A stretch of 64,000 nt of DNA from Pisolithus tinctorius. Lineage: Eukaryota; Basidiomycota; Agaricomycetes; Boletales; Pisolithaceae. A program made the translations under genes and the position numbers. Where the stretch lies: positions 186,001-250,000 of the forward strand of contig JANFAH010000035.1 in assembly GCA_024663395.1 (NCBI GenBank), written 5' to 3'. The notes beneath the pieces are model-generated. The model saw nothing but the letters and a program-made list of their open reading frames with translations, searched no databases and was not told the DNA's origin. Position 1 is the first letter of the stretch. Every line of letters starts with the position of its first letter. Shown in pieces: positions 1 through 64,000 of this stretch.

Positions 1-2543
1 TTATATGTTGGAATATCTTGCAAAAGCGTGCGGCAAGTGAGAATACTGCGTTCTGCATCCCGTCTGCTCGTCAACACAGTCTTGTGAATGATGTCCGGGA
101 GGCGGAGGCGAGCATAGCGTCGTTGGCGGAAAAACTGCAAAACAACCCAAAAGCGAAGGTAGACTCTGTTGGGGAAAAGGGGGCTTTACGATTATTTCGG
201 GAATTGAATGTGATCTGTCATTCGTTGCCAGGCAGCGATGGGTACAAGTTGTGCTGGCGCAATGAAATTCGGTCTTTGACGCGGTGTCTTGGTACACCTG
301 CATTTTTTCTTACTTTGAATCTGCATGATGTTACTAATGTTCTAGTCGCCCATTATGGGGGTATGGATGTCTCTCAGTGGCGCCAGCTGAGTGCATACGA
401 GCGTGCTGTTTTTGTTGCGTCCCATGCAGGTGCCACTGTGAAGGCTTTTGATGTCATCATCCGCGGCTTTATAGACATCGTCATTAAGTTTAACAACGGG
501 ATTGGATTATTTGGAAAGTGCACAGGGTACTATGGAACAGTGGAAGCCCAAGGACGAGGAACACTCCACTGCCATTTGTTACTGTGGGTGGATGGTCATC
601 TGAATCCTGAACGCTTGCATCAGTTGATGATGACGAATGAGGAATTCAAATCTTTGCTTTTTTGCTGGTTAGAGGATGTTATTAAGTGTGAGCTTCCTGG
701 GAGCTCACCTGACAGCATGGACACTACAGATACATCTCCTGCAAAGCCTGTTTGGCGGGATGATGAACCAGATCCTCGTCTACAACTGCCACCTCAAATT
801 GTACAGATGGACGAGGGTGTTTTTGATGATGCTTTTCATGAATTTGTCCAGCGCCTCACTATAGAATGTAATTGGCACGAACACACACCTACATGCTTTA
901 AACATCTTCGTCCCGGAGAGGAACCCAGTGATGACAATTGTTGAATGCAAATCGATGGGACAGTTCATGCCCAGTCCTATGTTGATCCGGAAACGCAGTC
1001 TATTCTCCTTCGACGGCATCATCTGCATATAAACAATTATAATGATATTATATTGTTTCTTCTGCAATGTAACATGGACGTTAAGTTCATCAGTTCAGGT
1101 GCTGTTGCGAAGGCGTTGACTTACTATGTCAGTGATTACATTACCAAAAACGATCTTCAGGTCCATGTCGGTCTTCAAGCTATTCATGCCGCTATTGATA
1201 ACCACTGCAGACAGTTCATGAATGATGTCGAGTCTTCATCATCCATGTGTGAGAGGAATTTGCTGACCAAGGCAGTTAATGCCATGATGGGGAGGAGAGA
1301 AGTCTCCCATCAACAGGTTATGAGCTATCTCGTTGGGGGCGGAGATTATTATACTGGGCATACTTACCATACGGCTTGCTTTTATGAGTTCATAGATATA
1401 AGTATTGCACAAGAGGCTCACGTTGATGGTGATTGTGCATGCAGTGGATCGTCCTCCACTGATTGTCCAGGTTACATTTGTGGCTCTACATGTACAGCAC
1501 ATGCATCTGATGGTTCACTGTCAGTTGTGTCCGAGACTCAGGACTACTTATTGCGACCTACCATTGCTCCTTTCGATAGCATGTCCCTATGGCAATTTCT
1601 GGAGCAAACTGAGAAAGTGAAACACACATTGAGCAAGAGTGAGGGAACTCATACCGTTCCCTCTGGTGATGGGGATGAATCTTCGATGCCTGCTGCTGAA
1701 CATCCAGCATACTCACGTAGATTTCGCGCTTCCTTCATGGACCATACTCATCCCCAGTACGAATCGCATGAGCTTTGCATCCGCAATATGTTCGTTGTGC
1801 CTGTTTTGATAGGAGATTCCATACCATTGCCATGGAGATTGGATTCTCGCATGGAAGAGTTCAGCTGCGCTATGTTACTTCTCTTCCGGCTGTGGCGTAA
1901 GCCCTCCAACTTGCTGCAGAATTACACCTGCTGGATGGAAGCTTTTGACACTTTCCAGTTCTCAGAGACCTCTTCTCGCCTGATATCCAACTTCCTAATC
2001 AAATTAGAATGTAAGGATGCAAAGGATACCATGCATGACGAATATAACTCCAAGTCGTTATGTGCGAAGACGTCTGCAAGCTTTCATGTGCCACATTCCA
2101 GTGAAGTTGATATTGAATTGTTGAGAGAGGCACTTATCCTGGATTCTGACTTGGACCTCACACTGGACGCCAACGCGCAGTCATTGGCTTGTGAAGATTA
2201 CAGTAACTCTGCGACACCTGCGATACCGCAGGATGAGATGGACATTATCACAATGTCGCACGTACTTCATGACCACGACCGAGGTGGCAGGCAAGGCTCT
2301 GTAAGCCATGGTCACGTCATGGAGGTTTCTGTCAATATTGAGGATCAAATTTCACTTCATAACACTTACATGAATTCCCAGCGAAAATGGAAACATCCCG
2401 ACAAAGCTTGCGAGGTGAACCTTACTGACAACTGCCATGGAAATCGGAAACATCCACGCACTGGAAAGCTACTCTCCTGCCATTTTGGTTACCGCACTGC
2501 AATCTCAACAATTCCTTCCAGAGTCCATCATGGAGATAACTAA
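1..2543 (+). pseudogene. Helitron Rep (HUH nuclease) domain, broken
   Basis: Rep nuclease half of a Helitron transposase, which in intact elements nicks and joins single-stranded DNA. The frame is open from the window edge. Seen: a Helitron-like N-terminal region with RNEIRSL and FFLTLN blocks, then the HUH motif GRGTLHCHLLLW at about 555-590. After an in-frame TGA (942-944) the same frame resumes with the catalytic-tyrosine block ALTYYVSDYITK around 1113-1150, which has two tyrosines. The frame then runs to a TAA at 2541. Homology leaves this frame near 2430 and continues in the next one, so at least one nonsense and one frameshift mutation separate it from a working protein. Domain identity is secure. 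The exact N-terminus lies outside the window. Confidence 0.85.
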
Positions 2544-4065
2544 TGGAGAGACCTTTCTGTCGCATATGATCACCAAGTGGTCTTTACAACACAATACAGA
2601 GCAGAGACGTGCCTTTACGATTGTGGTCGAACACATGCTGTGGAACGACCCGGAACAAATGTTAATGTTCCTTATGGGTCTCAGGGGCTCCAGCAAGAGT
2701 CACGTCATACAAGTGATTGTCGATGCCTTTGAGCAGCTCGGTCGGTCCCACGAAATCCTGTTGAGCATGCCAACGGGTAGTGCTGCTTGTCTTATTAACA
2801 GATACACCATTCATGCCCTCATGCTTATGAATACCCATTCCCTGATGAAAGAAAGAAAATGGCAGAACAACGATGTTTGAAACATTGATATGGATGAATT
2901 ACAGGACATATGGCGAGATGTCACATATTTAGTTTTGGACGAGGTTTCGATGGTATTGGCAGAGATGCTATCCGATATTGCAAATTGAATCAGTCTCGCA
3001 AAAGCTGGAGAGCACACTAAAAAGGACATACCTTTCGGGGGCATCAATGTCATCTTTGCTGGCAATATGGCACAACTTCGTCTGGTGAATGGTACTGCGT
3101 TGTATTCCCACACTGTGATTAACAACTTATCGAAATGCATGTTTGAAACTGTGAAAAGTCAACGGTGACTGTTCAGTGCGTTCCTGTGGAGATCGTTGAC
3201 TCATGTTGTACAACTGATTCAAAACAAATGGGCTAAAGCGGATCCAACATTTGTTGAGATGCTTGGGTGGATAAGAATAGGTTCCACCACCACTACAATG
3301 TCCAGCACACCTTCTGATTGGCACCGCTTGCAACTAAGACTTCTTCTGGAATTATATAGAACCTGTAAAGATCAGTTCTTGCAGTTTTCTGACACCCCAA
3401 TCATTTTTGGCAAACGTCAACTGCGTGACTGCTGGAATGAAGAAATGGCAAGGTCCTTTGCTCTTAAATCCGATGTTCTGCTTCAGTACTATTATGCTGA
3501 ACACTTCTGTGATGCACAATGCCTCAAGGGTGAAGAGGATGATCGATTGGCATTGGTCCGACCGAAGGAATCTAAAGATTACCTGGGTCATCTCCCCTTA
3601 TTCCCTGGGATGCCTGTATTTATCACGGAGAATCTTTCAGTCACTGGGAAAGTTGTAAATGGTGCCCATGGTACCATGCGTGACATCGTCTTTGGTACTG
3701 TGGATGATAAACGCATCATTCATTGCATGTACATTGCCATTCTGGCATCCACACTACAGTTACCAGGTGAGGAGGCACACATCGTCGCTGTGTTTCCACA
3801 ACCATGTATGTTTTCCTATTTTTCTGAACATGCAGGCAAATTCCACATTACACATCAACAGGTACCTATAGTCCTGGGGTGGGCCTTTACTGATTACAAG
3901 GCACAGGGAACAACTCTTGACAAAATCATTGTCGATTTGGCTAGCGCTAGGGGTGTGCAACACGCCTATGTCATGCTATCCTGGGCTCGTTCTCTGTCCG
4001 GCCTCACTATATTACGATCGTTCTTGCCCCAACACGCACTCGGGCATCTGCAGCATGATCTCTGA
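2437..4065 (+). pseudogene. Helitron PIF1-type helicase domain, broken
   Basis: Helicase half of the Helitron protein (superfamily 1B, PIF1/RRM3 type). Seen in order: a degenerate Walker A at about 2674-2706 (GLRGSSKSH, the usual second glycine changed), Walker B LVLDEVSM at about 2929-2953, the GGINVIFAGNMAQL block (motif III, normally GDxxQL) at about 3040-3075, and the C-terminal motifs GWAFTDYKAQGTTLDK and YVMLSWARS at about 3877-3996. Three in-frame TGA codons (2878, 2986, 3166) interrupt it. At the last two the neighbouring residues (IAN*ISLAKAG, KSQR*LFSAF) suit an arginine. Motif III GD has become GN, so the ATPase would be dead even without the stops. Confidence 0.85.
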
Positions 4066-7000
4066 AACGAGTTAAACTGATATGTCACTTGGTGATATAC
4101 ATCTGGGAAACAGCTACGCGACGTGGCTGTTAACAGCTCTTTCACACTTGAGTGAGCCTTCTCATTGGCCAACAAGTGTCTTAGCAAGTCTTACGACAAG
4201 TCACTTCCAAACAGAGGCAGGTATAACCTGCTCACTCCCTTGGGTAGTTTTGCAGATGTAGCTTATCAGTTATTAACTAGATTCATATGTCATGTTGACT
4301 GTCAAGCAGAAAAAGAAGTCTATGAATCTATGTGGTCTATGAGGATTGTAGCCAAGAAATTACATGAAGTGAAGGGAACGAGGACGGAATTAAATTATCT
4401 ATAGGTTACAGGGGTGATGTCCCTGACAGGATCAACATGGAATGACGATGCACTAATTGCGAAGATGAAGGAGCATCCAGCTCATGCATGTTTGAGTCAG
4501 ATGGGAAGACATCAGGAAGGCCCTCGGTGACCTTGTCGGTTTGCATGTGTCTAATTTCTGTAGGGGAGGGTGCCAATGATGACGTCTCTGTAGGCTGTAG
4601 GGAATCTATGGCAGTTATTCGTGGGGAGAGGGTGATGCAAATACATGCCTGTGAGGGACATGCAGATTGGAGATGCATGATTTGTTTGCAAGACAAGAAA
4701 ATGCGTAAGTGAGTCCGCATAGCATGGGTTCACACAATGATGAGATCGAATTCAGCGTCGATCTCGATGAAATCCCCCCAGGATAGTAAGACTTCGTGAC
4801 TTGGCACAATATTTCCATCCTGGCTCATCTCCAGGATTTCAAGAGGTCTGTTCCATTGCCAAGGGTACTCAGGAAGTCGTTGAACATGTGTGTTTTGAGG
4901 TGCTACAATATGTGTCGGGGTGGCAACTTGATCTTGAGCCTCCTGCAGCTGAAAAGGATGTTCGAGGATCTCTGTGAGAACAAAGAAACAGAAAGGGAAA
5001 CAGAGGGGATGGGTAGACCTGCAATACCTTTGTGAGAACTTTTCTTTGCATGTGAAGATGGTGCTGGAATTGAATAGATGGAAGTGGGATTTTCAGAACA
5101 CGGCTGGCAAAGGTTGCAGTGAGGTTTAAGTGATCCAGTTGATTTCGCCAAGCGGTTGGGTTTCCCATGCTACTAATGGATAGGCTCTGTACAGCATTTG
5201 CTGTCCTCGCACAGTCTCTGCAGGCAGGAATGTCATTAGTCATGAAGAGGGAAAGATCAAGATGTACCCGTTCCAATTCCCAAAGTTGCTGATGCAGAAT
5301 CTATTGAGGAAGCCATAGATGTGCACCGACATGGGGTATAACGCATCACATGGCTCTGGCATGGGCAATGTTTTATATACGAGTAGGTGAGCATGTCTTT
5401 GGTCCGGGGGGCTTGGATGACGGGTCATGGCCGCCCATTCAATCATATTGCAGAGGGAGGTGGGGAAGCATTCCCATTGTTGGAGCAGGTGAATGGATCC
5501 ATGGCTCTGGATGATGGTTTGTAAATCATCAGCCCATAGGTCGGCGCCCAGTAAGTGACCTGGAGACGGTAAGAAGGACATGGAGGGGAATGACTCTGTA
5601 CAGGGTGAATTGACCATTTCTGCACCATTTTTTAAGTCAATGGGCAGTGGGCTATGATTCATCCAGGAAATAGGAGATACAGGGTGGCGTCTGATATGAA
5701 AAAAACTAACATGATGCACCCCTTATGACAACAACATCCCCTCTGCATGAACCTGCCTCTGGTGACCAACCCTCATTCAGCAAACCTGACTCTTCATCCA
5801 CCCTGTCAACCAACACTCTGCCCAGCTCACACACGTCTGTTCCAGCGGCATCCACCTCGTCACAAACAACTCCTTCAAGTAACACCCAGCTTCCATCCAC
5901 TATGATCCAAGGCACTATAGGTGCTGTAAGACCTATACCAGACTCCCGTCTTTTCGATCCCGACTGCATATCAACTTGTCCCAAGTTGCTACTAAAGTAA
6001 GCTGAAAATGTTGTTCCCCTTCAATAACTAACCACGGGTCCCTCCCTTGCCAAGGCAAATAAAATTACTTTCCATGTACTCCAACCAAGATGCCAATACC
6101 TTTGCACTTGGACAAATCTTACCCAGCGCAATGTGGGGCACAACAGACCCTTATGAAGACTGCAGTAAAATACTCTGCAACCCAAGCACAAACGAACCAG
6201 TCAACATCTGGATCCTCAGTCACATCACCAGCACATGGTTCATGAAAAGCGGGGCCCCTGACAACCAATGTGCTGTCACAATACTTACTCTGTCTTCAAA
6301 CCTTGGACAATATGTGAATCTCCTCCTGTCCAAATTCTCCAAGCCCTCCCTGTGTACATGCTCCCCAATTCATATCACAAAACAAGCCTTGAAATACTTC
6401 CTTATCTTCTACAGCCGTAAATGAGTATGATTGCGGGCTCGTCTGTGCTGTCCATTGGCAAAGCCCCCAAAATGGTGGAAATGTAGGCTAATTTCCATAC
6501 TACCCTCCACCCTCTTTCATCTCAATTGTAGCCCGTTCTCTTCAACTCGATCTACGATGCTCGAGAAATACTGAAAAGTAAAAGTACAATGAAAAAACTG
6601 GACATTTCATACCTCAAGAAGCGTGCACTTGTCCTGCTTGAAACACACTTCACCCACTATCGTCAAAAAGATGTAAATGGCTGATGGACTATTTCAAAGG
6701 CTCAGTTTGAACTCCAAGCCATCTACCTCCTTCAAGATCCTTGTCTTCCCAACCCTGACCAAGAAAAAGAAAGTGGTGTAGAAATTGCAGGACTCGCTAT
6801 TTAACTGTCAGTACCGTCTCCTTTGTATCCTTCACTTGTCAACCCCTCTGGCTACTCCGTCATCATCCACTCCCACTTCATCATCATTAGATGACCCTCT
6901 CCTTTTTTACAATATATAAATATAACTCTGACGCCCAACACCCCCTCCCCCTCCATCGCATATGATGCCCAACGTCCTGGCATTCTTTCTGTCCATGCCT

Positions 7001-7641
7001 GAAAATAGCAGACAATGCCTTATATGTTTTCAGCGTCTTAACAGCAACATTGAAGTACTTCACCAGAACTACCTTTTCCCCAACGTCTCCTTCCCTTACG
7101 AAAGTGATGTTTCCGTCAACAATGTGCATTTCTGCATCATTTTTGACCGCTATCGCCATCAGCACAACCGCTCACAAGTGTCCTACTTGTTTGTACACCT
7201 CAGTAACAACGGAGATCCTATGGACATCTGGCCTGAAAACGATATGGACACCATCCTCAAGGCACTTATCCTGTACCCTCCATCCTTTCCTGCACTGATG
7301 ATGTCGTTTGACACATCCCCAGATTGAACAACCTACTTCCATGTCTAGATTCCCACATCCACAGTGCCGTCCCCAATTAGTAGACATCATTGCATGGCAG
7401 ACGATCTTCCCCTTCTTAACACACCCCAAATATGTAGTGCATAGAATAGATTGCATCATAGATTGTGCCCCCCTCCCTCCCCCTGAGTGCTCATGCAAAT
7501 ACACCATCTATTTTCAATGCTCACTTCTCCATGTGCACAATCCAGCTCATCCCCTGCCTCTATTGTATGCCCAGACCACGACATCATTCACTATAAAGAG
7601 TAAAGTGAAACACTACAGCATGATCTCTGTCCTACGCGACA
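4066..7641. other. 3.6 kb without a supportable gene
   Basis: Only weak open frames are present. On the minus strand 5719-5240 and 5276-4869 overlap in different frames and could be one decayed gene with a frameshift near 5270. On the plus strand 5725-6000 (Ser/Thr/Pro-rich), 6047-6424 and 6962-7327 are possible exons or relics. None contains a domain I recognise. CpG content is intermediate, consistent with old repeat debris next to the Helitron. Its 3' end may lie in the first part of this stretch. Confidence 0.4.
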
Positions 7642-8574
7642 ATGGCATCGCAAACCCCCCTAAACACAGAATTCCCCCTCTTCACCAACACCGACCTCCT
7701 GCAACTTGTCCTTGAGTATTGCGACATGAGGGATCTAATAACATTCGCTGCCACATCGACCACAAACGCTAAACGCGTCCGTTGGTACTTAAGGCACCAG
7801 CTCGACGTCATCTGTACCTCATTCTTCCCCACCTCTGACCATCTCACCAACATTCTCTCTGCCTGCAACGCGGTGGTCTCAGGATCAGCTGCTCTGCGTA
7901 TGGTCCTTCCCGCCCATGCCTGTCATTGGCCATCGTCTGACCTCGACATATATGTTCCACTTCACAGCCACAAGCAACTCTACAACCTTCTACAAAAAAA
8001 CCATTACAACATCATTCGCAATGGAAAACCCAACATACAGCACTACTCCACATCCTCCATTTTCACCGTCACCACCTTCGGTAATGGCCAATCACTAATC
8101 GATGTCATCATCTCCAAAACCATGTCAGCCCTATCACCCATTTTCCAATTCTATTCCACTGCCATCATGAACTTCTTCTCTGCAGACTCCCTATACTGCA
8201 CATATCCTAGCCTCACCCTGCATCACTGTGCTATGATCAATATGTCCAGCCTCTGTCAACACACCTTCTCCCCAACTCACATCCAAGCACTGCTAAAGTA
8301 CAAATCTCGCGGGTTCTGTATAATCTCCTGCGACGAAACTAACTACCTGCCTTTCGCCTGCCGGACCCAAATCCGATCTCTGAATGATCGGGGGTGGTTG
8401 TCAATCGACTTCGCCACAGTTCCACATCGTGGCACAGGCCCATTGGCGACATTCTACCATTTAGGCATCGTTGACACCGTCTGGACACTCGGGGGACAAG
8501 TCTGTGGCTCAACCTCATTATGTGTGCCCCCCATCCTCCACATCATCGAAGATTGCTTGTACATCATCCTCTGA
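7642..8574 (+). CDS. F-box-like plus nucleotidyltransferase-fold protein
   Basis: Single-exon protein of 310 aa starting at ATGGCATCG. Residues about 12-50 (FTNTDLLQLVLEYCDMRDL, then a run of arginines and KRVRWYLR) look like a short F-box. Residues about 75-150 carry the pattern of the polymerase-beta nucleotidyltransferase superfamily: VSGSAALRM, then SSDLDIYVP 15-20 residues later (hGS..DxD), then a possible third acidic residue in SLIDVIIS. The C-terminal half has scattered Cys/His and no domain I can name. I recall similar F-box/NTase-like genes as expanded families in Agaricomycetes, but cannot check this here. If real, it could be an SCF adaptor with an active or inactive NTase module; this is inference. 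Codon use and the intact frame suggest a live gene. Confidence 0.6.
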   Translation: MASQTPLNTEFPLFTNTDLLQLVLEYCDMRDLITFAATSTTNAKRVRWYLRHQLDVICTSFFPTSDHLTNILSACNAVVSGSAALRMVLPAHACHWPSSDLDIYVPLHSHKQLYNLLQKNHYNIIRNGKPNIQHYSTSSIFTVTTFGNGQSLIDVIISKTMSALSPIFQFYSTAIMNFFSADSLYCTYPSLTLHHCAMINMSSLCQHTFSPTHIQALLKYKSRGFCIISCDETNYLPFACRTQIRSLNDRGWLSIDFATVPHRGTGPLATFYHLGIVDTVWTLGGQVCGSTSLCVPPILHIIEDCLYIIL

Positions 8575-9098
8575 GCATCAAAGAAGTCACTCATAAACAA
8601 CAGTTATCTCATCTACCAACCCACATAGAAAACATAAACACGTGCCCCATAGACCTTTCCATTCGACATCCCCCCCCCCTCACAGTACTACTCACCCGAT
8701 AGACCGTATATTTGGACTTGCACTCCTTGGACTCGCACTTGCTCGATAGAATCACCTGTAGAGTTGCTTGTAAATGTAAATAACTACATCACGTGCTTTT
8801 CCCAAATGCGTCCAGGAGCACCCGGAGGGCTTTGGTATTATGCAATAGATGGTACATCAGGCGACGATTGCATTCATATACTCATCGACCACCATGGTAA
8901 AGACAAACTGCAGGTGATTTTTCTAGCACGGAATAGCCCAGGGTGGGGCGCTGAGAAGTACACTTATTATACAGCCTCGACGTCTCCGTCTCTACGAGCG
9001 ATCTCGTTGCAGCGCGAGCTGAACTGACACGGCTGCAGAACCGCGAGCGGGAGTTACTGGAAGAGCTCCGCAGTGTCCGTACTGCTGCCCAGGCGCAG

Positions 9099-10589
9099 AT
9101 GGACAGGATTAACGGTTTCGTCAAGCGTAGACTCCCAGCGCCAATTACCCGTCTTCCACTCTCAGTGCTCTCGGATATCATTCATCGTACGATCTGTAAC
9201 ACCCACCCCGTGTCGGACGCGCATCGTTGCACTAAGAGGGAGCTGGCTAGCGTATCGCGTTGCTGGAGAGACGCTATCCTCAACTGCCCAAAACTCTGGA
9301 CTACCATCGTGATTGGTCCTTCATGGTCTGCTCCCCTCGTCATAGCGCACGTCAAAAGAAGTGGAGAGTGCCCTCTAGATATTATCATAACCAAGTGGAA
9401 CTCTATGAATCAATCTTCACGACTCAAACAACTCCTAGGCGCTACTGTCACTTGCGGATATCGATGGCGCAGTCTTGTTATTCGAGAGAATAATGCAACC
9501 CTTCTCTTTGAAAACATCCAGTACATGATGTTCCCTGCCCTGAAACGTGTTGAGATCTCGGGAACACAGTTCTCCAGCTTCAGCTGTCCACTCTTTCTTA
9601 CTTCCCATTATGCTCCCGCTCTCGAGCAGATGAAACTCTTAAAAGGAAGCTCTATTGACCGAGTTCCAAATGTTACCAATCTCCGATCTGTCTATTTATA
9701 CCTGGACGACGAGAAAGGAATGTCGGGGTCACTGCTGTTGAGCTCGTTGCTCCCAATCCAGCAATTGTCCGAGCTTGGCCTTTCTGGAACTAGCGACGAA
9801 TGGCCGGATGCCGAGAGCATTTGCTTACCTGTCCTTACGTCTCTAACACTCACTCTCTCTGACCCATGGCCAGCGTTGGGAGCTTTGGTTACTCCCGGTC
9901 TTCTTTCTCTAGCATGTTCAGAACCCAAGATCAGTACACAAACCATGCGCAGGCGTGGGTGTCCCTGGGCACATGCCTTCCGAGATTTCCCCAAGAAGTT
10001 CGCAACTGTTCAGCGTCTTTGCCTTTCTGATTCGACCAGTATCTTCTCTACACCTCCGGAAACTACGGCACTAGGCGCGCAGGCAGTATGCGCCGCGTGC
10101 CCCGGGGTACGCCGTGCGGAGCTGCCTGCCAATATGATGGATGTCTTCTTTGTCAAAGACAATGCTCCTGCGGACCTCTGGCAAGACCTTAGGGGTTTGA
10201 CTTTTAGAGGTCTTACAACTGGGACAATCCCTCGTGAATTTGTACGGTGGCTCGTCGCACGAGAGTCTAATCACAAGCATCTACTACAAGTTACATTCAG
10301 TGAATTTAAAACGACAGACAGCCCGGATGCTAGCGGTTTTTGGCCGGGTTCCCTGTATGAACAACTGCATAGTCATTGTAAATTGAAGCTGAAAGGAATT
10401 CCACTGAAGGCCACTCTGAACATGGATTCGTTGATGGTACATATTCATGTGGCTGCGGGATCTTGGGACTCATCTCTTCATGAACAGGATACCCGAGGTA
10501 CATCCAGTGTCTATGATTCTCCGGGGATGGTCAAAACCAGGTACTTGTGGTGTTGTCACTGTTATGACTCGGCCAGGAGTAAGATATAA
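9099..10589 (+). CDS. F-box-like protein, Agaricomycete coiled-coil type
   Basis: The frame encodes 496 aa from the ATG at 9099, but it stays open upstream to 8955. There it encodes a heptad-like coiled coil (AELTRLQNRERELLEEL) of the kind that normally precedes the F-box in these proteins. A good 3' splice site (TTATACAG, ending 8974) suggests the true start is in a small upstream exon, so 9099 is a minimum start. The F-box core is APITRLPLSVLSDIIHRTICN, followed by ASVSRCWRDAILNCPKLWTTIVI, the usual VCRRWR..A...P.LW pattern. The remainder is a leucine-rich-like region without clear repeats. Expected role: substrate receptor of an SCF ubiquitin ligase. The target is unknown. The frame ends at TAA 10587-10589; a late intron cannot be excluded. 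Confidence 0.65.
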   Translation: MDRINGFVKRRLPAPITRLPLSVLSDIIHRTICNTHPVSDAHRCTKRELASVSRCWRDAILNCPKLWTTIVIGPSWSAPLVIAHVKRSGECPLDIIITKWNSMNQSSRLKQLLGATVTCGYRWRSLVIRENNATLLFENIQYMMFPALKRVEISGTQFSSFSCPLFLTSHYAPALEQMKLLKGSSIDRVPNVTNLRSVYLYLDDEKGMSGSLLLSSLLPIQQLSELGLSGTSDEWPDAESICLPVLTSLTLTLSDPWPALGALVTPGLLSLACSEPKISTQTMRRRGCPWAHAFRDFPKKFATVQRLCLSDSTSIFSTPPETTALGAQAVCAACPGVRRAELPANMMDVFFVKDNAPADLWQDLRGLTFRGLTTGTIPREFVRWLVARESNHKHLLQVTFSEFKTTDSPDASGFWPGSLYEQLHSHCKLKLKGIPLKATLNMDSLMVHIHVAAGSWDSSLHEQDTRGTSSVYDSPGMVKTRYLWCCHCYDSARSKI

Positions 10590-11982
10590 GCAAGGGATTC
10601 TAGTTGCATATACTTTTTCATCCTCAGTAATGACTCTTTTCGTAGTGAAAGTGTACTTTGTTCCTGCATCCGTAGACTGAATTGCTGATCTCATGTTCGA
10701 GTTAAGATCCAAGGGAGCTTGATTGATGTGTGATATGCAACGGACTGAGAGATACAAATGAACGGAGGAAGTCATTAGCAGTATGAAGGAGGTTGAAGAA
10801 ATCCGCTATAAAATGCCGGAAAGCCCCATGTCATTGATGTCGATGCAGGACGGAGTTGGGGAAGTCACCACAGAGCCACATTCAAAATTCTGCTGGCTAT
10901 GTCCGGAGGATATGCGTACAAGGAGTACGTGTCCCGGGGATTTGCTAGAATAGAATATACGATATACAATCCAATAGTCGCTGTGGCCTCTAGTTTCGCT
11001 TGGTCAGTACAATCAAAAGCCGTTGCTCGTTCCATGGCGTGCAAGTAGTGTCGTGATACATATCTAAAAGTCCGTCGGTAAGCCCCCCCCCCCGCTGATG
11101 GGTCCTACCCGGTGTCTACGCAGGGCTGCCAGCACAAGCACGGAAAAGTGGTCGCTCCTGAAGATGCAACTTTCCGAGAAATAGGGACTCGCATCATTAA
11201 GTAGCAATGACATACCTCGCATTGACCTCGCAGCCAAGAATAGCCGGAGCATCGCTGCATGTTCTTGTGACTCGTGAGAGGAGCAGCATAAGTGCAGCGC
11301 AGTGCTTCTTCAAGAATGATTTTCTCTGACGGATCCGTGATGGAATTCCAAGAGGCGCGCGGCGAAGGTACATACGTACCCTAACGGAGACGGAGAGTAT
11401 GGGAACCGCGAGACGCAGATGGGGTGAAATTACGCATGCTACCCCAGATTTCGAACGACACAAGTGATAGACGCACCGGCACATAATGGCAGTCAACACC
11501 AGCCCCGAATCTATGTTTCTCGTTTCATGATTACATCGTCAGGGCCGTGTTGGAGAGCCTCGAAGGCCGAGAGGTTGTGGTGCTGATCAAGCTTGGGGTG
11601 GTAGGAGGATTCGCCAAGTCCTATTGTTGTTCCGTGCTGCGTTCGTGAACAGAGCGACAAAGACTTCAAGGTACGCAGGAACCGGCTGGGATGTGTCCTG
11701 TGAACTCTCTATTGTCGAACTTACCACTGTTGTCGGCAAGTGTAGATGACGATGAAGTTGTATGTTCGGAGTATTGTTTCTGTCACCCCCAACCTCATTT
11801 CCCTTTACACCATCTACGTACATACCATCCAACCCAAAAAAAGTCTTGTAAATAAGAGATGTGGGTAGTTTGCCTATGCACTCGTTGTCATTATCGCATC
11901 CGGTAGCGACAGATGACATGACCGTACAACGAAACGAGCCCGAATGAGGAATAGAGGTGAATGAAGGAATGTGTAAGTGCGA
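10590..11982. other. Intergenic, no gene seen
   Basis: Short open frames only (for example minus 11499-11197 and 11919-11587) with no recognisable domain and no consistent splice structure. The final part, next to 11983, must contain the 3' UTR and polyadenylation signals of the minus-strand eIF2A gene. A run of ten C at about 11085-11094 is the only notable simple repeat. Confidence 0.5.
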
Positions 11983-14350
11983 TCAAGCAGCAGCACCTCC
12001 ACCGCCGCCAGTAAGGAGCACGAGTTCCTTTCTGATATCCGCCTCCCCCTCGATCTTTTTCAACTGCGTCGCTTCGAGATGGTCTCCCCGCTTAGCCTTT
12101 TCTTTGAGTTCGTCGATGGCTTTAAGCTATGTTCCGAAGTTGAGATGGAAAGAACTAGTGAGGGAGATTGGTAAACGCACCTTCTTATTCAGATTTCTTA
12201 TTTTCTTCGACGCCATATCCATCGAATCTGCATTCTCCTTGGGGGTAGTCGGCTGGGCAGTCGGACACAGTGCCGCCCCATTCAAGCCGTTCGCAACGTC
12301 GATCGAAAGTCTGGCAGATATTGTTGTGTCCCCGCCGCCAGTGGGCGTAGCAGCACCGGATGAGACGTCCCCACCGCCACCACTAGCAGCGGCTTTCCCC
12401 TTCTTCGCGTCCTTTTTCTTCCGTTTCTTTTCTCCGGCAGTTTCTGTGGCACCTCCAGCAGGATTCGAACCCGCGCCAGGACCAGCACCGCCAGAGGGAG
12501 CACCGGCACCACCAGTAGACGGCGTCCTCGGAGGCGCACCTGGGACGTGTCTCCTTCCCCCATTCACTCCGTTTGCTCCCTGGGGTGTGCCAGCACCCCG
12601 ACCATACCCTCTTGTTGGTGTCCCATTTGTTCCATTCCCATTGCCGGTACCCCCACGAACCGGTGTCCCGCCCTCGTCCTCTCTCTTGAATATTGCCGGT
12701 GTCGCCAGTCCCCGGGCTCCAGGAGGTCTATATGCACCGGCCGGTTTCGCACTCGCCGGTTTCCCATTGGCCCCTACGCTTGACACGCTCTCGGACGGTG
12801 GCGGCGCTTGCGGAATGGTTTGGGGGAACGCCGGAACCTGGTCTACGGGTGTCGGTCTCCATCCGGCTTGGTACAGTTCGTCGATGGGTTGGACGTGTAC
12901 GAGTGGACCTGAACAGTGCCAGACTTTGATTCCGTTGTCGACGCGTAACCGGGGGGATAAGACGGCTGTGAGAAGGAATCGACCGCAGGGAGACCATGAG
13001 CAGTAGGATGTGTTTGGAGCGTCGATGGTGCAGATTTTGGTGAGGGAACGACGGTCGATGATGTCAGTTTTTCCGGCGAGGTTGCCGAAGCCAGCAAGTA
13101 GAATGAGACGGCCCTGGGGGTTGAAGGAGATGGTGTTGATGGGGGAACTGCCGAAGTCGTAGAGTGTGCGGACGCGGGAGTCGAAGAGCATGGCTTTGGC
13201 GGGCATGTCTGGACGTGCGGGTTAGTGAGATGAGGCGAGGGAGAAATGAAGAGACGCACATCCGTATACCACACCAAACTCTTTGCTGTTTGGACTCCAT
13301 GCCACGTCATGAATGGGGCCGTCCTTGTCCAGCGTGACCCGACAATCAAAGTTACCGGCGGCACTGAGAAGGTAGAGCGAAGTCTCTCCGTAATAGCTCA
13401 TGTTGGAATTGTCGACTTCCGTTTGAGTGATGATCAGCGCTTGGGTGCCTAGATCGTTCCATTTGATTTGGGTGCGATCTGCTTTGAAGAAGGTTTTGGA
13501 GCTGGTGGGTGTTGCGCTGAGTGCGAGGAGGCCATATATTTTGACGCTGGCGGGTGCACCCTACAGAAGAAGGGAGTGTGTAATGATGAGGATAAGCGAG
13601 AGGGGAAAGATGTGTCAACGGACCTTTTTCTCTGCGACGAATACGGCGATAGAGGGGTTGAGGCCGGGACTGACGGACAACATGGCAGCGTTTTCGACCC
13701 TGAGCTTATCGATGATGCCCTTGCTCCATTCAGCAGGTCTGAACACCTGTATTTCCTGAGCAACGAGGCGAACTGCGTGTGATTCGGATACGGTGTACTG
13801 AATGTCCCAGTTTTCCTGAGATTTTTGTGAGAAGGCGATGAGCTCTTCGCCCGTGCTGACGGAGAAGACGCGAAGGTTTTTGTGTTGTGCGCCGTCTTCG
13901 AGCTTGACTGCGAAACGATCAGCAGGAGGAAAAAAGCACGTGCACGACACGAGGACATACCAGGACGTTCCCAGGTGGAGAGGTAAGTGCCACGAGGCGA
14001 GAAATTGAGCTCGACGACATTGGGAATGTTCAGCTCCTGCAAGAGGATAGCATTTTCGGCCTGGAGGATCCTGACGCTGTGGACGTATGAGTGGGTGGGC
14101 GGGTGATGACGCGAGCAGGACGTACGAAGATGGGAGGGCGTATGCGAAGAGTCTGCCGTCGTTGCTGTACTGGCAGGTGCGAGCTGGCACGCCTGGATCA
14201 GAGAATCCGTGGACGGGGGAGTAAGCGGGAGAGCCGTGGACGAGGCCGAGACGCTTTTGGGCGCGGACTGGCAGGGGGGTGAGTTATCAGTACTGGAGGG
14301 GACTGGCAGGAGAGAGAGAGAGACAGCTTACAAGCGATCTGAGAGGACAT
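11983..14350 (-). CDS. Translation initiation factor eIF2A, seven exons
   Basis: Cytoplasmic factor that can deliver initiator tRNA to 40S ribosomes independently of eIF2. Reading minus-strand exons 14350-14332, 14267-14126, 14076-13961, 13907-13624, 13560-13260, 13208-12181 and 12126-11983 gives 2034 bases (677 aa plus TGA); all six introns (49-64 bases) are GT..AG. The N-terminus MSSQIAFRAQKRLGL matches the eIF2A start. Beta-propeller blades follow: QYSNDGRLFAYALPSS, NVVELNFSPRGTYLSTWERP, FGVVYGYMPAKAMLFD, YCSWSPCGRFLLTAVLSPRL, VDNGIKVWH. A long Gly/Pro/Lys-rich linker contains the family motif AYRPPGARG. The C-terminal helices (LKAIDELKEKAKRGDHLEATQLKKIEGEADIRKEL split over exons 6 and 7) are also typical. 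It is an intact host housekeeping gene. Its TGA terminator shows that TGA is a normal stop here. Confidence 0.96.
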
Positions 14351-14500
14351 CATCGAGTAATATCAGAGAAGGCAAGCGAATGCCTCAGCTGCGAACGGGG
14401 GGTGGGGTGGGTGGAGGACAGACAGACAGACAGACACACACTCAACCCCGCGGAAGAAGCGGCGAAGGGCGTGGTTTAGGGCAAGCACCGCGTCTCCCTC
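14351..14500. promoter_or_regulatory. Shared divergent promoter of eIF2A and TPX2-like gene
   Basis: Only 150 bases separate the two start codons, so both genes probably share this promoter. It contains a short GACA tandem repeat (about 14417-14436) and G-rich stretches, but no clear TATA box. Note that eIF2A exon 1 is only 19 bases and is followed by a CT-rich intron. Confidence 0.5.
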
Positions 14501-16933
14501 ATGACCACTCCGAGGACGAGCACGCATTCCCCGCCGATGCTGACCGACCTGACGCTGTCGCAGATCCCAGACCTCTCTAGAGCGTCCTCCGAGGACAATC
14601 TGCTCGCCGACGACTCCGACTTTGACCTGCTCCGGCGCGACTACGAGCAGGGTCTCGTCGCCAGCTTTGCATCAGAGCAACCCAGTCCACGGGTGGGGAT
14701 TCTCCTTTCTACGACGCGATCGTACACTGACCGATTACTCCACAGCCCACCACCCGTGGCATATTCAAGGCAAAGACCAACAAGTCGTCCCTCCTACGAC
14801 CCCCATCCACAATCTCCACGAACTCGCCATCGAAGAATACGCGTGTGGTTCATAAGACGACGCGCCAGTTTGCAGAACATCAACCCGACCCCGACACAGA
14901 GAACGTGCTCTCGCAGGATATACTACGACGTGTACGTGCTAACAAGAGCAGGCGGTCTGCCATCGAGGCCACCGACGTTCCCTACGCATATACGCACCCA
15001 GTGCACGCTAAACTCGATGCTCGGGTTCAATCAACCAAACCACCTTCAACGCGCCAGACTCAGTCCCAGATTCCGCGCATTGCAGACACCAATCTCAAGG
15101 ATTATGAGTGCCAGAGTAGTGACGGAAGTCGTGCGCGGCTCCCCAGGTATGTCGCATATTCGTGCTTTGTGCTTTGCTTCCCTAAAAATCGCTTTCCCCA
15201 CTACTTCCGATGAACCCCCGTCGACACACAGAAGGAACGCCCCAACTCCCGAAGCTGCCAGCCTTCCTACGACAGGACCTGTCGATGAGATCTTACCCGT
15301 ACACAGAGTCAATACTCCAACTCCAGAAGCCACCAACCTGGCTACGGCAGGACTACACGGAGCAGATGTCCCTCCCATACCGGCACCTACGCATATACCC
15401 ACTCAACCTTATCCCGATACATCTTCGCCGTCTTTCCCACCGCAACAGCTTCCCAAAGCCTCGTCCAACAACATGGAGGATGACGAACAGGAGGAACTTG
15501 AAGTGGCTGACATCACGATCTCCATCGCAGACTCAGACTCGGAATCGACCACTTCCAAGTCACCTAATAACACAAATGTGAACTCGAACTCAATACCAAC
15601 ACGGTACCTCGAACAAGAGCGCGTCCAAACCGTATTTTCACCTATGCGGCGTGGTACGAAGCGGAGTACCGATGGGAATCAGGAGGCCGCAGACGAGGGG
15701 AATAGGGAAGAAGACGGCGAGGATGGAGAGACGAATTTGCGCATGGATGTCCAATTGAGTGCCGAGAGGGATGGTACTGGTGGTGAAGGCGGGCCTACGT
15801 GCATGGCCGAGCACGAAACTAAAAGGAGTAAAAAGGTTCACCCACAGAAGAAAGTCAAAGTATCAGAGTCTACCTCGGCGAAAACTCTCCCTGCAAAGCG
15901 CACAAAGTACGTTCCTAGATCCGCTACTGCATGTATCTCAAGCACCGCGACGTCAACTTCAAAGATGACAACGATGGCGAAGGCTGGAGCAGGTGGAGGT
16001 AAGACAATCGGAGCCCCTCATCTCACCCAATTGCGCGAAGCGCATAGACGCCTTGGGATCGCAAAAAGTGAGCGTCCCATCGCGCCGAGCGGTTCTGGGT
16101 CCAGTACCAGGAGAAGCGGAACTAGCGCTGCCGGAGGAAGAATTGGGGTGCGCCCATCGTCGAGATCTGTATCTGCTTCGCTTAGTCAGAGACACACTAA
16201 GCCGGTCACGGGGAAAGAGGTACCACTACCTTCGAGGCCTGGACCGTCTATGCTCCCCAATGAGCGAGAAAAGGAACCTTGGGTCGATAGGTGGCCGACG
16301 GATGCAACCGATTCCAAGACAAATTCCGGGACAGAGACGAGGACGGGTGGTGCAAGACTGGCTGCAGCGGGAGGGCACCTGACGAAGCCCGTACCATTCA
16401 CGTTCCGCGTCGATGCACGGGTACGCAGAGTTGTGACCGACCCGTGTGTTTGCGGGCCTGGTCTGAACGGTGGTATTGACGGTGAAAAGGACAAGGTTAA
16501 GAAGAGAAGGGATGACGAACTCAAGAAACAGACGTTACTCGAGTCAGATCACGGAGAATCGTGGTTGCGCCGTCCTGCACCGTCGAGTAGCGTTCCCCCG
16601 AAACCTGCGACGGTGACGACGATCTCTACCAACACTGCGACCTCTACGGCTTCATCCACGACATCAATGACATCGACAACCACCACCGTACCACACCCCT
16701 TCACATTCACAACCACCCTGCGCGCCACTGAACGTGCGAAATTTGACGCCCTGATTCGTGAAAAACAGGAGGAAATGGCGCGGGCGAGAGAGGAAGCTCG
16801 GAAACAGGTCGAGGAAGAGCTGCAGAGAGAGGTGAAAGAGATGAGAAGACGAGCTGTTCCTAAGGCACACGAGGTGCCAGAGTGGTATAAGGATATGCCA
16901 AAGAGAGGGGCAGAGGGGATGGGGGGAGGATAG
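14501..16933 (+). CDS. TPX2-domain protein, likely spindle/microtubule factor
   Basis: Three exons (14501-14692, 14746-15146, 15232-16933) joined by two GT..AG introns give 2295 bases, 764 aa plus TAG. The C-terminal 70 residues fit the TPX2 C-terminal family: HPFTFTTTLRATERAKFDAL, a charged helix, then KAHEVPEWYKDMPKR (family pattern PFxF..R...R..F.. ..KAxPVPxxY). A second motif of the same style, KPVPFTFRVDARVRR, lies about 110 residues earlier. The N-terminus has SQIPDLSRAS and a KAKTNKSS block; the middle is Ser/Thr/Pro/Glu-rich and probably disordered, with basic KKVKV-like stretches that could be nuclear signals. Proposed role: microtubule nucleation or Aurora-kinase binding at the spindle (family knowledge). 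The second-exon frame is lost if introns are ignored, which supports the splice model. Confidence 0.82.
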   Translation: MTTPRTSTHSPPMLTDLTLSQIPDLSRASSEDNLLADDSDFDLLRRDYEQGLVASFASEQPSPRVGILLSTTRSYTDRLLHSPPPVAYSRQRPTSRPSYDPHPQSPRTRHRRIRVWFIRRRASLQNINPTPTQRTCSRRIYYDVYVLTRAGGLPSRPPTFPTHIRTQCTLNSMLGFNQPNHLQRARLSPRFRALQTPISRIMSARVVTEVVRGSPGMSHIRALCFASLKIAFPTTSDEPPSTHRRNAPTPEAASLPTTGPVDEILPVHRVNTPTPEATNLATAGLHGADVPPIPAPTHIPTQPYPDTSSPSFPPQQLPKASSNNMEDDEQEELEVADITISIADSDSESTTSKSPNNTNVNSNSIPTRYLEQERVQTVFSPMRRGTKRSTDGNQEAADEGNREEDGEDGETNLRMDVQLSAERDGTGGEGGPTCMAEHETKRSKKVHPQKKVKVSESTSAKTLPAKRTKYVPRSATACISSTATSTSKMTTMAKAGAGGGKTIGAPHLTQLREAHRRLGIAKSERPIAPSGSGSSTRRSGTSAAGGRIGVRPSSRSVSASLSQRHTKPVTGKEVPLPSRPGPSMLPNEREKEPWVDRWPTDATDSKTNSGTETRTGGARLAAAGGHLTKPVPFTFRVDARVRRVVTDPCVCGPGLNGGIDGEKDKVKKRRDDELKKQTLLESDHGESWLRRPAPSSSVPPKPATVTTISTNTATSTASSTTSMTSTTTTVPHPFTFTTTLRATERAKFDALIREKQEEMARAREEARKQVEEELQREVKEMRRRAVPKAHEVPEWYKDMPKRGAEGMGGG

Positions 16934-17350
16934 AGACTGGAGGCCCAGAGTACTTGTAAATCCCAGCATGACGTTAATGTATAGTTTATTTTGAGCAGTG
17001 CATCACTAAGTGTGATTCAGCTTGAATCATTCTGTTTCAAGTTAGTGGTGACAGCATGCTTGGTTTTTTGCATTTAAAGTGTGTGAGGGTGTATTTTCCC
17101 AGTATTCTGATATATAACAATCTAGCTAGGACCCCCTGTAGCCTGCCAGAATCCCACAAGTGAGTGAATGCCCTGTGTCATGACTATGCCTTGATCTAAA
17201 CATCTTTCCACCACTGCTCCACCCTATCATTCCTCTGTGTGACCCTTTACAGCCCTACTCTTCCCCTATCCAGCACCACACCACCCCCTCTGCCTTAGGT
17301 GTGCTCCTTTACTGTCCACCTCCACCTCTTTATGCCACCTCTGCTCTTGT
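16934..17350. other. Intergenic, no gene seen
   Basis: 3' flank of the TPX2-like gene passing into repeat sequence. An abrupt loss of CpG begins here and marks the edge of the transposon nest. Nothing coding is visible. Confidence 0.5.
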
Positions 17351-17628
17351 GTTGGGGTGTTGAGTATGGGATTATCCTTGGGTGACAGGGGCCAAGTCCA
17401 GGGGTCTGGAGTCAAGGCCAGGAGCATGAGAACAAGTCTGGTAGCATGAGAAAGCAACCAGTCTGAGAGTGCACACAAGGGGAAAGGTGGTCCAGGGTTG
17501 GATCTACCTCCCTTGGTCTCAGCTTATGTGCTGTACCCTTATGCAAGCCAGGGAGAGGCCTAGGACAGGAGCAGGGATAGCCTCAGTTATTGAGAGAGAT
17601 TTTGGAGGACAATAGTAATGCCAGAGTG
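17351..17628 (-). repeat. Gypsy LTR fragment, CpG-depleted
   Basis: Reads as a diverged reverse complement of part of the solo LTR at 56066-56967. The best-kept block is the shared TTGGATCTACCTCCCTTGGT and the adjoining CTCAGCTTATGTGCTGTACC, found here at about 17493-17540 and inverted at about 56690-56740. Most differences are CG to TG or CA. It abuts the truncated 5' LTR of copia-1 at 17629. Confidence 0.6.
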
Positions 17629-17754
17629 CTAACTTGAGTAGCCTTCTGCTCTCACCCTACCCACAAAAGGTTATGAGCCCTGAGCTCAAAGCACTCTAGT
17701 TATACAGCTTTTCGACCTACAAACTCTACTTACAAGTCTCGAGCATCTTCTGGA

Positions 17755-19402
17755 ATGAGTAACTCTACCAATCCACCATCCTCTGCCTTGACACTAGGTC
17801 CCTCACAGCCAAACCCTTCCTCACAAACAATCTCCTCAGCCTCAACAAAATCTAAAACTGCCTCCAGTCAACTCTATGACATCCTGTCACTAGAAAACAA
17901 TGGCTCTAACTTCCACACCTGGAAGTATAGAGTTGGGATGGTACTTGACATTCACAGCCTCAAGGAAGTTGTTGATGGAAAAGCTACAACTGCTCCTGAC
18001 CCAAAAAATGACCCTGATGGTCATGTGGACTGGGAGGAGAAGGACCAAGAAGCATGTGCCCAGATTACACTCACACTGAAGGATGAACCTCTCAGTGGAG
18101 TACTCTGTGCCTCAACAGCACATGAGATCTGGAAGTGACTTTGCAAGCAGTATGAGGGACATGGAAAGCAGACAATCACCTTTCTAATTGGTGAGCTCTT
18201 CTGAGGAACTCTAACAGATGACACTCCTATGCAAAGTCAGCTCATCTCTATGCAGCAGAAAGCACAAGTGATCAAGTCACTCAGCCAACCACTCAACAAA
18301 TCTCTAGTAGCCATAGCAATGGTCATTTCCCTGCCACCCTCCTATTCAACCCTGCAAATGATCCTCATGTCATCTGACAGTAAACTATCTGTTGAAACAG
18401 TTATATCACAGGTCTTAGTTGAGGAGAAGTTGCGTCAGGCTTCCACAGCCCACAGCACACTTGTGGCCAATACAGCTTCTCATCAAAAAGGAAAGGTGAA
18501 GAATGACAAGAAAAAGAAAGGGAAATGCACTTACTGCAAGTATTGTGGACACAATGAGTCTGAATGTTGAAAGAAAAAGGCCAACAAAACTAAAAACAAT
18601 GCAACTGAAGAGAAAGGCAAAAAGATGGAGGAACATTCAGCCAACCTTGTGTGTTTTACCTCCAGCAATGATGAGCCTCTTTGCCTCTTTCTTGCACAGC
18701 AACAAGACAGTTTCTTAGGATCGCACTGGGTCCTTGACTCTGGTGCATCTGTGAACATCTGTTGTCAGAAAGAATGGTTCTCATTCCTCGAACCTCTCTC
18801 ACCTGCTCAAGCAATAGTAACTGCAAGTGGAAACTTGGTCCTTGCTACTGCAGTTGGGCAAATCGCTCTCAAAATGGATCTTGGCACTGCTAAGCCCTCT
18901 CGCATACTACTTCAAATGGTATACTTTGTTCCCCAGATGCACGCAAACCTTCTTTCAATCACCTATCTATCCAGTTGAGGAGTTCAAGTTGTTTTCTCTC
19001 AAAACAGCTGCTCCCTGGTCACAGATGGCCAAGCTATTGGATATGGTCAACTACAAGGTTCGCTCTACCTTCTCACAGCAGAAACATACCTACTTTGTGA
19101 ATGCACACTTGTCCACCAAATTTCTTTGCTGCTATGCAACACTCCACATAGTGTGGCCACTGGTGCAGTGCTCAGGCACAGTTCTGGACACCCTAGCAGG
19201 TTCCACACACTCGTTCCTTTGCCCACATAGGTGCCAAATGCTGGAAACTGTGTCAGCACAGGCTTGCAAATATATATGGACTTTGCCAGACTCACTACAA
19301 GCAGTGTACATGGCATGTGAACACCCTCTGTTCCAGAGGGTCCACACCACAGTGCAGTTCCTTCAAACACATGTGCTACAAGTCCCTACATGCCCTATTT
19401 GA
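17755..19402 (+). pseudogene. Copia-1 gag/protease/partial integrase
   Basis: Gag starts at ATG 17755 (residues NGSNFHTWKYRV are the usual gag N-terminal block) and runs in one frame through TGA codons at 18136 (EIWK*LCKQYEG), 18202 (LIGELF*GTLTDDT) and 18568 (SEC*KKK). A zinc knuckle CTYCKYCGHNESEC precedes the last one. The protease follows with an intact active site (WVLDSGASVNICC). After TGA 18976 (LSS*GVQVVF) the frame continues only briefly, into a pre-integrase-like stretch (QGSLYLLTAET). Later homology is scattered over frames to about 19400. No integrase core or reverse transcriptase is recognisable. Confidence 0.8.
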
Positions 19403-20744
19403 TCCATCTAAATCAAAATGCAAGCTCATATGTGCCCATTCCATCTGCAAGTGACATTACAACTGACCTGTGCATGGGCATACCTATTGACTGTGCAAGA
19501 AGTGCTGCACACACTACAAGTTGCCCTTCATCACTCCCACTCCCTCTTTGTGCCACACATGAAATCCTGGCCAACACAGAAACATCAATACAACACACCT
19601 GCTCACCATACTGTAGCAAATGGGCTCATGTACCTGATACTCACAGCTGTGGCTCACATAGGACTTTGCTTGCATGTGCACACCTGGGATTAATAAAAAA
19701 CTGCATGGCTTCATCAAGCCCACACTTACTACCTGAGAACTGTGGTACAGCATCCCTCCAAGGTGTAAATATGACTCCAAATGGATTGGGGACACTTTCT
19801 TCTCCTGCTAATGTGCCCATTCAAGCCCAACAAACCAAAATCAAGTCAGAAAACATACCTGGATGCTCTCCAAGCACAAGTACTGAGAGTATGACCCCAA
19901 GGCCTGAAGATGGAGGTGCTGATCTCGCAGATCAGCCGCTATTCATGAAGTGGTCATCAGAGAAGGTCTTAGGGGGGCGCAAATGAGACGCTGTGGGTCC
20001 CAGATCGTGCGCTGTCACTGCACAATGATCAGGATCAGTGCACACTCAAGAACAACCCACTTACCTTCAAAACAGCTCCTACAGTGCTCCAAATGGTCGC
20101 CAAGCACTCCCTAGGCCCCCTAGATCGAGACTTGAGGTACAGTGGTCACTTACGACCCATAGCATCTTCATGCTCAGCACCTGAGACTCAGAATGAGCTC
20201 AAACAGCTTGGTTTTGCACCTAAACGGCCAGATCTTGATGATTTGTGCCATATTCTTGAAGCGGAAGGCAGCAGAGTGAACCTACTGGTGGGGGTTAGTA
20301 GTGGTTCGGTCGAGAGAGGTGGTGCAGGCGAGACAAGAGGTGTGGAAGGTGCAGTGCTGGCTCTGCAGTGCGGCACAGGTGTGGCTGGTTGCCCAGTCCA
20401 GTCACACAACTGTGACACCATCACAACTCACCACAACACATTGACACATCTCAACTGCTGTAAACCCCTCAACAACACAAGCCACATGTCATACAACAGG
20501 GCTGTGCACAGTATTCACATGAAGAACTGCACCATGCACATGCCACATCAGCTACACACACAGCCACTGATCACCATAGATGAAATCCAGGTTCCCACTC
20601 ATCCAAATGCTTCACCTGCTATCCAATACAATGCTGACTGCGTTTCTACACCTGTGCTACCACAGTACAGGTCCTCAGAGGTATGCACTTGATGTCCAAG
20701 TGTCTAGCCATTTTTCTTTTACTACTCATCTCGTTGAGGGGGCA
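19403..20744 (+). other. Rearranged interior of copia-1, unidentified
   Basis: Open frames at 19390-19986 and 20084-20692 have low-complexity His/Thr/Ser composition and no recognised domain. The stretch 19920-20400 is richer in CpG (GATCTCGCAGATC, CGGCCAGATC) than its surroundings, so it may be a separate later insertion or a captured host fragment. No boundaries could be set. Confidence 0.35.
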
Positions 20745-21014
20745 TGTTGGAGCACAGTATGCCATCCAGTCTACACTGAGTTGATTATGTAATATGTTAG
20801 GTACTTAGTTTACACTTCATCTTACCTTACACCTCAGACTTTGTCATTTCAAGTCTGAGGTATGGTACTATTTTCACTACTACAGTACAACTTTTTACTC
20901 ACAACCTACACAGCTCTGTGTCTAGGTTAGTAGATAATATAGACTTTGTCATTTCAAGTCTGAGCTCTGTGTCTAGGCTAACTTGAGTAGCCTTCTGCTC
21001 TCACCCTACCCACA
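20745..21014 (+). repeat. Copia-1 3' LTR
   Basis: Begins TGTTGGAGCACAG after the purine tract and ends CCTACCCACA. It contains an internal direct repeat: GACTTTGTCATTTCAAGTCT occurs at about 20839 and 20942, and CTCTGTGTCTAGG at about 20922 and 20966. No target duplication could be confirmed because the 5' LTR start is missing. Confidence 0.7.
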
Positions 21015-21060
21015 AAAGAATGGATGTGATGCACATCACTGCTGCTCACTGCTGCCTTGT

Positions 21061-21720
21061 AGCATCAAAGAAGAATCACAGACTTCTTCACTTGTGAGGT
21101 GATGATGGCCCTGGCTCCACAATACTGTTTGCAGGCAGCCAAGATTGCTTTGAGGAGTTTCTTGTGTCCTTGACTGACAGCACTTCCATGGACCTTGAGG
21201 AAGGTTTCCTCATCTCCCTGGAGTCTGGGGAACCATGTCAAAGGAACTCAGGCAAGTGGTAGCCATGCAACAAGTCAACTTACTCATCAAGGAATTCCAT
21301 CATGATGACATGTCACTGAGAGTACTTCATGTTGAATTGACAGCTGCTCTTCCTGTTGTAGTAGTGATAAGGCCAATCCTTGAGCAACATGTGCAGGCCA
21401 AGCTGTGGCTTTCCCTCTGTCCAGTGGTGCACTATGTCCCTCCAAGAGTCTGATTTCAGCATTCATGTCCCATCAGGATGCGAGACAGGCATGTCAGGGA
21501 TGACAACTCCCAGAAGGGAAGTAGATGCATGGGTCTTGTTCCTCTGGGGTTTGATATGCAAAGGGAGGGATGTTGAGAATGAGACATCTGATGGCTGGAC
21601 AACCTGTGGCATCCTGAACTGTGTTTGAGTTGGTTGTAAATCAAAAGTGGATAGGTATGGTTGGGCTACTGGGATGGAAGTGGACTGGATTGCTGGGGGC
21701 AACAATGTTATGGTCTGCAC
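21061..21720 (-). pseudogene. Repeat-associated Trp-rich protein gene, split by copia-2
   Basis: The minus strand encodes, with interruptions, a recognisably protein-like stretch: DVSFSTSLPL, GVVIPDMPVSHPDGT, then after TGA SDSWRDIVHHWTEGKPQLGL, LKDWPYHYYN, FNMKYSQ. I recall similar WRDIV..W..G / PLKDWP proteins as repeated, transposon-associated genes in basidiomycetes, with unknown function. At least two of the stops (after DGT and after KYSQ) are TGA where arginine would fit. The upstream end of the gene probably lies beyond copia-2 at 34159-33915, since the copia-2 target duplication joins the two pieces. Confidence 0.45.
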
Positions 21721-22134
21721 AGGTGAATGTCAGTGGGCTGATACATGTGGCTGGTCAGTTGTGTTAGATTTGGCAAGTTGCACATAGTCCATTCCAAACG
21801 TGTCTGCTCCAGGTCATGAGAACTACTTTCCACTTTAAACCTTTTCTTAGCACTATTACTGAACACACAACTAACTCTCTGTGCCCTTATGTTTATTGTA
21901 TCTACAGTGTCTTGCACTTATGTGCAAGTCTTCTTGTTATTCACAAAGACCATAGCACATCTCACAATGAGACAATACTTAGGCTCTGAACAGCAGCAAC
22001 ATTTCTGCTTCTTTGTGCAAAACATATGCAAACCAAGTCTGTGCAGAGTTCAGCAGACTTTGGAGTTGATACCACTCAGCTGTTTAGCATAGGTGACTGC
22101 TTATTGTATATCATTGAGACATACTGCTACTGCT

Positions 22135-23528
22135 ATGGTTGAAGATCAAGATTGCCCTATCGATGCAGAGGATGAAGAAGAAGATCATTGCTCTGATGTC
22201 ATTCGGACATTGGTGGTCATTCAGCAGATTCAAAACTTCAGAACGACCAGCATGCTACTCACAATGTACTATGTCACATTGGCATCCATGCAAGAAGGCA
22301 CCCCATGTCAACCCTATCATATGTCTGCTCTTTCAGGGCAGGGCTGGTTGGATGAATTACTAAACAGACACCCAGAGCAAATCAGAACCAAGCTTGGCCT
22401 TCACAAGCACATCTTTCTCTGGGTCATATCCATCCTTTGTGAAGTGGGCTTTTGGGATTTGAAGAATGTCATGCTAGAAGAGCAGCTTGCCATATTCTTA
22501 TATGCAATTGTGACAGGCTTGTCTTCTTGGCATATTGGTGAGTGATTCCAACATTTGATGGATACCATATCACAGTGAGTGCATGGTGCACTGAATGCTT
22601 GCTCTGGCTAACAACAGATTTACCCAGATATTTCAAATGAATGCTCCATGCCTTCTCAGAGGGCCTGATATATACCATGTATGTTCACCTACCCAGAGTT
22701 GATTCACTGATCCCCAGTCATATTGCCGGCAATCCAAAATTTTTTCCTTACTTCAAGGATGCCATAGGAGCCCTTGATGGCACACATATCGCATGTGTGC
22801 CATCGGCAGGTGAATGGGATCTGATGCATAATTGCAAAGGATTCCTATCTCAGAATTGTCTTGTTGCATGCTCATTCAACAGCGTTATTACATATGTTCT
22901 CAGAGGTTGGGAGGGATCAGCTGCTGATGCTACAGTCTACCACAATGCCTGCTTGTGGGATTTCACAATCCCTGATGGTCACTATTATCTTGCTGACACA
23001 GGATTCCCATCAACTCTGCAATTGCTTGTGCCATACCATGGTCAACATTATCATCTGGCTGAGTGGGGCCAAGCAAACATCTGGTATGTACCAATACATC
23101 ATCTGTACATTCAACTATCACTCATTCCCTACAGGCTGAAGGATGGAAAAGAACTCTTCAATCTTCACCACACTATGCTTTGAAATGATATTGAGCAAAA
23201 CTTCAGAATTATCAAGTGATGCTTCCATATCCTCACTCTCCTGCCCAAGTATAGCATGGCAGTCCAATCCCATTTACCTGCCACTGCATGTTGCATTCAT
23301 AATATCATCTGCCTTCATGATCCTGATGATGTGGACATTCTGGATCCCAATGCAGATGATGAAAATGATGGGCTGCTCTTGGTGCCTGAAGATGCTGATG
23401 TTGGAAGCCTGCAAGAAACTCCATTGAATGCCAAGTCATGTAGGCAGATGAACACCTTGCATGACACAATTGCAGTGCAAATGTGGGATGATTACTGTGC
23501 TGAGTGCATGAGACAGGGTATGCCATAG
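22135..23528 (+). pseudogene. Harbinger-1 DDE transposase
   Basis: Starts MVEDQDCPID at 22135. A helix-turn-helix-like N-terminal half (HMSALSGQGWLDELL, EEQLAIFLYAIVTGLS) is followed by the DDE_Tnp_4 nuclease: IGALDGTHI (first Asp), GWEGSAADATVY (second Asp), NDIEQNFRIIK (catalytic Glu). Probable introns lie near 22577-22635 and 23077-23132. In-frame TGA codons at 22543 (HIGE*FQHL) and 23181 (HHTML*NDIEQNF) sit where arginine is expected. Two nonsense mutations make it inactive; all three catalytic acids are still present. Confidence 0.85.
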
Positions 23529-23652
23529 ATGTTTTTTGTTTTACTTTCAATATCTTGTACTTTTGTCACTTGTCCTTGTGAATACATCACCTGCTTTCAT
23601 TGCATGGTTGCACACAGAACTTGGAATACAGATTTGATGGAGTATGGATACA

Positions 23653-25139
23653 CTACATATTTCTCACTACACATGCATATTCTGGAACCTGGAAGCCAAC
23701 TGCCTCAAGCCTCATCTTCACCCAAATCATTCTCCATGTTGCTGGGATAGCAGCAGCATTCCTGTAACCCATGATGTGGGTGGGATGTTCTTCAAAAATC
23801 ATCTGCAAGCACATCTGGTTCTCCAGTGAAAGGTTCTTCTCCAGTTGGTATATCATTCTACACACTTCATCTAAATCATGACTCTTGCTTGTGGGCTCGA
23901 GTGTGGCAAGGGCCTTGCTAAGTGCTGTGTCAGAGGTCTCTTGCATATTGGTCATGAAACCTTTGATCTCCTGCATAGCATCTGCCACGGTGGCCACCTG
24001 AGAATGCTGCTTCCAAGAACCAGAGCTTCCCATGATGCTGGAGGATGTCATGGACATAGGTTCCAGCTCAGTCATGGCATCACTCTTGCACTTCCTGCCA
24101 TGAGATGACATACTAGATGATGGATTGATGGACATGGTTGATACCATTGCTGAAGATGGCAGTGACATGGGTATGGATGAGGGGGAGACTGTGGGGATGA
24201 ATACAGATGGTGCAATGAGTGGTGCTGCAGGTGTTGCTGGAGTGTCTGTGGTAGGTTCCATGTTTCAGTGCATCTGCGTGATTTGAGTTTGATCTGGAGA
24301 CTCAGGTTGGTACTGCACAAAGGTGAGCTGTGCGAGTGATGGTGTGGATGATGGGTGATATTGAATGGGAGGCCATGCCAATGCTGGCTGAGGCGATATG
24401 ATAGGCTGCTTGGTGGTGCTAGGAGGTTTACATCAGTAAATCACTTTTGCTGGCCAGAGCTGTCCAAAGCTGCCCAGCACTGGACAGATTCCCTAGGACT
24501 GCCAGCACACAAAGTGGTTTACTGATGTAGATGTGGAGACCTGAGACATTTGAGCAGGGGGCTGGGCACTGGTGGCATGGTGGGCATTGGTGCCTCTCGC
24601 CTTGTCAGGAGGAATGAACTCTTGCATATGGTCCAAGTACTTGAAGCCTGTGTTTCGGAACTGGGCAACATCTGGCCAATTCTTATGAATGGTTAAAAAT
24701 ACAGGCATTTCATGCACTAGGAGAGAAACTAGACATACCTTGACCAAGTCATCCATCACGAGCTGCCCTGCCTCAGTTACAATGTCAGCACCTTTGCTTG
24801 CTGAATACACTTGTCCTGATCCCCCTGCAACAGCTGAAGTGGCATAGTATTCCTGCTTCAGCTTTGTATGATATGAGTAACACTGAATACAATGATAAAT
24901 TGACAAACATACACTCTCCCACTTATCATGACAATTTTTTGCTGTTTTACAGTGGCCATTGGACTGGACAGGGAGTCACAGCAGAAGGTCATTGAAGTGC
25001 CCTTCTTGAAGGACCATGTGATCACCTGCTCTGAATCGGTTTTCCTCCACATAATTGAGAAGCATGTCAATATCTGCTGGGCTCCACAAGGCTCACACCT
25101 TTGATTGAAGCTCAGAGTTCGAAGTGATAGATGCAGCAC
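23653..25139 (-). pseudogene. Harbinger-1 Myb/SANT-like partner protein
   Basis: Second Harbinger gene, whose product normally binds DNA and helps target and import the transposase. Reading the minus strand from about 25110: a SANT-like block (WSPADIDMLLNYVEENRFRA, then CKTAKNCHDKW after a stop), a second exon 24840-24500 (GADIVTEAGQLVMDDLV.. FRNTGFKYLDHMQEFIP), then a Ser/Pro-rich linker and a C-terminal helical region (QEIKGFMTNMQE, LATLEPTSKSHDLDEVCRMI) ending at 23653. Several frames and stops are involved, so it is a decayed multi-exon gene. Assignment rests on the SANT pattern and the position in the element. Confidence 0.7.
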
Positions 25140-25744
25140 CCCCCTTTGACCCAGAGCCCTTACCTACCATCTTGTTGCAAAGTCAAAGTGATCAGTGGGC
25201 TGGTGGGTATTGGGGACAATCTTGCTTGTGATGATGAAGGTCTCTTCATTGAGGCAAAATGCAAACCCATGACTTATCCCATATCCACCTCACCAATAAT
25301 ACTGCAGTCAGACAGTCCACAATTATCAACTTCAAAGTCTGCTGAACTCTGCACAGACTTAATTTGCATATGTTTTGCACAAAGAAGCAGAAATGTTGCT
25401 GCCATTCAGAGCCTTATTGTGTGTAGACAGGTTCAACACCCAATGTTTCATGTCCTTTGTTACATCACAGTACTTAGTTCTGCACTGTAGACTCCATCAC
25501 CTCAGACATTGTTGCTGTCTGCATGTGACTGAGGTGAGTACAATATCCTTCTGCTTACTTTACTATACTTACTGTGCACCTAGTTACTTGTATAGGTGAA
25601 TATATTTAGACATTGTCGCTGTCTGCACATGACTGAGTTACTTGTATAGATTCTTGTCAGGTTATGAGCCCCAAGCTCCAATAGCCTGTATGATGTCTCA
25701 CCATCATTTCAATATTCTCGCTGCCAATTGACCCTCATCCCCCC

Positions 25745-28700
25745 ATGATGACCACCACTATCCCCATCACCACTGATACACTCCTGGGCAATGTTCCGAA
25801 GCTCAATATCAAAGGTGCAAACTGGGCAATCTTCTCCCTTTGCTTCCAAACTGCTGTCAAAGCTAAGGAGCTATGGTCCCATTTCAATGGAACCTCTCTT
25901 TGCCCTGCCAGTACAACCTCCACTGATCAAGATGGATTCATGACAGTAGTCCCTCCTGATGCTGATGAACTTGCTAAGTGGCAGAAAAGCGAAAATATGG
26001 TGAAACATTTACTTACTCAATGGATCCCTGATTCCACTGCCCTTTGGGTGTGTAGCCTTAGCAGCATTGCTGCCATGTGGAATGAGATTGTTCACAAGTA
26101 CACTGAAAAGGGAGCATACACTCAAACAGATCTGCAAATGAAGTTTTTAGGCATGCAATGCCCTGCTGATGGTGATGTCTGCCAATTCTTGGATGATCTG
26201 CATACAAAGAGAGATGAGTTAGCAGCTGTCAGCATACAGATCGAAGAAAAGGACTATCAATTGACCATCATCCAATCCTTACCCAAATACCTTGCCAGCT
26301 TCACATCTGGTCAGCTTGCAACTGCTGGTTTGTACAGCCCAATGCAAACTATCAACCCTGATATTCTCATCTCCCATATTATTGAGGAATCAGAAAGACA
26401 AAGCTGCAAGGAGATGCAGCACTTATGTCCTAAGCAAAGAACCTGTGAAGGCAACATAGCCTTGGCCATGACCCCTGGGAACTCCTCTAATCAAGGACAA
26501 GGGAGTTGGAGAGGTTGAGGAGGAAGCTCCAGAGGGCACACTTGCCAGTGTGGGCCCTGCTGGAACTGTGGGTTGAGGGAGCACTACAAGTCTCAATGTC
26601 CTGATCCTGATAAAAAGAAAGAAGCTTCATCCACTGCTACAAATGGATCCACTCATGCTGTAATGCTTGACTCTGATGAAGAGGGTGCCTTCTCAGCCCA
26701 TGCCTTGGATGAGCTGGATGATGAGGTGATGCTCCCTGATCTATTGAGCATATCCTCAGATGACAATGATGAATATCAGCAACACTTCACCACCTGTGGT
26801 GAGGACTGGTTCAGTGAGGTAGAGGAAGTGAATGGTGAGGACTCACCTTGCAGAAATGGCTTGAGTCCTGATGAGCCCACTGAAACCTCCCCAGAGTCCA
26901 TGAACCTTGTAAATGACAGCCCTATTAATGCATGTGTTGTCAAACTCTATGGTTCCAGATCCACTCACCACATCTCCCCCTACAAGGAGAGATTTGAGGC
27001 CCTAACAAGCATACTGCCTAAGTCATTCTCAGCTGCAAACAAACAACTCTTTAACACCACAGCTATGGGGGAGATGGTCATAGAAGTACCAAGCAGGTAT
27101 GATGTGACTAAATTGAGACTTACAGAGGTGCTGTATTCACCCAAGGTAGGATACACCCTTGTATCCATTGACCACCTTGATCAGCTAGGGTACTCCATCA
27201 CCTTTGCTGAAGGCACCTGCATCATCAGGAACCCCACTGATGATGTTGTTGGATGTGTCCCCAAGTCCAAAGCCAGTCTCTATCATGTCATTCACAATGA
27301 TGATCACAACAAAGTGAACTCCATGACTGAAATGGTTACCATCATGGAGCTTCACTGAAGGATGGGTCACATATCTCCAACCACCACTTGCCACTTAGCT
27401 GAAAAGGGACTTGTGTCAGGTCTAAAATTTGACCCATCAAAGGATGAGCCCACCTTCTGTGAAACCTGTGTATATGTAAAAGCTACAAGGAAGCCTGTCA
27501 CAAAGGCATGTGTCAGAGAAAGAGCTTGTGAGTTTGCTGAAGAGGTACATACTGACCTCTGGGGACCTGCACATGTGGAAATGTTTGGCAGACAGCATTA
27601 TTACATTACTTTTACTGATGACAAAACACAGCTCACTCATATCCATCTCCTTTGCCAAAAGAGTGAAGCTCTCACCACTTACAAGGACTTTGAGGCCTTG
27701 TGTCACACCCAGCATGATGCTCACATAAAGACTCTCCATTCCAATCAAGGTGGAAAATATCTAGGCAAAGAATTTGTGATGTACCTAAAAGCCACAGGTA
27801 CAAAGCAAAAACTCACCATACATGATACTCTGCAGCACAATGGCATCACTGAGTGCCTCAATCACACATTGCTGGAGAAAGTATGTGCCATGCTACATCA
27901 GAGTGGATTACCTTGTGCCCTTTGGGGCAAGGCAGTACATCATGTTGTCTGGTTGAAGAACAGAACCCCCACTAAAGTGCTTGATGGAGGAATGCCTCTT
28001 GAAGCTGCAACTGGAAAGAAGCCTGACCTTAGTCAAGCCTGTGCATGGGGCTCAAGTGTCTGGGTACAAATTGAGGGTGGAAGCAAGTTGGGAGGATGCA
28101 TTGCCAAAGGCCAATGGGTTGGAATAGACAATAATAGCCCCAACAGATGTTGTGTATACTGGCCTGAAAAGAAGTCAGTCACTGTTGAAAGAAATGTGTA
28201 CTGGGACCCCTCCTTGGCTGAGCCATTACCTTGCAAGGGGGAGGAAGAAGATATGTACTTACCAAATGCAATGCTAACATCTACAGTGCCTGTCACAGAC
28301 TGCCGCAGCCCCATCACTTCCACCAGTCGCCCCAGCTCAACCCATGCCTCCACTGCTTCCAGCCGATCCACCTGTCATGAAACAAATCTAAAAACCCAGC
28401 CAACATCTTGCAGAAATTCTTGCCAGAAGAGGAAGTACTGACTGTCACAGTACACCAGAAATACCTAAAGGAGTTCAGCTACCTACCATTGTCGAAGAAT
28501 GTCCCAACCCTGTCAGGCCTGAGGGGGAGGAAGAGGCTGCAGCCCTACTTGTGTCTATCATTGAAGACTTGGATGATGACCTATGTTGCATCGAGCTCAC
28601 TATGGCCATGGACAAGATCACTGCTGAGACTGAAGCCCTGACTGGCCACAATGGGAAGAAGGGATCAAAGAGGAGTTAAACATGCTGAATGATGCTGGCA

Positions 28701-30226
28701 CCTGGGAACTTGTTGACTTACCTCCTGGTGCCAATGTCATAGGTTCAAAGTGGGTTTTCTGTGCTAAGAAGGATGCCACTGGCAATGTTGTGTGATACAA
28801 GGCTAGACTCATTGCCCAAGGTTTTTTGCAGGTTGAAGGAGTTGACTACTTTGACACTTTTGCACCTGTAGCAACCCTTGCATCCATCTGCATTGTACTT
28901 GTGATGGCTGCTCGCTCCAATCTAGAACTCCATCAGATAGACATCAAAGGGGTGTATCTAAATGGCACACTCACTGATGATGAAATCATCTATATGCACC
29001 AACCTCCTGCATTCAAATCTGCCAATCACCTGTGCAAAGTCTGTCACCTGTGCAAAGTCTGTCACCTGTGCAAAGTCTGTCACCTGTGCAAAGTCTGTCA
29101 CCTGTGCAAAACCCTGTACAGCCTAAAGCAAAGCAGTTGCTGCTGGTACCAAAGGCTAGTGGAGATATTAGTAGACAAGCTAAAATTTACCCAATGCTCT
29201 GTTGATCAAGCTGTATACTTCCAACATTGCTCCACTGGAAAGCTCATGATCATTGTTGTACCCATCAATGACTGCACCATCGCCACTACACTTCTAAGTG
29301 AAATCAATGAGTTCAAAAGGGATATCAGAAAGTATGTCAAGATAACTGACCTTGGTGAGCTCCATTGGTTGCTTGGGATAGAGGTCACCAGAAACCAAGA
29401 TGAACACACTATCTCACTGTGCCAGTGACCCTACATCAAATTGATCATACACCATTTTGGTTTTGATGAGTTGAAGCCTGTATCAAACCCCATGGAACCT
29501 AGTACCAAGCTTCACTTGGGTCAGTCACCCTCCACCAGTGCTGAATTCGCTGCGATGAAACATGTACTGTACCACAAAGCCATTGGCTTGCTGATGTACA
29601 CCTCCCTTGGTACCTGTCCTGACATCTCATATGCCATGACCACCATCTCTTGTTTCTCTGGAAACCCTGGGATTCCCCACTGGGAAGTGGTTAGAAGAAT
29701 ATATTGTTACCTTCTTGGAACCAAGAGTTTGAAGTTGACATATGGTGGGGCACCCAACATGCTTGTGGGATACACAGACACAGATGGTAGCATGGCAGAA
29801 GGCCACAGAGCAGTCTCAGGGTATGCCTTCTTGATAGATGGTGGTGCTGTGTCATGGTCCTCTAAACAACAGGAAATCATCTCTCTCTCGATGATGGAGA
29901 GCAAGTATGTGGCAGCTACCCACACAGCCAAAGAAGCCTTATGGCTTCGGTTGCTCATCAGAGAGCTATTTGGGCCACTTGTTGAGCCGACCATGTTATT
30001 CTCAGATAATCAATCAGCTATTGCACTCACCAAAGATCATCAGTATCATGCATGTGCCAAACATATTGATATCCATTTCCACTTCATCTGCTGGGTCATG
30101 GAAAATGGCAAGATCTGCTTAATCTACTGCCCCACCACAGATATGATTGCCAACACCCTGACTAAAGCCTTACCATTGCCCAAGGTGAAGCACTTTGCTG
30201 TCAAACTTGGCCTATGTCCTACTTGA
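25745..30226 (+). pseudogene. Copia-2 gag-pol polyprotein
   Basis: Domains in order: gag from ATG 25745 (GANWAIFSLCFQ), zinc knuckle CWNCGLREHYKSQC (perfect CX2CX4HX4C, about 26560), protease whose active site reads YGSRSTHH instead of (Y)DSGSTHH (about 26950), GAG-pre-integrase, integrase (DLWGPAH; HSNQGGKY with D to N; NGITECLN), reverse transcriptase (AQGFLQVEGVDYFDTFAPVA; PINDC where VDDC is expected), and RNase H (GYTDTDGSMAE, FSDNQSA). In-frame TGA codons at 26516, 27356, 28793 and 29426 all fall at arginine positions (RG*GG, LH*RMGH, VV*YKARL, LCQ*PYI). A frameshifted stretch lies at 28440-28620. Protease, integrase and RT active sites are all lost. Confidence 0.92.
29027..29110 (+). 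repeat. 18-bp minisatellite inside copia-2 reverse transcriptase
   Basis: CACCTGTGCAAAGTCTGT occurs four times in tandem plus a fifth partial copy. It adds the peptide HLCKVC repeatedly, without breaking the frame, at the point where copia RTs have a single KVCxLxKTLYGLKQ segment. It is an expansion of native coding sequence. Confidence 0.9.
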
Positions 30227-30617
30227 GGGGGAGTGTTAGATTTGGCAAGTCGCATGTAGTCCATTCCAAATGTGTCTGCTCCAGGTTGTGAGAACTACTT
30301 TCTGCTTTAAACCTTTTCTTACTTAGCACTATTACTGAATGTGCAACTAACTCTCTGTGCCCTTATGTTTATTGTATCTACAGTGTCTCACACTTATGTG
30401 CAAGTCTTCTTGTTATTCACAAAGACCATAGCACATCTCACAATGAGACAATACTTATGAGTCCATACAGTATGTTTGCATAGTCTTGCTACACTCTTTG
30501 ACAATTCTACAGAGATATATTGGGTGATTAGTAAGAATGGTCAGAAATTGAAAGTTGACTGCTAGCTGCAATGCTCATATTGTGCTCATATTGCTGATCA
30601 ATGCTCAGTGTGCAGCC

Positions 30618-31962
30618 ATGGATGATGAAGAAGCACATCAATCATGAGAGCTCATACGAGAGAAGGTCCTTGTTGTTGTCCAGATTCTTACCAAACTAAT
30701 GGTTGATCTCCTCTCTGGAGAGATCCCTAAGAATATATGGCCATACCACACATCTGCACTTTCTGGAGAGGCTTGGTTGGTTGAACTGATCCTTGGTCAC
30801 CCAGACCATATATGTTGTGAGTTAGGTATGAGCATACACATGTTCAAAGAAATTACTCTTGAACTCTGCAACCATGGCTACCAAGCCTTGAAGCACACCT
30901 CTCTTGAAGAACAGCTTGCAATTTTTTTGTATACATGTGTCACTGGCCTACCAATCAGACATGTTGGAGAACATTTTCAGAGATCCAATGATACAATCTC
31001 GAGGTACATTTTGATTCGCTTTTCCATGCCCATTTCTAACAGCATCCATACTTAGATACTTCTGCAAAATGGTTACAATCTTTGCTTCTGAACCCTTCTA
31101 TTCAAAGCATGTATCACTCCCATTTGCTTCTTCAACTACTACTGTCCACCCAAAAATCATGCAGAGTCATAGGTTCTGGCTGTACTTCAAGGATGTGATT
31201 GGTGCCATCGATGGCAGTCATATTCCTGCTTCCCTGCCACTTCATGACCATGCCACATACCACAACCAAAAGGGCACCATGTCCCAGAATTGCATGTTCA
31301 CCTGTGACTTTGGCATGAATTTCACTTATGTATTGACTGGCTGGGAGGGTTCAGCTATGGATGCACGAATTTTCCAGGAAGTGTGCACATCAAGCCTTGA
31401 TATTCCCCAAGGAAAGTATTTCCTTGGCAATGCTGGTTTCCCATTGTCAGAAGGAGTCCTCATACCTTACTGCCACACATGCTATCACTTGGCAGAGTGG
31501 TGCCAAGCATCATTAAGGTATGCATTTACTGCATGATTGATATCCATTTACTTCCTGTTTTACAGGCCTGCAAACAAAGAAGAGCTTTTCAATTTGCATC
31601 ACTCATCTGCATGGAATGTTGTTGAACGAATCTTTGGTGTCATCAAGTGTCATTTCTGAATTCTTCTTCTCCCTCCAGAATATCCTATCCAGATCCAGGC
31701 ACTCATTCCTGTCGCCCTATGTGTTATTCACAATTTAATTATGTTGCACAAACAGGATCCAGATGCTGATGGAGAAATGCTGGAGGGGGATAGTGGAGGT
31801 GATGGGGGTACTGGGGAAGTTGGTGACATCGAGCAAGAAGAAAGCGTGCTATCAGGGGATGATGAGGGAGATGATGTCCCTCAAGAATTATCAGCCAGGG
31901 TGCTGCATGATTCTATTACTGAGGCAATGTGGCACAACTACCAGGAGTATCTGCAAAAGTGA
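30618..31962 (+). pseudogene. Harbinger-2 DDE transposase
   Basis: Starts MDDEEAHQS at 30618. In-frame TGA at 30645 (HQS*ELIREK) and 31657 (CHF*ILLLPPEYP) fall where arginine is expected. Seen: HTSALSGEAWLVELI and EEQLAIFLYTCVTGLPIRHVGEHFQRS (N-terminal helical domain), VIGAIDGSHI (first Asp), GWEGSAMDARIF (second Asp), ELFNLHHSSAWNVVERIFG (catalytic Glu). There are probable introns around 31002-31068 and 31517-31565, and an acidic C-terminus ending in EYLQK. The catalytic triad is intact, but the gene is not translatable full length. Confidence 0.85.
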
Positions 31963-32098
31963 GGGCAAACTTGATTGTAGAGATTGTTTTATGTACACTT
32001 ATCTCACTTTCTAAAATGAATATCTCTGGCTCATTCTTTGCATAACAAAACACAGGGTCAGATAAATTGCGAGCAGGGATACAAACATGATGGAGGTA

Positions 32099-33532
32099 CT
32101 ACAACACAAGGTCATCTGGAATGAGTTTCTGGTTATGAAGACAAGTCTGAATCCAGTTTCTATGAAGGGTTTTGTCATCCAACATGAGGTATAAATCGAT
32201 TGCCCCCCCATCCATATGGAACACTTCCATCAGGGCCATCTTAGCTAACAGGGGAAGGTCATCATCTCGCTGTGTGAGCATCTCCACAGCAGCATGCATA
32301 TGCTCAGTATGCCTTTGCTGTGCAGCAACTGCAGATGACGAACTGATAACAGACCCAAGGTATGAAAGGGAACCCTGTACACCAATGAGTAAAGCGGGCA
32401 TGGATGTTTCTTTGCTCTTCTTCAACTTCTTTGAAGAGCATTCTGCATTGTCCTTGATAGAGAGTGACTGGAGCGCAGCTTGTGCCGATGGAATTTCAGC
32501 AGAGGGTGAAGCAGGGTTGGCATCTGCATGTGTACACTTCCTACTTGATGTCATAGAGCTGGTAGTTCAGGGGGGATATGAGCTAAGTAACATTGTAGGG
32601 GAAGTGAGAGTTGGCATGGGTGGATTAAATTGTGATGAAAATAGCTGGGACTGCACATTCATTCTGTTAGGAGGAGCTACCTTGTTGATGAACATTTGAT
32701 CAATTGCATCATCTTCAATGATGCTGGCGGAGCTTCCAACCTGAGGAGTTATGAACTGTAAAGTGGCAGAGGACATGGATGGGGTCATCACTGGATCACT
32801 GGAGGTATGGCTAGATGGGTTTACAGAGAGGCCAGGACCACTGGCACCAGATATGAATGCCACAGAAGTCATAGGATGGTAGGCATGCATACCATGGGCT
32901 TGGTCATTTGGAAACAACAATTCCATCACTGTAAGCAGGGGCCAACTGACATTTTTAAACTGGCACATAGCATTCCCAGGTCAGCCCTGTCGATGGATGT
33001 TATTGATGTCAAGTGATGGACCCAAGATGATGGACACATACCACTAACCACTCCTTGAAGTCGCTTTCCTCACTCTCAGAGATAATATTCACCCCATTTT
33101 CATTATCCCAATGCTTTCCAGAACAACCTCACCATAAGTTGATATCCCCCAGCATGGATTTGAACTGTACCAATAATGATCAATGAGGCTACACAGGCAC
33201 TAGGGAGGGAACAGGATACTCACATTACTGAGCTTCCCTCTGCACATATCAGAGGTCTTCATCACACCTTTTTGCTTCAGGAATTTCTTGTTTATGTGGG
33301 CAGTGGCCACACTCCAAGTGGCAGACTTGAATGACCCATTGCCCATCTTGCCAGTGATTTTCTTGTCAACAAGGAAAGTGACAAGGGCCTCTTTCTCTTC
33401 CTCAGTCCAGTTGGCTTGATCCTTATTGGAAGGCATATCTTCAGTCACTAGCTCGAGGCAAGACTCACTGACAAGCATCGCTAGTGCTGCAATAATCGGT
33501 AGGAGGGGTTCCAGGGGTTCACTATCCATCAT
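32099..33532 (-). pseudogene. Harbinger-2 Myb/SANT-like partner protein
   Basis: The first exon (33532-33225 region) starts MMDSEPLEPLLP and contains a clear Myb/SANT-like domain: ANWTEEEKEALVTFLVDKKI, then SFKSATWSVATAHINKKF and CRGKLSN before a GTGAGTATCC splice donor. Later exons at 32968-32567 and 32554-32099 (SSRKCTHAD.., LTQRDDDLPLLAKMALMEVF, YLMLDDKTLHRNWI) give a Ser-rich linker and a helical tail. It is convergent with the transposase. Partly decayed. Confidence 0.72.
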
Positions 33533-33914
33533 TGTTGGAGTGGTTCAAAATACAAACTCTGCAGCATGGCAGAGCAGTGGCTTGCCAGGATCACAAACAA
33601 AGTAAAATACCAAAGCCAGCAAGCAACTGTGTAGTGAGACTACACGAACATACCATATGGACTCTATTGTGTGTAGATGGGTTCAACACCCAATGTTTCA
33701 TGTCCTTTGTTACATTACAGTATTTAGTTCTGCACTGTAGACTCCATCACCTCAGATGTTGTTGCTGTCTGCATGCAACTGAGGTGAGTATGATATCCTT
33801 CTGCTTACTTTACTATACTTACCACACACCTAGTTACTTGTATAGGTGAATATATTTAGACATTGTTGCTGTCTGTGTGCAACTGAGTTACTTGTATAGA
33901 TTCTTGTCAAGTTG

Positions 33915-34159
33915 GCATGGTGGAAGTGACTGGATGAACAAGGCTTGCCCACTGCCAGCATTGCTCGAGCATCAATGCCAGTGGTTCCCTGGCATGACAC
34001 TGTCCCAGATGGGACTGAATGTGTGGAGGTTGAGGTAAGGAGAGCCTTTGTGACTAGGTTGCTCATGTTGCTGAGCTGTTGGTGGATCTCCCTTACACCT
34101 GTTGATAGTGAGCATGATGAAGCGATCAAAGACAAGAGTCTTCTCAGCTTACACTTCAA
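33915..34159 (-). pseudogene. Possible upstream part of the gene split by copia-2
   Basis: The minus frame (IASSCSLSTGVREIHQQLSN, then a Thr/Ser-rich stretch) runs up to the AGTTG duplication and stops within copia-2. On removing copia-2 it abuts the minus-strand relic at 21720-21061. The join is not in one frame, so continuity is only suggested. Confidence 0.3.
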
Positions 34160-34517
34160 ACCAGAGAGGTTGGGAGTAGAACCTGTTGATTGAGAGGATG
34201 CTCAAAATGAACTAGATTAGAGAGTCTGGCTATGACAAACAATGGGACTTATATACTGCCTTACTGTTTGTACATACTGCCATGGGAGAACATTCAAGAA
34301 GAAAGTAAACAAAGGAGAAAACTATGCTATTGGTTGACTGCTTAACACAGAGTATCAACAAGGCACAGCCTTAGTAAGTACTGTGTGTAAATGTGATGAG
34401 TAAACAAAGGGAAAGTCCAAGATGACTAAGCATCCCTAAAGCATACCCCTAACCAGAGGGTGGATATATATGGGCCATTAGGAAATGTTGGAAGTGAAAA
34501 GTCTACCAGTCATTACA
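34160..34517 (-). repeat. Probable 3' LTR of gypsy-2, inner edge only
   Basis: On the minus strand a purine tract (AGGAGGGGATAG) at about 34518-34531 is followed at 34517 by TGTAATGACTGG, the expected LTR start. The far end could not be fixed. CpG is almost absent. Confidence 0.45.
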
Positions 34518-34656
34518 CTATCCCCTCCTAAGGCTCAACTTCCAGGCAAGACCAGATAGGACAAACAGTAGTAAATGGTTCCAGTATGGGCATAAACAAG
34601 CTTTCAAAGCTTTTGGATGAAAGGAGAGATAATTTACAGGGGGCCCCAGGGTGGGA

Positions 34657-36594
34657 TCAGTAAAAGTCCTTGATTGCCAACTGCAAATTCTTCAAGGTGG
34701 AGGCTGGCTCCCAGGTACAATCTTCTTCAGGGTATCCCCTCCAATGGATGAGGAATTGAAGAGCTCCACATTTCAAATGGGAATCAACAACATAGTCAAC
34801 CTTGTATTTGACATCTCCTTCATCAGTAACCCTCTGCAGTCCAGGCCTGTTAACAGGCTGCCCATCAAGAGCACTGAGATAAGGTTTAACCCATGAGACA
34901 TTCATGACCAGATGAATCCTCATGTTGCATGGCAACTTTAATTTAAGAGTGTTCAGAAGTACCTCTAGAACTTCATACAGTCTGATCCACTTTTCAGAAA
35001 GTTTATGGCTCTGCTGTTCTTTCAGGGTTAGATGGTCTGTAGCTAGCCAGACCTGAGATCCAATGGAATAAGAAGGGGCAGTCAAGCAGCATCTATCTGC
35101 TTGCTGCTTTTGCCAAGAATGTGCTTTGGCTAGATTATTATGTACATCTTGGAACACTTGGAACCAAGATTTTGCAACCTCCTGTGCTGCTTCTACCTTT
35201 GAAGTTGTTGGTCTGATGCCCATCCTAGGTCTATAGGAATGGGTAACTTCAAAGGGGCACTTGCCAGTAGAAGTAGAAGCAGAGTTGTTGTATGTGAATT
35301 GTGCCAAAGGTAGCCATTCTTCCCAACGAGCCTGTTGTTGGCTGGCATACATCCATAAATACTGTTGAATCTCATGGTTCAACTGCTCTGTTTGTCCATC
35401 TGTTTGTGGGTGGAATGCCATAGAGAGTTTCTGGTGTACTCCCAACATTTTAAATAGCTCCTTCATGAAACCAGAGGCAAACTGAGGGCCTTGGTCTGAT
35501 ACAACAGAGTCCAGAAGTCTGTGGTGTTTCCAAACATGCACTAGGTAAAGGTGAGCTGTGCTAGCAGCTGCTTCTTCCACAGTGCAAGGAATGAACTCTG
35601 CTTCCTTAGAGAATCTATCAATGATGACCAGGACATGGGACTTTCCAGAAGACCCCTTGACTCCAAGATCCATGAAGTCAGTCATTAATTCTCTCCAAGG
35701 CCCATCAGGGATAGGTAAAGGTTTGAGTTCTCCTGCAGGCAGCCTATTGCCAGACTTGCTGGCTTGGCATGTTTGACAATGTTTTATGTACTCTTCTACA
35801 TTGGGTTTCAAGGTAGACCATGTGAACCAACATGTGATCAACTCCTGAGTTCCTTTTATTCCATGATGTCCCACTAGGGGAGAGTCATGAAGAGCATTTA
35901 GTAACTTCCTTCTAAGTGCACTAGGCACCCAGACTTTTTCTTCATCACAATGAAGACTGCCTTGGAGCTTGCATCCAGTGGGGACTCCTTTGGCTTTAGC
36001 AGACTCAATCTGCAGATCTTCCATGAGGGGATTTTCTAGTTTTACCAAATGAACCTGGTTCAGGTTTATAAATAGGGACTCCTCTGACTTTTCCCTCTCT
36101 TTGCCTTCTATAAAGTCCTCTCATTGTGACAGGGCATCTGGTCTTCCCATTGTGACTCCAGGTTTATGAACAATAATACAGTTGAACTGACTAAAGTACT
36201 GCACCCAACATGCCTGGCATGGTTGAAGCTTCTGGGTGGTCATAAACCACCTGAGGTTGTGGTGATCCATCCAGATTTTGAACTGGTGCAGAGTAGCCTC
36301 AAGGTAGTGACACCATTGCTCTAATGCATGGATAATGGCCAGCATTTCTTTGTTGTGAACCATATCATTAAGTTCTGCCCCAGATAGAGAGTGACTAGAA
36401 TAGGTGACTGGTCTCCAGAGACCATCACTGCATTCTACTGAGAACACTGCTCTGGTGGCATAGTCTGAAGTGTCTGTTTCTAACTGAAACTTCCAATCCT
36501 GATCAGGGAACATAAGGATAGGGGCAGTAGTAAAGGCTTCTCTCAGTGTATCAAATGCCATTTGACACTTGTCATCCCAAATGAATGGAAGGTC
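34657..36594 (-). pseudogene. Gypsy-2 pol: RNase H, integrase, chromodomain
   Basis: Minus-strand chromovirus pol. From the KDZ insertion point (36594) it reads PFIWDDKCQMAFDTL (RT thumb/connection), RNase H (METDTSDYATR region, YSSHSLSGAELN), a TGA at 36123-36121 (DALSQ*EDF, arginine expected), then the integrase zinc finger (H..H..HCQTCQASK), the DDE core (TDFMDLG, VVSDQGPQFAS, GQTEQLNHEIQQ) and a chromodomain near the C-terminus (LQFLIHWRGYPEEDCTWEPAS). It ends at 34657. The remaining upstream RT lies 21.8 kb away at 58376-58745. CpG-poor and inactive. Confidence 0.92.
36587..36594. repeat. Left target-site duplication of the KDZ element
   Basis: GGAAGGTC here is repeated exactly at 58376-58383. 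Removing the insertion and one copy restores the gypsy-2 codons ..TKKDLP|FIWDDK.. in frame, which proves the insertion boundaries. Confidence 0.95.
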
Positions 36595-36850
36595 CACTTC
36601 AGTCAACCCCCCTCGGAGACCTATTAGGTCTGGAGATTTTGATATAAGTATTAACCTAATAGGTGTCATTTTGGTGGGAATTCCCAACTTTTGGGGATTC
36701 TCCACCACCATTCCTGGAGATTCTCCATTGCCTAGCTGGAGATTCTCCAGAGCAGCAATTTAATAGGGATGGAGAAAATGTTTTCTCCATAATATATATA
36801 TATTATACATCAAATGAGAGGGTAGCTGGGGTCCAAATTGGACTTTCTCC

Positions 36851-37060
36851 AGGCTAAATAGACCCCCTTTCCAGGTTGATCCTGGGCTTTCCCCAGGCTA
36901 AATAGACCTGCTTTCCAGGTTGAACCTGGGATTTCCCCAGGCTAAATAGACCCACTTGCCAGGGTGAACCTGGGCTTTCCCCAGGCTATATAGACCTGCT
37001 TTCCAGGTTGATCCTTGGCTTTCCCCAGGCTAAATAGACCCATTTTCCCAGACCATGGAA
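36851..37060. repeat. 44-bp tandem repeat in left arm
   Basis: About five units starting AGGCTAAATAGACC, each containing the near-palindrome CCAGGTTGAACCTGG. The right arm has about six to seven units at 57836-58125, so copy number differs between arms. Confidence 0.85.
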
Positions 37061-37689
37061 AGTTGGAAGCCATTCTTACAGAGTGACACAACTTGAGACC
37101 ATCAATTATGGCACTTGCATTGGAATCCTAGGTGATCAGGAGGATTCCTTGAAAGGCAGGGGGGATGGAGGAGAACAGAAAGCAGGTGAGTGGTACAGGG
37201 GGAGAAAGGGGCAGGGCAGATGATAGAGGAAAGGGGAGGTAGAATGACACCTTCTGCATATGACAACAGAATCATCTGGGTGTTAACTCTCAGGAAACAT
37301 CCCCCTGACCAAACACTCCACTCATCCTGATGCACTCAAACTAACCTACCCTGTGCTTTAGCTCACCCTGCCCTTCATGCTGCTCCAACAAGATGATGGA
37401 GGACAGTTTGGACACCAACAAGCTCCCATGATGAAGTCAACAAATATACCATTGAAAAAACCCTGTGATTTTCAGAAGTTGGGACACTACCATCACCTCT
37501 TTGTCACCAGGAAAATCACACAGGTGTGAGATGATGGAGACAAGGAACATGAAGCAGAGAGTATTGTTCTATGAACAAATGAACTGTTGAGTGGCTCAAA
37601 CACTAACAACACCACAAGGTATATCAGCAGTTGGTGTAAAGGACAGAGAAGGTGATCCTCTAAGTGCATACTCCATGTCCTGCTGGGGA

Positions 37690-38330
37690 TTGAGTCTATG
37701 TCATGTTGGGGATTCTCCTTGTCAAGTGTGGGGATTCTCCTTGTCATGTTGGAGATTACCCATGGCCTGTGGGGGTTCTCCATGTCAACTGTGGGGATTC
37801 TCCATGTCATGTTGGAGATTCTCCATGTCAAGGATGGGGATTCCCCATGCCATGTTGGGGATTCTCCATGGCCCACTGGGGATTCTCCAAGTCATGTTGG
37901 AGATTCCCCATGTCAAGGATGGGGATTCTCCATGCCATGTTGGAGATTCTCCATGGCCTGCTGGGGATTCTCCATGCCATGTTGTGGATTCTCCATGGCC
38001 CACTGGGGATTCTCCATGCCATGTTGGGGATTCTCCATGGCCCACTGGGGATTCTCCATGCCATGTTGGAGATTCTCCATGGCCCACTGGGGATTCTCCA
38101 TGCCATGTTGGAGATTCTCCATGTCAAGTGTGGGGATTCTCCATGACCTGTGGAGGTTCTCCATGTCAAGGATGGGGATTCTCCATGCCATGTTGGAGAT
38201 TCTCCATATCAAAGGTGGAGATTCTCCATGTCATGTTGGGGATTCTACATGGTCTAGCTGGGCATTCTCCATGGCCCACTAGGGATTCTCCATGTCAAGT
38301 TGGAGATTTTCCATCCTTGACATGGCAGAT
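37690..38330. repeat. Left satellite array of about 21 bp
   Basis: Head-to-tail units GGGGATTCTCCATG plus a variable 7-base end (GCCCACT, CCATGTT, TCAAGGA..). Because the unit is near a multiple of three and lacks stops, it gives long but meaningless open frames (SPWPTGD.., GILHAML.., MENPQWA..) on both strands. Confidence 0.95.
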
Positions 38331-40420
38331 CCCTACCCTTGACATCAATCACCTAGCACACCATAAGCCTTCTGGGCATCCCTGGATGCCACAAGTGCCC
38401 ACCTTGATATGGTACATGCAGTACAACAACATCAAGACAAGCATGCAAGGAGTGTCATACATATAATTAATGATCATCACAGGTGTGCCTGCAGGTGTAG
38501 GAGGTCCAACCTTTCCTGCTGAGTTCATCATCACCCAGCACAGCCAGCAGCTTCTACATGAGTTGGTGGACTTTGTTGACAATGTATCCTGGTTCAAGGT
38601 TGCTAGGCTTGCAGTGCTCAATGTGGAAGATCTAAATAGCATTGTGAATGATAGTTTACAACTTGACAGGCATGTAGTGGGGAGTAATCAATACCAATCT
38701 GCTGAACTCCAGCATGGAAGCCACCCTTCTTGCCTGTAACATCAACACAGTACTTGTGCTTGAACTCCCTGCACAATGAGGTAATGTCCAATGGTGGGAG
38801 CTGAATGGTATACACTTTCTTTCCACTCTGCTGCCCAACACAGACAGACATCTGTGAGACATTGATATATGAACATTTTGATCCTGCAGTAACCATCTGC
38901 TTGACATTGTTGTCCTCCTTCAAGTGCTCCTGCACATATCAACCAGAATGGTCACAATCAAGGTTAAATTCACACTCAACCATACTTTTGAAGGATTCTA
39001 GGATGGTCATGCTAGCCATGGCCTTCAAGCGGTTGTGATATGCATCATCAATAATCTCCTGGACCCTCTGCTTCCTTTCTGCAATTTTCTTTGGTGATGA
39101 AGCTTGTCACTTTCAGTCCAGCAATAGATCACCATTGCTGATACTGAAACCATTATGAAAAAGTCAGTAGTTGATGACCATTTGTATACCAGTGAAGACC
39201 TGACACATGACAGGACCTTTCTTGCAGAAGACAATATATATCAGACTGCCCTGGGTCACACCAACCATCTCTTTGTACATGAACTGGATGAGGTCACCCA
39301 ATGGATCATGCACCACACTGCCATAGTAGACCATGACATCCTCCAGCACCTTGATGAGACATCATTGGATATAGCCTGTCTCCACCATTGACAACAGTAT
39401 CAATGAGAGCTTCTTGACCAACCATGGCATGGAAACAGAACTCCTGCAGGGTCAGCCCACACAGGTATGGTTCTCCATCAATCCACTCACCTCTGAACTG
39501 AAGTCATCCTTGGTAAAGTGAGGTAACATCCAATGGTGGAAGCTAAATGGTATACACTTTCCTCCTACAACTCTGCCACCTGACACAGGTGGATATCTGT
39601 CAGACATTGATATATGAACCTTTGGGTTCTGCAGTGACCATTCACAAGCAAGGTCAAGTCAGTTTATGCTCAATTGTAAAGTTACAAAATTATGTCTTGC
39701 CTACTAAACCTAGTGCATGTTTTGATTTGTGTGCATCACCAAGTTTTCAATCATAGGGAATGAGTAGGCACACTGCACAGTCCCCAGACATAGCATGCAG
39801 TGGGGGAGGAATGAAATGTGGACAACAGCTTTTAAGAAATTGGTAAAGCCAGGAGTTGAGAACAGGATGGCTTCATCATCAACCTTTGCTTCTGAATGAG
39901 CCTTCAACTCCAAAGCATCCTGAGAACAAGTGAATTTCAAGGTCAGTAATAGGGGGGAACTGCTCAGTGCCCATCTCAGCCAGGTAGCCAAGCTGAAGAT
40001 GTGTGCATCATGTTCATCACTGTGAGACTGCACTAGTACTGGCAAAGAGGACAGCACAAACAAGGGATGTAGTCATGCACATCAGCCCCTCTACAAATCA
40101 TGAATCATCAGACACCTCCCAAAAAAACAATGGGCAGGTCAGACCATGCCACAGATATATTGAAACCTATAGGCTACCTCAGTAGGTGTGAAACTACTGA
40201 GGGAATAGTGAAGGGAATGTATCACTATGTATGCCTCTAAGGTGATTATGTAAGCATGGCTGAAGCGCACCTAAGTCACCACCACACTGGCACTTTATAA
40301 TCTCCAACAAGATAGGTGTCACCAGTCCAGCAAAAACACACAGGACAAACCAAATTTCAGACTGGACTTTGAGGTATCCAGCAACACATTATGTAAGGCA
40401 ACACACTGTAAGATTAAACA
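38331..40420. other. KDZ interior, left, mostly without a recognised gene
   Basis: Contains the inner inverted-repeat segment (38600-39120). Reading it on the minus strand gives a broken coding relic ([36 protein letters not shown]) that matches 53400-53950 on the plus strand. 39120-40420 shows only short frames with no domain. Confidence 0.5.
38600..39120 (-). repeat. Inner, diverged inverted repeat (left copy)
   Basis: Inverted relative to 53400-53984. Shared peptide traces include [21 protein letters not shown] and [14 protein letters not shown]. Identity is clearly lower than in the outer arm, so this part is either older or exchanged less often. Confidence 0.75.
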
Positions 40421-40625
40421 GTCTTCGACTCTGTATCTACAGCATTAATGAATGGGAAGTACGAGGGTAGGAAGGGTATCATTGGCAAATGCTGGGCCAT
40501 GTATAGAGTCAGTGGGGATGAAGTCTTCGACTCTGTATCTACAGTGTTAATGAATGGAAAGTATGAGGGTAGGAAGGGTATCATTGGCGAGCAACTGGGT
40601 CATGCATAGAATCAGTGGGGATGAG
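40421..40625. repeat. 102-bp tandem repeat, two copies plus a diverged third
   Basis: GTCTTCGACTCTGTATCTAC recurs at 40421 and 40523. A weaker third copy (AATGAATGGGGAGG.. GGGTATCATCAACGAGCA) extends to about 40790. Confidence 0.75.
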
Positions 40626-41324
40626 ATGGTAATCGAAATGCATATGACATACCTCTGCAGCAACGACCATGTGGGGTGGTGCTTGCTGAAAGGTAAGGAT
40701 CGGTGTCCATAGTACTAATGAATGGGGAGGGGGGTATCATCAACGAGCACTGGGTTATGCATGTAATCAGTGAAGATGGGGGTATGTAACATAGGTGTAC
40801 ATAACGTACCTCAGTAGCGGATATAACAATTACGGGGGTAGCCATCTTCATCATCAGATGGATAGTGGTGTCTCTTGCGTGGGGGGCTCCGATAAACATA
40901 CTCAACCACACTGCATTGGGTCAGTATAATGCATTCAGGTCAGACTAACAGCATACCTGTGGTGGGACCTTCCCTGTGATGGGCCTGCGTCATTCTCGCT
41001 TCCATCTTCTGGATATTCTCGATGACACTTCTGTGATTGGTGGTGGGGGTGGCGGTGGGAGTGCAGGGTTGGAGAGCGGCTGTGGGAGGTACCATGTTGT
41101 AGATGACATGCTACCAGAGCAGGATCATGCGTAGCTCGTGGAGGAGATGAGCAAGGTGAGTTGTCAGGCGGTGATGAGGGAGGAAGAGGTGAATACTCGG
41201 ATGCTGGAGGGGGTCGACGAGCATTGCGGGTGTTTGGTGCTGCATGGCCTCATGTGCGTGGGTGGGGTTGTGCTTCGGCTGGGGGTGGGGGGAGACAAGG
41301 GGCTGCCTCCTGGTCAGGGCCCTT
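40626..41324 (-). other. Possible small minus-strand gene, low confidence
   Basis: A minus-strand reading with a GTATGC..CAATGCAG intron around 40916-40961 joins EDGSENDAGPSQGRSHH to EYVYRSPPRKRHHYPSDDED, then GYPRNCYIRY and a stop (TGA) near 40812. The SPPRKRH / SDDED composition looks like a real nuclear-protein tail, and it lies just downstream of the gene ending at 41325. It may be an independent small gene or an alternative 3' exon. No family recognised. Confidence 0.25.
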
Positions 41325-44179
41325 TCAGTGCATTGTTGGGGGGAGCACTTTGACAAATGCTTGCAAGTCGGAAACGAGGCGAAGGGAGTGATGAAGCATA
41401 TTCACTACTAATGGAATGTCAAAGGCGTTCGGGTCAGCTTCGCGCAACAGCTGAAGCTGGTCTGAATAATTCACATTAGTCAGGCCAGCATAATTGTGCA
41501 AGATCAGTTATACTCACCAGCTGTCCAATGCTTGAGATAAAACAACGAAGCAGGTACTGGCACAAAGTGGTCTTCTTCCTCCTCTGCTGGAGCCTCCAAA
41601 TCGTAATCTTGTTCCATCTGCTCTTTCAAAAATGGAACAGTGAGAGCACAGAGCTCGTCGGCGTTGAGGTGCTTCACATTGAAATCAGGACCAACCACCG
41701 GAACTCCAGCTGGCCAATCAACAATGGTATGCTTGTGGACGAAGAGCAGGTCTAGCAGCACCTTCCATGGAACGTTCTTCTGCCCACACTTGATCTTGGC
41801 TTCATCTGTGGGGCTTCAGCTAGTAGATCAGATAGAGATAGTTGTAGTGACTTACGGAACTTCTGTGAGATCATCAGGGGTAGGATATGCTGATTTCGAT
41901 CACATCTGACTTCCTGGGATTGTAATGCAAGAGCATGGTCATATGACTTTTGCAATAACAGGGCAAAGTTGGGTAGCGGGACAGAAGCAGCAGAGTCAAG
42001 GATCTTATATCTAGAGTAAATTGTCAGTGTAAACCCGACCCGCAATGATTGTACTCACTTGATAATCGTAGAGAGAAAATCCAATAATTTCGCAACATCT
42101 GTCTGCCTCTCGCTTGCAAGTTGCATGCAGAGCGAAGAGCCAGCAAAGACACCTTGAGCTTGGAGTGCAGCTTCGTCATTTCCACTATAAATGACGCATC
42201 CAAAAACATGGATGCCCTCCACATTACTCCATGTTTGCGCCTGCACGAAGATATAATTATACCATGAATCAGAAAAACAAAACAGGGGGGGGGGAAAGGG
42301 GAACATCACGAACTGATTGTGTGAAGGAATCCCTGCACGTCATTACCTGGCCGACCATTGCCTTTGAACTCATGTCCTTGGTACCGTTGATACTCTCATT
42401 CCAGAACTTCCAAATTTTCGCCCACAGCTCAGGATGTTCTCCCTCATCTTTATGACTCTCATAATGTTTCATCTGGCAGCTGTAGTAATCATTCATGGAT
42501 TCTATGACCAAGTCAGGATCAAGGAGGGAAACGAACACAAAGGTACTCACCATCAGACAATTTAGGGTTGGTACTCACATACCAAGCCTGATGTATGTTC
42601 CAAACTGATTCAGCCCAGGTAGCTTTAGTAGTGAGCCCACCATAATCGACACAAGTGTTTTTGCATATTCATTGGCAATGGCTTGGGCCTCTTGAGTGGT
42701 GCGCGCACCAAGTGCCTGTGCCTTCTGTAAGGCATTGATGGGGAGCCTACCACGCCTTAAAGTTGGGGGCCCATTCTCTGCAGCAAGCCCATCCTCGTCG
42801 GATTCAGAGCGTCTACTGACCTTGGGCAGAATACGAGTAGATTTCCCTTTGTGCTTTCTAAGTTCACCAGTATCTTCAGTGTCCGCAGTACCTTCAGTGT
42901 CTGCAGTATCTTCAGAAGAAGGAAAGTCAAGAGGAGGGGTGGACGGATGAGTGTCGAGGTCATAATTCCCAGCTCGAATTTCTCTCGCCGTCTGCTGACG
43001 TTTAAGGTTGTACCTCATGGTGGTGGACCAGTCACTGTCACTATGTTCGTCGTCACTGTTGTCTGTTTGGAGTATAAGCGCTATGTAAATAAAAGTAGTG
43101 CCATTAAATACAATACCTGAGGGTTGGTGGTCGACATTGCTTGCATGGTAAACTTCTCCGAAGTCAGCAGGGTCTTCACTATGCATAACAACTGCCACCG
43201 CTTGCTCATCTTCTTCACTCTCTGCGGACTGGTCGTTGTAGGAGACCTTCTGAGGGGTACAGGGCGGGTGATGAGCTGAAGGGGCATTTGGGGGGTCAGC
43301 CTTTAAGGGGAATATGACTTCATAGGATACAAACTTACATTGTTCATGATCATCCTTGTCGCTGGACATGTTCTGAAGGGCATGGGACAAATGTGCATCC
43401 GAAGGGATATTAGGGGGGACAGCTGGTAGTGATGTTGAGAAGAGGTATGGTTGCATATAGATACAAACTTACATTGTTCACAATCATCCTCATCATTGGA
43501 CACGCTCTGGAGGCCACAGCGCAGATGTGCATCTGAAGTGGTACTGGGGGGACAGCTAGTGGTGACATTGAGAGGGAATATGGTCGCAAGAGAATACGAA
43601 CTTACATTGTTTACGATGATCCTCATTGTCTGAAGGAGTATTGGAGGGGACAGCTAGCAGCGACACTGAATGATCATCCTCGTCGACTATATCCTGCATA
43701 GTGATCATGCCTCCACGGAGCTGCTCGAGGGCAGTACAGTGGTCCAATTTTGTACCGTCTTTCAGTGGAACCATCGTTGAGCGAAAGGAATTGAGATACT
43801 CTTCTTCGTGCTCCTTTTCTGTTAAACCTTGCAAGGGATGCTGTGGACGTGGCTTGTGAGTTGGACGTCGAGCTACACTAGATCCAGCCTGCTGAAAATG
43901 AGGGTCAGCAAGCCAAAAAAAAAAAAAGGGACCTAATGCAGCTCTAACCTCAGGACCAGTATCGTGGTTTCCGGTTGGTGCTGCTGGAAGGAGGTTGAGC
44001 ACGAGCGTGGAAGACAGGGTAAATTATGCGTATGTACTGGGTTTGATGGCGCAATGGCGCTTCTTCGCACCTTGCCCGGGTTGGATTTTACCAGGTGATG
44101 TTGCAGTACCCTTGATTCTTTTCGACCTGCGAACCCCAACGGGGGGGCCAATCTTTGTAGAGGGATCAGAGGGTGACAT
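41325..44179 (-). CDS. KDZ-borne gene A: multi-exon protein of unknown function
   Basis: Begins MSPSDPSTKIGPPVGVRRSK at 44179 and ends ..FVKVLPPTMH at TGA 41327-41325, with about eleven exons. Supported exons include 44179-44038, 43983-43949, 43891-43606, 43555-43473, 43422-43339 and the last, 41461-41325. Splice sites are canonical. The N-terminus is basic (RRSKRIKG). Next come GLTEKEHEEEYLNSFRS and an acidic middle with tandemly duplicated short exons (SDAHL..N.SSD.DDHEQ), then KGKSTRILPK and ALGARTTQEAQAIANEYAKT. The C-terminal domain has EHPELWAKIWKFWNESINGT, NVEGIHVFGCVIYSGND, HTIVDWPAGVPVVGPDFNVK and LNADELCALTVPFLKEQME. I recognise no known domain. One duplicated exon (43555-43473) has lost a base; skipping it keeps frame. 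The C-terminal half is uninterrupted across good splice sites, suggesting a living or recently living gene. Confidence 0.65.
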
Positions 44180-46663
44180 TTGTGGAGGCACAGCGAGAAT
44201 CACACAGCAGACATGCAGTCACACAGTGGGGGAGTTATCTGGAAACACGTAGTCACCCGGTTCCTTGCTGATTCGAATTCAAGCAAGAGTATAAAATCAA
44301 ATGAAGAGCAAAAAGGAGTGGACATGGTCAGTGATTCAACGAACGACTGGGGGTAGAAAAAGAGATGAGGAAGAAAGCAAGTTAGTGCCTATTTATGTTT
44401 TTCGGCCAAAAGGTGTATGCACCTCTTTTGAACTGGCACCAGCTTCTTCCTGGCTGACTCGTAAAACCTTACGGCCATCAAGGGAAAATGTCAAACGACA
44501 CAGGGTCAATGGAATGAACGAACGGCAATGACACAGGGTTGACGGAATGAAATTTAATAACTGAAAAAAAACATATGAACAAGATTATGAGAAACGAAAA
44601 ACTGACGCACTTTGTTAGAAACTCCAGGCTGATAAGTTAGCTGGTAGAGTGTGTGTTTCAAGCTGGAGGGAAGTAATATATGTATACATATATAATGGTC
44701 ACAGAGCATCTGCTGGCACCTTAACTTACCCGGATGCGGGTACTACCAGCACCGCGGCTACACAAGGGAACGATGACCAAATGATTACATGTTGATGTGA
44801 GCAAACAAACTAGTTCAGGGCATGGAAGCATGGAAGCATGGAAGCATATTTTTGACCCTCTGTTCAGTAAGCAACATCAGTAGACCTGATGAAGACAGAT
44901 CGTAAAACATATCTATGATAGGAAGGTATGCCGAAAAGAAACGATGCAGAGACAGAGAGAAACACGTACCACAGATTGTGATGCAAGACGAAGTGTTGTT
45001 ACCAGTGTAGTTCGAGAAACAGTCACATTGAAGGTTAGTTTTGGCCTCGGTGGTGAACAGCATTGCATGGTAGTTCATAGGCCAGATCTGATGAACAAGG
45101 ATAATGATACGATCTACTATATAAAATATGTAGGGGAGGCACATTGGACGGGACGAGTAAACACATACCACTCATTGTATTATGAGACGAAGTGGATAAG
45201 ATGAGATAAATGTTAGCCAAACGGAAAATATCAGCACGATGTTCAGGAGAGTAGAAATGGTAAAAGGACTTACCTCTTCTGCATCAATGTAGGCACCACT
45301 CCGCTTTAGGACGGCTCTCTCTCTTTGATATAGTGATACGATCTACTACATACAGTATGTAGAGGAGGCGTGCAGGACAGGGACGACTCGCTCTTTTTGA
45401 TAATAGTGATATGATCTACTATATAAAGTATGTAGAAGAGGCGCATTGGACAGGACGAGTAAACACACACCACTCATTGTAATATGAGATGAAGTGGATA
45501 AGATGAGATAAAAGCTAGTCAAACGGAAAATATCAGCGCGATGTTCAGGAAAATAGAAATAGTAAAAGGACTTATCTCTTCTGCATCAATGTAGGCACCA
45601 CTCCGCTTTAGGACGGCTCTTTCTCATTGTTATAGTGATACGATCTACTATATAATGTATGTAGAGGAGGCATGTCAGACAGGATGAGTAAACACATACC
45701 ACTCATTGTAATATGAGATGAAGCGGATAAGACGAGAAAAATGCTAGCCAACCGGAAAATATCAGCGAGATGTTCAGGAGAGTAGAAATGGTAAAAGGAC
45801 TTATCTCTTCTGCATCAATGTAGGCATCACCCCACTTTAGGACGGTTCTCCCTCTTTGATAAGATCATGCACACCTCAGGCATATCAGTGAAATTCACAA
45901 GAACAGAAAAAGACATGAATACATGGCGACCTCAGTGACATGAAGTCAACCGAATCTGATCAGAAGCGACACGAAGTCAACTTCAAGACGTTTGAGCAGC
46001 ACGAAGCCAGCTCAGTGGGTAGACCTACGGGGTTTCATAATGAAATTGATGGATGGTGGAAGGCGGTAGAGGGAACAGCGGAAGGGCCTCGGAGGTCGAC
46101 AGAGACAAAAGACGACACTGAAAAGTGGTGAGAACGACAATGAGGTGGAGAACAGTGCCATGGACAGCATGGACAGCGTCCCGTGACTTAGGTTATTTTC
46201 CCTTGGGAATTCTCCATCCACGTGGCAACGACTTTCCCAATGGCGACCATGCACACAACAACGACAAACAATTGAGTTCTTCCTTTGTTGTCCCTGCCAC
46301 CGTTGCTGCCGCTCCTCAACATTCGTTCAACGGTGTTTCAGGTGTTGTTTATTTGTTATTACTTGAACTTCGCTTTGACAATTATGTTTTTTAGGTCCTA
46401 TTTCCGCACTACTGCTCCAATTTCCCTCTGAGTTGGCTTCGTGCCACTCACTATACTGAAGCTAACTTCGTGTTGCTTCAATCTGCACTCTGTTGACTTT
46501 GTGTCACTGAGGTCGCGGATTCCCGATTGTTAGTGCGGTTCAACGCCTCAAGGACCCGTTTCATACTCACATTGGTGCATGCTTTTGTGGTTATATTTCA
46601 TTTCTTGACCCTTTCTCCTCGCTGGCTCTACTTCGACCTTGAAGATTCCCTCAAGCATCCTCT
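44180..46663. other. Divergent intergenic region between KDZ genes A and B
   Basis: No gene recognised. It must hold the promoters of both divergent genes. It contains the tandem repeat at 45165-45865. Confidence 0.5.
45165..45865. repeat. Long tandem repeat, three copies (about 230-300 bp)
   Basis: ACCACTCATTGTA(AT)ATGAGA, then AAAATATCAGC(A/G)CGATGTTCAGGA, ATGGTAAAAGGACTTA and TAGGCACCACTCCGCTTTAG recur in the same order from about 45168, 45469 and 45699. The third spacing is shorter. An incomplete earlier copy may begin near 45000. Units have CpG intact. Confidence 0.75.
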
Positions 46664-48770
46664 ATGGCATCCGGCCCAGTCTCTTTCAAACCGTACCTTC
46701 GGCCCCAGGATGGTATGTCCTACTTTTTTTTTTTTTTCTGGGCTAACTTACATCTGCAGCTACAATTACTTCGCTCGATGTGCGAGTGGTTGCATGCAAG
46801 GAGAACTGGGTGATCACGTCGCCTAACATGGATTTTGTCAAAGAACCATATATTTTTGAGGAGGAAGAACTTTGTTGCCGTGCTGATGGTCGTCTCGGGG
46901 TAGTTGACTGCTTTCAATGGCCACAGACACACGAGAAACAATACAAGTATTCGATCTGCATCCCTCGAAAGCACTCCATCCCCACTCTCCAGATTGCGTG
47001 GTACGATCCAACTCCCAGTGACTTTGTTGTTCCAACCAGCTCCCAGTTCGCAGTGGGCACACTTCAGAGCGCGAAAGTCGCAGCATTCGAAGAGGCACTT
47101 CAAAGTTTGCGCAGCCGCCACCACACCCTTCGAGATCAACCTGTTGGTCAAGATGCTCTGCGCACTCTGATGCATTTGGCTCGACACGAGGTTATGTGTC
47201 TTCGACAACATCCCATACTTTTCCGAGACCTCGTTGTGTTCGTTGTGCAGCTTCAGCATAAAATACTTGACATCTACACATTACTTGAGTATATTGAATA
47301 TGTCTACCCACTTCTCCTAAACCCTCCGTCATGCCCTCCGCAAGCCAACTCCACATGGATGGGTTGCTTTGTTAGGGCCACCGAAGTATGTGAAGCTCTG
47401 TATTTTGCAGGGGTGCCCATCTGGCTCGTTCGTAGCAAAGAATATATTCCCCCGACTATGAACATTGTACACTCGGTACGATTAACATACCCTGACGGTA
47501 TTGTCAGGTCTATGTATATGGAGAATGGTGTGGCGAAGCCCTTCCCTTCCATCTGGCAAGGTCCAAGCAACGCCCTCCATCAATACCATACTCGCCGTGG
47601 CTATGAAGGTACCCTTGCTGATGCGCCCAAGCACCTACCCATATCATATCCTTCCTCGTCACGCCCATCCTCTAGTAGCAGGAGACAGCCTGCTACAAGA
47701 CAATCCAGAACTGCGAGGGACAGAGCCTCTGCAGGCCCTTCTCGAGGTATGTAATTCTCAGGTCTCCCTTTCCTTGTTTTTGACCGCCCTGCAGCATCAT
47801 CATCAGCAGGTGGAGAGTCAAAATGGGAGGAACCTAACCTGCCAGATATTCCGAAACCCCATAGCATGTTTGCAGCTGCTTGGAGAGAAGCTGACAAGAA
47901 TTTGCAGAGAGTCTCATCCGGTCTTGTGGACCCAGGCTATCGCTTCCCGAAGCTGACGCTTTTTGTCAATGTGTCTATGCTGGAGCAAAAGAAGATTTAC
48001 CTCTTCAATTGGCTGTCTGCTCATGCACTCTGGATTAGTCAGGTTGATCTGTGCTTGCCCTCAAGGTTCCCTTCTCCTCAGATGTGGAGGGACTTTTTGA
48101 ATACTATCAACACCAACCCTCTCCCCTCGACACAGACTGCATTAAGGAAGTCGGCTGTACAGGATATTTTGGGGGAAGGTATCATTAACTCGGCCCAGGG
48201 TTTGGCAGGGGCACCGGAGGAAATTACATGGCGAGGAATGCAGGTGAATATTACATCTGTACTGGCCCTGTCTCTCTGTATTTATCCATTGTGCAGGTTA
48301 AAATTTTGTCTCTCTTGAATCCCCCTCTCTGGTTCATATGGTCCCTTTTGTGGGAACTGTATGAACTCAACTTCCACTATGAGCTTTATGCGCTCAATCG
48401 GGCCCTCGTCCCCAATCTCTGGACTTCATCAGACGAAATGCGGTTAACCTGCCAGACTCTCCTCTATAGCATCATCCCTGGAGAGTCTGGTCTCGTGATG
48501 TGGTCAGAGTCTTTACCGCAGGACTCGGGTGAGTTAGGCCTGTGTGCTACCGATGTGCTGACCGCACTACCGTACATCAACAAGTTCTGTCACTTGTTGT
48601 CTGCATGGCCAGGAGCGCCTGCCCATTTGCAATACCTGGTCGAGATGAAAGATCAGGACGATAAGGAGGTGTATGCTGTTTTTTCTTTGGCGTGCGGATT
48701 TTATGTGCAAACTGCATTCGACTTCCTCAGGCGACAACCATCCCTCCCACGCATGTTTCAGTTCATTTAG
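46664..48770 (+). CDS. KDZ-borne gene B: 652-aa protein of unknown function
   Basis: Four exons, 46664-46712, 46760-47746, 47795-48243 and 48297-48770, give exactly 1959 bases; all introns are short GT..AG. The start is MASGPVSFKPYLRPQDATIT. The central part has VRVVACKENWVITSPNMDF, LRQHPILFRDLVVFVVQ, WMGCFVRATEVCEALYFAGV and PIWLVRSKEYIPP. A Ser/Arg-rich linker (SSSRPSSSSRRQPATRQ) follows, then a C-terminal half with SMFAAAWREADKNLQRVSSG, FPKLTLFVNV and LFNWLSAHALWISQV. No domain that I can name, and it lacks the HxD pattern of TET/JBP enzymes. I recall similar proteins as a multigene family in Agaricomycetes, uncharacterised. It is divergent from gene A and upstream of the KDZ transposase in the same direction. 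Intact frame and CpG-containing codons suggest function. Confidence 0.72.
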
Positions 48771-49135
48771 AATATATTTCTCTGCATGCAGTCTTGGCAA
48801 TTATGTAATACAATGTTTGGGCTGAATCGTAATCGATGAAATCGTTTTTGGCTGAACCTTGATTTGAATCATCCCAGATTCATATGCTCACTTTTTTCAG
48901 ATAGTAACTTGATTCATCTCCGTCCGTGCCATTCGCCTCCAGCAGACAGCTCTCTCTGTTCTTGTCATCACTTATCACATCCTTGTTCCTGACCGTGCGC
49001 TCGTCTTGGCCTACATCGCTGTCAAATTTTCGTTTCAGCTGTGTAGCCACTCTCCTATTGTACTGACCCAGAGTCTGGTGACTTCGAGTCCTGCATATAC
49101 ACTATTGACTTCGTGTCACAGTGTTCAGTTACCGA
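48771..49135. other. Spacer between gene B and the KDZ transposase
   Basis: About 365 bases with no coding signal. Presumably the terminator of gene B and the promoter of the transposase gene. Confidence 0.4.
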
Positions 49136-52100
49136 ATGGGAGTCCGCCACCCAAAACCTCAGAGGAATCATGGTGCTTCCTCTTCCCAGCATCATGCATT
49201 GGATAATGGCTCTGACCTTGTAAGTTTTTCTCATCGTTGTGAACTTCCTTATATTTGTGTTGGCTTATCTTCCTGCAGAGTTCCTCCATCGCATCTCCTT
49301 CAACTAGTCGGATGCCCAGCATTGCACCCCACCCCTCGACCTCATCTGATCATCAGGCTTCATTTCGCTTTCCTCCACCCTCAGTATGTTGGATTTTGTC
49401 TGCAAGATATTTTTCCGATCAGTTTGTCTTCCCCACAGGGCCCCTCTGTTGTACTGGCATCAACTAGTCAGCTGCCCAACATAACTGCACCCCCCCCCTT
49501 GCTCTCATCCAATAATCAAGCATCCCTTCGTATTCCTTCGGTATTTGGATTTTACTCTGAAAACCAATCTTCGCATCAGCTTATCCCTACAGGGTCCCCC
49601 CGACGCGTCGGCTTCAACTAGCCAGCTGGAGAGTGCAGTCTCAAACTCCCTTCCACTGACATCATCATCAGATACTCAGGTGATGCCTAGTCATTTGGTA
49701 CGTCTTTTCCCTCTAGCAGAACTTGCACATACTTACATCTGGCTAGGACCCTCAGTCGTTGTTTGTTCCACGTCCATTAGCTCGTCACCGCTGGCCCTAT
49801 GGTACGAAAGGACTCTACCTCCCTGCACCCCCACCTCTCTTCATCCTTCCAGGTCGCCAGCGCCTTGCACAAGATGCCAATGCTGTACCAGATCAACATT
49901 GCAGCTCGCCTCCTTGCGGGTCTGATGTTTTTGATCTTGTGGATAGCCTTCATTTCAATGAGGAGGTCAGTTCTCCCTTGGGCCTGAGCAGTTTGCAGAA
50001 GTGACAAAACCAATGGCGACGGTGGTCACAAGATGTTATCCCTGCGCTCCTGAAGCCCTACCTGTGGTACCTCCAAGCATCACAAAGCCTTCGGGTGGTG
50101 GTAGATCCCCTGGCTCACCATCTAAGTGGATGTCCCACTTGTGTGGTGCATTCACTCATTGTTTGCTGTCTTTTCTTTGACCGTATGTGACCCCATCATT
50201 GTGCTTATGTCATGCTCACACATACCAGGTTTGGAGGAAATTGAGATAAGCTATTGTGCATGCACCCCAGCTCCTATACACCTCATGGGACACGGTCTAT
50301 TTGCATGTTCCCCTATCTCTCCCACTCTTGCAGTTGATCTTCAAGTGTTGGAGTTTGTGAGGAAACTCTTTGTGCAGTTGACCCCCAACACAACTGCATG
50401 GTGTGAAGCACTTGAAAGTTTTCTAGATGCCCAAGGGTACAAGCTGCAGTCCAAGGTATGTTGTATTCATAGGATAATCATTATATTATCTGTCCCCCTT
50501 ATGTGCTCCCATACCATGCACACCCCTTATATATTGTCCTATTGAAGTACCAATATCTACTAGTTAAACACTTCTATCTATCTCTTCATGGCAGTATAAG
50601 GGATTCTTACCATGCAATCATCAGGATAACCTTCGACGACGATTCAGCAATGCATACCATTGGTATACTGTGTTAACAATATACATGGAGGACCATATTA
50701 CTGGCCTGGTTCACTCCTCCCAAGCCTCTGTTCAACAAGACACTAGGTCTCAACCAAGTGACTACCTATGTGCTTGCTGTCCACTATGTTTTGGAGGAGG
50801 TGTGCCACAGAGAGCTAATGCTGAGCAGGATGAGTGAGTCAATGGCAAGTTTATTGATGCCAACCTAATTCTGACCTCCAAAAGCCTTGCCTGCATTGTC
50901 TGCTTGGATGCATGTTTCACCCAGAAGCGAACAAATAAGGACTCTGCTGGCCATGACCCTTCCAATCCTACCAACACTGTATTCATTCCTGAATCAGAGG
51001 TGAAGGCTATGGAAATTTTCATTGAGAAACAGTGATCTCTTCCATCTGATCACCATCATTCTTCACATCAAAAACAAGGGGACAGTTTTGAGGATGGGAT
51101 GAGAGTGCCCATCTCAGTGCTGGATGGGTGTGGGGATTCTTTCCATGCAGCAGATGAAAAGCATGAGAAAGCAAGCACCCGCTTTTTTGCAGACACAGGG
51201 CTGATGGCTTTGCTTTGTCACCATGATCATGTTCTCTGGCTGGTCAATATGACATCTGCAGGAGAAAAGCAGCACTATGCCTTGGTGCTATTGAAACATC
51301 TCTTTGAACATCTGCCTACCACTGCAACTGTTGGCCTCTTATATGACATTGGCTGTCAACTGGAACGTAGTTGCCGCAAGTGGAAGCTACTTGATGAGGG
51401 GATACTCTCCAGGTTGAAGTTTGGCATCTCTGTTTTCCATGCTTATGGTCATCAGTGGCCATGTCAGATAGTATATCACCCACGTAAATGTGTGGGTTTT
51501 GGTTTGTCAGATGGTGAGGGGTGTGAGCGGTTATGGAGTTCTCTGAAGATGCTCATTCCTATCCTCCAAGTGTCTGGTGTAAGCATTCATTTTCCTGTAG
51601 TATGATTCCAATGTTAATTTCCTACTTAGTACCATCGGAGGCTATTTGTTCTTGATAATCAGATTCGTCACTTTGACAAGAAGTCTTTTACTGCTCTTGG
51701 CCAGTGGCTGAACAAAAAGTGGTCCCTCTGCAAAAGCAAGAAAACCATGGCTTTGGGGGCCCTCCATGCATTGCATGTTGACATGCAGACTCTACAAGAG
51801 GAGTGGGCTGCACAGGTGCACTCACAGACTCAGCCTCTACCTCATTAGTCTTTTTCCTATGTTTGCCATCATGTTGCTCACCATACACACATAGGGCAGT
51901 CAAAGAAGAAGGGTGCTGAACAGTTGGCACTTATACTTGCCCTGGAAAAATCTGTTCAGAACCACCAGAGCCATGTGGATCAGCTGGAAATGGATCTTCA
52001 CAATGATTGTGTCAATGACATCATTGACTTCAATTTACAACTTACCGCAGCACAAGCTTCACTCTCAAAGGCAACTCAGGCTTTGAGACAAAAAAAAAGT

Positions 52101-53184
52101 GCATTAGGAGTCTCAGCACAAACTGACCTCTATCTCCTGAGGAACAACAAGTGGCTCCAAACCCAAACTAATGCACAGGCACTGAAAGTTCAAATCAGGG
52201 AGCGCCTTTGTCAGCGCAAGTTTGAATTTGAGTGGCTAGAACAGTCATCCAAGAATTCTATTAATGGTAAGTAGAGGGTGTTCTTTCTGCCTGCTATTTT
52301 CAATAACATCTATGGTAGAAAATAATTTACAGTCACATGTGAAGTCATCCATAAAACGACAAGAGCCTGCCATATCAAAACTTGTCACTAGCTACAACAC
52401 CCTCTGTGATGAGCTTATGGGTATGATACGACTTGGGAAAGCACCCCCTGGTGCAATTTCCCCTTTCCCCATACCTCCTAAGGGAATTTTTCAACTGGAG
52501 GTTGACAGTGATATTTGGCAGGATGTGGGACTTGCAGAGGGTTGTGCTAATCCCCCATCTTGGCTTGCTGATGAAGCTGTGCATAAAGGAATAAGGCTCA
52601 TGCTAGAAGTTGATCGTTGTAATGAAGAAGAAAGAAGATTGTCAAGAGAGCGGTCTGCCTTGCAGGAATGGTTTTCTGTGGAGTGGCAGAGTGTCCAGGT
52701 GACCTTGGAACATGCAGGTGAGTTCAAATGTCATTGTCTTGTCACCATCTCACAATAGTTAGACAAATCTTACAAGTATCACCTGCAATCACTGAGGGAT
52801 AACCTTGTGGCAGTATATGTCAATTGGGAGGCCAAGGTTCGACATATTCCACATGCATGGATTCCATCTAGACCTTGGGGACCCAGAGCAGAGGAAATTG
52901 CAGGTTGCCTTGTGGCTGCTAACAATTCCAGTGTAATATCTGCAGCAGAGGATCAAACAGAGGGATCATTAAAAGACTATGACTCTGATGGGGAGGGGTT
53001 GATGTCAGAAGGTGGTGATAACCTATTGTTATCCATTGAAGAGATGGCACTGGAAGAGGAATATTCCATGGAGGAAGCAGATGAGGAGCAATCCACAGAG
53101 GATGAGGAATGGTTGCAGGACATTGAAAATGGTTATTTGCCCTCTTCACCAGTGAAATTGCCATTAAAAAGACGGAGATACTAG
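49136..53184 (+). CDS. KDZ transposase with CxC1-type cysteine cluster
   Basis: Multi-exon DDE-type transposase, probable start ATG 49136 (MGVRHPKPQRNH). After a Ser/Thr-rich leader, the CxC1-type region (about 50010-50460) has WRRWSQDVIPALLKPYLWYL, YCACTPAPIHLMGHGLFACS and PTLAVDLQVLEFVRKLFVQL. The nuclease region has CLDACFTQKR (about 50892), VLDGCGDSFHAADEKHEKAS, FFADTGLMALLCHHD, LLYDIGCQLERSC, HAYGHQWPCQIVYHPRKC and GFGLSDGEGCERLWSS. A coiled-coil tail (52030-52760: LQLTAAQASLSKATQAL; IKRQEPAISKLVTSYN; DIWQDVGLAEGC) and an acidic end follow. The apparent stop at 50830 is removed by an intron (GTGAGTCAAT..CTCCAAAAG, about 50833-50884). A TGA at 51033-51035 (IEKQ*SLPS) remains, so the copy may be dead or the TGA may lie in a missed intron. 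Confidence 0.9.
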
Positions 53185-53984
53185 ACTTTGTATACATATA
53201 TTGAATGTCTATAAAATGGAGAATCACCCCTGCTTTATCTTTGTGATGTTGTGACTGATCATATATCCCTTCATTGCCCCTCACAATGTGTCCAGGCTCA
53301 TTGCTCATTGTTCGTACTAATGCGATCAAAATTGAGTGCACCACAGCAAGTGAGAAATGGTGCTATTTAACAGTGATACTAAGTGCATATATAGCAGAAA
53401 AGAAGCAGAGGATCCAGGAGGGTATTGATGATGCATATCATGACCACTTGAAGGCCAGGCCCAGCATGAATAACCTAGAATCCTTCAGAAGTGTGGTTGA
53501 GTGTGAATTTATCCTGGCTCATGACAATTCTGGTTGATATATGCAGGAGCACCTGAAGGAGGACAACAATGTCAAGCAGATGGTCACTACAGGATCAAAA
53601 GCATTATATATCTTTGTCTTGCAGATGATGATCTGTGTTGGGCAGCAGAGTGTGGAAGGAAAGTGTATACCATTCAGCTTCCACCATTGGACATTACCTC
53701 ATTTTGCAGGGAGTTCAAGCACAAATACTGTGTCAATGTTACAGACAAGGAGGGTGGCTTCCTTGCTGGAGTTCTGCAGATTGGTATTGACAAAAGCTCC
53801 CTGGAGTTGCAAGCAAAGCTTGGTGAAGAATATGCTTGCCTCATTCAGCATCATCATGCATTTCAGACATCCACTGTCCCTTGCACAGGCAGCCTTACTC
53901 CCTACTACATGGGTGTCAACTTGTATCATATCATTCACAATGCCATTAAGATCTTTCACATTGACCACTGCAAGCCTACCTTGA
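53185..53984 (+). pseudogene. Broken coding relic in the inner right inverted repeat
   Basis: Right copy of the inner inverted repeat. Plus-strand traces: KWCYLTVILSAYIAEKKQRI, MNNLESFRSVVECEF, then [77 protein letters not shown]. It looks like a real protein family, in two or three frames. I do not recognise it. It lies between the KDZ gene and the satellite. Confidence 0.5.
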
Positions 53985-56065
53985 CTTGGAGAATCTCCAA
54001 CATGAGATGGGGAATCTCCACCCTTGGCATGGAGAATCCCCATGGCCCATGAAGAATCTCTTCCTCATAGGTCATGAAAAATCCCCACAATTGACTTGGA
54101 GAATCCCCATGTCCAATGGAGAATCTCCAACATGAAATGGAGAATCCCCACAGTTCATGGAGAACTCCCACAATTGACATGGAGAATCCCCACATTGGAT
54201 ATGGAAAATCCCCAGTGGGCCATGGAGAATCCCCACCCTTGACATGGAGAATCTCCAACACAACATGGAGAATCCCCAGTGGGCCATGGAGAATCCCCAA
54301 CATGGCATGGAGAATCCCCAACATGGCATGGAGAATCCCCAACATGGCATGGAGAATCTCCAACATGACATGGAGAATCCCCAGTGGGCCATGGAGAATC
54401 CCCAACATGGCATGGAGAATCCCCAACATGACATGGAGAATCCCCACCCTTGACATGGAGAATCTCCAACATGACATGGAGAATCCCCAGTGGGCCATGG
54501 AGAATCCCCAATGTGGCATGGAGAATCCCCAACATGGCATGGAGAATCCCCACCCTTGACATGGAGAATCCCCAGTGGGCCATGGAGAATCCTCACCCTT
54601 GACATGGAGAATCTCCAACATGACATAGAGAATCCCCAGTGGGCCATGGGGAATCCCCAACATGACATGGAGAATCCCCATCCTTGACATGGGGAATCTC
54701 CAACATGACATGGAGAATCCCCATCCTTGACATAGGGAATCTCCAACATGACATGGAGAATCCCCAGTAAGCCATGGAGAATCTCCAACATGACATGGAG
54801 ATTCCCCAGTGGGCCATGGAGAATCCCCAACATGGCATGGAGAATCCCCAACATGACATGGAGAATCCCCACCCCTGACATGGAGAATCTCCAACATGAC
54901 ATGGAGAATCCCCAGTGGGCCATGGAGAATCCCCAATGTGGCATGGAGAATCCCCAACATGGCATGGAGAATCCCCACCCTTGACATGGAGAATCCCCAG
55001 TGGGCCATGGAGAATCCTCACCCTTGACATGGAGAATCTCCAACATGACATAGAGAATCCCCAGTGGGCCATGGGGAATCCCCAACATGACATGGAGAAT
55101 CCCCATCCTTGACATGGGGAATCTCCAACATGACATGGAGAATCCCCATCCTTGACATGGGGAATCTCCAACATGACATGGAGAATCCCCAGTAAGCCAT
55201 GGAGAATCTCCAACATGACATGGAGAATCTCCAACATGACATGGGGAATCCCCAGTGGGCCATGGAGAATCCCCAACATGGCATGGAGAATCCCCATCCT
55301 TGACATGGAGAATCTCCACAGGTCATGGAGAATCCCCACACTTGACATGGAGAATCTCCAACATGGCATGGAGAATCTCCAACATGGCATGGCGAATCCC
55401 CAGTGGGCCATGGAGAATCCCCAACATGGCATGGAGAATCCCCAACATGGCATGGAGAATCCCCAACATGGCATGGAGAATCTCCAACATGACATGGAGA
55501 ATCCCCAGTGGGCCATGGAGAATCCCCAGTGGGCCATGGGGAATCCCCAACATGACATGGAGAATCCCCATCCTTGACATGGGGAATCTCCAACATGTCA
55601 TGGAGAATCCCCAGTGGGCCATGGGGAATCCCCAACATGTCATGGAGAATCCCCAGTGGGCCATGGAGAATCTCCAACATGGCATGGAGAATCCCCAGTG
55701 GGCCATGGAGAATCTCCAACATGGCATGGAGAATCCCCAGTGGGCCATGGAGAATCTCCAACATGGCATGGAGAATCCCCAGTGGGCCATGGAGAATCTC
55801 CAACATGGCATGGAGAATCCCCATCCTTGACATGGGGAATCTCCAACATGACTTGGAGAATCCCCAGTGGGCCATGGAGAATCCCCAACATGGCATGGAG
55901 AATCCCCATCCTTGACATGGAGAATCCTCAGTGGGACATGGAGAATCTCCACATGACTTGGAGAATCCCCAGTGGGCCATGGAGAATCCCCAACATGGCA
56001 TGGAGAATCCCCATCCTTGACATGGAGAATCTCCAACATGACATGGAGAATCCCCAGTGGGACAT
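53985..56065. repeat. Right satellite array, large block (about 21 bp units)
   Basis: Complementary orientation to the left array (CATGGAGAATCCCC..). About 2.1 kb, roughly 100 units, with variants (CAGTGGGC, AACATGGC, AACATGAC, CCTTGAC). A higher-order repeat of 425 bp is visible: the block around CCTCACCCTTGACATGG at 54591 recurs at 55016. Confidence 0.95.
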
Positions 56066-56967
56066 TGTCATATCCATGACTCTCGGACTTGTTCCCAGTC
56101 CAGTCCAGACCCCTAGCCCCTATCTCCGGTCAAGTCCGGTCCTAGTCCAGCCTAGAAAACCCAATCCTGGCCCTAGATAACTCAACTCTGGCTTGCATAA
56201 CTCAAGTCCGGTGTTTTACCCCTATCTCTGGTCCATTTCGGCCTCCTGGCCTTGTGCTGCTCCACCCCGGTCCTCCTAGGTCTATGTCCGGGTCACCCAG
56301 ACATAACTCCGGTCTGTTTCCCTTTGTTTGTACTATATTTAGTCTAGCCCGTTCATCAGACTTTGCTTACTGTACAATCCTGTGTCCAACCCTGGTTATG
56401 CTGGTCACCTGGACTTTGGCTATTAGCCTCTGCATAGCCACTGTGGCTATCCTTGTCTTGCTAATCATCTTGCTAATAGCTTATTAACAAGTCCGGCTCT
56501 ATGTTCTTTACTCCGGACTGGCCTCATGTATTTAACCCCTGTACATACTTCATAGCACCCTCAGTCAGAATATCAACTTAGTATTACCCTCAACTCTGTG
56601 TTACCCCTTGATCTACTCTATAGCTAAGGCCAAGCCTTAAGCTATCCCCGACCCCTGTCCCAGACCTCTCCCCGGCTTGCATAAGGGTACAGCACATAAG
56701 CTGAGACCAAGGGAGGTAGATCCAACCCCGGACCGGCTTCCCCTTGTGCACACTCCAACACCGGTCGGTTTCCCACGCTACCGGTCTTATTCCCGCACTC
56801 CCGGCCTTAAGTCCGGTCCTCCGGACTTAGCCCCTGACCTCCGGCCTTGACTCTGGTCTAACCGGACTTGGCCCCTGTCTCCCGGCCTTGATTCTGGCCA
56901 CTCGGACTTGGCCCCTGTCACCCAGTCTTGAAGCCCGGTCACTCCAAGGGTAAACCTGTACTTCACA
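56066..56967 (+). mobile_element. Solo gypsy LTR in the right satellite
   Basis: 902 bases starting TGTCATATCCATGACTC and ending CTGTACTTCACA, flanked by the 5-bp duplication GACAT (56061-56065 and 56968-56972). CpG-rich with many CCGG(T/A)C motifs, and related to the LTR of gypsy-3 (TGTCATAGTCATGCC.. GTACTTGACA on the minus strand). An LTR-LTR recombination product. Its CpG richness says it inserted recently, after the KDZ arm was in place. Confidence 0.93.
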
Positions 56968-57200
56968 GACATGGAGAATCTCCAACATGACTTGGAGAAT
57001 CCCCAGTGGGCCATGGAGAATCCCCAACATGGCATGGAGAATCCCCATCCTTGACATGGAGAATCTCCAACATGACATGGAGAATCCCCACAGTTGACAT
57101 GGAGAACCCCCACAGGCCATGGGTAATCTCCAACATGACATGGAGAATCCCCACACTTGACAAGGAGAATCCCCAACATGACATAGACTCAATCCCCAGC
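56968..57200. repeat. Right satellite array, small block outside the solo LTR
   Basis: Continuation of the array of about 21 bp interrupted by the solo LTR, leading into the unique part of the right arm. Its order of unit variants mirrors the start of the left array (37690 on). Confidence 0.92.
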
Positions 57201-57835
57201 AGGACATGGAGTATGCACTTAGAGGATCACCTTCTCTGTCCTTTACACCAACTGCTGATATACCTTGTGGTGTTGCTAGTGTTTGAGCCACTCAACAGTT
57301 CATTTGTTCATAGAACAATACTCTCTGCTTCATGTTCCTCGTCTCCATCATCTCACACCTGTGTGATTTTCCTGGTGACAAAGAGGTGATGGTAGTGTCC
57401 CAACTTCTGAAAATCACAGGGTTTTTTCAATGGTATATTTGTTGACTTCATCATGGGAGCTTGTTGGTGTCCAAACTGTCCTCCATCATCTTGTTGGAGC
57501 AGCATGAAGGGCAGGGTGAGCTAAAGCACAGGGTAGGTTAGTTTGAGTGCATCAGGATGAGTGGAGTGTTTGGTCAGGGGGATGTTTCCTGAGAGTTAAC
57601 ACCCAGATGATTCTGTTGTCATATGCAGAAGGTGTCATTCTACCTCCCCTTTCCTCTATCATCTGCCCTGCCCCTTTCTCCCCCTGTACCACTCACCTGC
57701 TTTCTGTTCTCCTCCATCCCCCCTGCCTTTCAAGGAATCCTCCTGATCACCTAGGATTCCAATGCAAGTGCCATAATTGATGGTCTCAAGTTGTGTCACT
57801 CTGTAAGAATGGCTTCCAACTTTCCATGGCCTGGG

Positions 57836-58125
57836 AAAATCGGTCTATTTAGCCTGGGGAAAGCCAAGGATCAACCTGGAAAGCAGGTCTATTTAGCCTG
57901 GGGAAAGCCCAGGTTCACCCTAGCAAGTAGGTCTATTTAGCCTAGGGAAAGCCCAGGTTCACCCTGGCAAGTGGGTCTATTTGGCCTGGGGAAATCCCAG
58001 GATCAACCTGGAAAGCAGGTCTATTTAGCCTGGGGAAATCCCAGGTTCAACCTGGAAAGCAGGTCTATTTAGCCTGGGGAAAGCCCAGGATCAACCTGGA
58101 AAGGGGGTCTATTTAGCCTGGAGAA
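57836..58125. repeat. 44-bp tandem repeat in right arm
   Basis: Units GGTCTATTTAGCCTGGGGAAA.. in inverted orientation to 36851-37060, with about two more copies than the left arm. Confidence 0.85.
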
Positions 58126-58375
58126 AGTCCAATTTGGACCCCAGCTACCCTCTCATTTGATGTATAATATATATATATTATGGAGAAAACATTTTCTCCA
58201 TCCCTATTAAATTGCTGCTCTGGAGAATCTCCAGCTAGGCAATGGAGAATCTCCAGGAATGGTGGTGGAGAATCCCCAAAAGTTGGGAATTCCCACCAAA
58301 ATGACACCTATTAGGTTAATACTTATATCAAAATCTCCAGACCTAATAGGTCTCCGAGGGGGGTTGACTGAAGTG

Positions 58376-58383
58376 GGAAGGTC
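58376..58383. repeat. Right target-site duplication of the KDZ element
   Basis: GGAAGGTC, identical to 36587-36594. Confidence 0.95.
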
Positions 58384-58745
58384 CTTCTTGGTGAGGGTGT
58401 TTAGGGGCTTTGTGATTTGCATGAAATCCTTAATGAAACATTGGTAAAAGTTTGCAAGGCCAAGGAAGCTGTGAACTCCATGAACATTTGTAGGTATGGG
58501 CCAATCCTGCACAGCAGAGATCTTGGCAGGATCCATATGTACTCCATTAATGCCAACGATCATTCCTAGAAAGTCCACCTCTTCCTGTCTGAAGATACAC
58601 TTCTGTGGTTTGACAAACAGATCATTTACTTTTAGCCTTCTAGGCACTTCCAGCATGATCTTGTCATGCTCCTCCTGATTGTCTGTTTTCATAAATATCA
58701 TTAGGTCATTGATGTAGATGACAAGCACATCTTCTGGCCAAGCAT
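58376..58745 (-). pseudogene. Gypsy-2 reverse transcriptase fragment
   Basis: Minus strand: PEDVLVIYINDLMIFM (catalytic YxDD now YIND), KPQKCIFRQEEVDFLG, MDPAKISAVQDWPIPTNV, HSFLGLANFYQCFIKDF, up to LTKKDLP at the KDZ insertion. It is the missing N-terminal side of the pol at 36594-34657. Upstream of 58745 it is cut by the LINE fragment. Confidence 0.92.
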
Positions 58746-59575
58746 CAGAACACACAGTATTTGAAGCAGAAGCAGCAGTGCTTCTCCTAGCCACACAAAT
58801 CCTGGCCACCAGGGATGAAGTCACTTACCAAGCCTTGGTGCTCATGGACAATCAAGCAGTAATCAGATCCAGTGAGCACCCATCAGCTAAACCAGGACAT
58901 CACCTACTCTTACAGTTCAGGTCAATGATCCACAAAATACACAGCAAAGAATGGCTACCAAGAAAAAGCATCATGCTTTGGTGGATAGCAGGCCACATGG
59001 AGGCAGAAGGGAACGAGCTGGCAGACAGAGAAGCGAAGCATGCAGCAAGGAGGGTGTAATCCACAAGCCTCCACGAGGAACTACCACCAATGTTAACAAA
59101 ATACCTCCCCATCAGCATCTCCACCCTCAAACAATACCACACCGCAAAACTAAAGATGCTATGGAATAATGAATGGCAAAAGTCCCCTTGCTATGACCAC
59201 ATCTCCATAATAGACCCTCTCTTCCCAGGAACATCATACACAAAACTAGTTGCCTTGCTACCCAAGAGACAATCTGGGTTGTACATACAGTTAAGAACAG
59301 GACACATACTGCTCAACAAATACCTACACTGCTTCAAATGAAGCAACATGCCTATGTGTCTACAGTGCAGGGAAACCTCCCCTGGAGATGTACGTCACTT
59401 CCTGTTTCAATGCCCCAGATATGACAGAGAGTGGCACATACTCCATAATGCACTAGGAAGAGACACAATGTTGCTACTGTACATCCTCTCCAACATGGCA
59501 GCACAACCCCACCTAGTCAAGTTTGTATCAGACACAAAAAGACTACAACTAGCACCAGGTGAGGTACCCAAATGA
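58746..59575 (+). pseudogene. LINE (Tad-like) 3' fragment: RNase H and C-terminal zinc finger
   Basis: Plus-strand tail of a non-LTR retrotransposon ORF2, truncated at the 5' side. Seen: an RNase H region (EHTVFEAEAAVLLLATQIL, ALVLMDNQAVIRS, IMLWWIAGHMEAEGNELADR) to about 59059. After a frameshift come LRTGHILLNKYLHCFK, TGA (59339-59341, arginine expected), then MCLQCRETSPGDVRHFLFQC PRYD (CX2C..H.. ..C gag-like knuckle) to a stop at 59575. The 5' truncation is typical of LINE insertion by target-primed reverse transcription. No poly(A) tail is seen. Confidence 0.85.
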
Positions 59576-59600
59576 CATCATGATGAATGATAACACCCAG

Positions 59601-60124
59601 TGTCAAGTACGGGATGTCCGGGTTGAGACCGGACCAGAGACCGAAGCGGGTGTGAGGCCGAGGGGTCGGAGTCAGGGGTAAAGACGAAGGTACAGGTGGG
59701 TGGACTGGTTGGACTTAGCAACTGAGGATACAGCACTATTCCCTTGCATGAGTCTCAGTCCGAGTTCGAGGCCGAGACGGAGTTATCAGAGGTAACTTAG
59801 TTGATTTCAGACTGAAGTCTACAGGCCGAGCATCTACGAGCTTATATACTAGAGTAGCTATAGTACGGAGACCGGTAATGCCGGTCTTGCAAGGATTGCT
59901 AAGAGGATTGATAAGACAAGGATTACTAACGTATGACTAAGGTAACGGAGACCGGGACAGAGTGGACCGGGGACAAGACTGGGCAGAGCTTAACCGAAGT
60001 GACAGACACTGCAAAGCAGTGTCTACCGCGCTAGACCAACTGGAGATACGGGATTAGCGAGGCCGAGGCCGGACTGAGTGAGTGCGAGGCCGAGTCCGGC
60101 CGGAGTCGAGGCATGACTATGACA
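59601..60124 (-). repeat. Gypsy-3 3' LTR
   Basis: On the minus strand begins TGTCATAGTCATGCC and ends CCGTACTTGACA (TG..CA). 524 bases. Similar ends and CCGG-rich composition to the solo LTR at 56066-56967, so the same broad family. The flank CCCAG (59596-59600) is the candidate target duplication; its partner is outside the window. Confidence 0.88.
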
Positions 60125-60261
60125 GTATCCCCCTCTTAGGGGTCGAACCCATGAGACCCCTGCGAGAGTGGTAGGCTGAGTCCGAAAATCAGCTGAGTTT
60201 GAAAAAATGATACTTGTGGCTCGCTAAGCCCTTTGTGTCTTTCTTTCTCATCCTAACCATC

Positions 60262-61330
60262 ATGTCCGAATCAAGGCCGATCACCGTGACAGACAAGAAT
60301 GACAAAGGCTGGGTCATCGTCGATTGGACCCAGGTGTCGGACGACGCCATTCGATATGACACCGACGACAAGGAGGAAGTGATGAAGGCCAAGTCGAAGG
60401 AAAGGAAGAGGTGAAAGGCAGCAGAGCAAGCCTGGCGGGAAGAGCAGGCGCGACTGGAGGCCGAGAGAGCGGAGAGGGAGCGGATTGAGGCCGAGAGGGC
60501 TGAGAAGGAGAAGGCCGAGGCCGAGAAGGCAGCGCGGGAGGCTGAGGAGAGGAGAGCGCGTGAAGAGGAGGAGAGGCGGGAGGCCGAACGTAGGCGCAAG
60601 GCCGAGGCCGGTAAGGGTGATGAGACCGGGGGGGAGGTGAAGAAAGTGGTCATGGACCCCGGGTGAGTACCTTTCCAACCTTGTATGTACTCCTCCTAAC
60701 AACACTTTTAGTTGTACCCGCTGCGCCTGGGCCAACATCGTCTGCGAATTTGTCGTAGACGGCAACAAGAAGCATGTGGCCTGTGTGCACTGCAACCTAT
60801 TGAAAGGCAAGTGCCGCTGGCCCAGGGATGGGAAAGATGCTGAGGCCAGTCCTAAGGCTGGGAGGGCCGACAAGGGGAAGAAGCGGAAAGCCGAGGAGGA
60901 GAACGCCGAGGCCAGGCCCAGCAACCAGAAACAGGTGAGGACGAGTGTGAGACCGACCGAGGTCTTGGACCTCGATGAGCTCGAGGCCACTGGGAGCGGG
61001 ATGAAGGAGGCCAGCACGGCTAGGTACTCGGGCTTGGAGAACAAGCTCGAGCAACTGATCGAAGCCGCGGGGCTGATTGCCAACAACCTGGCCAGCCTCT
61101 TCGAACTCCACGAGACCGCGGTTGAGAACTCAGGCCGCATAGCCGACGCGCTCGAGTCGATACTCGACGAATCCTACGGCTTCAGGATGGCGGTATCCCC
61201 TTCAGACTCAGGCTCGTCTGAGCTCGACTCTGACAAGTTGCATGAGGAAGCAGAGTGGTTGAAGGCCCACGGCGAAGATGAGGAGGAGGAGTCCGAAGGG
61301 GAGGACGAGAGTATGGCCGAGGCTGAATAG
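60262..61330 (+). pseudogene. Antisense gene inside gypsy-3 with Zn2Cys6-type cluster
   Basis: Encoded opposite to pol, between the 3' LTR and the pol stop. Exons 60262-60662 and 60712-61330 (intron GTGAGTACC..CACTTTTAG, 49 bases) give 1020 bases, 339 aa, ending TAG 61328. The start is MSESRPITVTDKNDKGWVIV. A long charged Ala/Glu/Arg/Lys coiled coil (about residues 52-120) is followed by six cysteines from residue 135 with spacing CX2CX6CX12CX2CX6C, exactly the pattern of fungal Zn(II)2Cys6 DNA-binding clusters (CTRCAWANIVC; CVHCNLLKGKCRWP). Then a lysine-rich stretch, a helical segment (LENKLEQLIEAAGLIANNL) and an acidic tail. One in-frame TGA (60412-60414, KERKR*KAAEQ) interrupts it; arginine would fit. 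It overlaps no known retroviral function. Confidence 0.78.
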
Positions 61331-61520
61331 ACCCGTAGTGTAGTGTTTGTGTTGTTTCCTCTGCGAATGTCATGTGCCTGGTGTCCAGTGTCCGGTTTCG
61401 ATCTTGTATAGTAAGTGAGAGCAAACAAGAAAAGAAAAACATAGTAAGTAAGGGATCAAAAGGAACACTAGATACCAATAGAAAACTGAAACTGAAACTG
61501 AGGCCAGTTGAGACCGGTCC

Positions 61521-64000
61521 TCATTGGTATGGGCCGGGTTTACTGGGATAGCTGGAGTGAAACTCTTGGACGAGTTCAGAAGCATTGTCAAGCTCTGTAG
61601 CGAGTACCCAAGTGGTTTCTTCGTCGGTACCCTCGTAGCCAGTCCACCGGACTAAGTACTGAAGCCAACACCGGCGACACCGGTCGACCTTAGAGTTGAG
61701 GATTTCCACTACCTCGAACTCTAGGTCACCATCAACTTCGACTGGTGGGGGTGGTGGTTGAGTCCGGTTTGGGATGGTATTAGGGATGGCCAGCTCGAGT
61801 TGGGAGACGTGGAAGACCGGGTGGACTGCGCGCATTGAGTCCGGCAGGCGCAGTGTGAATGAGTGGGTACCGGCCTGAGCTATGACCGGATACGGTCCAA
61901 GATTCTTTTCTGAGAGTTTCTTGGAAGGCCGAGTTGACCAGAAGTATTTGGCTTTCACATATACCTGGTCACCGACCTTGAAGTCCGGAGCCGGCATGTG
62001 TTTGGCATCAGCCGGTCCTTGATAGCGCTGTTGTGCGAGGGTCATCTCCTCACGTAGGTATTGGTGCAGTGAGTCTAGGTCAACTGCATAGTCATGAGCC
62101 CGGGCGGAAGTGAGGTCGCGCTCCGGGTACACCGAGATGTTAGGATGGTAGCCCTTATTAGCGAAGAATGGTGAGACACCGGTGGTGGCGCTAGGGGCAT
62201 TGTTGTATGCGAACTCAGCCAAAGGTAGTAGGTCGGCCCAATTATCCTGCTGGTAGTTGCAGTATACTTGGAGGTATTGCTCAAGAGTTTGGTTAGTCCG
62301 CTTGGTCTGGCCATCACCTTTGGGGTGGTAGCCCGAGGTGAAATGTAAGCGCATATCTAAGGCCTTGCTGAGTGACCGGAAGAAGCGCGAGATGAACTCC
62401 GAGCCTTGGTCTGAGGTTACATGGGCCGGCACTCCGTGCTTCGAAAAGACATGGAGTAGGAACAACTTGGTGAGTTCTGGGGCTGTTATGGTATCGTGGG
62501 TGGGGATGAATATGGCCTGCTTGGAAAGCCGGTCAACTACTATGAGGATGGCCGTGAAGCCGGTTGAGGCCAGAAGTTGCTCGATGAAATCCATAGAGAT
62601 AGAATTCCATGGCTTCTCCGGCACCAGGAGTTGCTTGAGAAGGCCGTAAGGCCAATGGCGGGGAACCTTAGCCCGAGTGCAGGCCGTGCAAGACCGGACA
62701 TAGTCCTTGACGAAGGTCCTGAGGCCGGGCCAGGTGTATTCATGCCGAATGAGTTCTAGGGTTCAGTTCTGGCCAAAGTGGCCGGATAGAGGGTGGTCAT
62801 GCTTAAGCCGCAAGACCCTAAGATGGAGATCATTTGAGTCCGGCACGTAGATCCTTCCATCAAGACGAAGGAAGCCGGTGTCATCTACTGACCACCGGGG
62901 ATCAGACATGTCGGAGAGACGGATTTGTGAGACCAGGTCGTCCGGCAGTGCGGTCAGGATATCATTATGAAGTTTCTCTATATCCATCAGTGCGACTGCT
63001 CGTAAGACCGGGTACTCGAGGTATGTGGCACGAAGGGAGACCGCTAGTTGCTCTTGGGTGAAGACCGGTCTCAGGTTCTGCGGGTTCACTCGAGCATAGC
63101 TGCTATCCCCCTCTTTGGGGTAGACGTCCCATCGTCTAGTTAGGGCATCGGGCTTAGCCCCGAGCTTACCGGGCCTGAACCTGATGATCATATTGAATTG
63201 AGACAGGAATTCGGACCAGTGAGCTTGGCGGCGGGTGAGTACTTTGGAGGTAGAGAAGTACTCGAGATTCTTGTGGTCGGTAACAACGTCGACCAGTGAG
63301 GCCGAGCCCTCAAGGTAGTGGCACCAGGTCCAGAATGCTTTGAATATAGCAAGCAATTCCTTGTCGTGAGTATCATAATTCAACTCCGGGGCTGTCAGAG
63401 TCCGGGAGTAAAAAGCGACCAGGTGGATCTGGCCATCGCCACAGGTGATAGAGAGGATGCCGGTGATGGCATAGTCCGAGGCATCAGTCTTGACGGTGAT
63501 GGGAACCCCGGGGATGAAATGAGTTAAGACCAGCGCAGTAGTGAAGGCGGCCTTGAGGTTATTAAATGATTGGCGGCACTCCTCAGAGAAGTTCCAAGGA
63601 GCCCCCTTGCAGGTAAGCTGAGTCAGTGGTACGATGATGTCTGAGTAATTACAGATAAAACGGCGGTAGAAGTTCGTGAAGCCGAGGAAAGACTGAATGT
63701 CTTTGACCTTGCGAGGCTCGGGCCAATCGCAGATGGTCTGGACTTTCTCCTTCGACATCGTGAGGCTGGCAGGGGAAAGGTGAAATCCGAGGTATTCAAC
63801 CGAGTCCGAGTGGAACTCGCATTTCTCTGGCTTCGCATAAAGGCCGTGAAGCCGAAGCCGGCGGAGGACTTCTCGGACATGCTGCTTGTGAGACTCCTTA
63901 TCTCTGGAGTAGATCGAGATGTCATCCAGGTAGACGACCACACAGACATCTAACATATCCGTGAAGATAGTGTTGACGAAGCACTGGAAGGCGGCTGGGG
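61521..64000 (-). pseudogene. Gypsy-3 pol: RT, RNase H, integrase, chromodomain
   Basis: The minus frame is open from the right edge: PAAFQCFVNTIF, the RT active site VVYLDDISIYS, FLGFTNFYRRFI, RNase H (VKTDASDYAITGIL, YDTHDKELLAI), then ..SGHFGQN followed by TGA at 62765-62763 where arginine is expected. The same frame continues TLELIRHEYTWPGLRTFV, the integrase zinc finger (H..C.AC), the DDE core (ISMDFIEQL, VTSDQGSEFIS, GQTKRTNQTLEQ) and a C-terminal chromodomain (YLVRWTGYEGTDEETTWV). It ends at 61521. RT and integrase catalytic residues are intact. The single TGA is the only visible lesion in this portion. Confidence 0.93.

Follow-up and report, generated by a model that had tools for sequence, protein, structure and literature searches.

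The analysed window, a 64,000-nucleotide stretch of the genome of the ectomycorrhizal mushroom Pisolithus tinctorius (contig JANFAH010000035.1), contains at positions 36595–58375 a complete KDZ element with an 8-bp target-site duplication, inverted repeats and satellite arms. Its interior carries a KDZ transposase gene and, as the original prediction had proposed, two further multi-exon genes, here called A and B. Gene A (46664–48770, forward strand; exons 46664–46712, 46760–47746, 47795–48243 and 48297–48770 including the stop) encodes 652 amino acids, and its product is identical over the full length to an annotated 652-aa protein. The transposase gene lies downstream on the same strand (49870–53182 based on Pfam and ORFs, with an approximate 5' limit). 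Its KDZ domain PF18758 was found within 51036–51602 (E = 7.3e-51, 173 bits compared to a Pfam cut-off of 26.6) and the CxC1 cluster PF18802 in the ORF at 50126–50542 (Pfam, E = 3.8e-10); the homologue P0098 showed PF18758 at E = 3e-57. The KDZ exon of the window copy contains one in-frame stop, which the original prediction had overlooked. Gene B (approximately 40600–44200, reverse strand) is composed of multiple exons with repeated exon cassettes, and compared to its relatives its frame is broken once in the window copy, at about 42.6–42.7 kb, which had likewise been missed.

Ends, arms and mobility of the element

The element is flanked by the duplication GGAAGGTC on both sides (36587–36594 and 58376–58383) and its termini read CACTTCAGTCAACC..GGTTGACTGAAGTG, so that both the duplications and the inverted ends are present as originally described; the termini are of the CA..TG type and are accompanied by long terminal inverted repeats (TIRs). 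Self-comparison placed the outer repeats at 36595–37045 (forward, beginning with CACTTCAGTCAACC) and 57925–58375 (reverse), aligning over 452 nt with 96% identity (36594–37045/57925–58376), while a second pair at 36830–37914/56968–58052 covers 1085 nt with 98% identity. Across the genome, 40 copies of the end were scored. When the element was excised in silico, the joined flanks formed a single open gypsy frame through TKKDLPFIWDDK, confirming the predicted restoration of the interrupted frame. For a 400-nt flank join, 40 of 92 candidate matches were scored, giving at least 40 genome matches that spanned the junction at 85–89% identity and represent uninterrupted gypsy copies; this number exceeds chance by far.

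The arms span 36595–38314 (left) and 53982–58375 (right). Their predicted lengths of 1.7 and 4.4 kb were correct, but the right arm contains a 902-bp insertion and the inverted homology resumes inward of both arms (38824–39085/53391–53652, as well as 38688–39085/53391–53790). According to repeat scans and motif counts, the left arm carries 44-bp tandem repeats (36839–37048, forward) and a 21-bp satellite with GGRGATTCYCC sites (37671–38314, forward), and the right arm carries the 21-bp satellite (53982–56056, with the remainder at 56968–57211, both reverse) and 44-bp tandem repeats (57842–58131, reverse). The GGRGATTCYCC motif is concentrated in the arms. The insertion in the right arm (56066–56967) resembles a solo LTR, with TG..CA ends and the duplication GACAT.

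Within the family of closely related copies (f1), both ends enclose matches of gene A, gene B and KDZ in at least 11 of 22 loci, and thus the arms do not always occur without the interior genes; in addition, there are many short end pairs that are gene-less. Four f1 copies examined over their full length (C35, C31, C27a and C39) each have both ends and duplications, with the whole interior retained in C31 and C39 and matches of all three genes in C27a. Empty sites are known for two independent insertions, including 39 for that of C31. Comparison with eight further f1 loci, some of them covered in part, gave core identities of 92.6 to 96.2%. These results demonstrate that the element was mobilised as a single block, in agreement with the original prediction. 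Paired ends with 8-bp duplications had also been anticipated; the pairs were found, but a length of 7 bp prevails among the duplications of this family (at ten distinct sites, seven exact duplications of 7 bp, two exact of 8 bp and one of 7 bp with one mismatch). Two of the copies, C47 and C150, occupy one common site. The second family (f2) is represented by a complete element of 18,608 bp (C26) with the duplication GACCACC, which shows the same order of B, A and KDZ as f1 together with satellites, and whose end region is 68% similar to the f1 end. It is extremely improbable that the structure is a fortuitous nesting of unrelated repeats or a product of misassembly: nested insertion does occur, as the LTR in the right arm illustrates, but at least eleven f1 loci in which the two ends flank matches of the three genes, exact duplications and empty sites all speak against it.

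Genes A and B as companions of the transposase

Of 87 gene A matches from several diverged families, 70 have KDZ downstream in the same orientation (20/23 in f1, 14/17 in f2 and 36/47 in more diverged groups), compared to a chance expectation for KDZ within 20 kb of about 0.016 per match. The remaining 17 had no downstream match among the KDZ candidates scored (150/463). Linkage of A and KDZ also appears in P. albus and Suillus subluteus, where it is indirect, deduced from contigs of equal length without coordinates, and a gene model of Scleroderma citrinum fuses gene A with a C-terminal stretch of KDZ. The constant position beside KDZ across families suggests that gene A is a partner of the transposase and not one of two passenger genes, as had been proposed. 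Being common to f2, more diverged groups and other genera, the pair of A and KDZ predates f1.

Gene B, in antisense orientation, accompanies f1 and part of f2: 20 of 23 f1 matches of gene A have it upstream, but only 9 of 17 f2 matches do. Linkage of A and B is further indicated for P. microcarpus and P. orientalis, again indirectly from contigs of equal length without coordinates. Between f1 and f2, dN/dS amounts to 0.17–0.20 for gene A, 0.10 for gene B (180 codons) and 0.21 for KDZ; the ratios of A and B are rough because dS is near 1.5 and approaches saturation. These values indicate purifying selection between families, and gene A appears as a conserved partner of KDZ. Within f1, the ratios are 0.45–0.65 (A), 0.42–0.60 (B) and 1.0–2.2 (KDZ, from just 3–7 synonymous changes). 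These elevated values, together with stops in several copies, suggest that most copies are decaying.

No Pfam domain was matched in gene A or gene B; the predicted structure of gene A gave no convincing match to known folds, and the model of gene B was too poor for fold comparison. This lack of recognisable domains, the broken frames in many copies and the 8 of 17 f2 matches in which no gene B lies close to gene A would fit neutral hitch-hikers trapped by chance between the ends. Considering the constant position and strand of gene A beside KDZ in several families, and the f1–f2 dN/dS of about 0.2 (A) and 0.1 (B), we regard such an origin of both genes as improbable, and for gene A it is already disfavoured. 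Overall, with a probability of about 85%, the window holds an f1 copy of a KDZ lineage in which long inverted arms with satellites enclose gene B in antisense orientation as well as gene A and, downstream of it on one strand, KDZ, with gene A as a likely co-factor. The observation made in the original prediction is confirmed, and its interpretation is partly supported.

Proposed transposition and comparison with known elements

For this co-factor reading, we propose that the KDZ enzyme would be provided in trans from open copies and would most likely bind the CACTTCAG ends and, putatively, the GGRGATTCYCC sites arrayed along the arms. The whole block would then be moved, presumably by cut-and-paste chemistry, leaving behind duplications of 7–8 bp. 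Gene A would most likely be a required or helpful co-factor, such as a second transposition protein, a regulator or an anti-silencing factor, rather than casual cargo, and gene B may be an addition of narrower occurrence. KDZ transposons are abundant in mushrooms, whereas the proteins needed for their movement are, in our view, poorly known. As gene A stays beside the transposase across families and genera, it is a candidate for the missing transposition partner.

Starship elements of Pezizomycotina are defined by a tyrosine recombinase captain gene (DUF3435). The Pisolithus element is likewise a sizeable fungal element carrying genes, but it has a KDZ transposase and TIRs, is far smaller and harbours conserved partner genes instead of variable cargo; no captain gene was found in the subset of 17 window ORFs scanned with Pfam. 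According to the available part of PMC12810828, KDZ1, KDZ2 and KDZ3 of Cryptococcus neoformans measure 9.2–11 kb and have TIRs of 139–241 bp and duplications of 4–8 bp. The Pisolithus elements share with them the KDZ and CxC1 transposase, TIRs and short duplications, but are larger (18.6–21.8 kb). As for the predicted giant size, KDZ elements of 9–11 kb with TIRs have been published (PMC12810828), and satellite together with the inserted LTR accounts for part of the 21.8 kb.

Fungal KDZ transposons bearing TET/JBP genes comprise Kyakuja, Zisupton and Dileera, with 5'-CA..TG-3' ends and duplications of 7 bp (Kyakuja) or 8 bp (Dileera and Zisupton), as described in the available sections of Kojima 2025 (PMC12730594). 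The combination of transposase and extra gene, the 7–8 bp duplications and the CA..TG ends are shared with the Pisolithus element, whereas the Kyakuja families described there are without TIRs, (PMC12730594), in contrast to the element analysed here, whose TIRs measure about 450 bp within still longer arms. Very divergent PE-type TET/JBP enzymes were recognised in that study via structure (PMC12730594). The suggested analogy to TET/JBP cargo found no support from Pfam, which gave no match to this domain in the window ORFs and homologues scanned, including A and B. In the available main text of the Pisolithus genome paper, KDZ or Zisupton are not mentioned (PMC10066745).

CpG content of core and arms

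The core of the element (40500–50000, based on observed/expected CpG) comprises genes B and A and the 5' end of KDZ and has a near-host CpG content, with a ratio of 0.79 in the best copy. Genes A and B form most of this core. The arms and the KDZ body are almost devoid of CpG, although the GpC control is imperfect in satellites and ends, where repeat composition depresses GpC as well (0.34–0.68). The boundary falls within the KDZ gene and not at a gene border.

The inner arms consist of fragments of the host gene RPB1, which had gone unnoticed in the original prediction: sequence comparison revealed rearranged pieces in the left inner arm (38511–39400, reverse) and further pieces in the right (53391–53991, forward). 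Such pieces occur near 19 of 22 f1 loci and, in arm form, near zero f2 loci, and they look younger than the pair of A and KDZ. Across both arms, 0 of 112 aligned host CpGs were kept. This capture of host RPB1 in the arms with loss of all aligned CpGs, as opposed to a CpG-rich core, is new here. Serving as an internal clock, the captured RPB1 lost every aligned CpG, while the older adjoining block kept many.

The asymmetry within the element suggests that the core was spared methylation-driven decay in the transposing lineage. It is unlikely that the core is host DNA captured recently, with CpG loss yet to come. Its near-host CpG level and the loss of core CpG through transitions between copies would agree with this, but the pair of A and KDZ is older than f1 and present in f2, diverged groups and other genera, the f2 loci and a third-family locus show the same CpG dome, the RPB1 pieces appear younger and yet have lost all aligned CpGs, and the transition in CpG content falls within KDZ and not at a gene border. 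For a core that is CpG-rich merely as a promoter-bearing, transcribed CpG island, in which A and B play no protective part, we consider the odds evenly balanced: the rich block covers the 5' end of each of the three genes, peaks at the B–A spacer and gene A, and its dome recurs in the third-family locus, which was read for A and KDZ alone. More tentatively, and with considerable doubt on our part, the element may maintain two long-lived epigenetic compartments, a shell subject to CpG methylation and decay (arms, captured RPB1 pieces and KDZ body) and a core that stays unmethylated in the transposing lineage (promoter regions, A, B and the KDZ 5' end), with A and/or B acting as anti-silencing or chromatin-boundary proteins in place of the TET/JBP genes of other KDZ elements. 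The VANDAL families of MuDR, which, according to the available part of PMC12730594, encode an extra gene regulating their own epigenetic silencing, resemble the Pisolithus element by description in having an additional gene aboard, an anti-silencing role being indicated here solely through CpG content.

Through the CpG contrast, the question of how a transposon can spare its regulatory core from methylation-driven decay becomes approachable from sequence. Both this idea and the candidacy of gene A as transposition partner can be tested with methylation and expression data from this culturable host. The residual CpGs of KDZ are mostly found in arginine codons (CGN 19, AGR 18), so that protein constraint does preserve some CpG in this gene.

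Ends, target sites and movement of the element

The window corresponds to C35:186001-250000, and the genome examined (92.5 Mb, 221 contigs) belongs to the ectomycorrhizal mushroom Pisolithus tinctorius, and a protein from the window is identical to hypothetical protein BKA82DRAFT_29230 of this species. The KDZ transposon at window positions 36595-58375 proved real, with the 8-bp duplication GGAAGGTC, the ends CACTTCAGTCAACC and the inverted repeats and satellites located as originally described. As had also been proposed, its removal restores the interrupted gypsy frame, the joined flanks forming an open gypsy frame through TKKDLPFIWDDK. Uninterrupted gypsy copies were found as well: 40 matches span the junction of the 400-nt flank join at 85-89% identity (40 of 92 candidates scored). 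A second copy, on contig C31, is inserted in a different repeat; when its flanks were joined, 40 of 43 candidates were scored, giving 39 matches that span the junction at 82-92% identity and, in addition, the copy's own half site.

The element is mobile, and the original prediction that the whole block moved as one unit is borne out by four copies of its family, f1, one of several diverged families of this KDZ lineage. All four were fetched in full and carry both ends and a duplication: the window copy C35 (21,781 bp), C31 (21,679 bp), C39 (22,386 bp) and C27a (27,613 bp). Within C27a are two more sequences resembling the f1 ends at about 67%, which we read as a nested related element. Of the target-site duplications identified at 10 distinct sites, seven are perfect 7-bp repeats, two are perfect 8-bp repeats and the last is 7 bp long with one mismatch; these sites correspond to 11 end pairs because C47 and C150 have identical flanks. 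One and the same short derivative appears at C47:374977 and at C150:35929, with its flanking 8 bp shared, and the two contigs are probably allelic.

Allowing up to three mismatches, the genome contains 135 + 144 occurrences of the 20-nt end, compared to 3 + 3 of the reversed pattern. Pairing relied on about the first 100 matches listed plus ends from a separate end search. Among the matches listed, 19 adjacent end pairs are less than 16 kb apart, 17 of these less than 8 kb; in the six short end pairs fetched, matches of at least 250 nt were confined to the arms. Both ends lie within 25 kb either side of gene A in at least 10 of its 23 f1 matches, which represent 22 loci (one locus is split). 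At C22 the left end is about 28 kb off, so at least 11 of the 22 f1 loci have both ends. KDZ and gene B matches were present in 11/11 of these; arms that always lack the interior genes, the refuting case named originally, are not what is seen.

Gene A, gene B and KDZ as a linked set

The KDZ gene (about 49.9-53.2 kb) encodes a KDZ domain and a CxC1 cluster; it has an in-frame stop in the window copy, and stop-free KDZ matches are present elsewhere. Gene A (46664-48770, plus strand) comprises four exons with an open frame, and gene B (about 40600-44200, minus strand) has one frame break in the window copy. Fold searches yielded no clue to function. Within gene B, repeated exon cassettes with a 133-bp period (43321-43626) vary between relatives. 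The 34 relatives of gene A, found by scoring the 7,994 candidates with most words in common, include sequences from Pisolithus, Scleroderma, Suillus, Lanmaoa, Hygrophoropsis, Boletus, Paxillus and Melanogaster, while the 63 relatives of gene B come from Pisolithus, except one from Scleroderma.

Gene A had been regarded as a passenger, a view that does not hold: 70 of 87 gene A matches in this genome have a same-strand KDZ match downstream, and gene A is a partner of KDZ. Within 20 kb, this applies to 20/23 matches in f1 and 14/17 in the second family, f2, against a chance expectation of about 0.016 per match, and within 15 kb to 36/47 matches from more diverged groups (one per locus, hand-picked from 115). 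Gene B lies upstream of gene A within 30 kb in 20/23 f1 and 9/17 f2 matches. A complete f2 element at C26 (18,608 bp, duplication GACCACC) has the order B, A, KDZ as in f1. In other species, A-B, A-KDZ and B-KDZ pairs were inferred from equal-sized contigs, and in Scleroderma citrinum P0030 gene A is joined to a KDZ C-terminal stretch.

Between f1 and f2, dN/dS was 0.17-0.20 for gene A (five comparisons, dS about 1.5), 0.10 for gene B (180 codons) and 0.21 for KDZ (790 codons). Inside f1, values were 0.45-0.65, 0.42-0.60 and, from just 3-7 synonymous changes, 1.0-2.2, respectively. Three of five compared f1 copies of gene A (C27a, C39, C22) contain three to seven stops each, which together with the within-f1 ratios is as expected for decaying copies.

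In Cryptococcus, active KDZ elements are described that measure 9-11 kb, have TIRs and produce 4-8 bp duplications (PMC12810828), while Kojima 2025 (PMC12730594) reports KDZ elements bearing TET/JBP and Kyakuja elements with 7-bp duplications and without TIRs. The present lineage resembles KDZ elements in its enzyme and duplications, but has long TIRs and satellite arrays and carries two other extra genes. No description of genes A and B together with KDZ was found in the open-licence literature searched.

Of 123 window matches to the motif GGRGATTCYCC, where 0.19 would be expected, 122 fall within the element. For binding, chemistry and gene roles we infer a mechanism in which the KDZ enzyme would most likely be supplied in trans by open copies and use the CACTTCAG ends and GGRGATTCYCC sites spaced about 21 bp; insertion would most likely yield the 7-8 bp duplications, with gene A most likely a co-factor or regulator.

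CpG compartments and captured RPB1 pieces

In the window copy, CpG o/e is 0-0.05 in the ends, arms, satellites and at 39.1-40.4 kb, 0.17 in KDZ and 0.54-0.74 across genes B and A with their spacers. For GpC, the gene and spacer segments (40.4-53.2 kb) give 0.87-0.98, but satellites and ends likewise fall to 0.34-0.68, which leaves this control clean only outside these repeats. The CpG-rich core (40500-50000) reaches 0.6-1.08 per 500 bp in C31, the closest to the window copy among copies whose entire core was read, with edges at about 40.4 kb and, within the KDZ gene, about 50.0-50.5 kb. Across nine f1 copies, several fetched only in part, core values were 0.79 (C31), 0.64, 0.60 (window), 0.42, 0.40, 0.33, 0.31, 0.28 and 0.18; the left shell showed 0-0.04 in 9/9, values for the KDZ body were 0.04-0.20 in the six copies that include KDZ sequence, and GpC was 0.91-1.08 throughout. 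CpG transitions make up 306 of 507 substitutions between copies of gene A. The f2 copy shows a similar but lower CpG dome, and a third-family locus has about 0.9-1.1 in the gene A region, 0.1-0.5 in the KDZ part and near 0 in the terminal satellite.

NCG/NCN codons number 0/183 in KDZ and 27/168 in gene A, and the CpGs left in KDZ are largely in CGN arginine codons. Coding constraint alone was rejected as the cause of the contrast, since KDZ is coding yet CpG-poor and the B-A spacer is CpG-rich. At C11:560500-569500 lies a KDZ-domain locus, possibly a host-like or domesticated gene, whose open frames run to 203-238 aa; the 9 kb read there lack a long inverted repeat. Its CpG content is normal (o/e 0.5-1.05 throughout), so KDZ coding itself needs no CpG loss.

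Both inner arms (38511-39400 and 53391-53991) contain pieces (PF05000, PF04992) of host RPB1, the largest subunit of RNA polymerase II. Such pieces lie near 19/22 f1 loci (exceptions C3, C6:2.69 Mb and C108), and none of the arm type lies within about 25 kb of an f2 locus; the f2 locus of C38 has a different RPB1 piece 13.7 kb away. The capture looks f1-specific from this distribution. Compared with the host copy on C23 (CpG o/e 1.17), 0/112 host CpG positions are still CpG in the arm pieces and 101 are TG or CA, while 52/101 GpC positions are kept (six alignments summed, each host position once per arm). The captured pieces act as an internal clock: since this seemingly f1-specific capture has no aligned CpG left and the older adjoining A-KDZ block retains CpG, we read the core as regionally protected in the transposing lineage. 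A plain CpG-island effect of promoters, with no role for proteins A and B, would explain the core CpG equally well.

Besides the f1 arms, other separate multicopy groups also contain RPB1 pieces (C38, C18, C118, C1, C7, C28, C4, C5 and others). Across the window, CpG o/e is 0.01-0.15 at 18001-40000, whose final part is gypsy sequence and the left arm, and up to 0.8-1.0 at 8001-16000 and 60001-64000; this suggests that transposons in P. tinctorius undergo strong CpG decay. A solo-LTR-like insertion in the right satellite (56066-56967; TG..CA ends, 5-bp duplication GACAT) has a CpG o/e of 0.48, far higher than the satellite around it, and a similar sequence adjoins the C27a copy.
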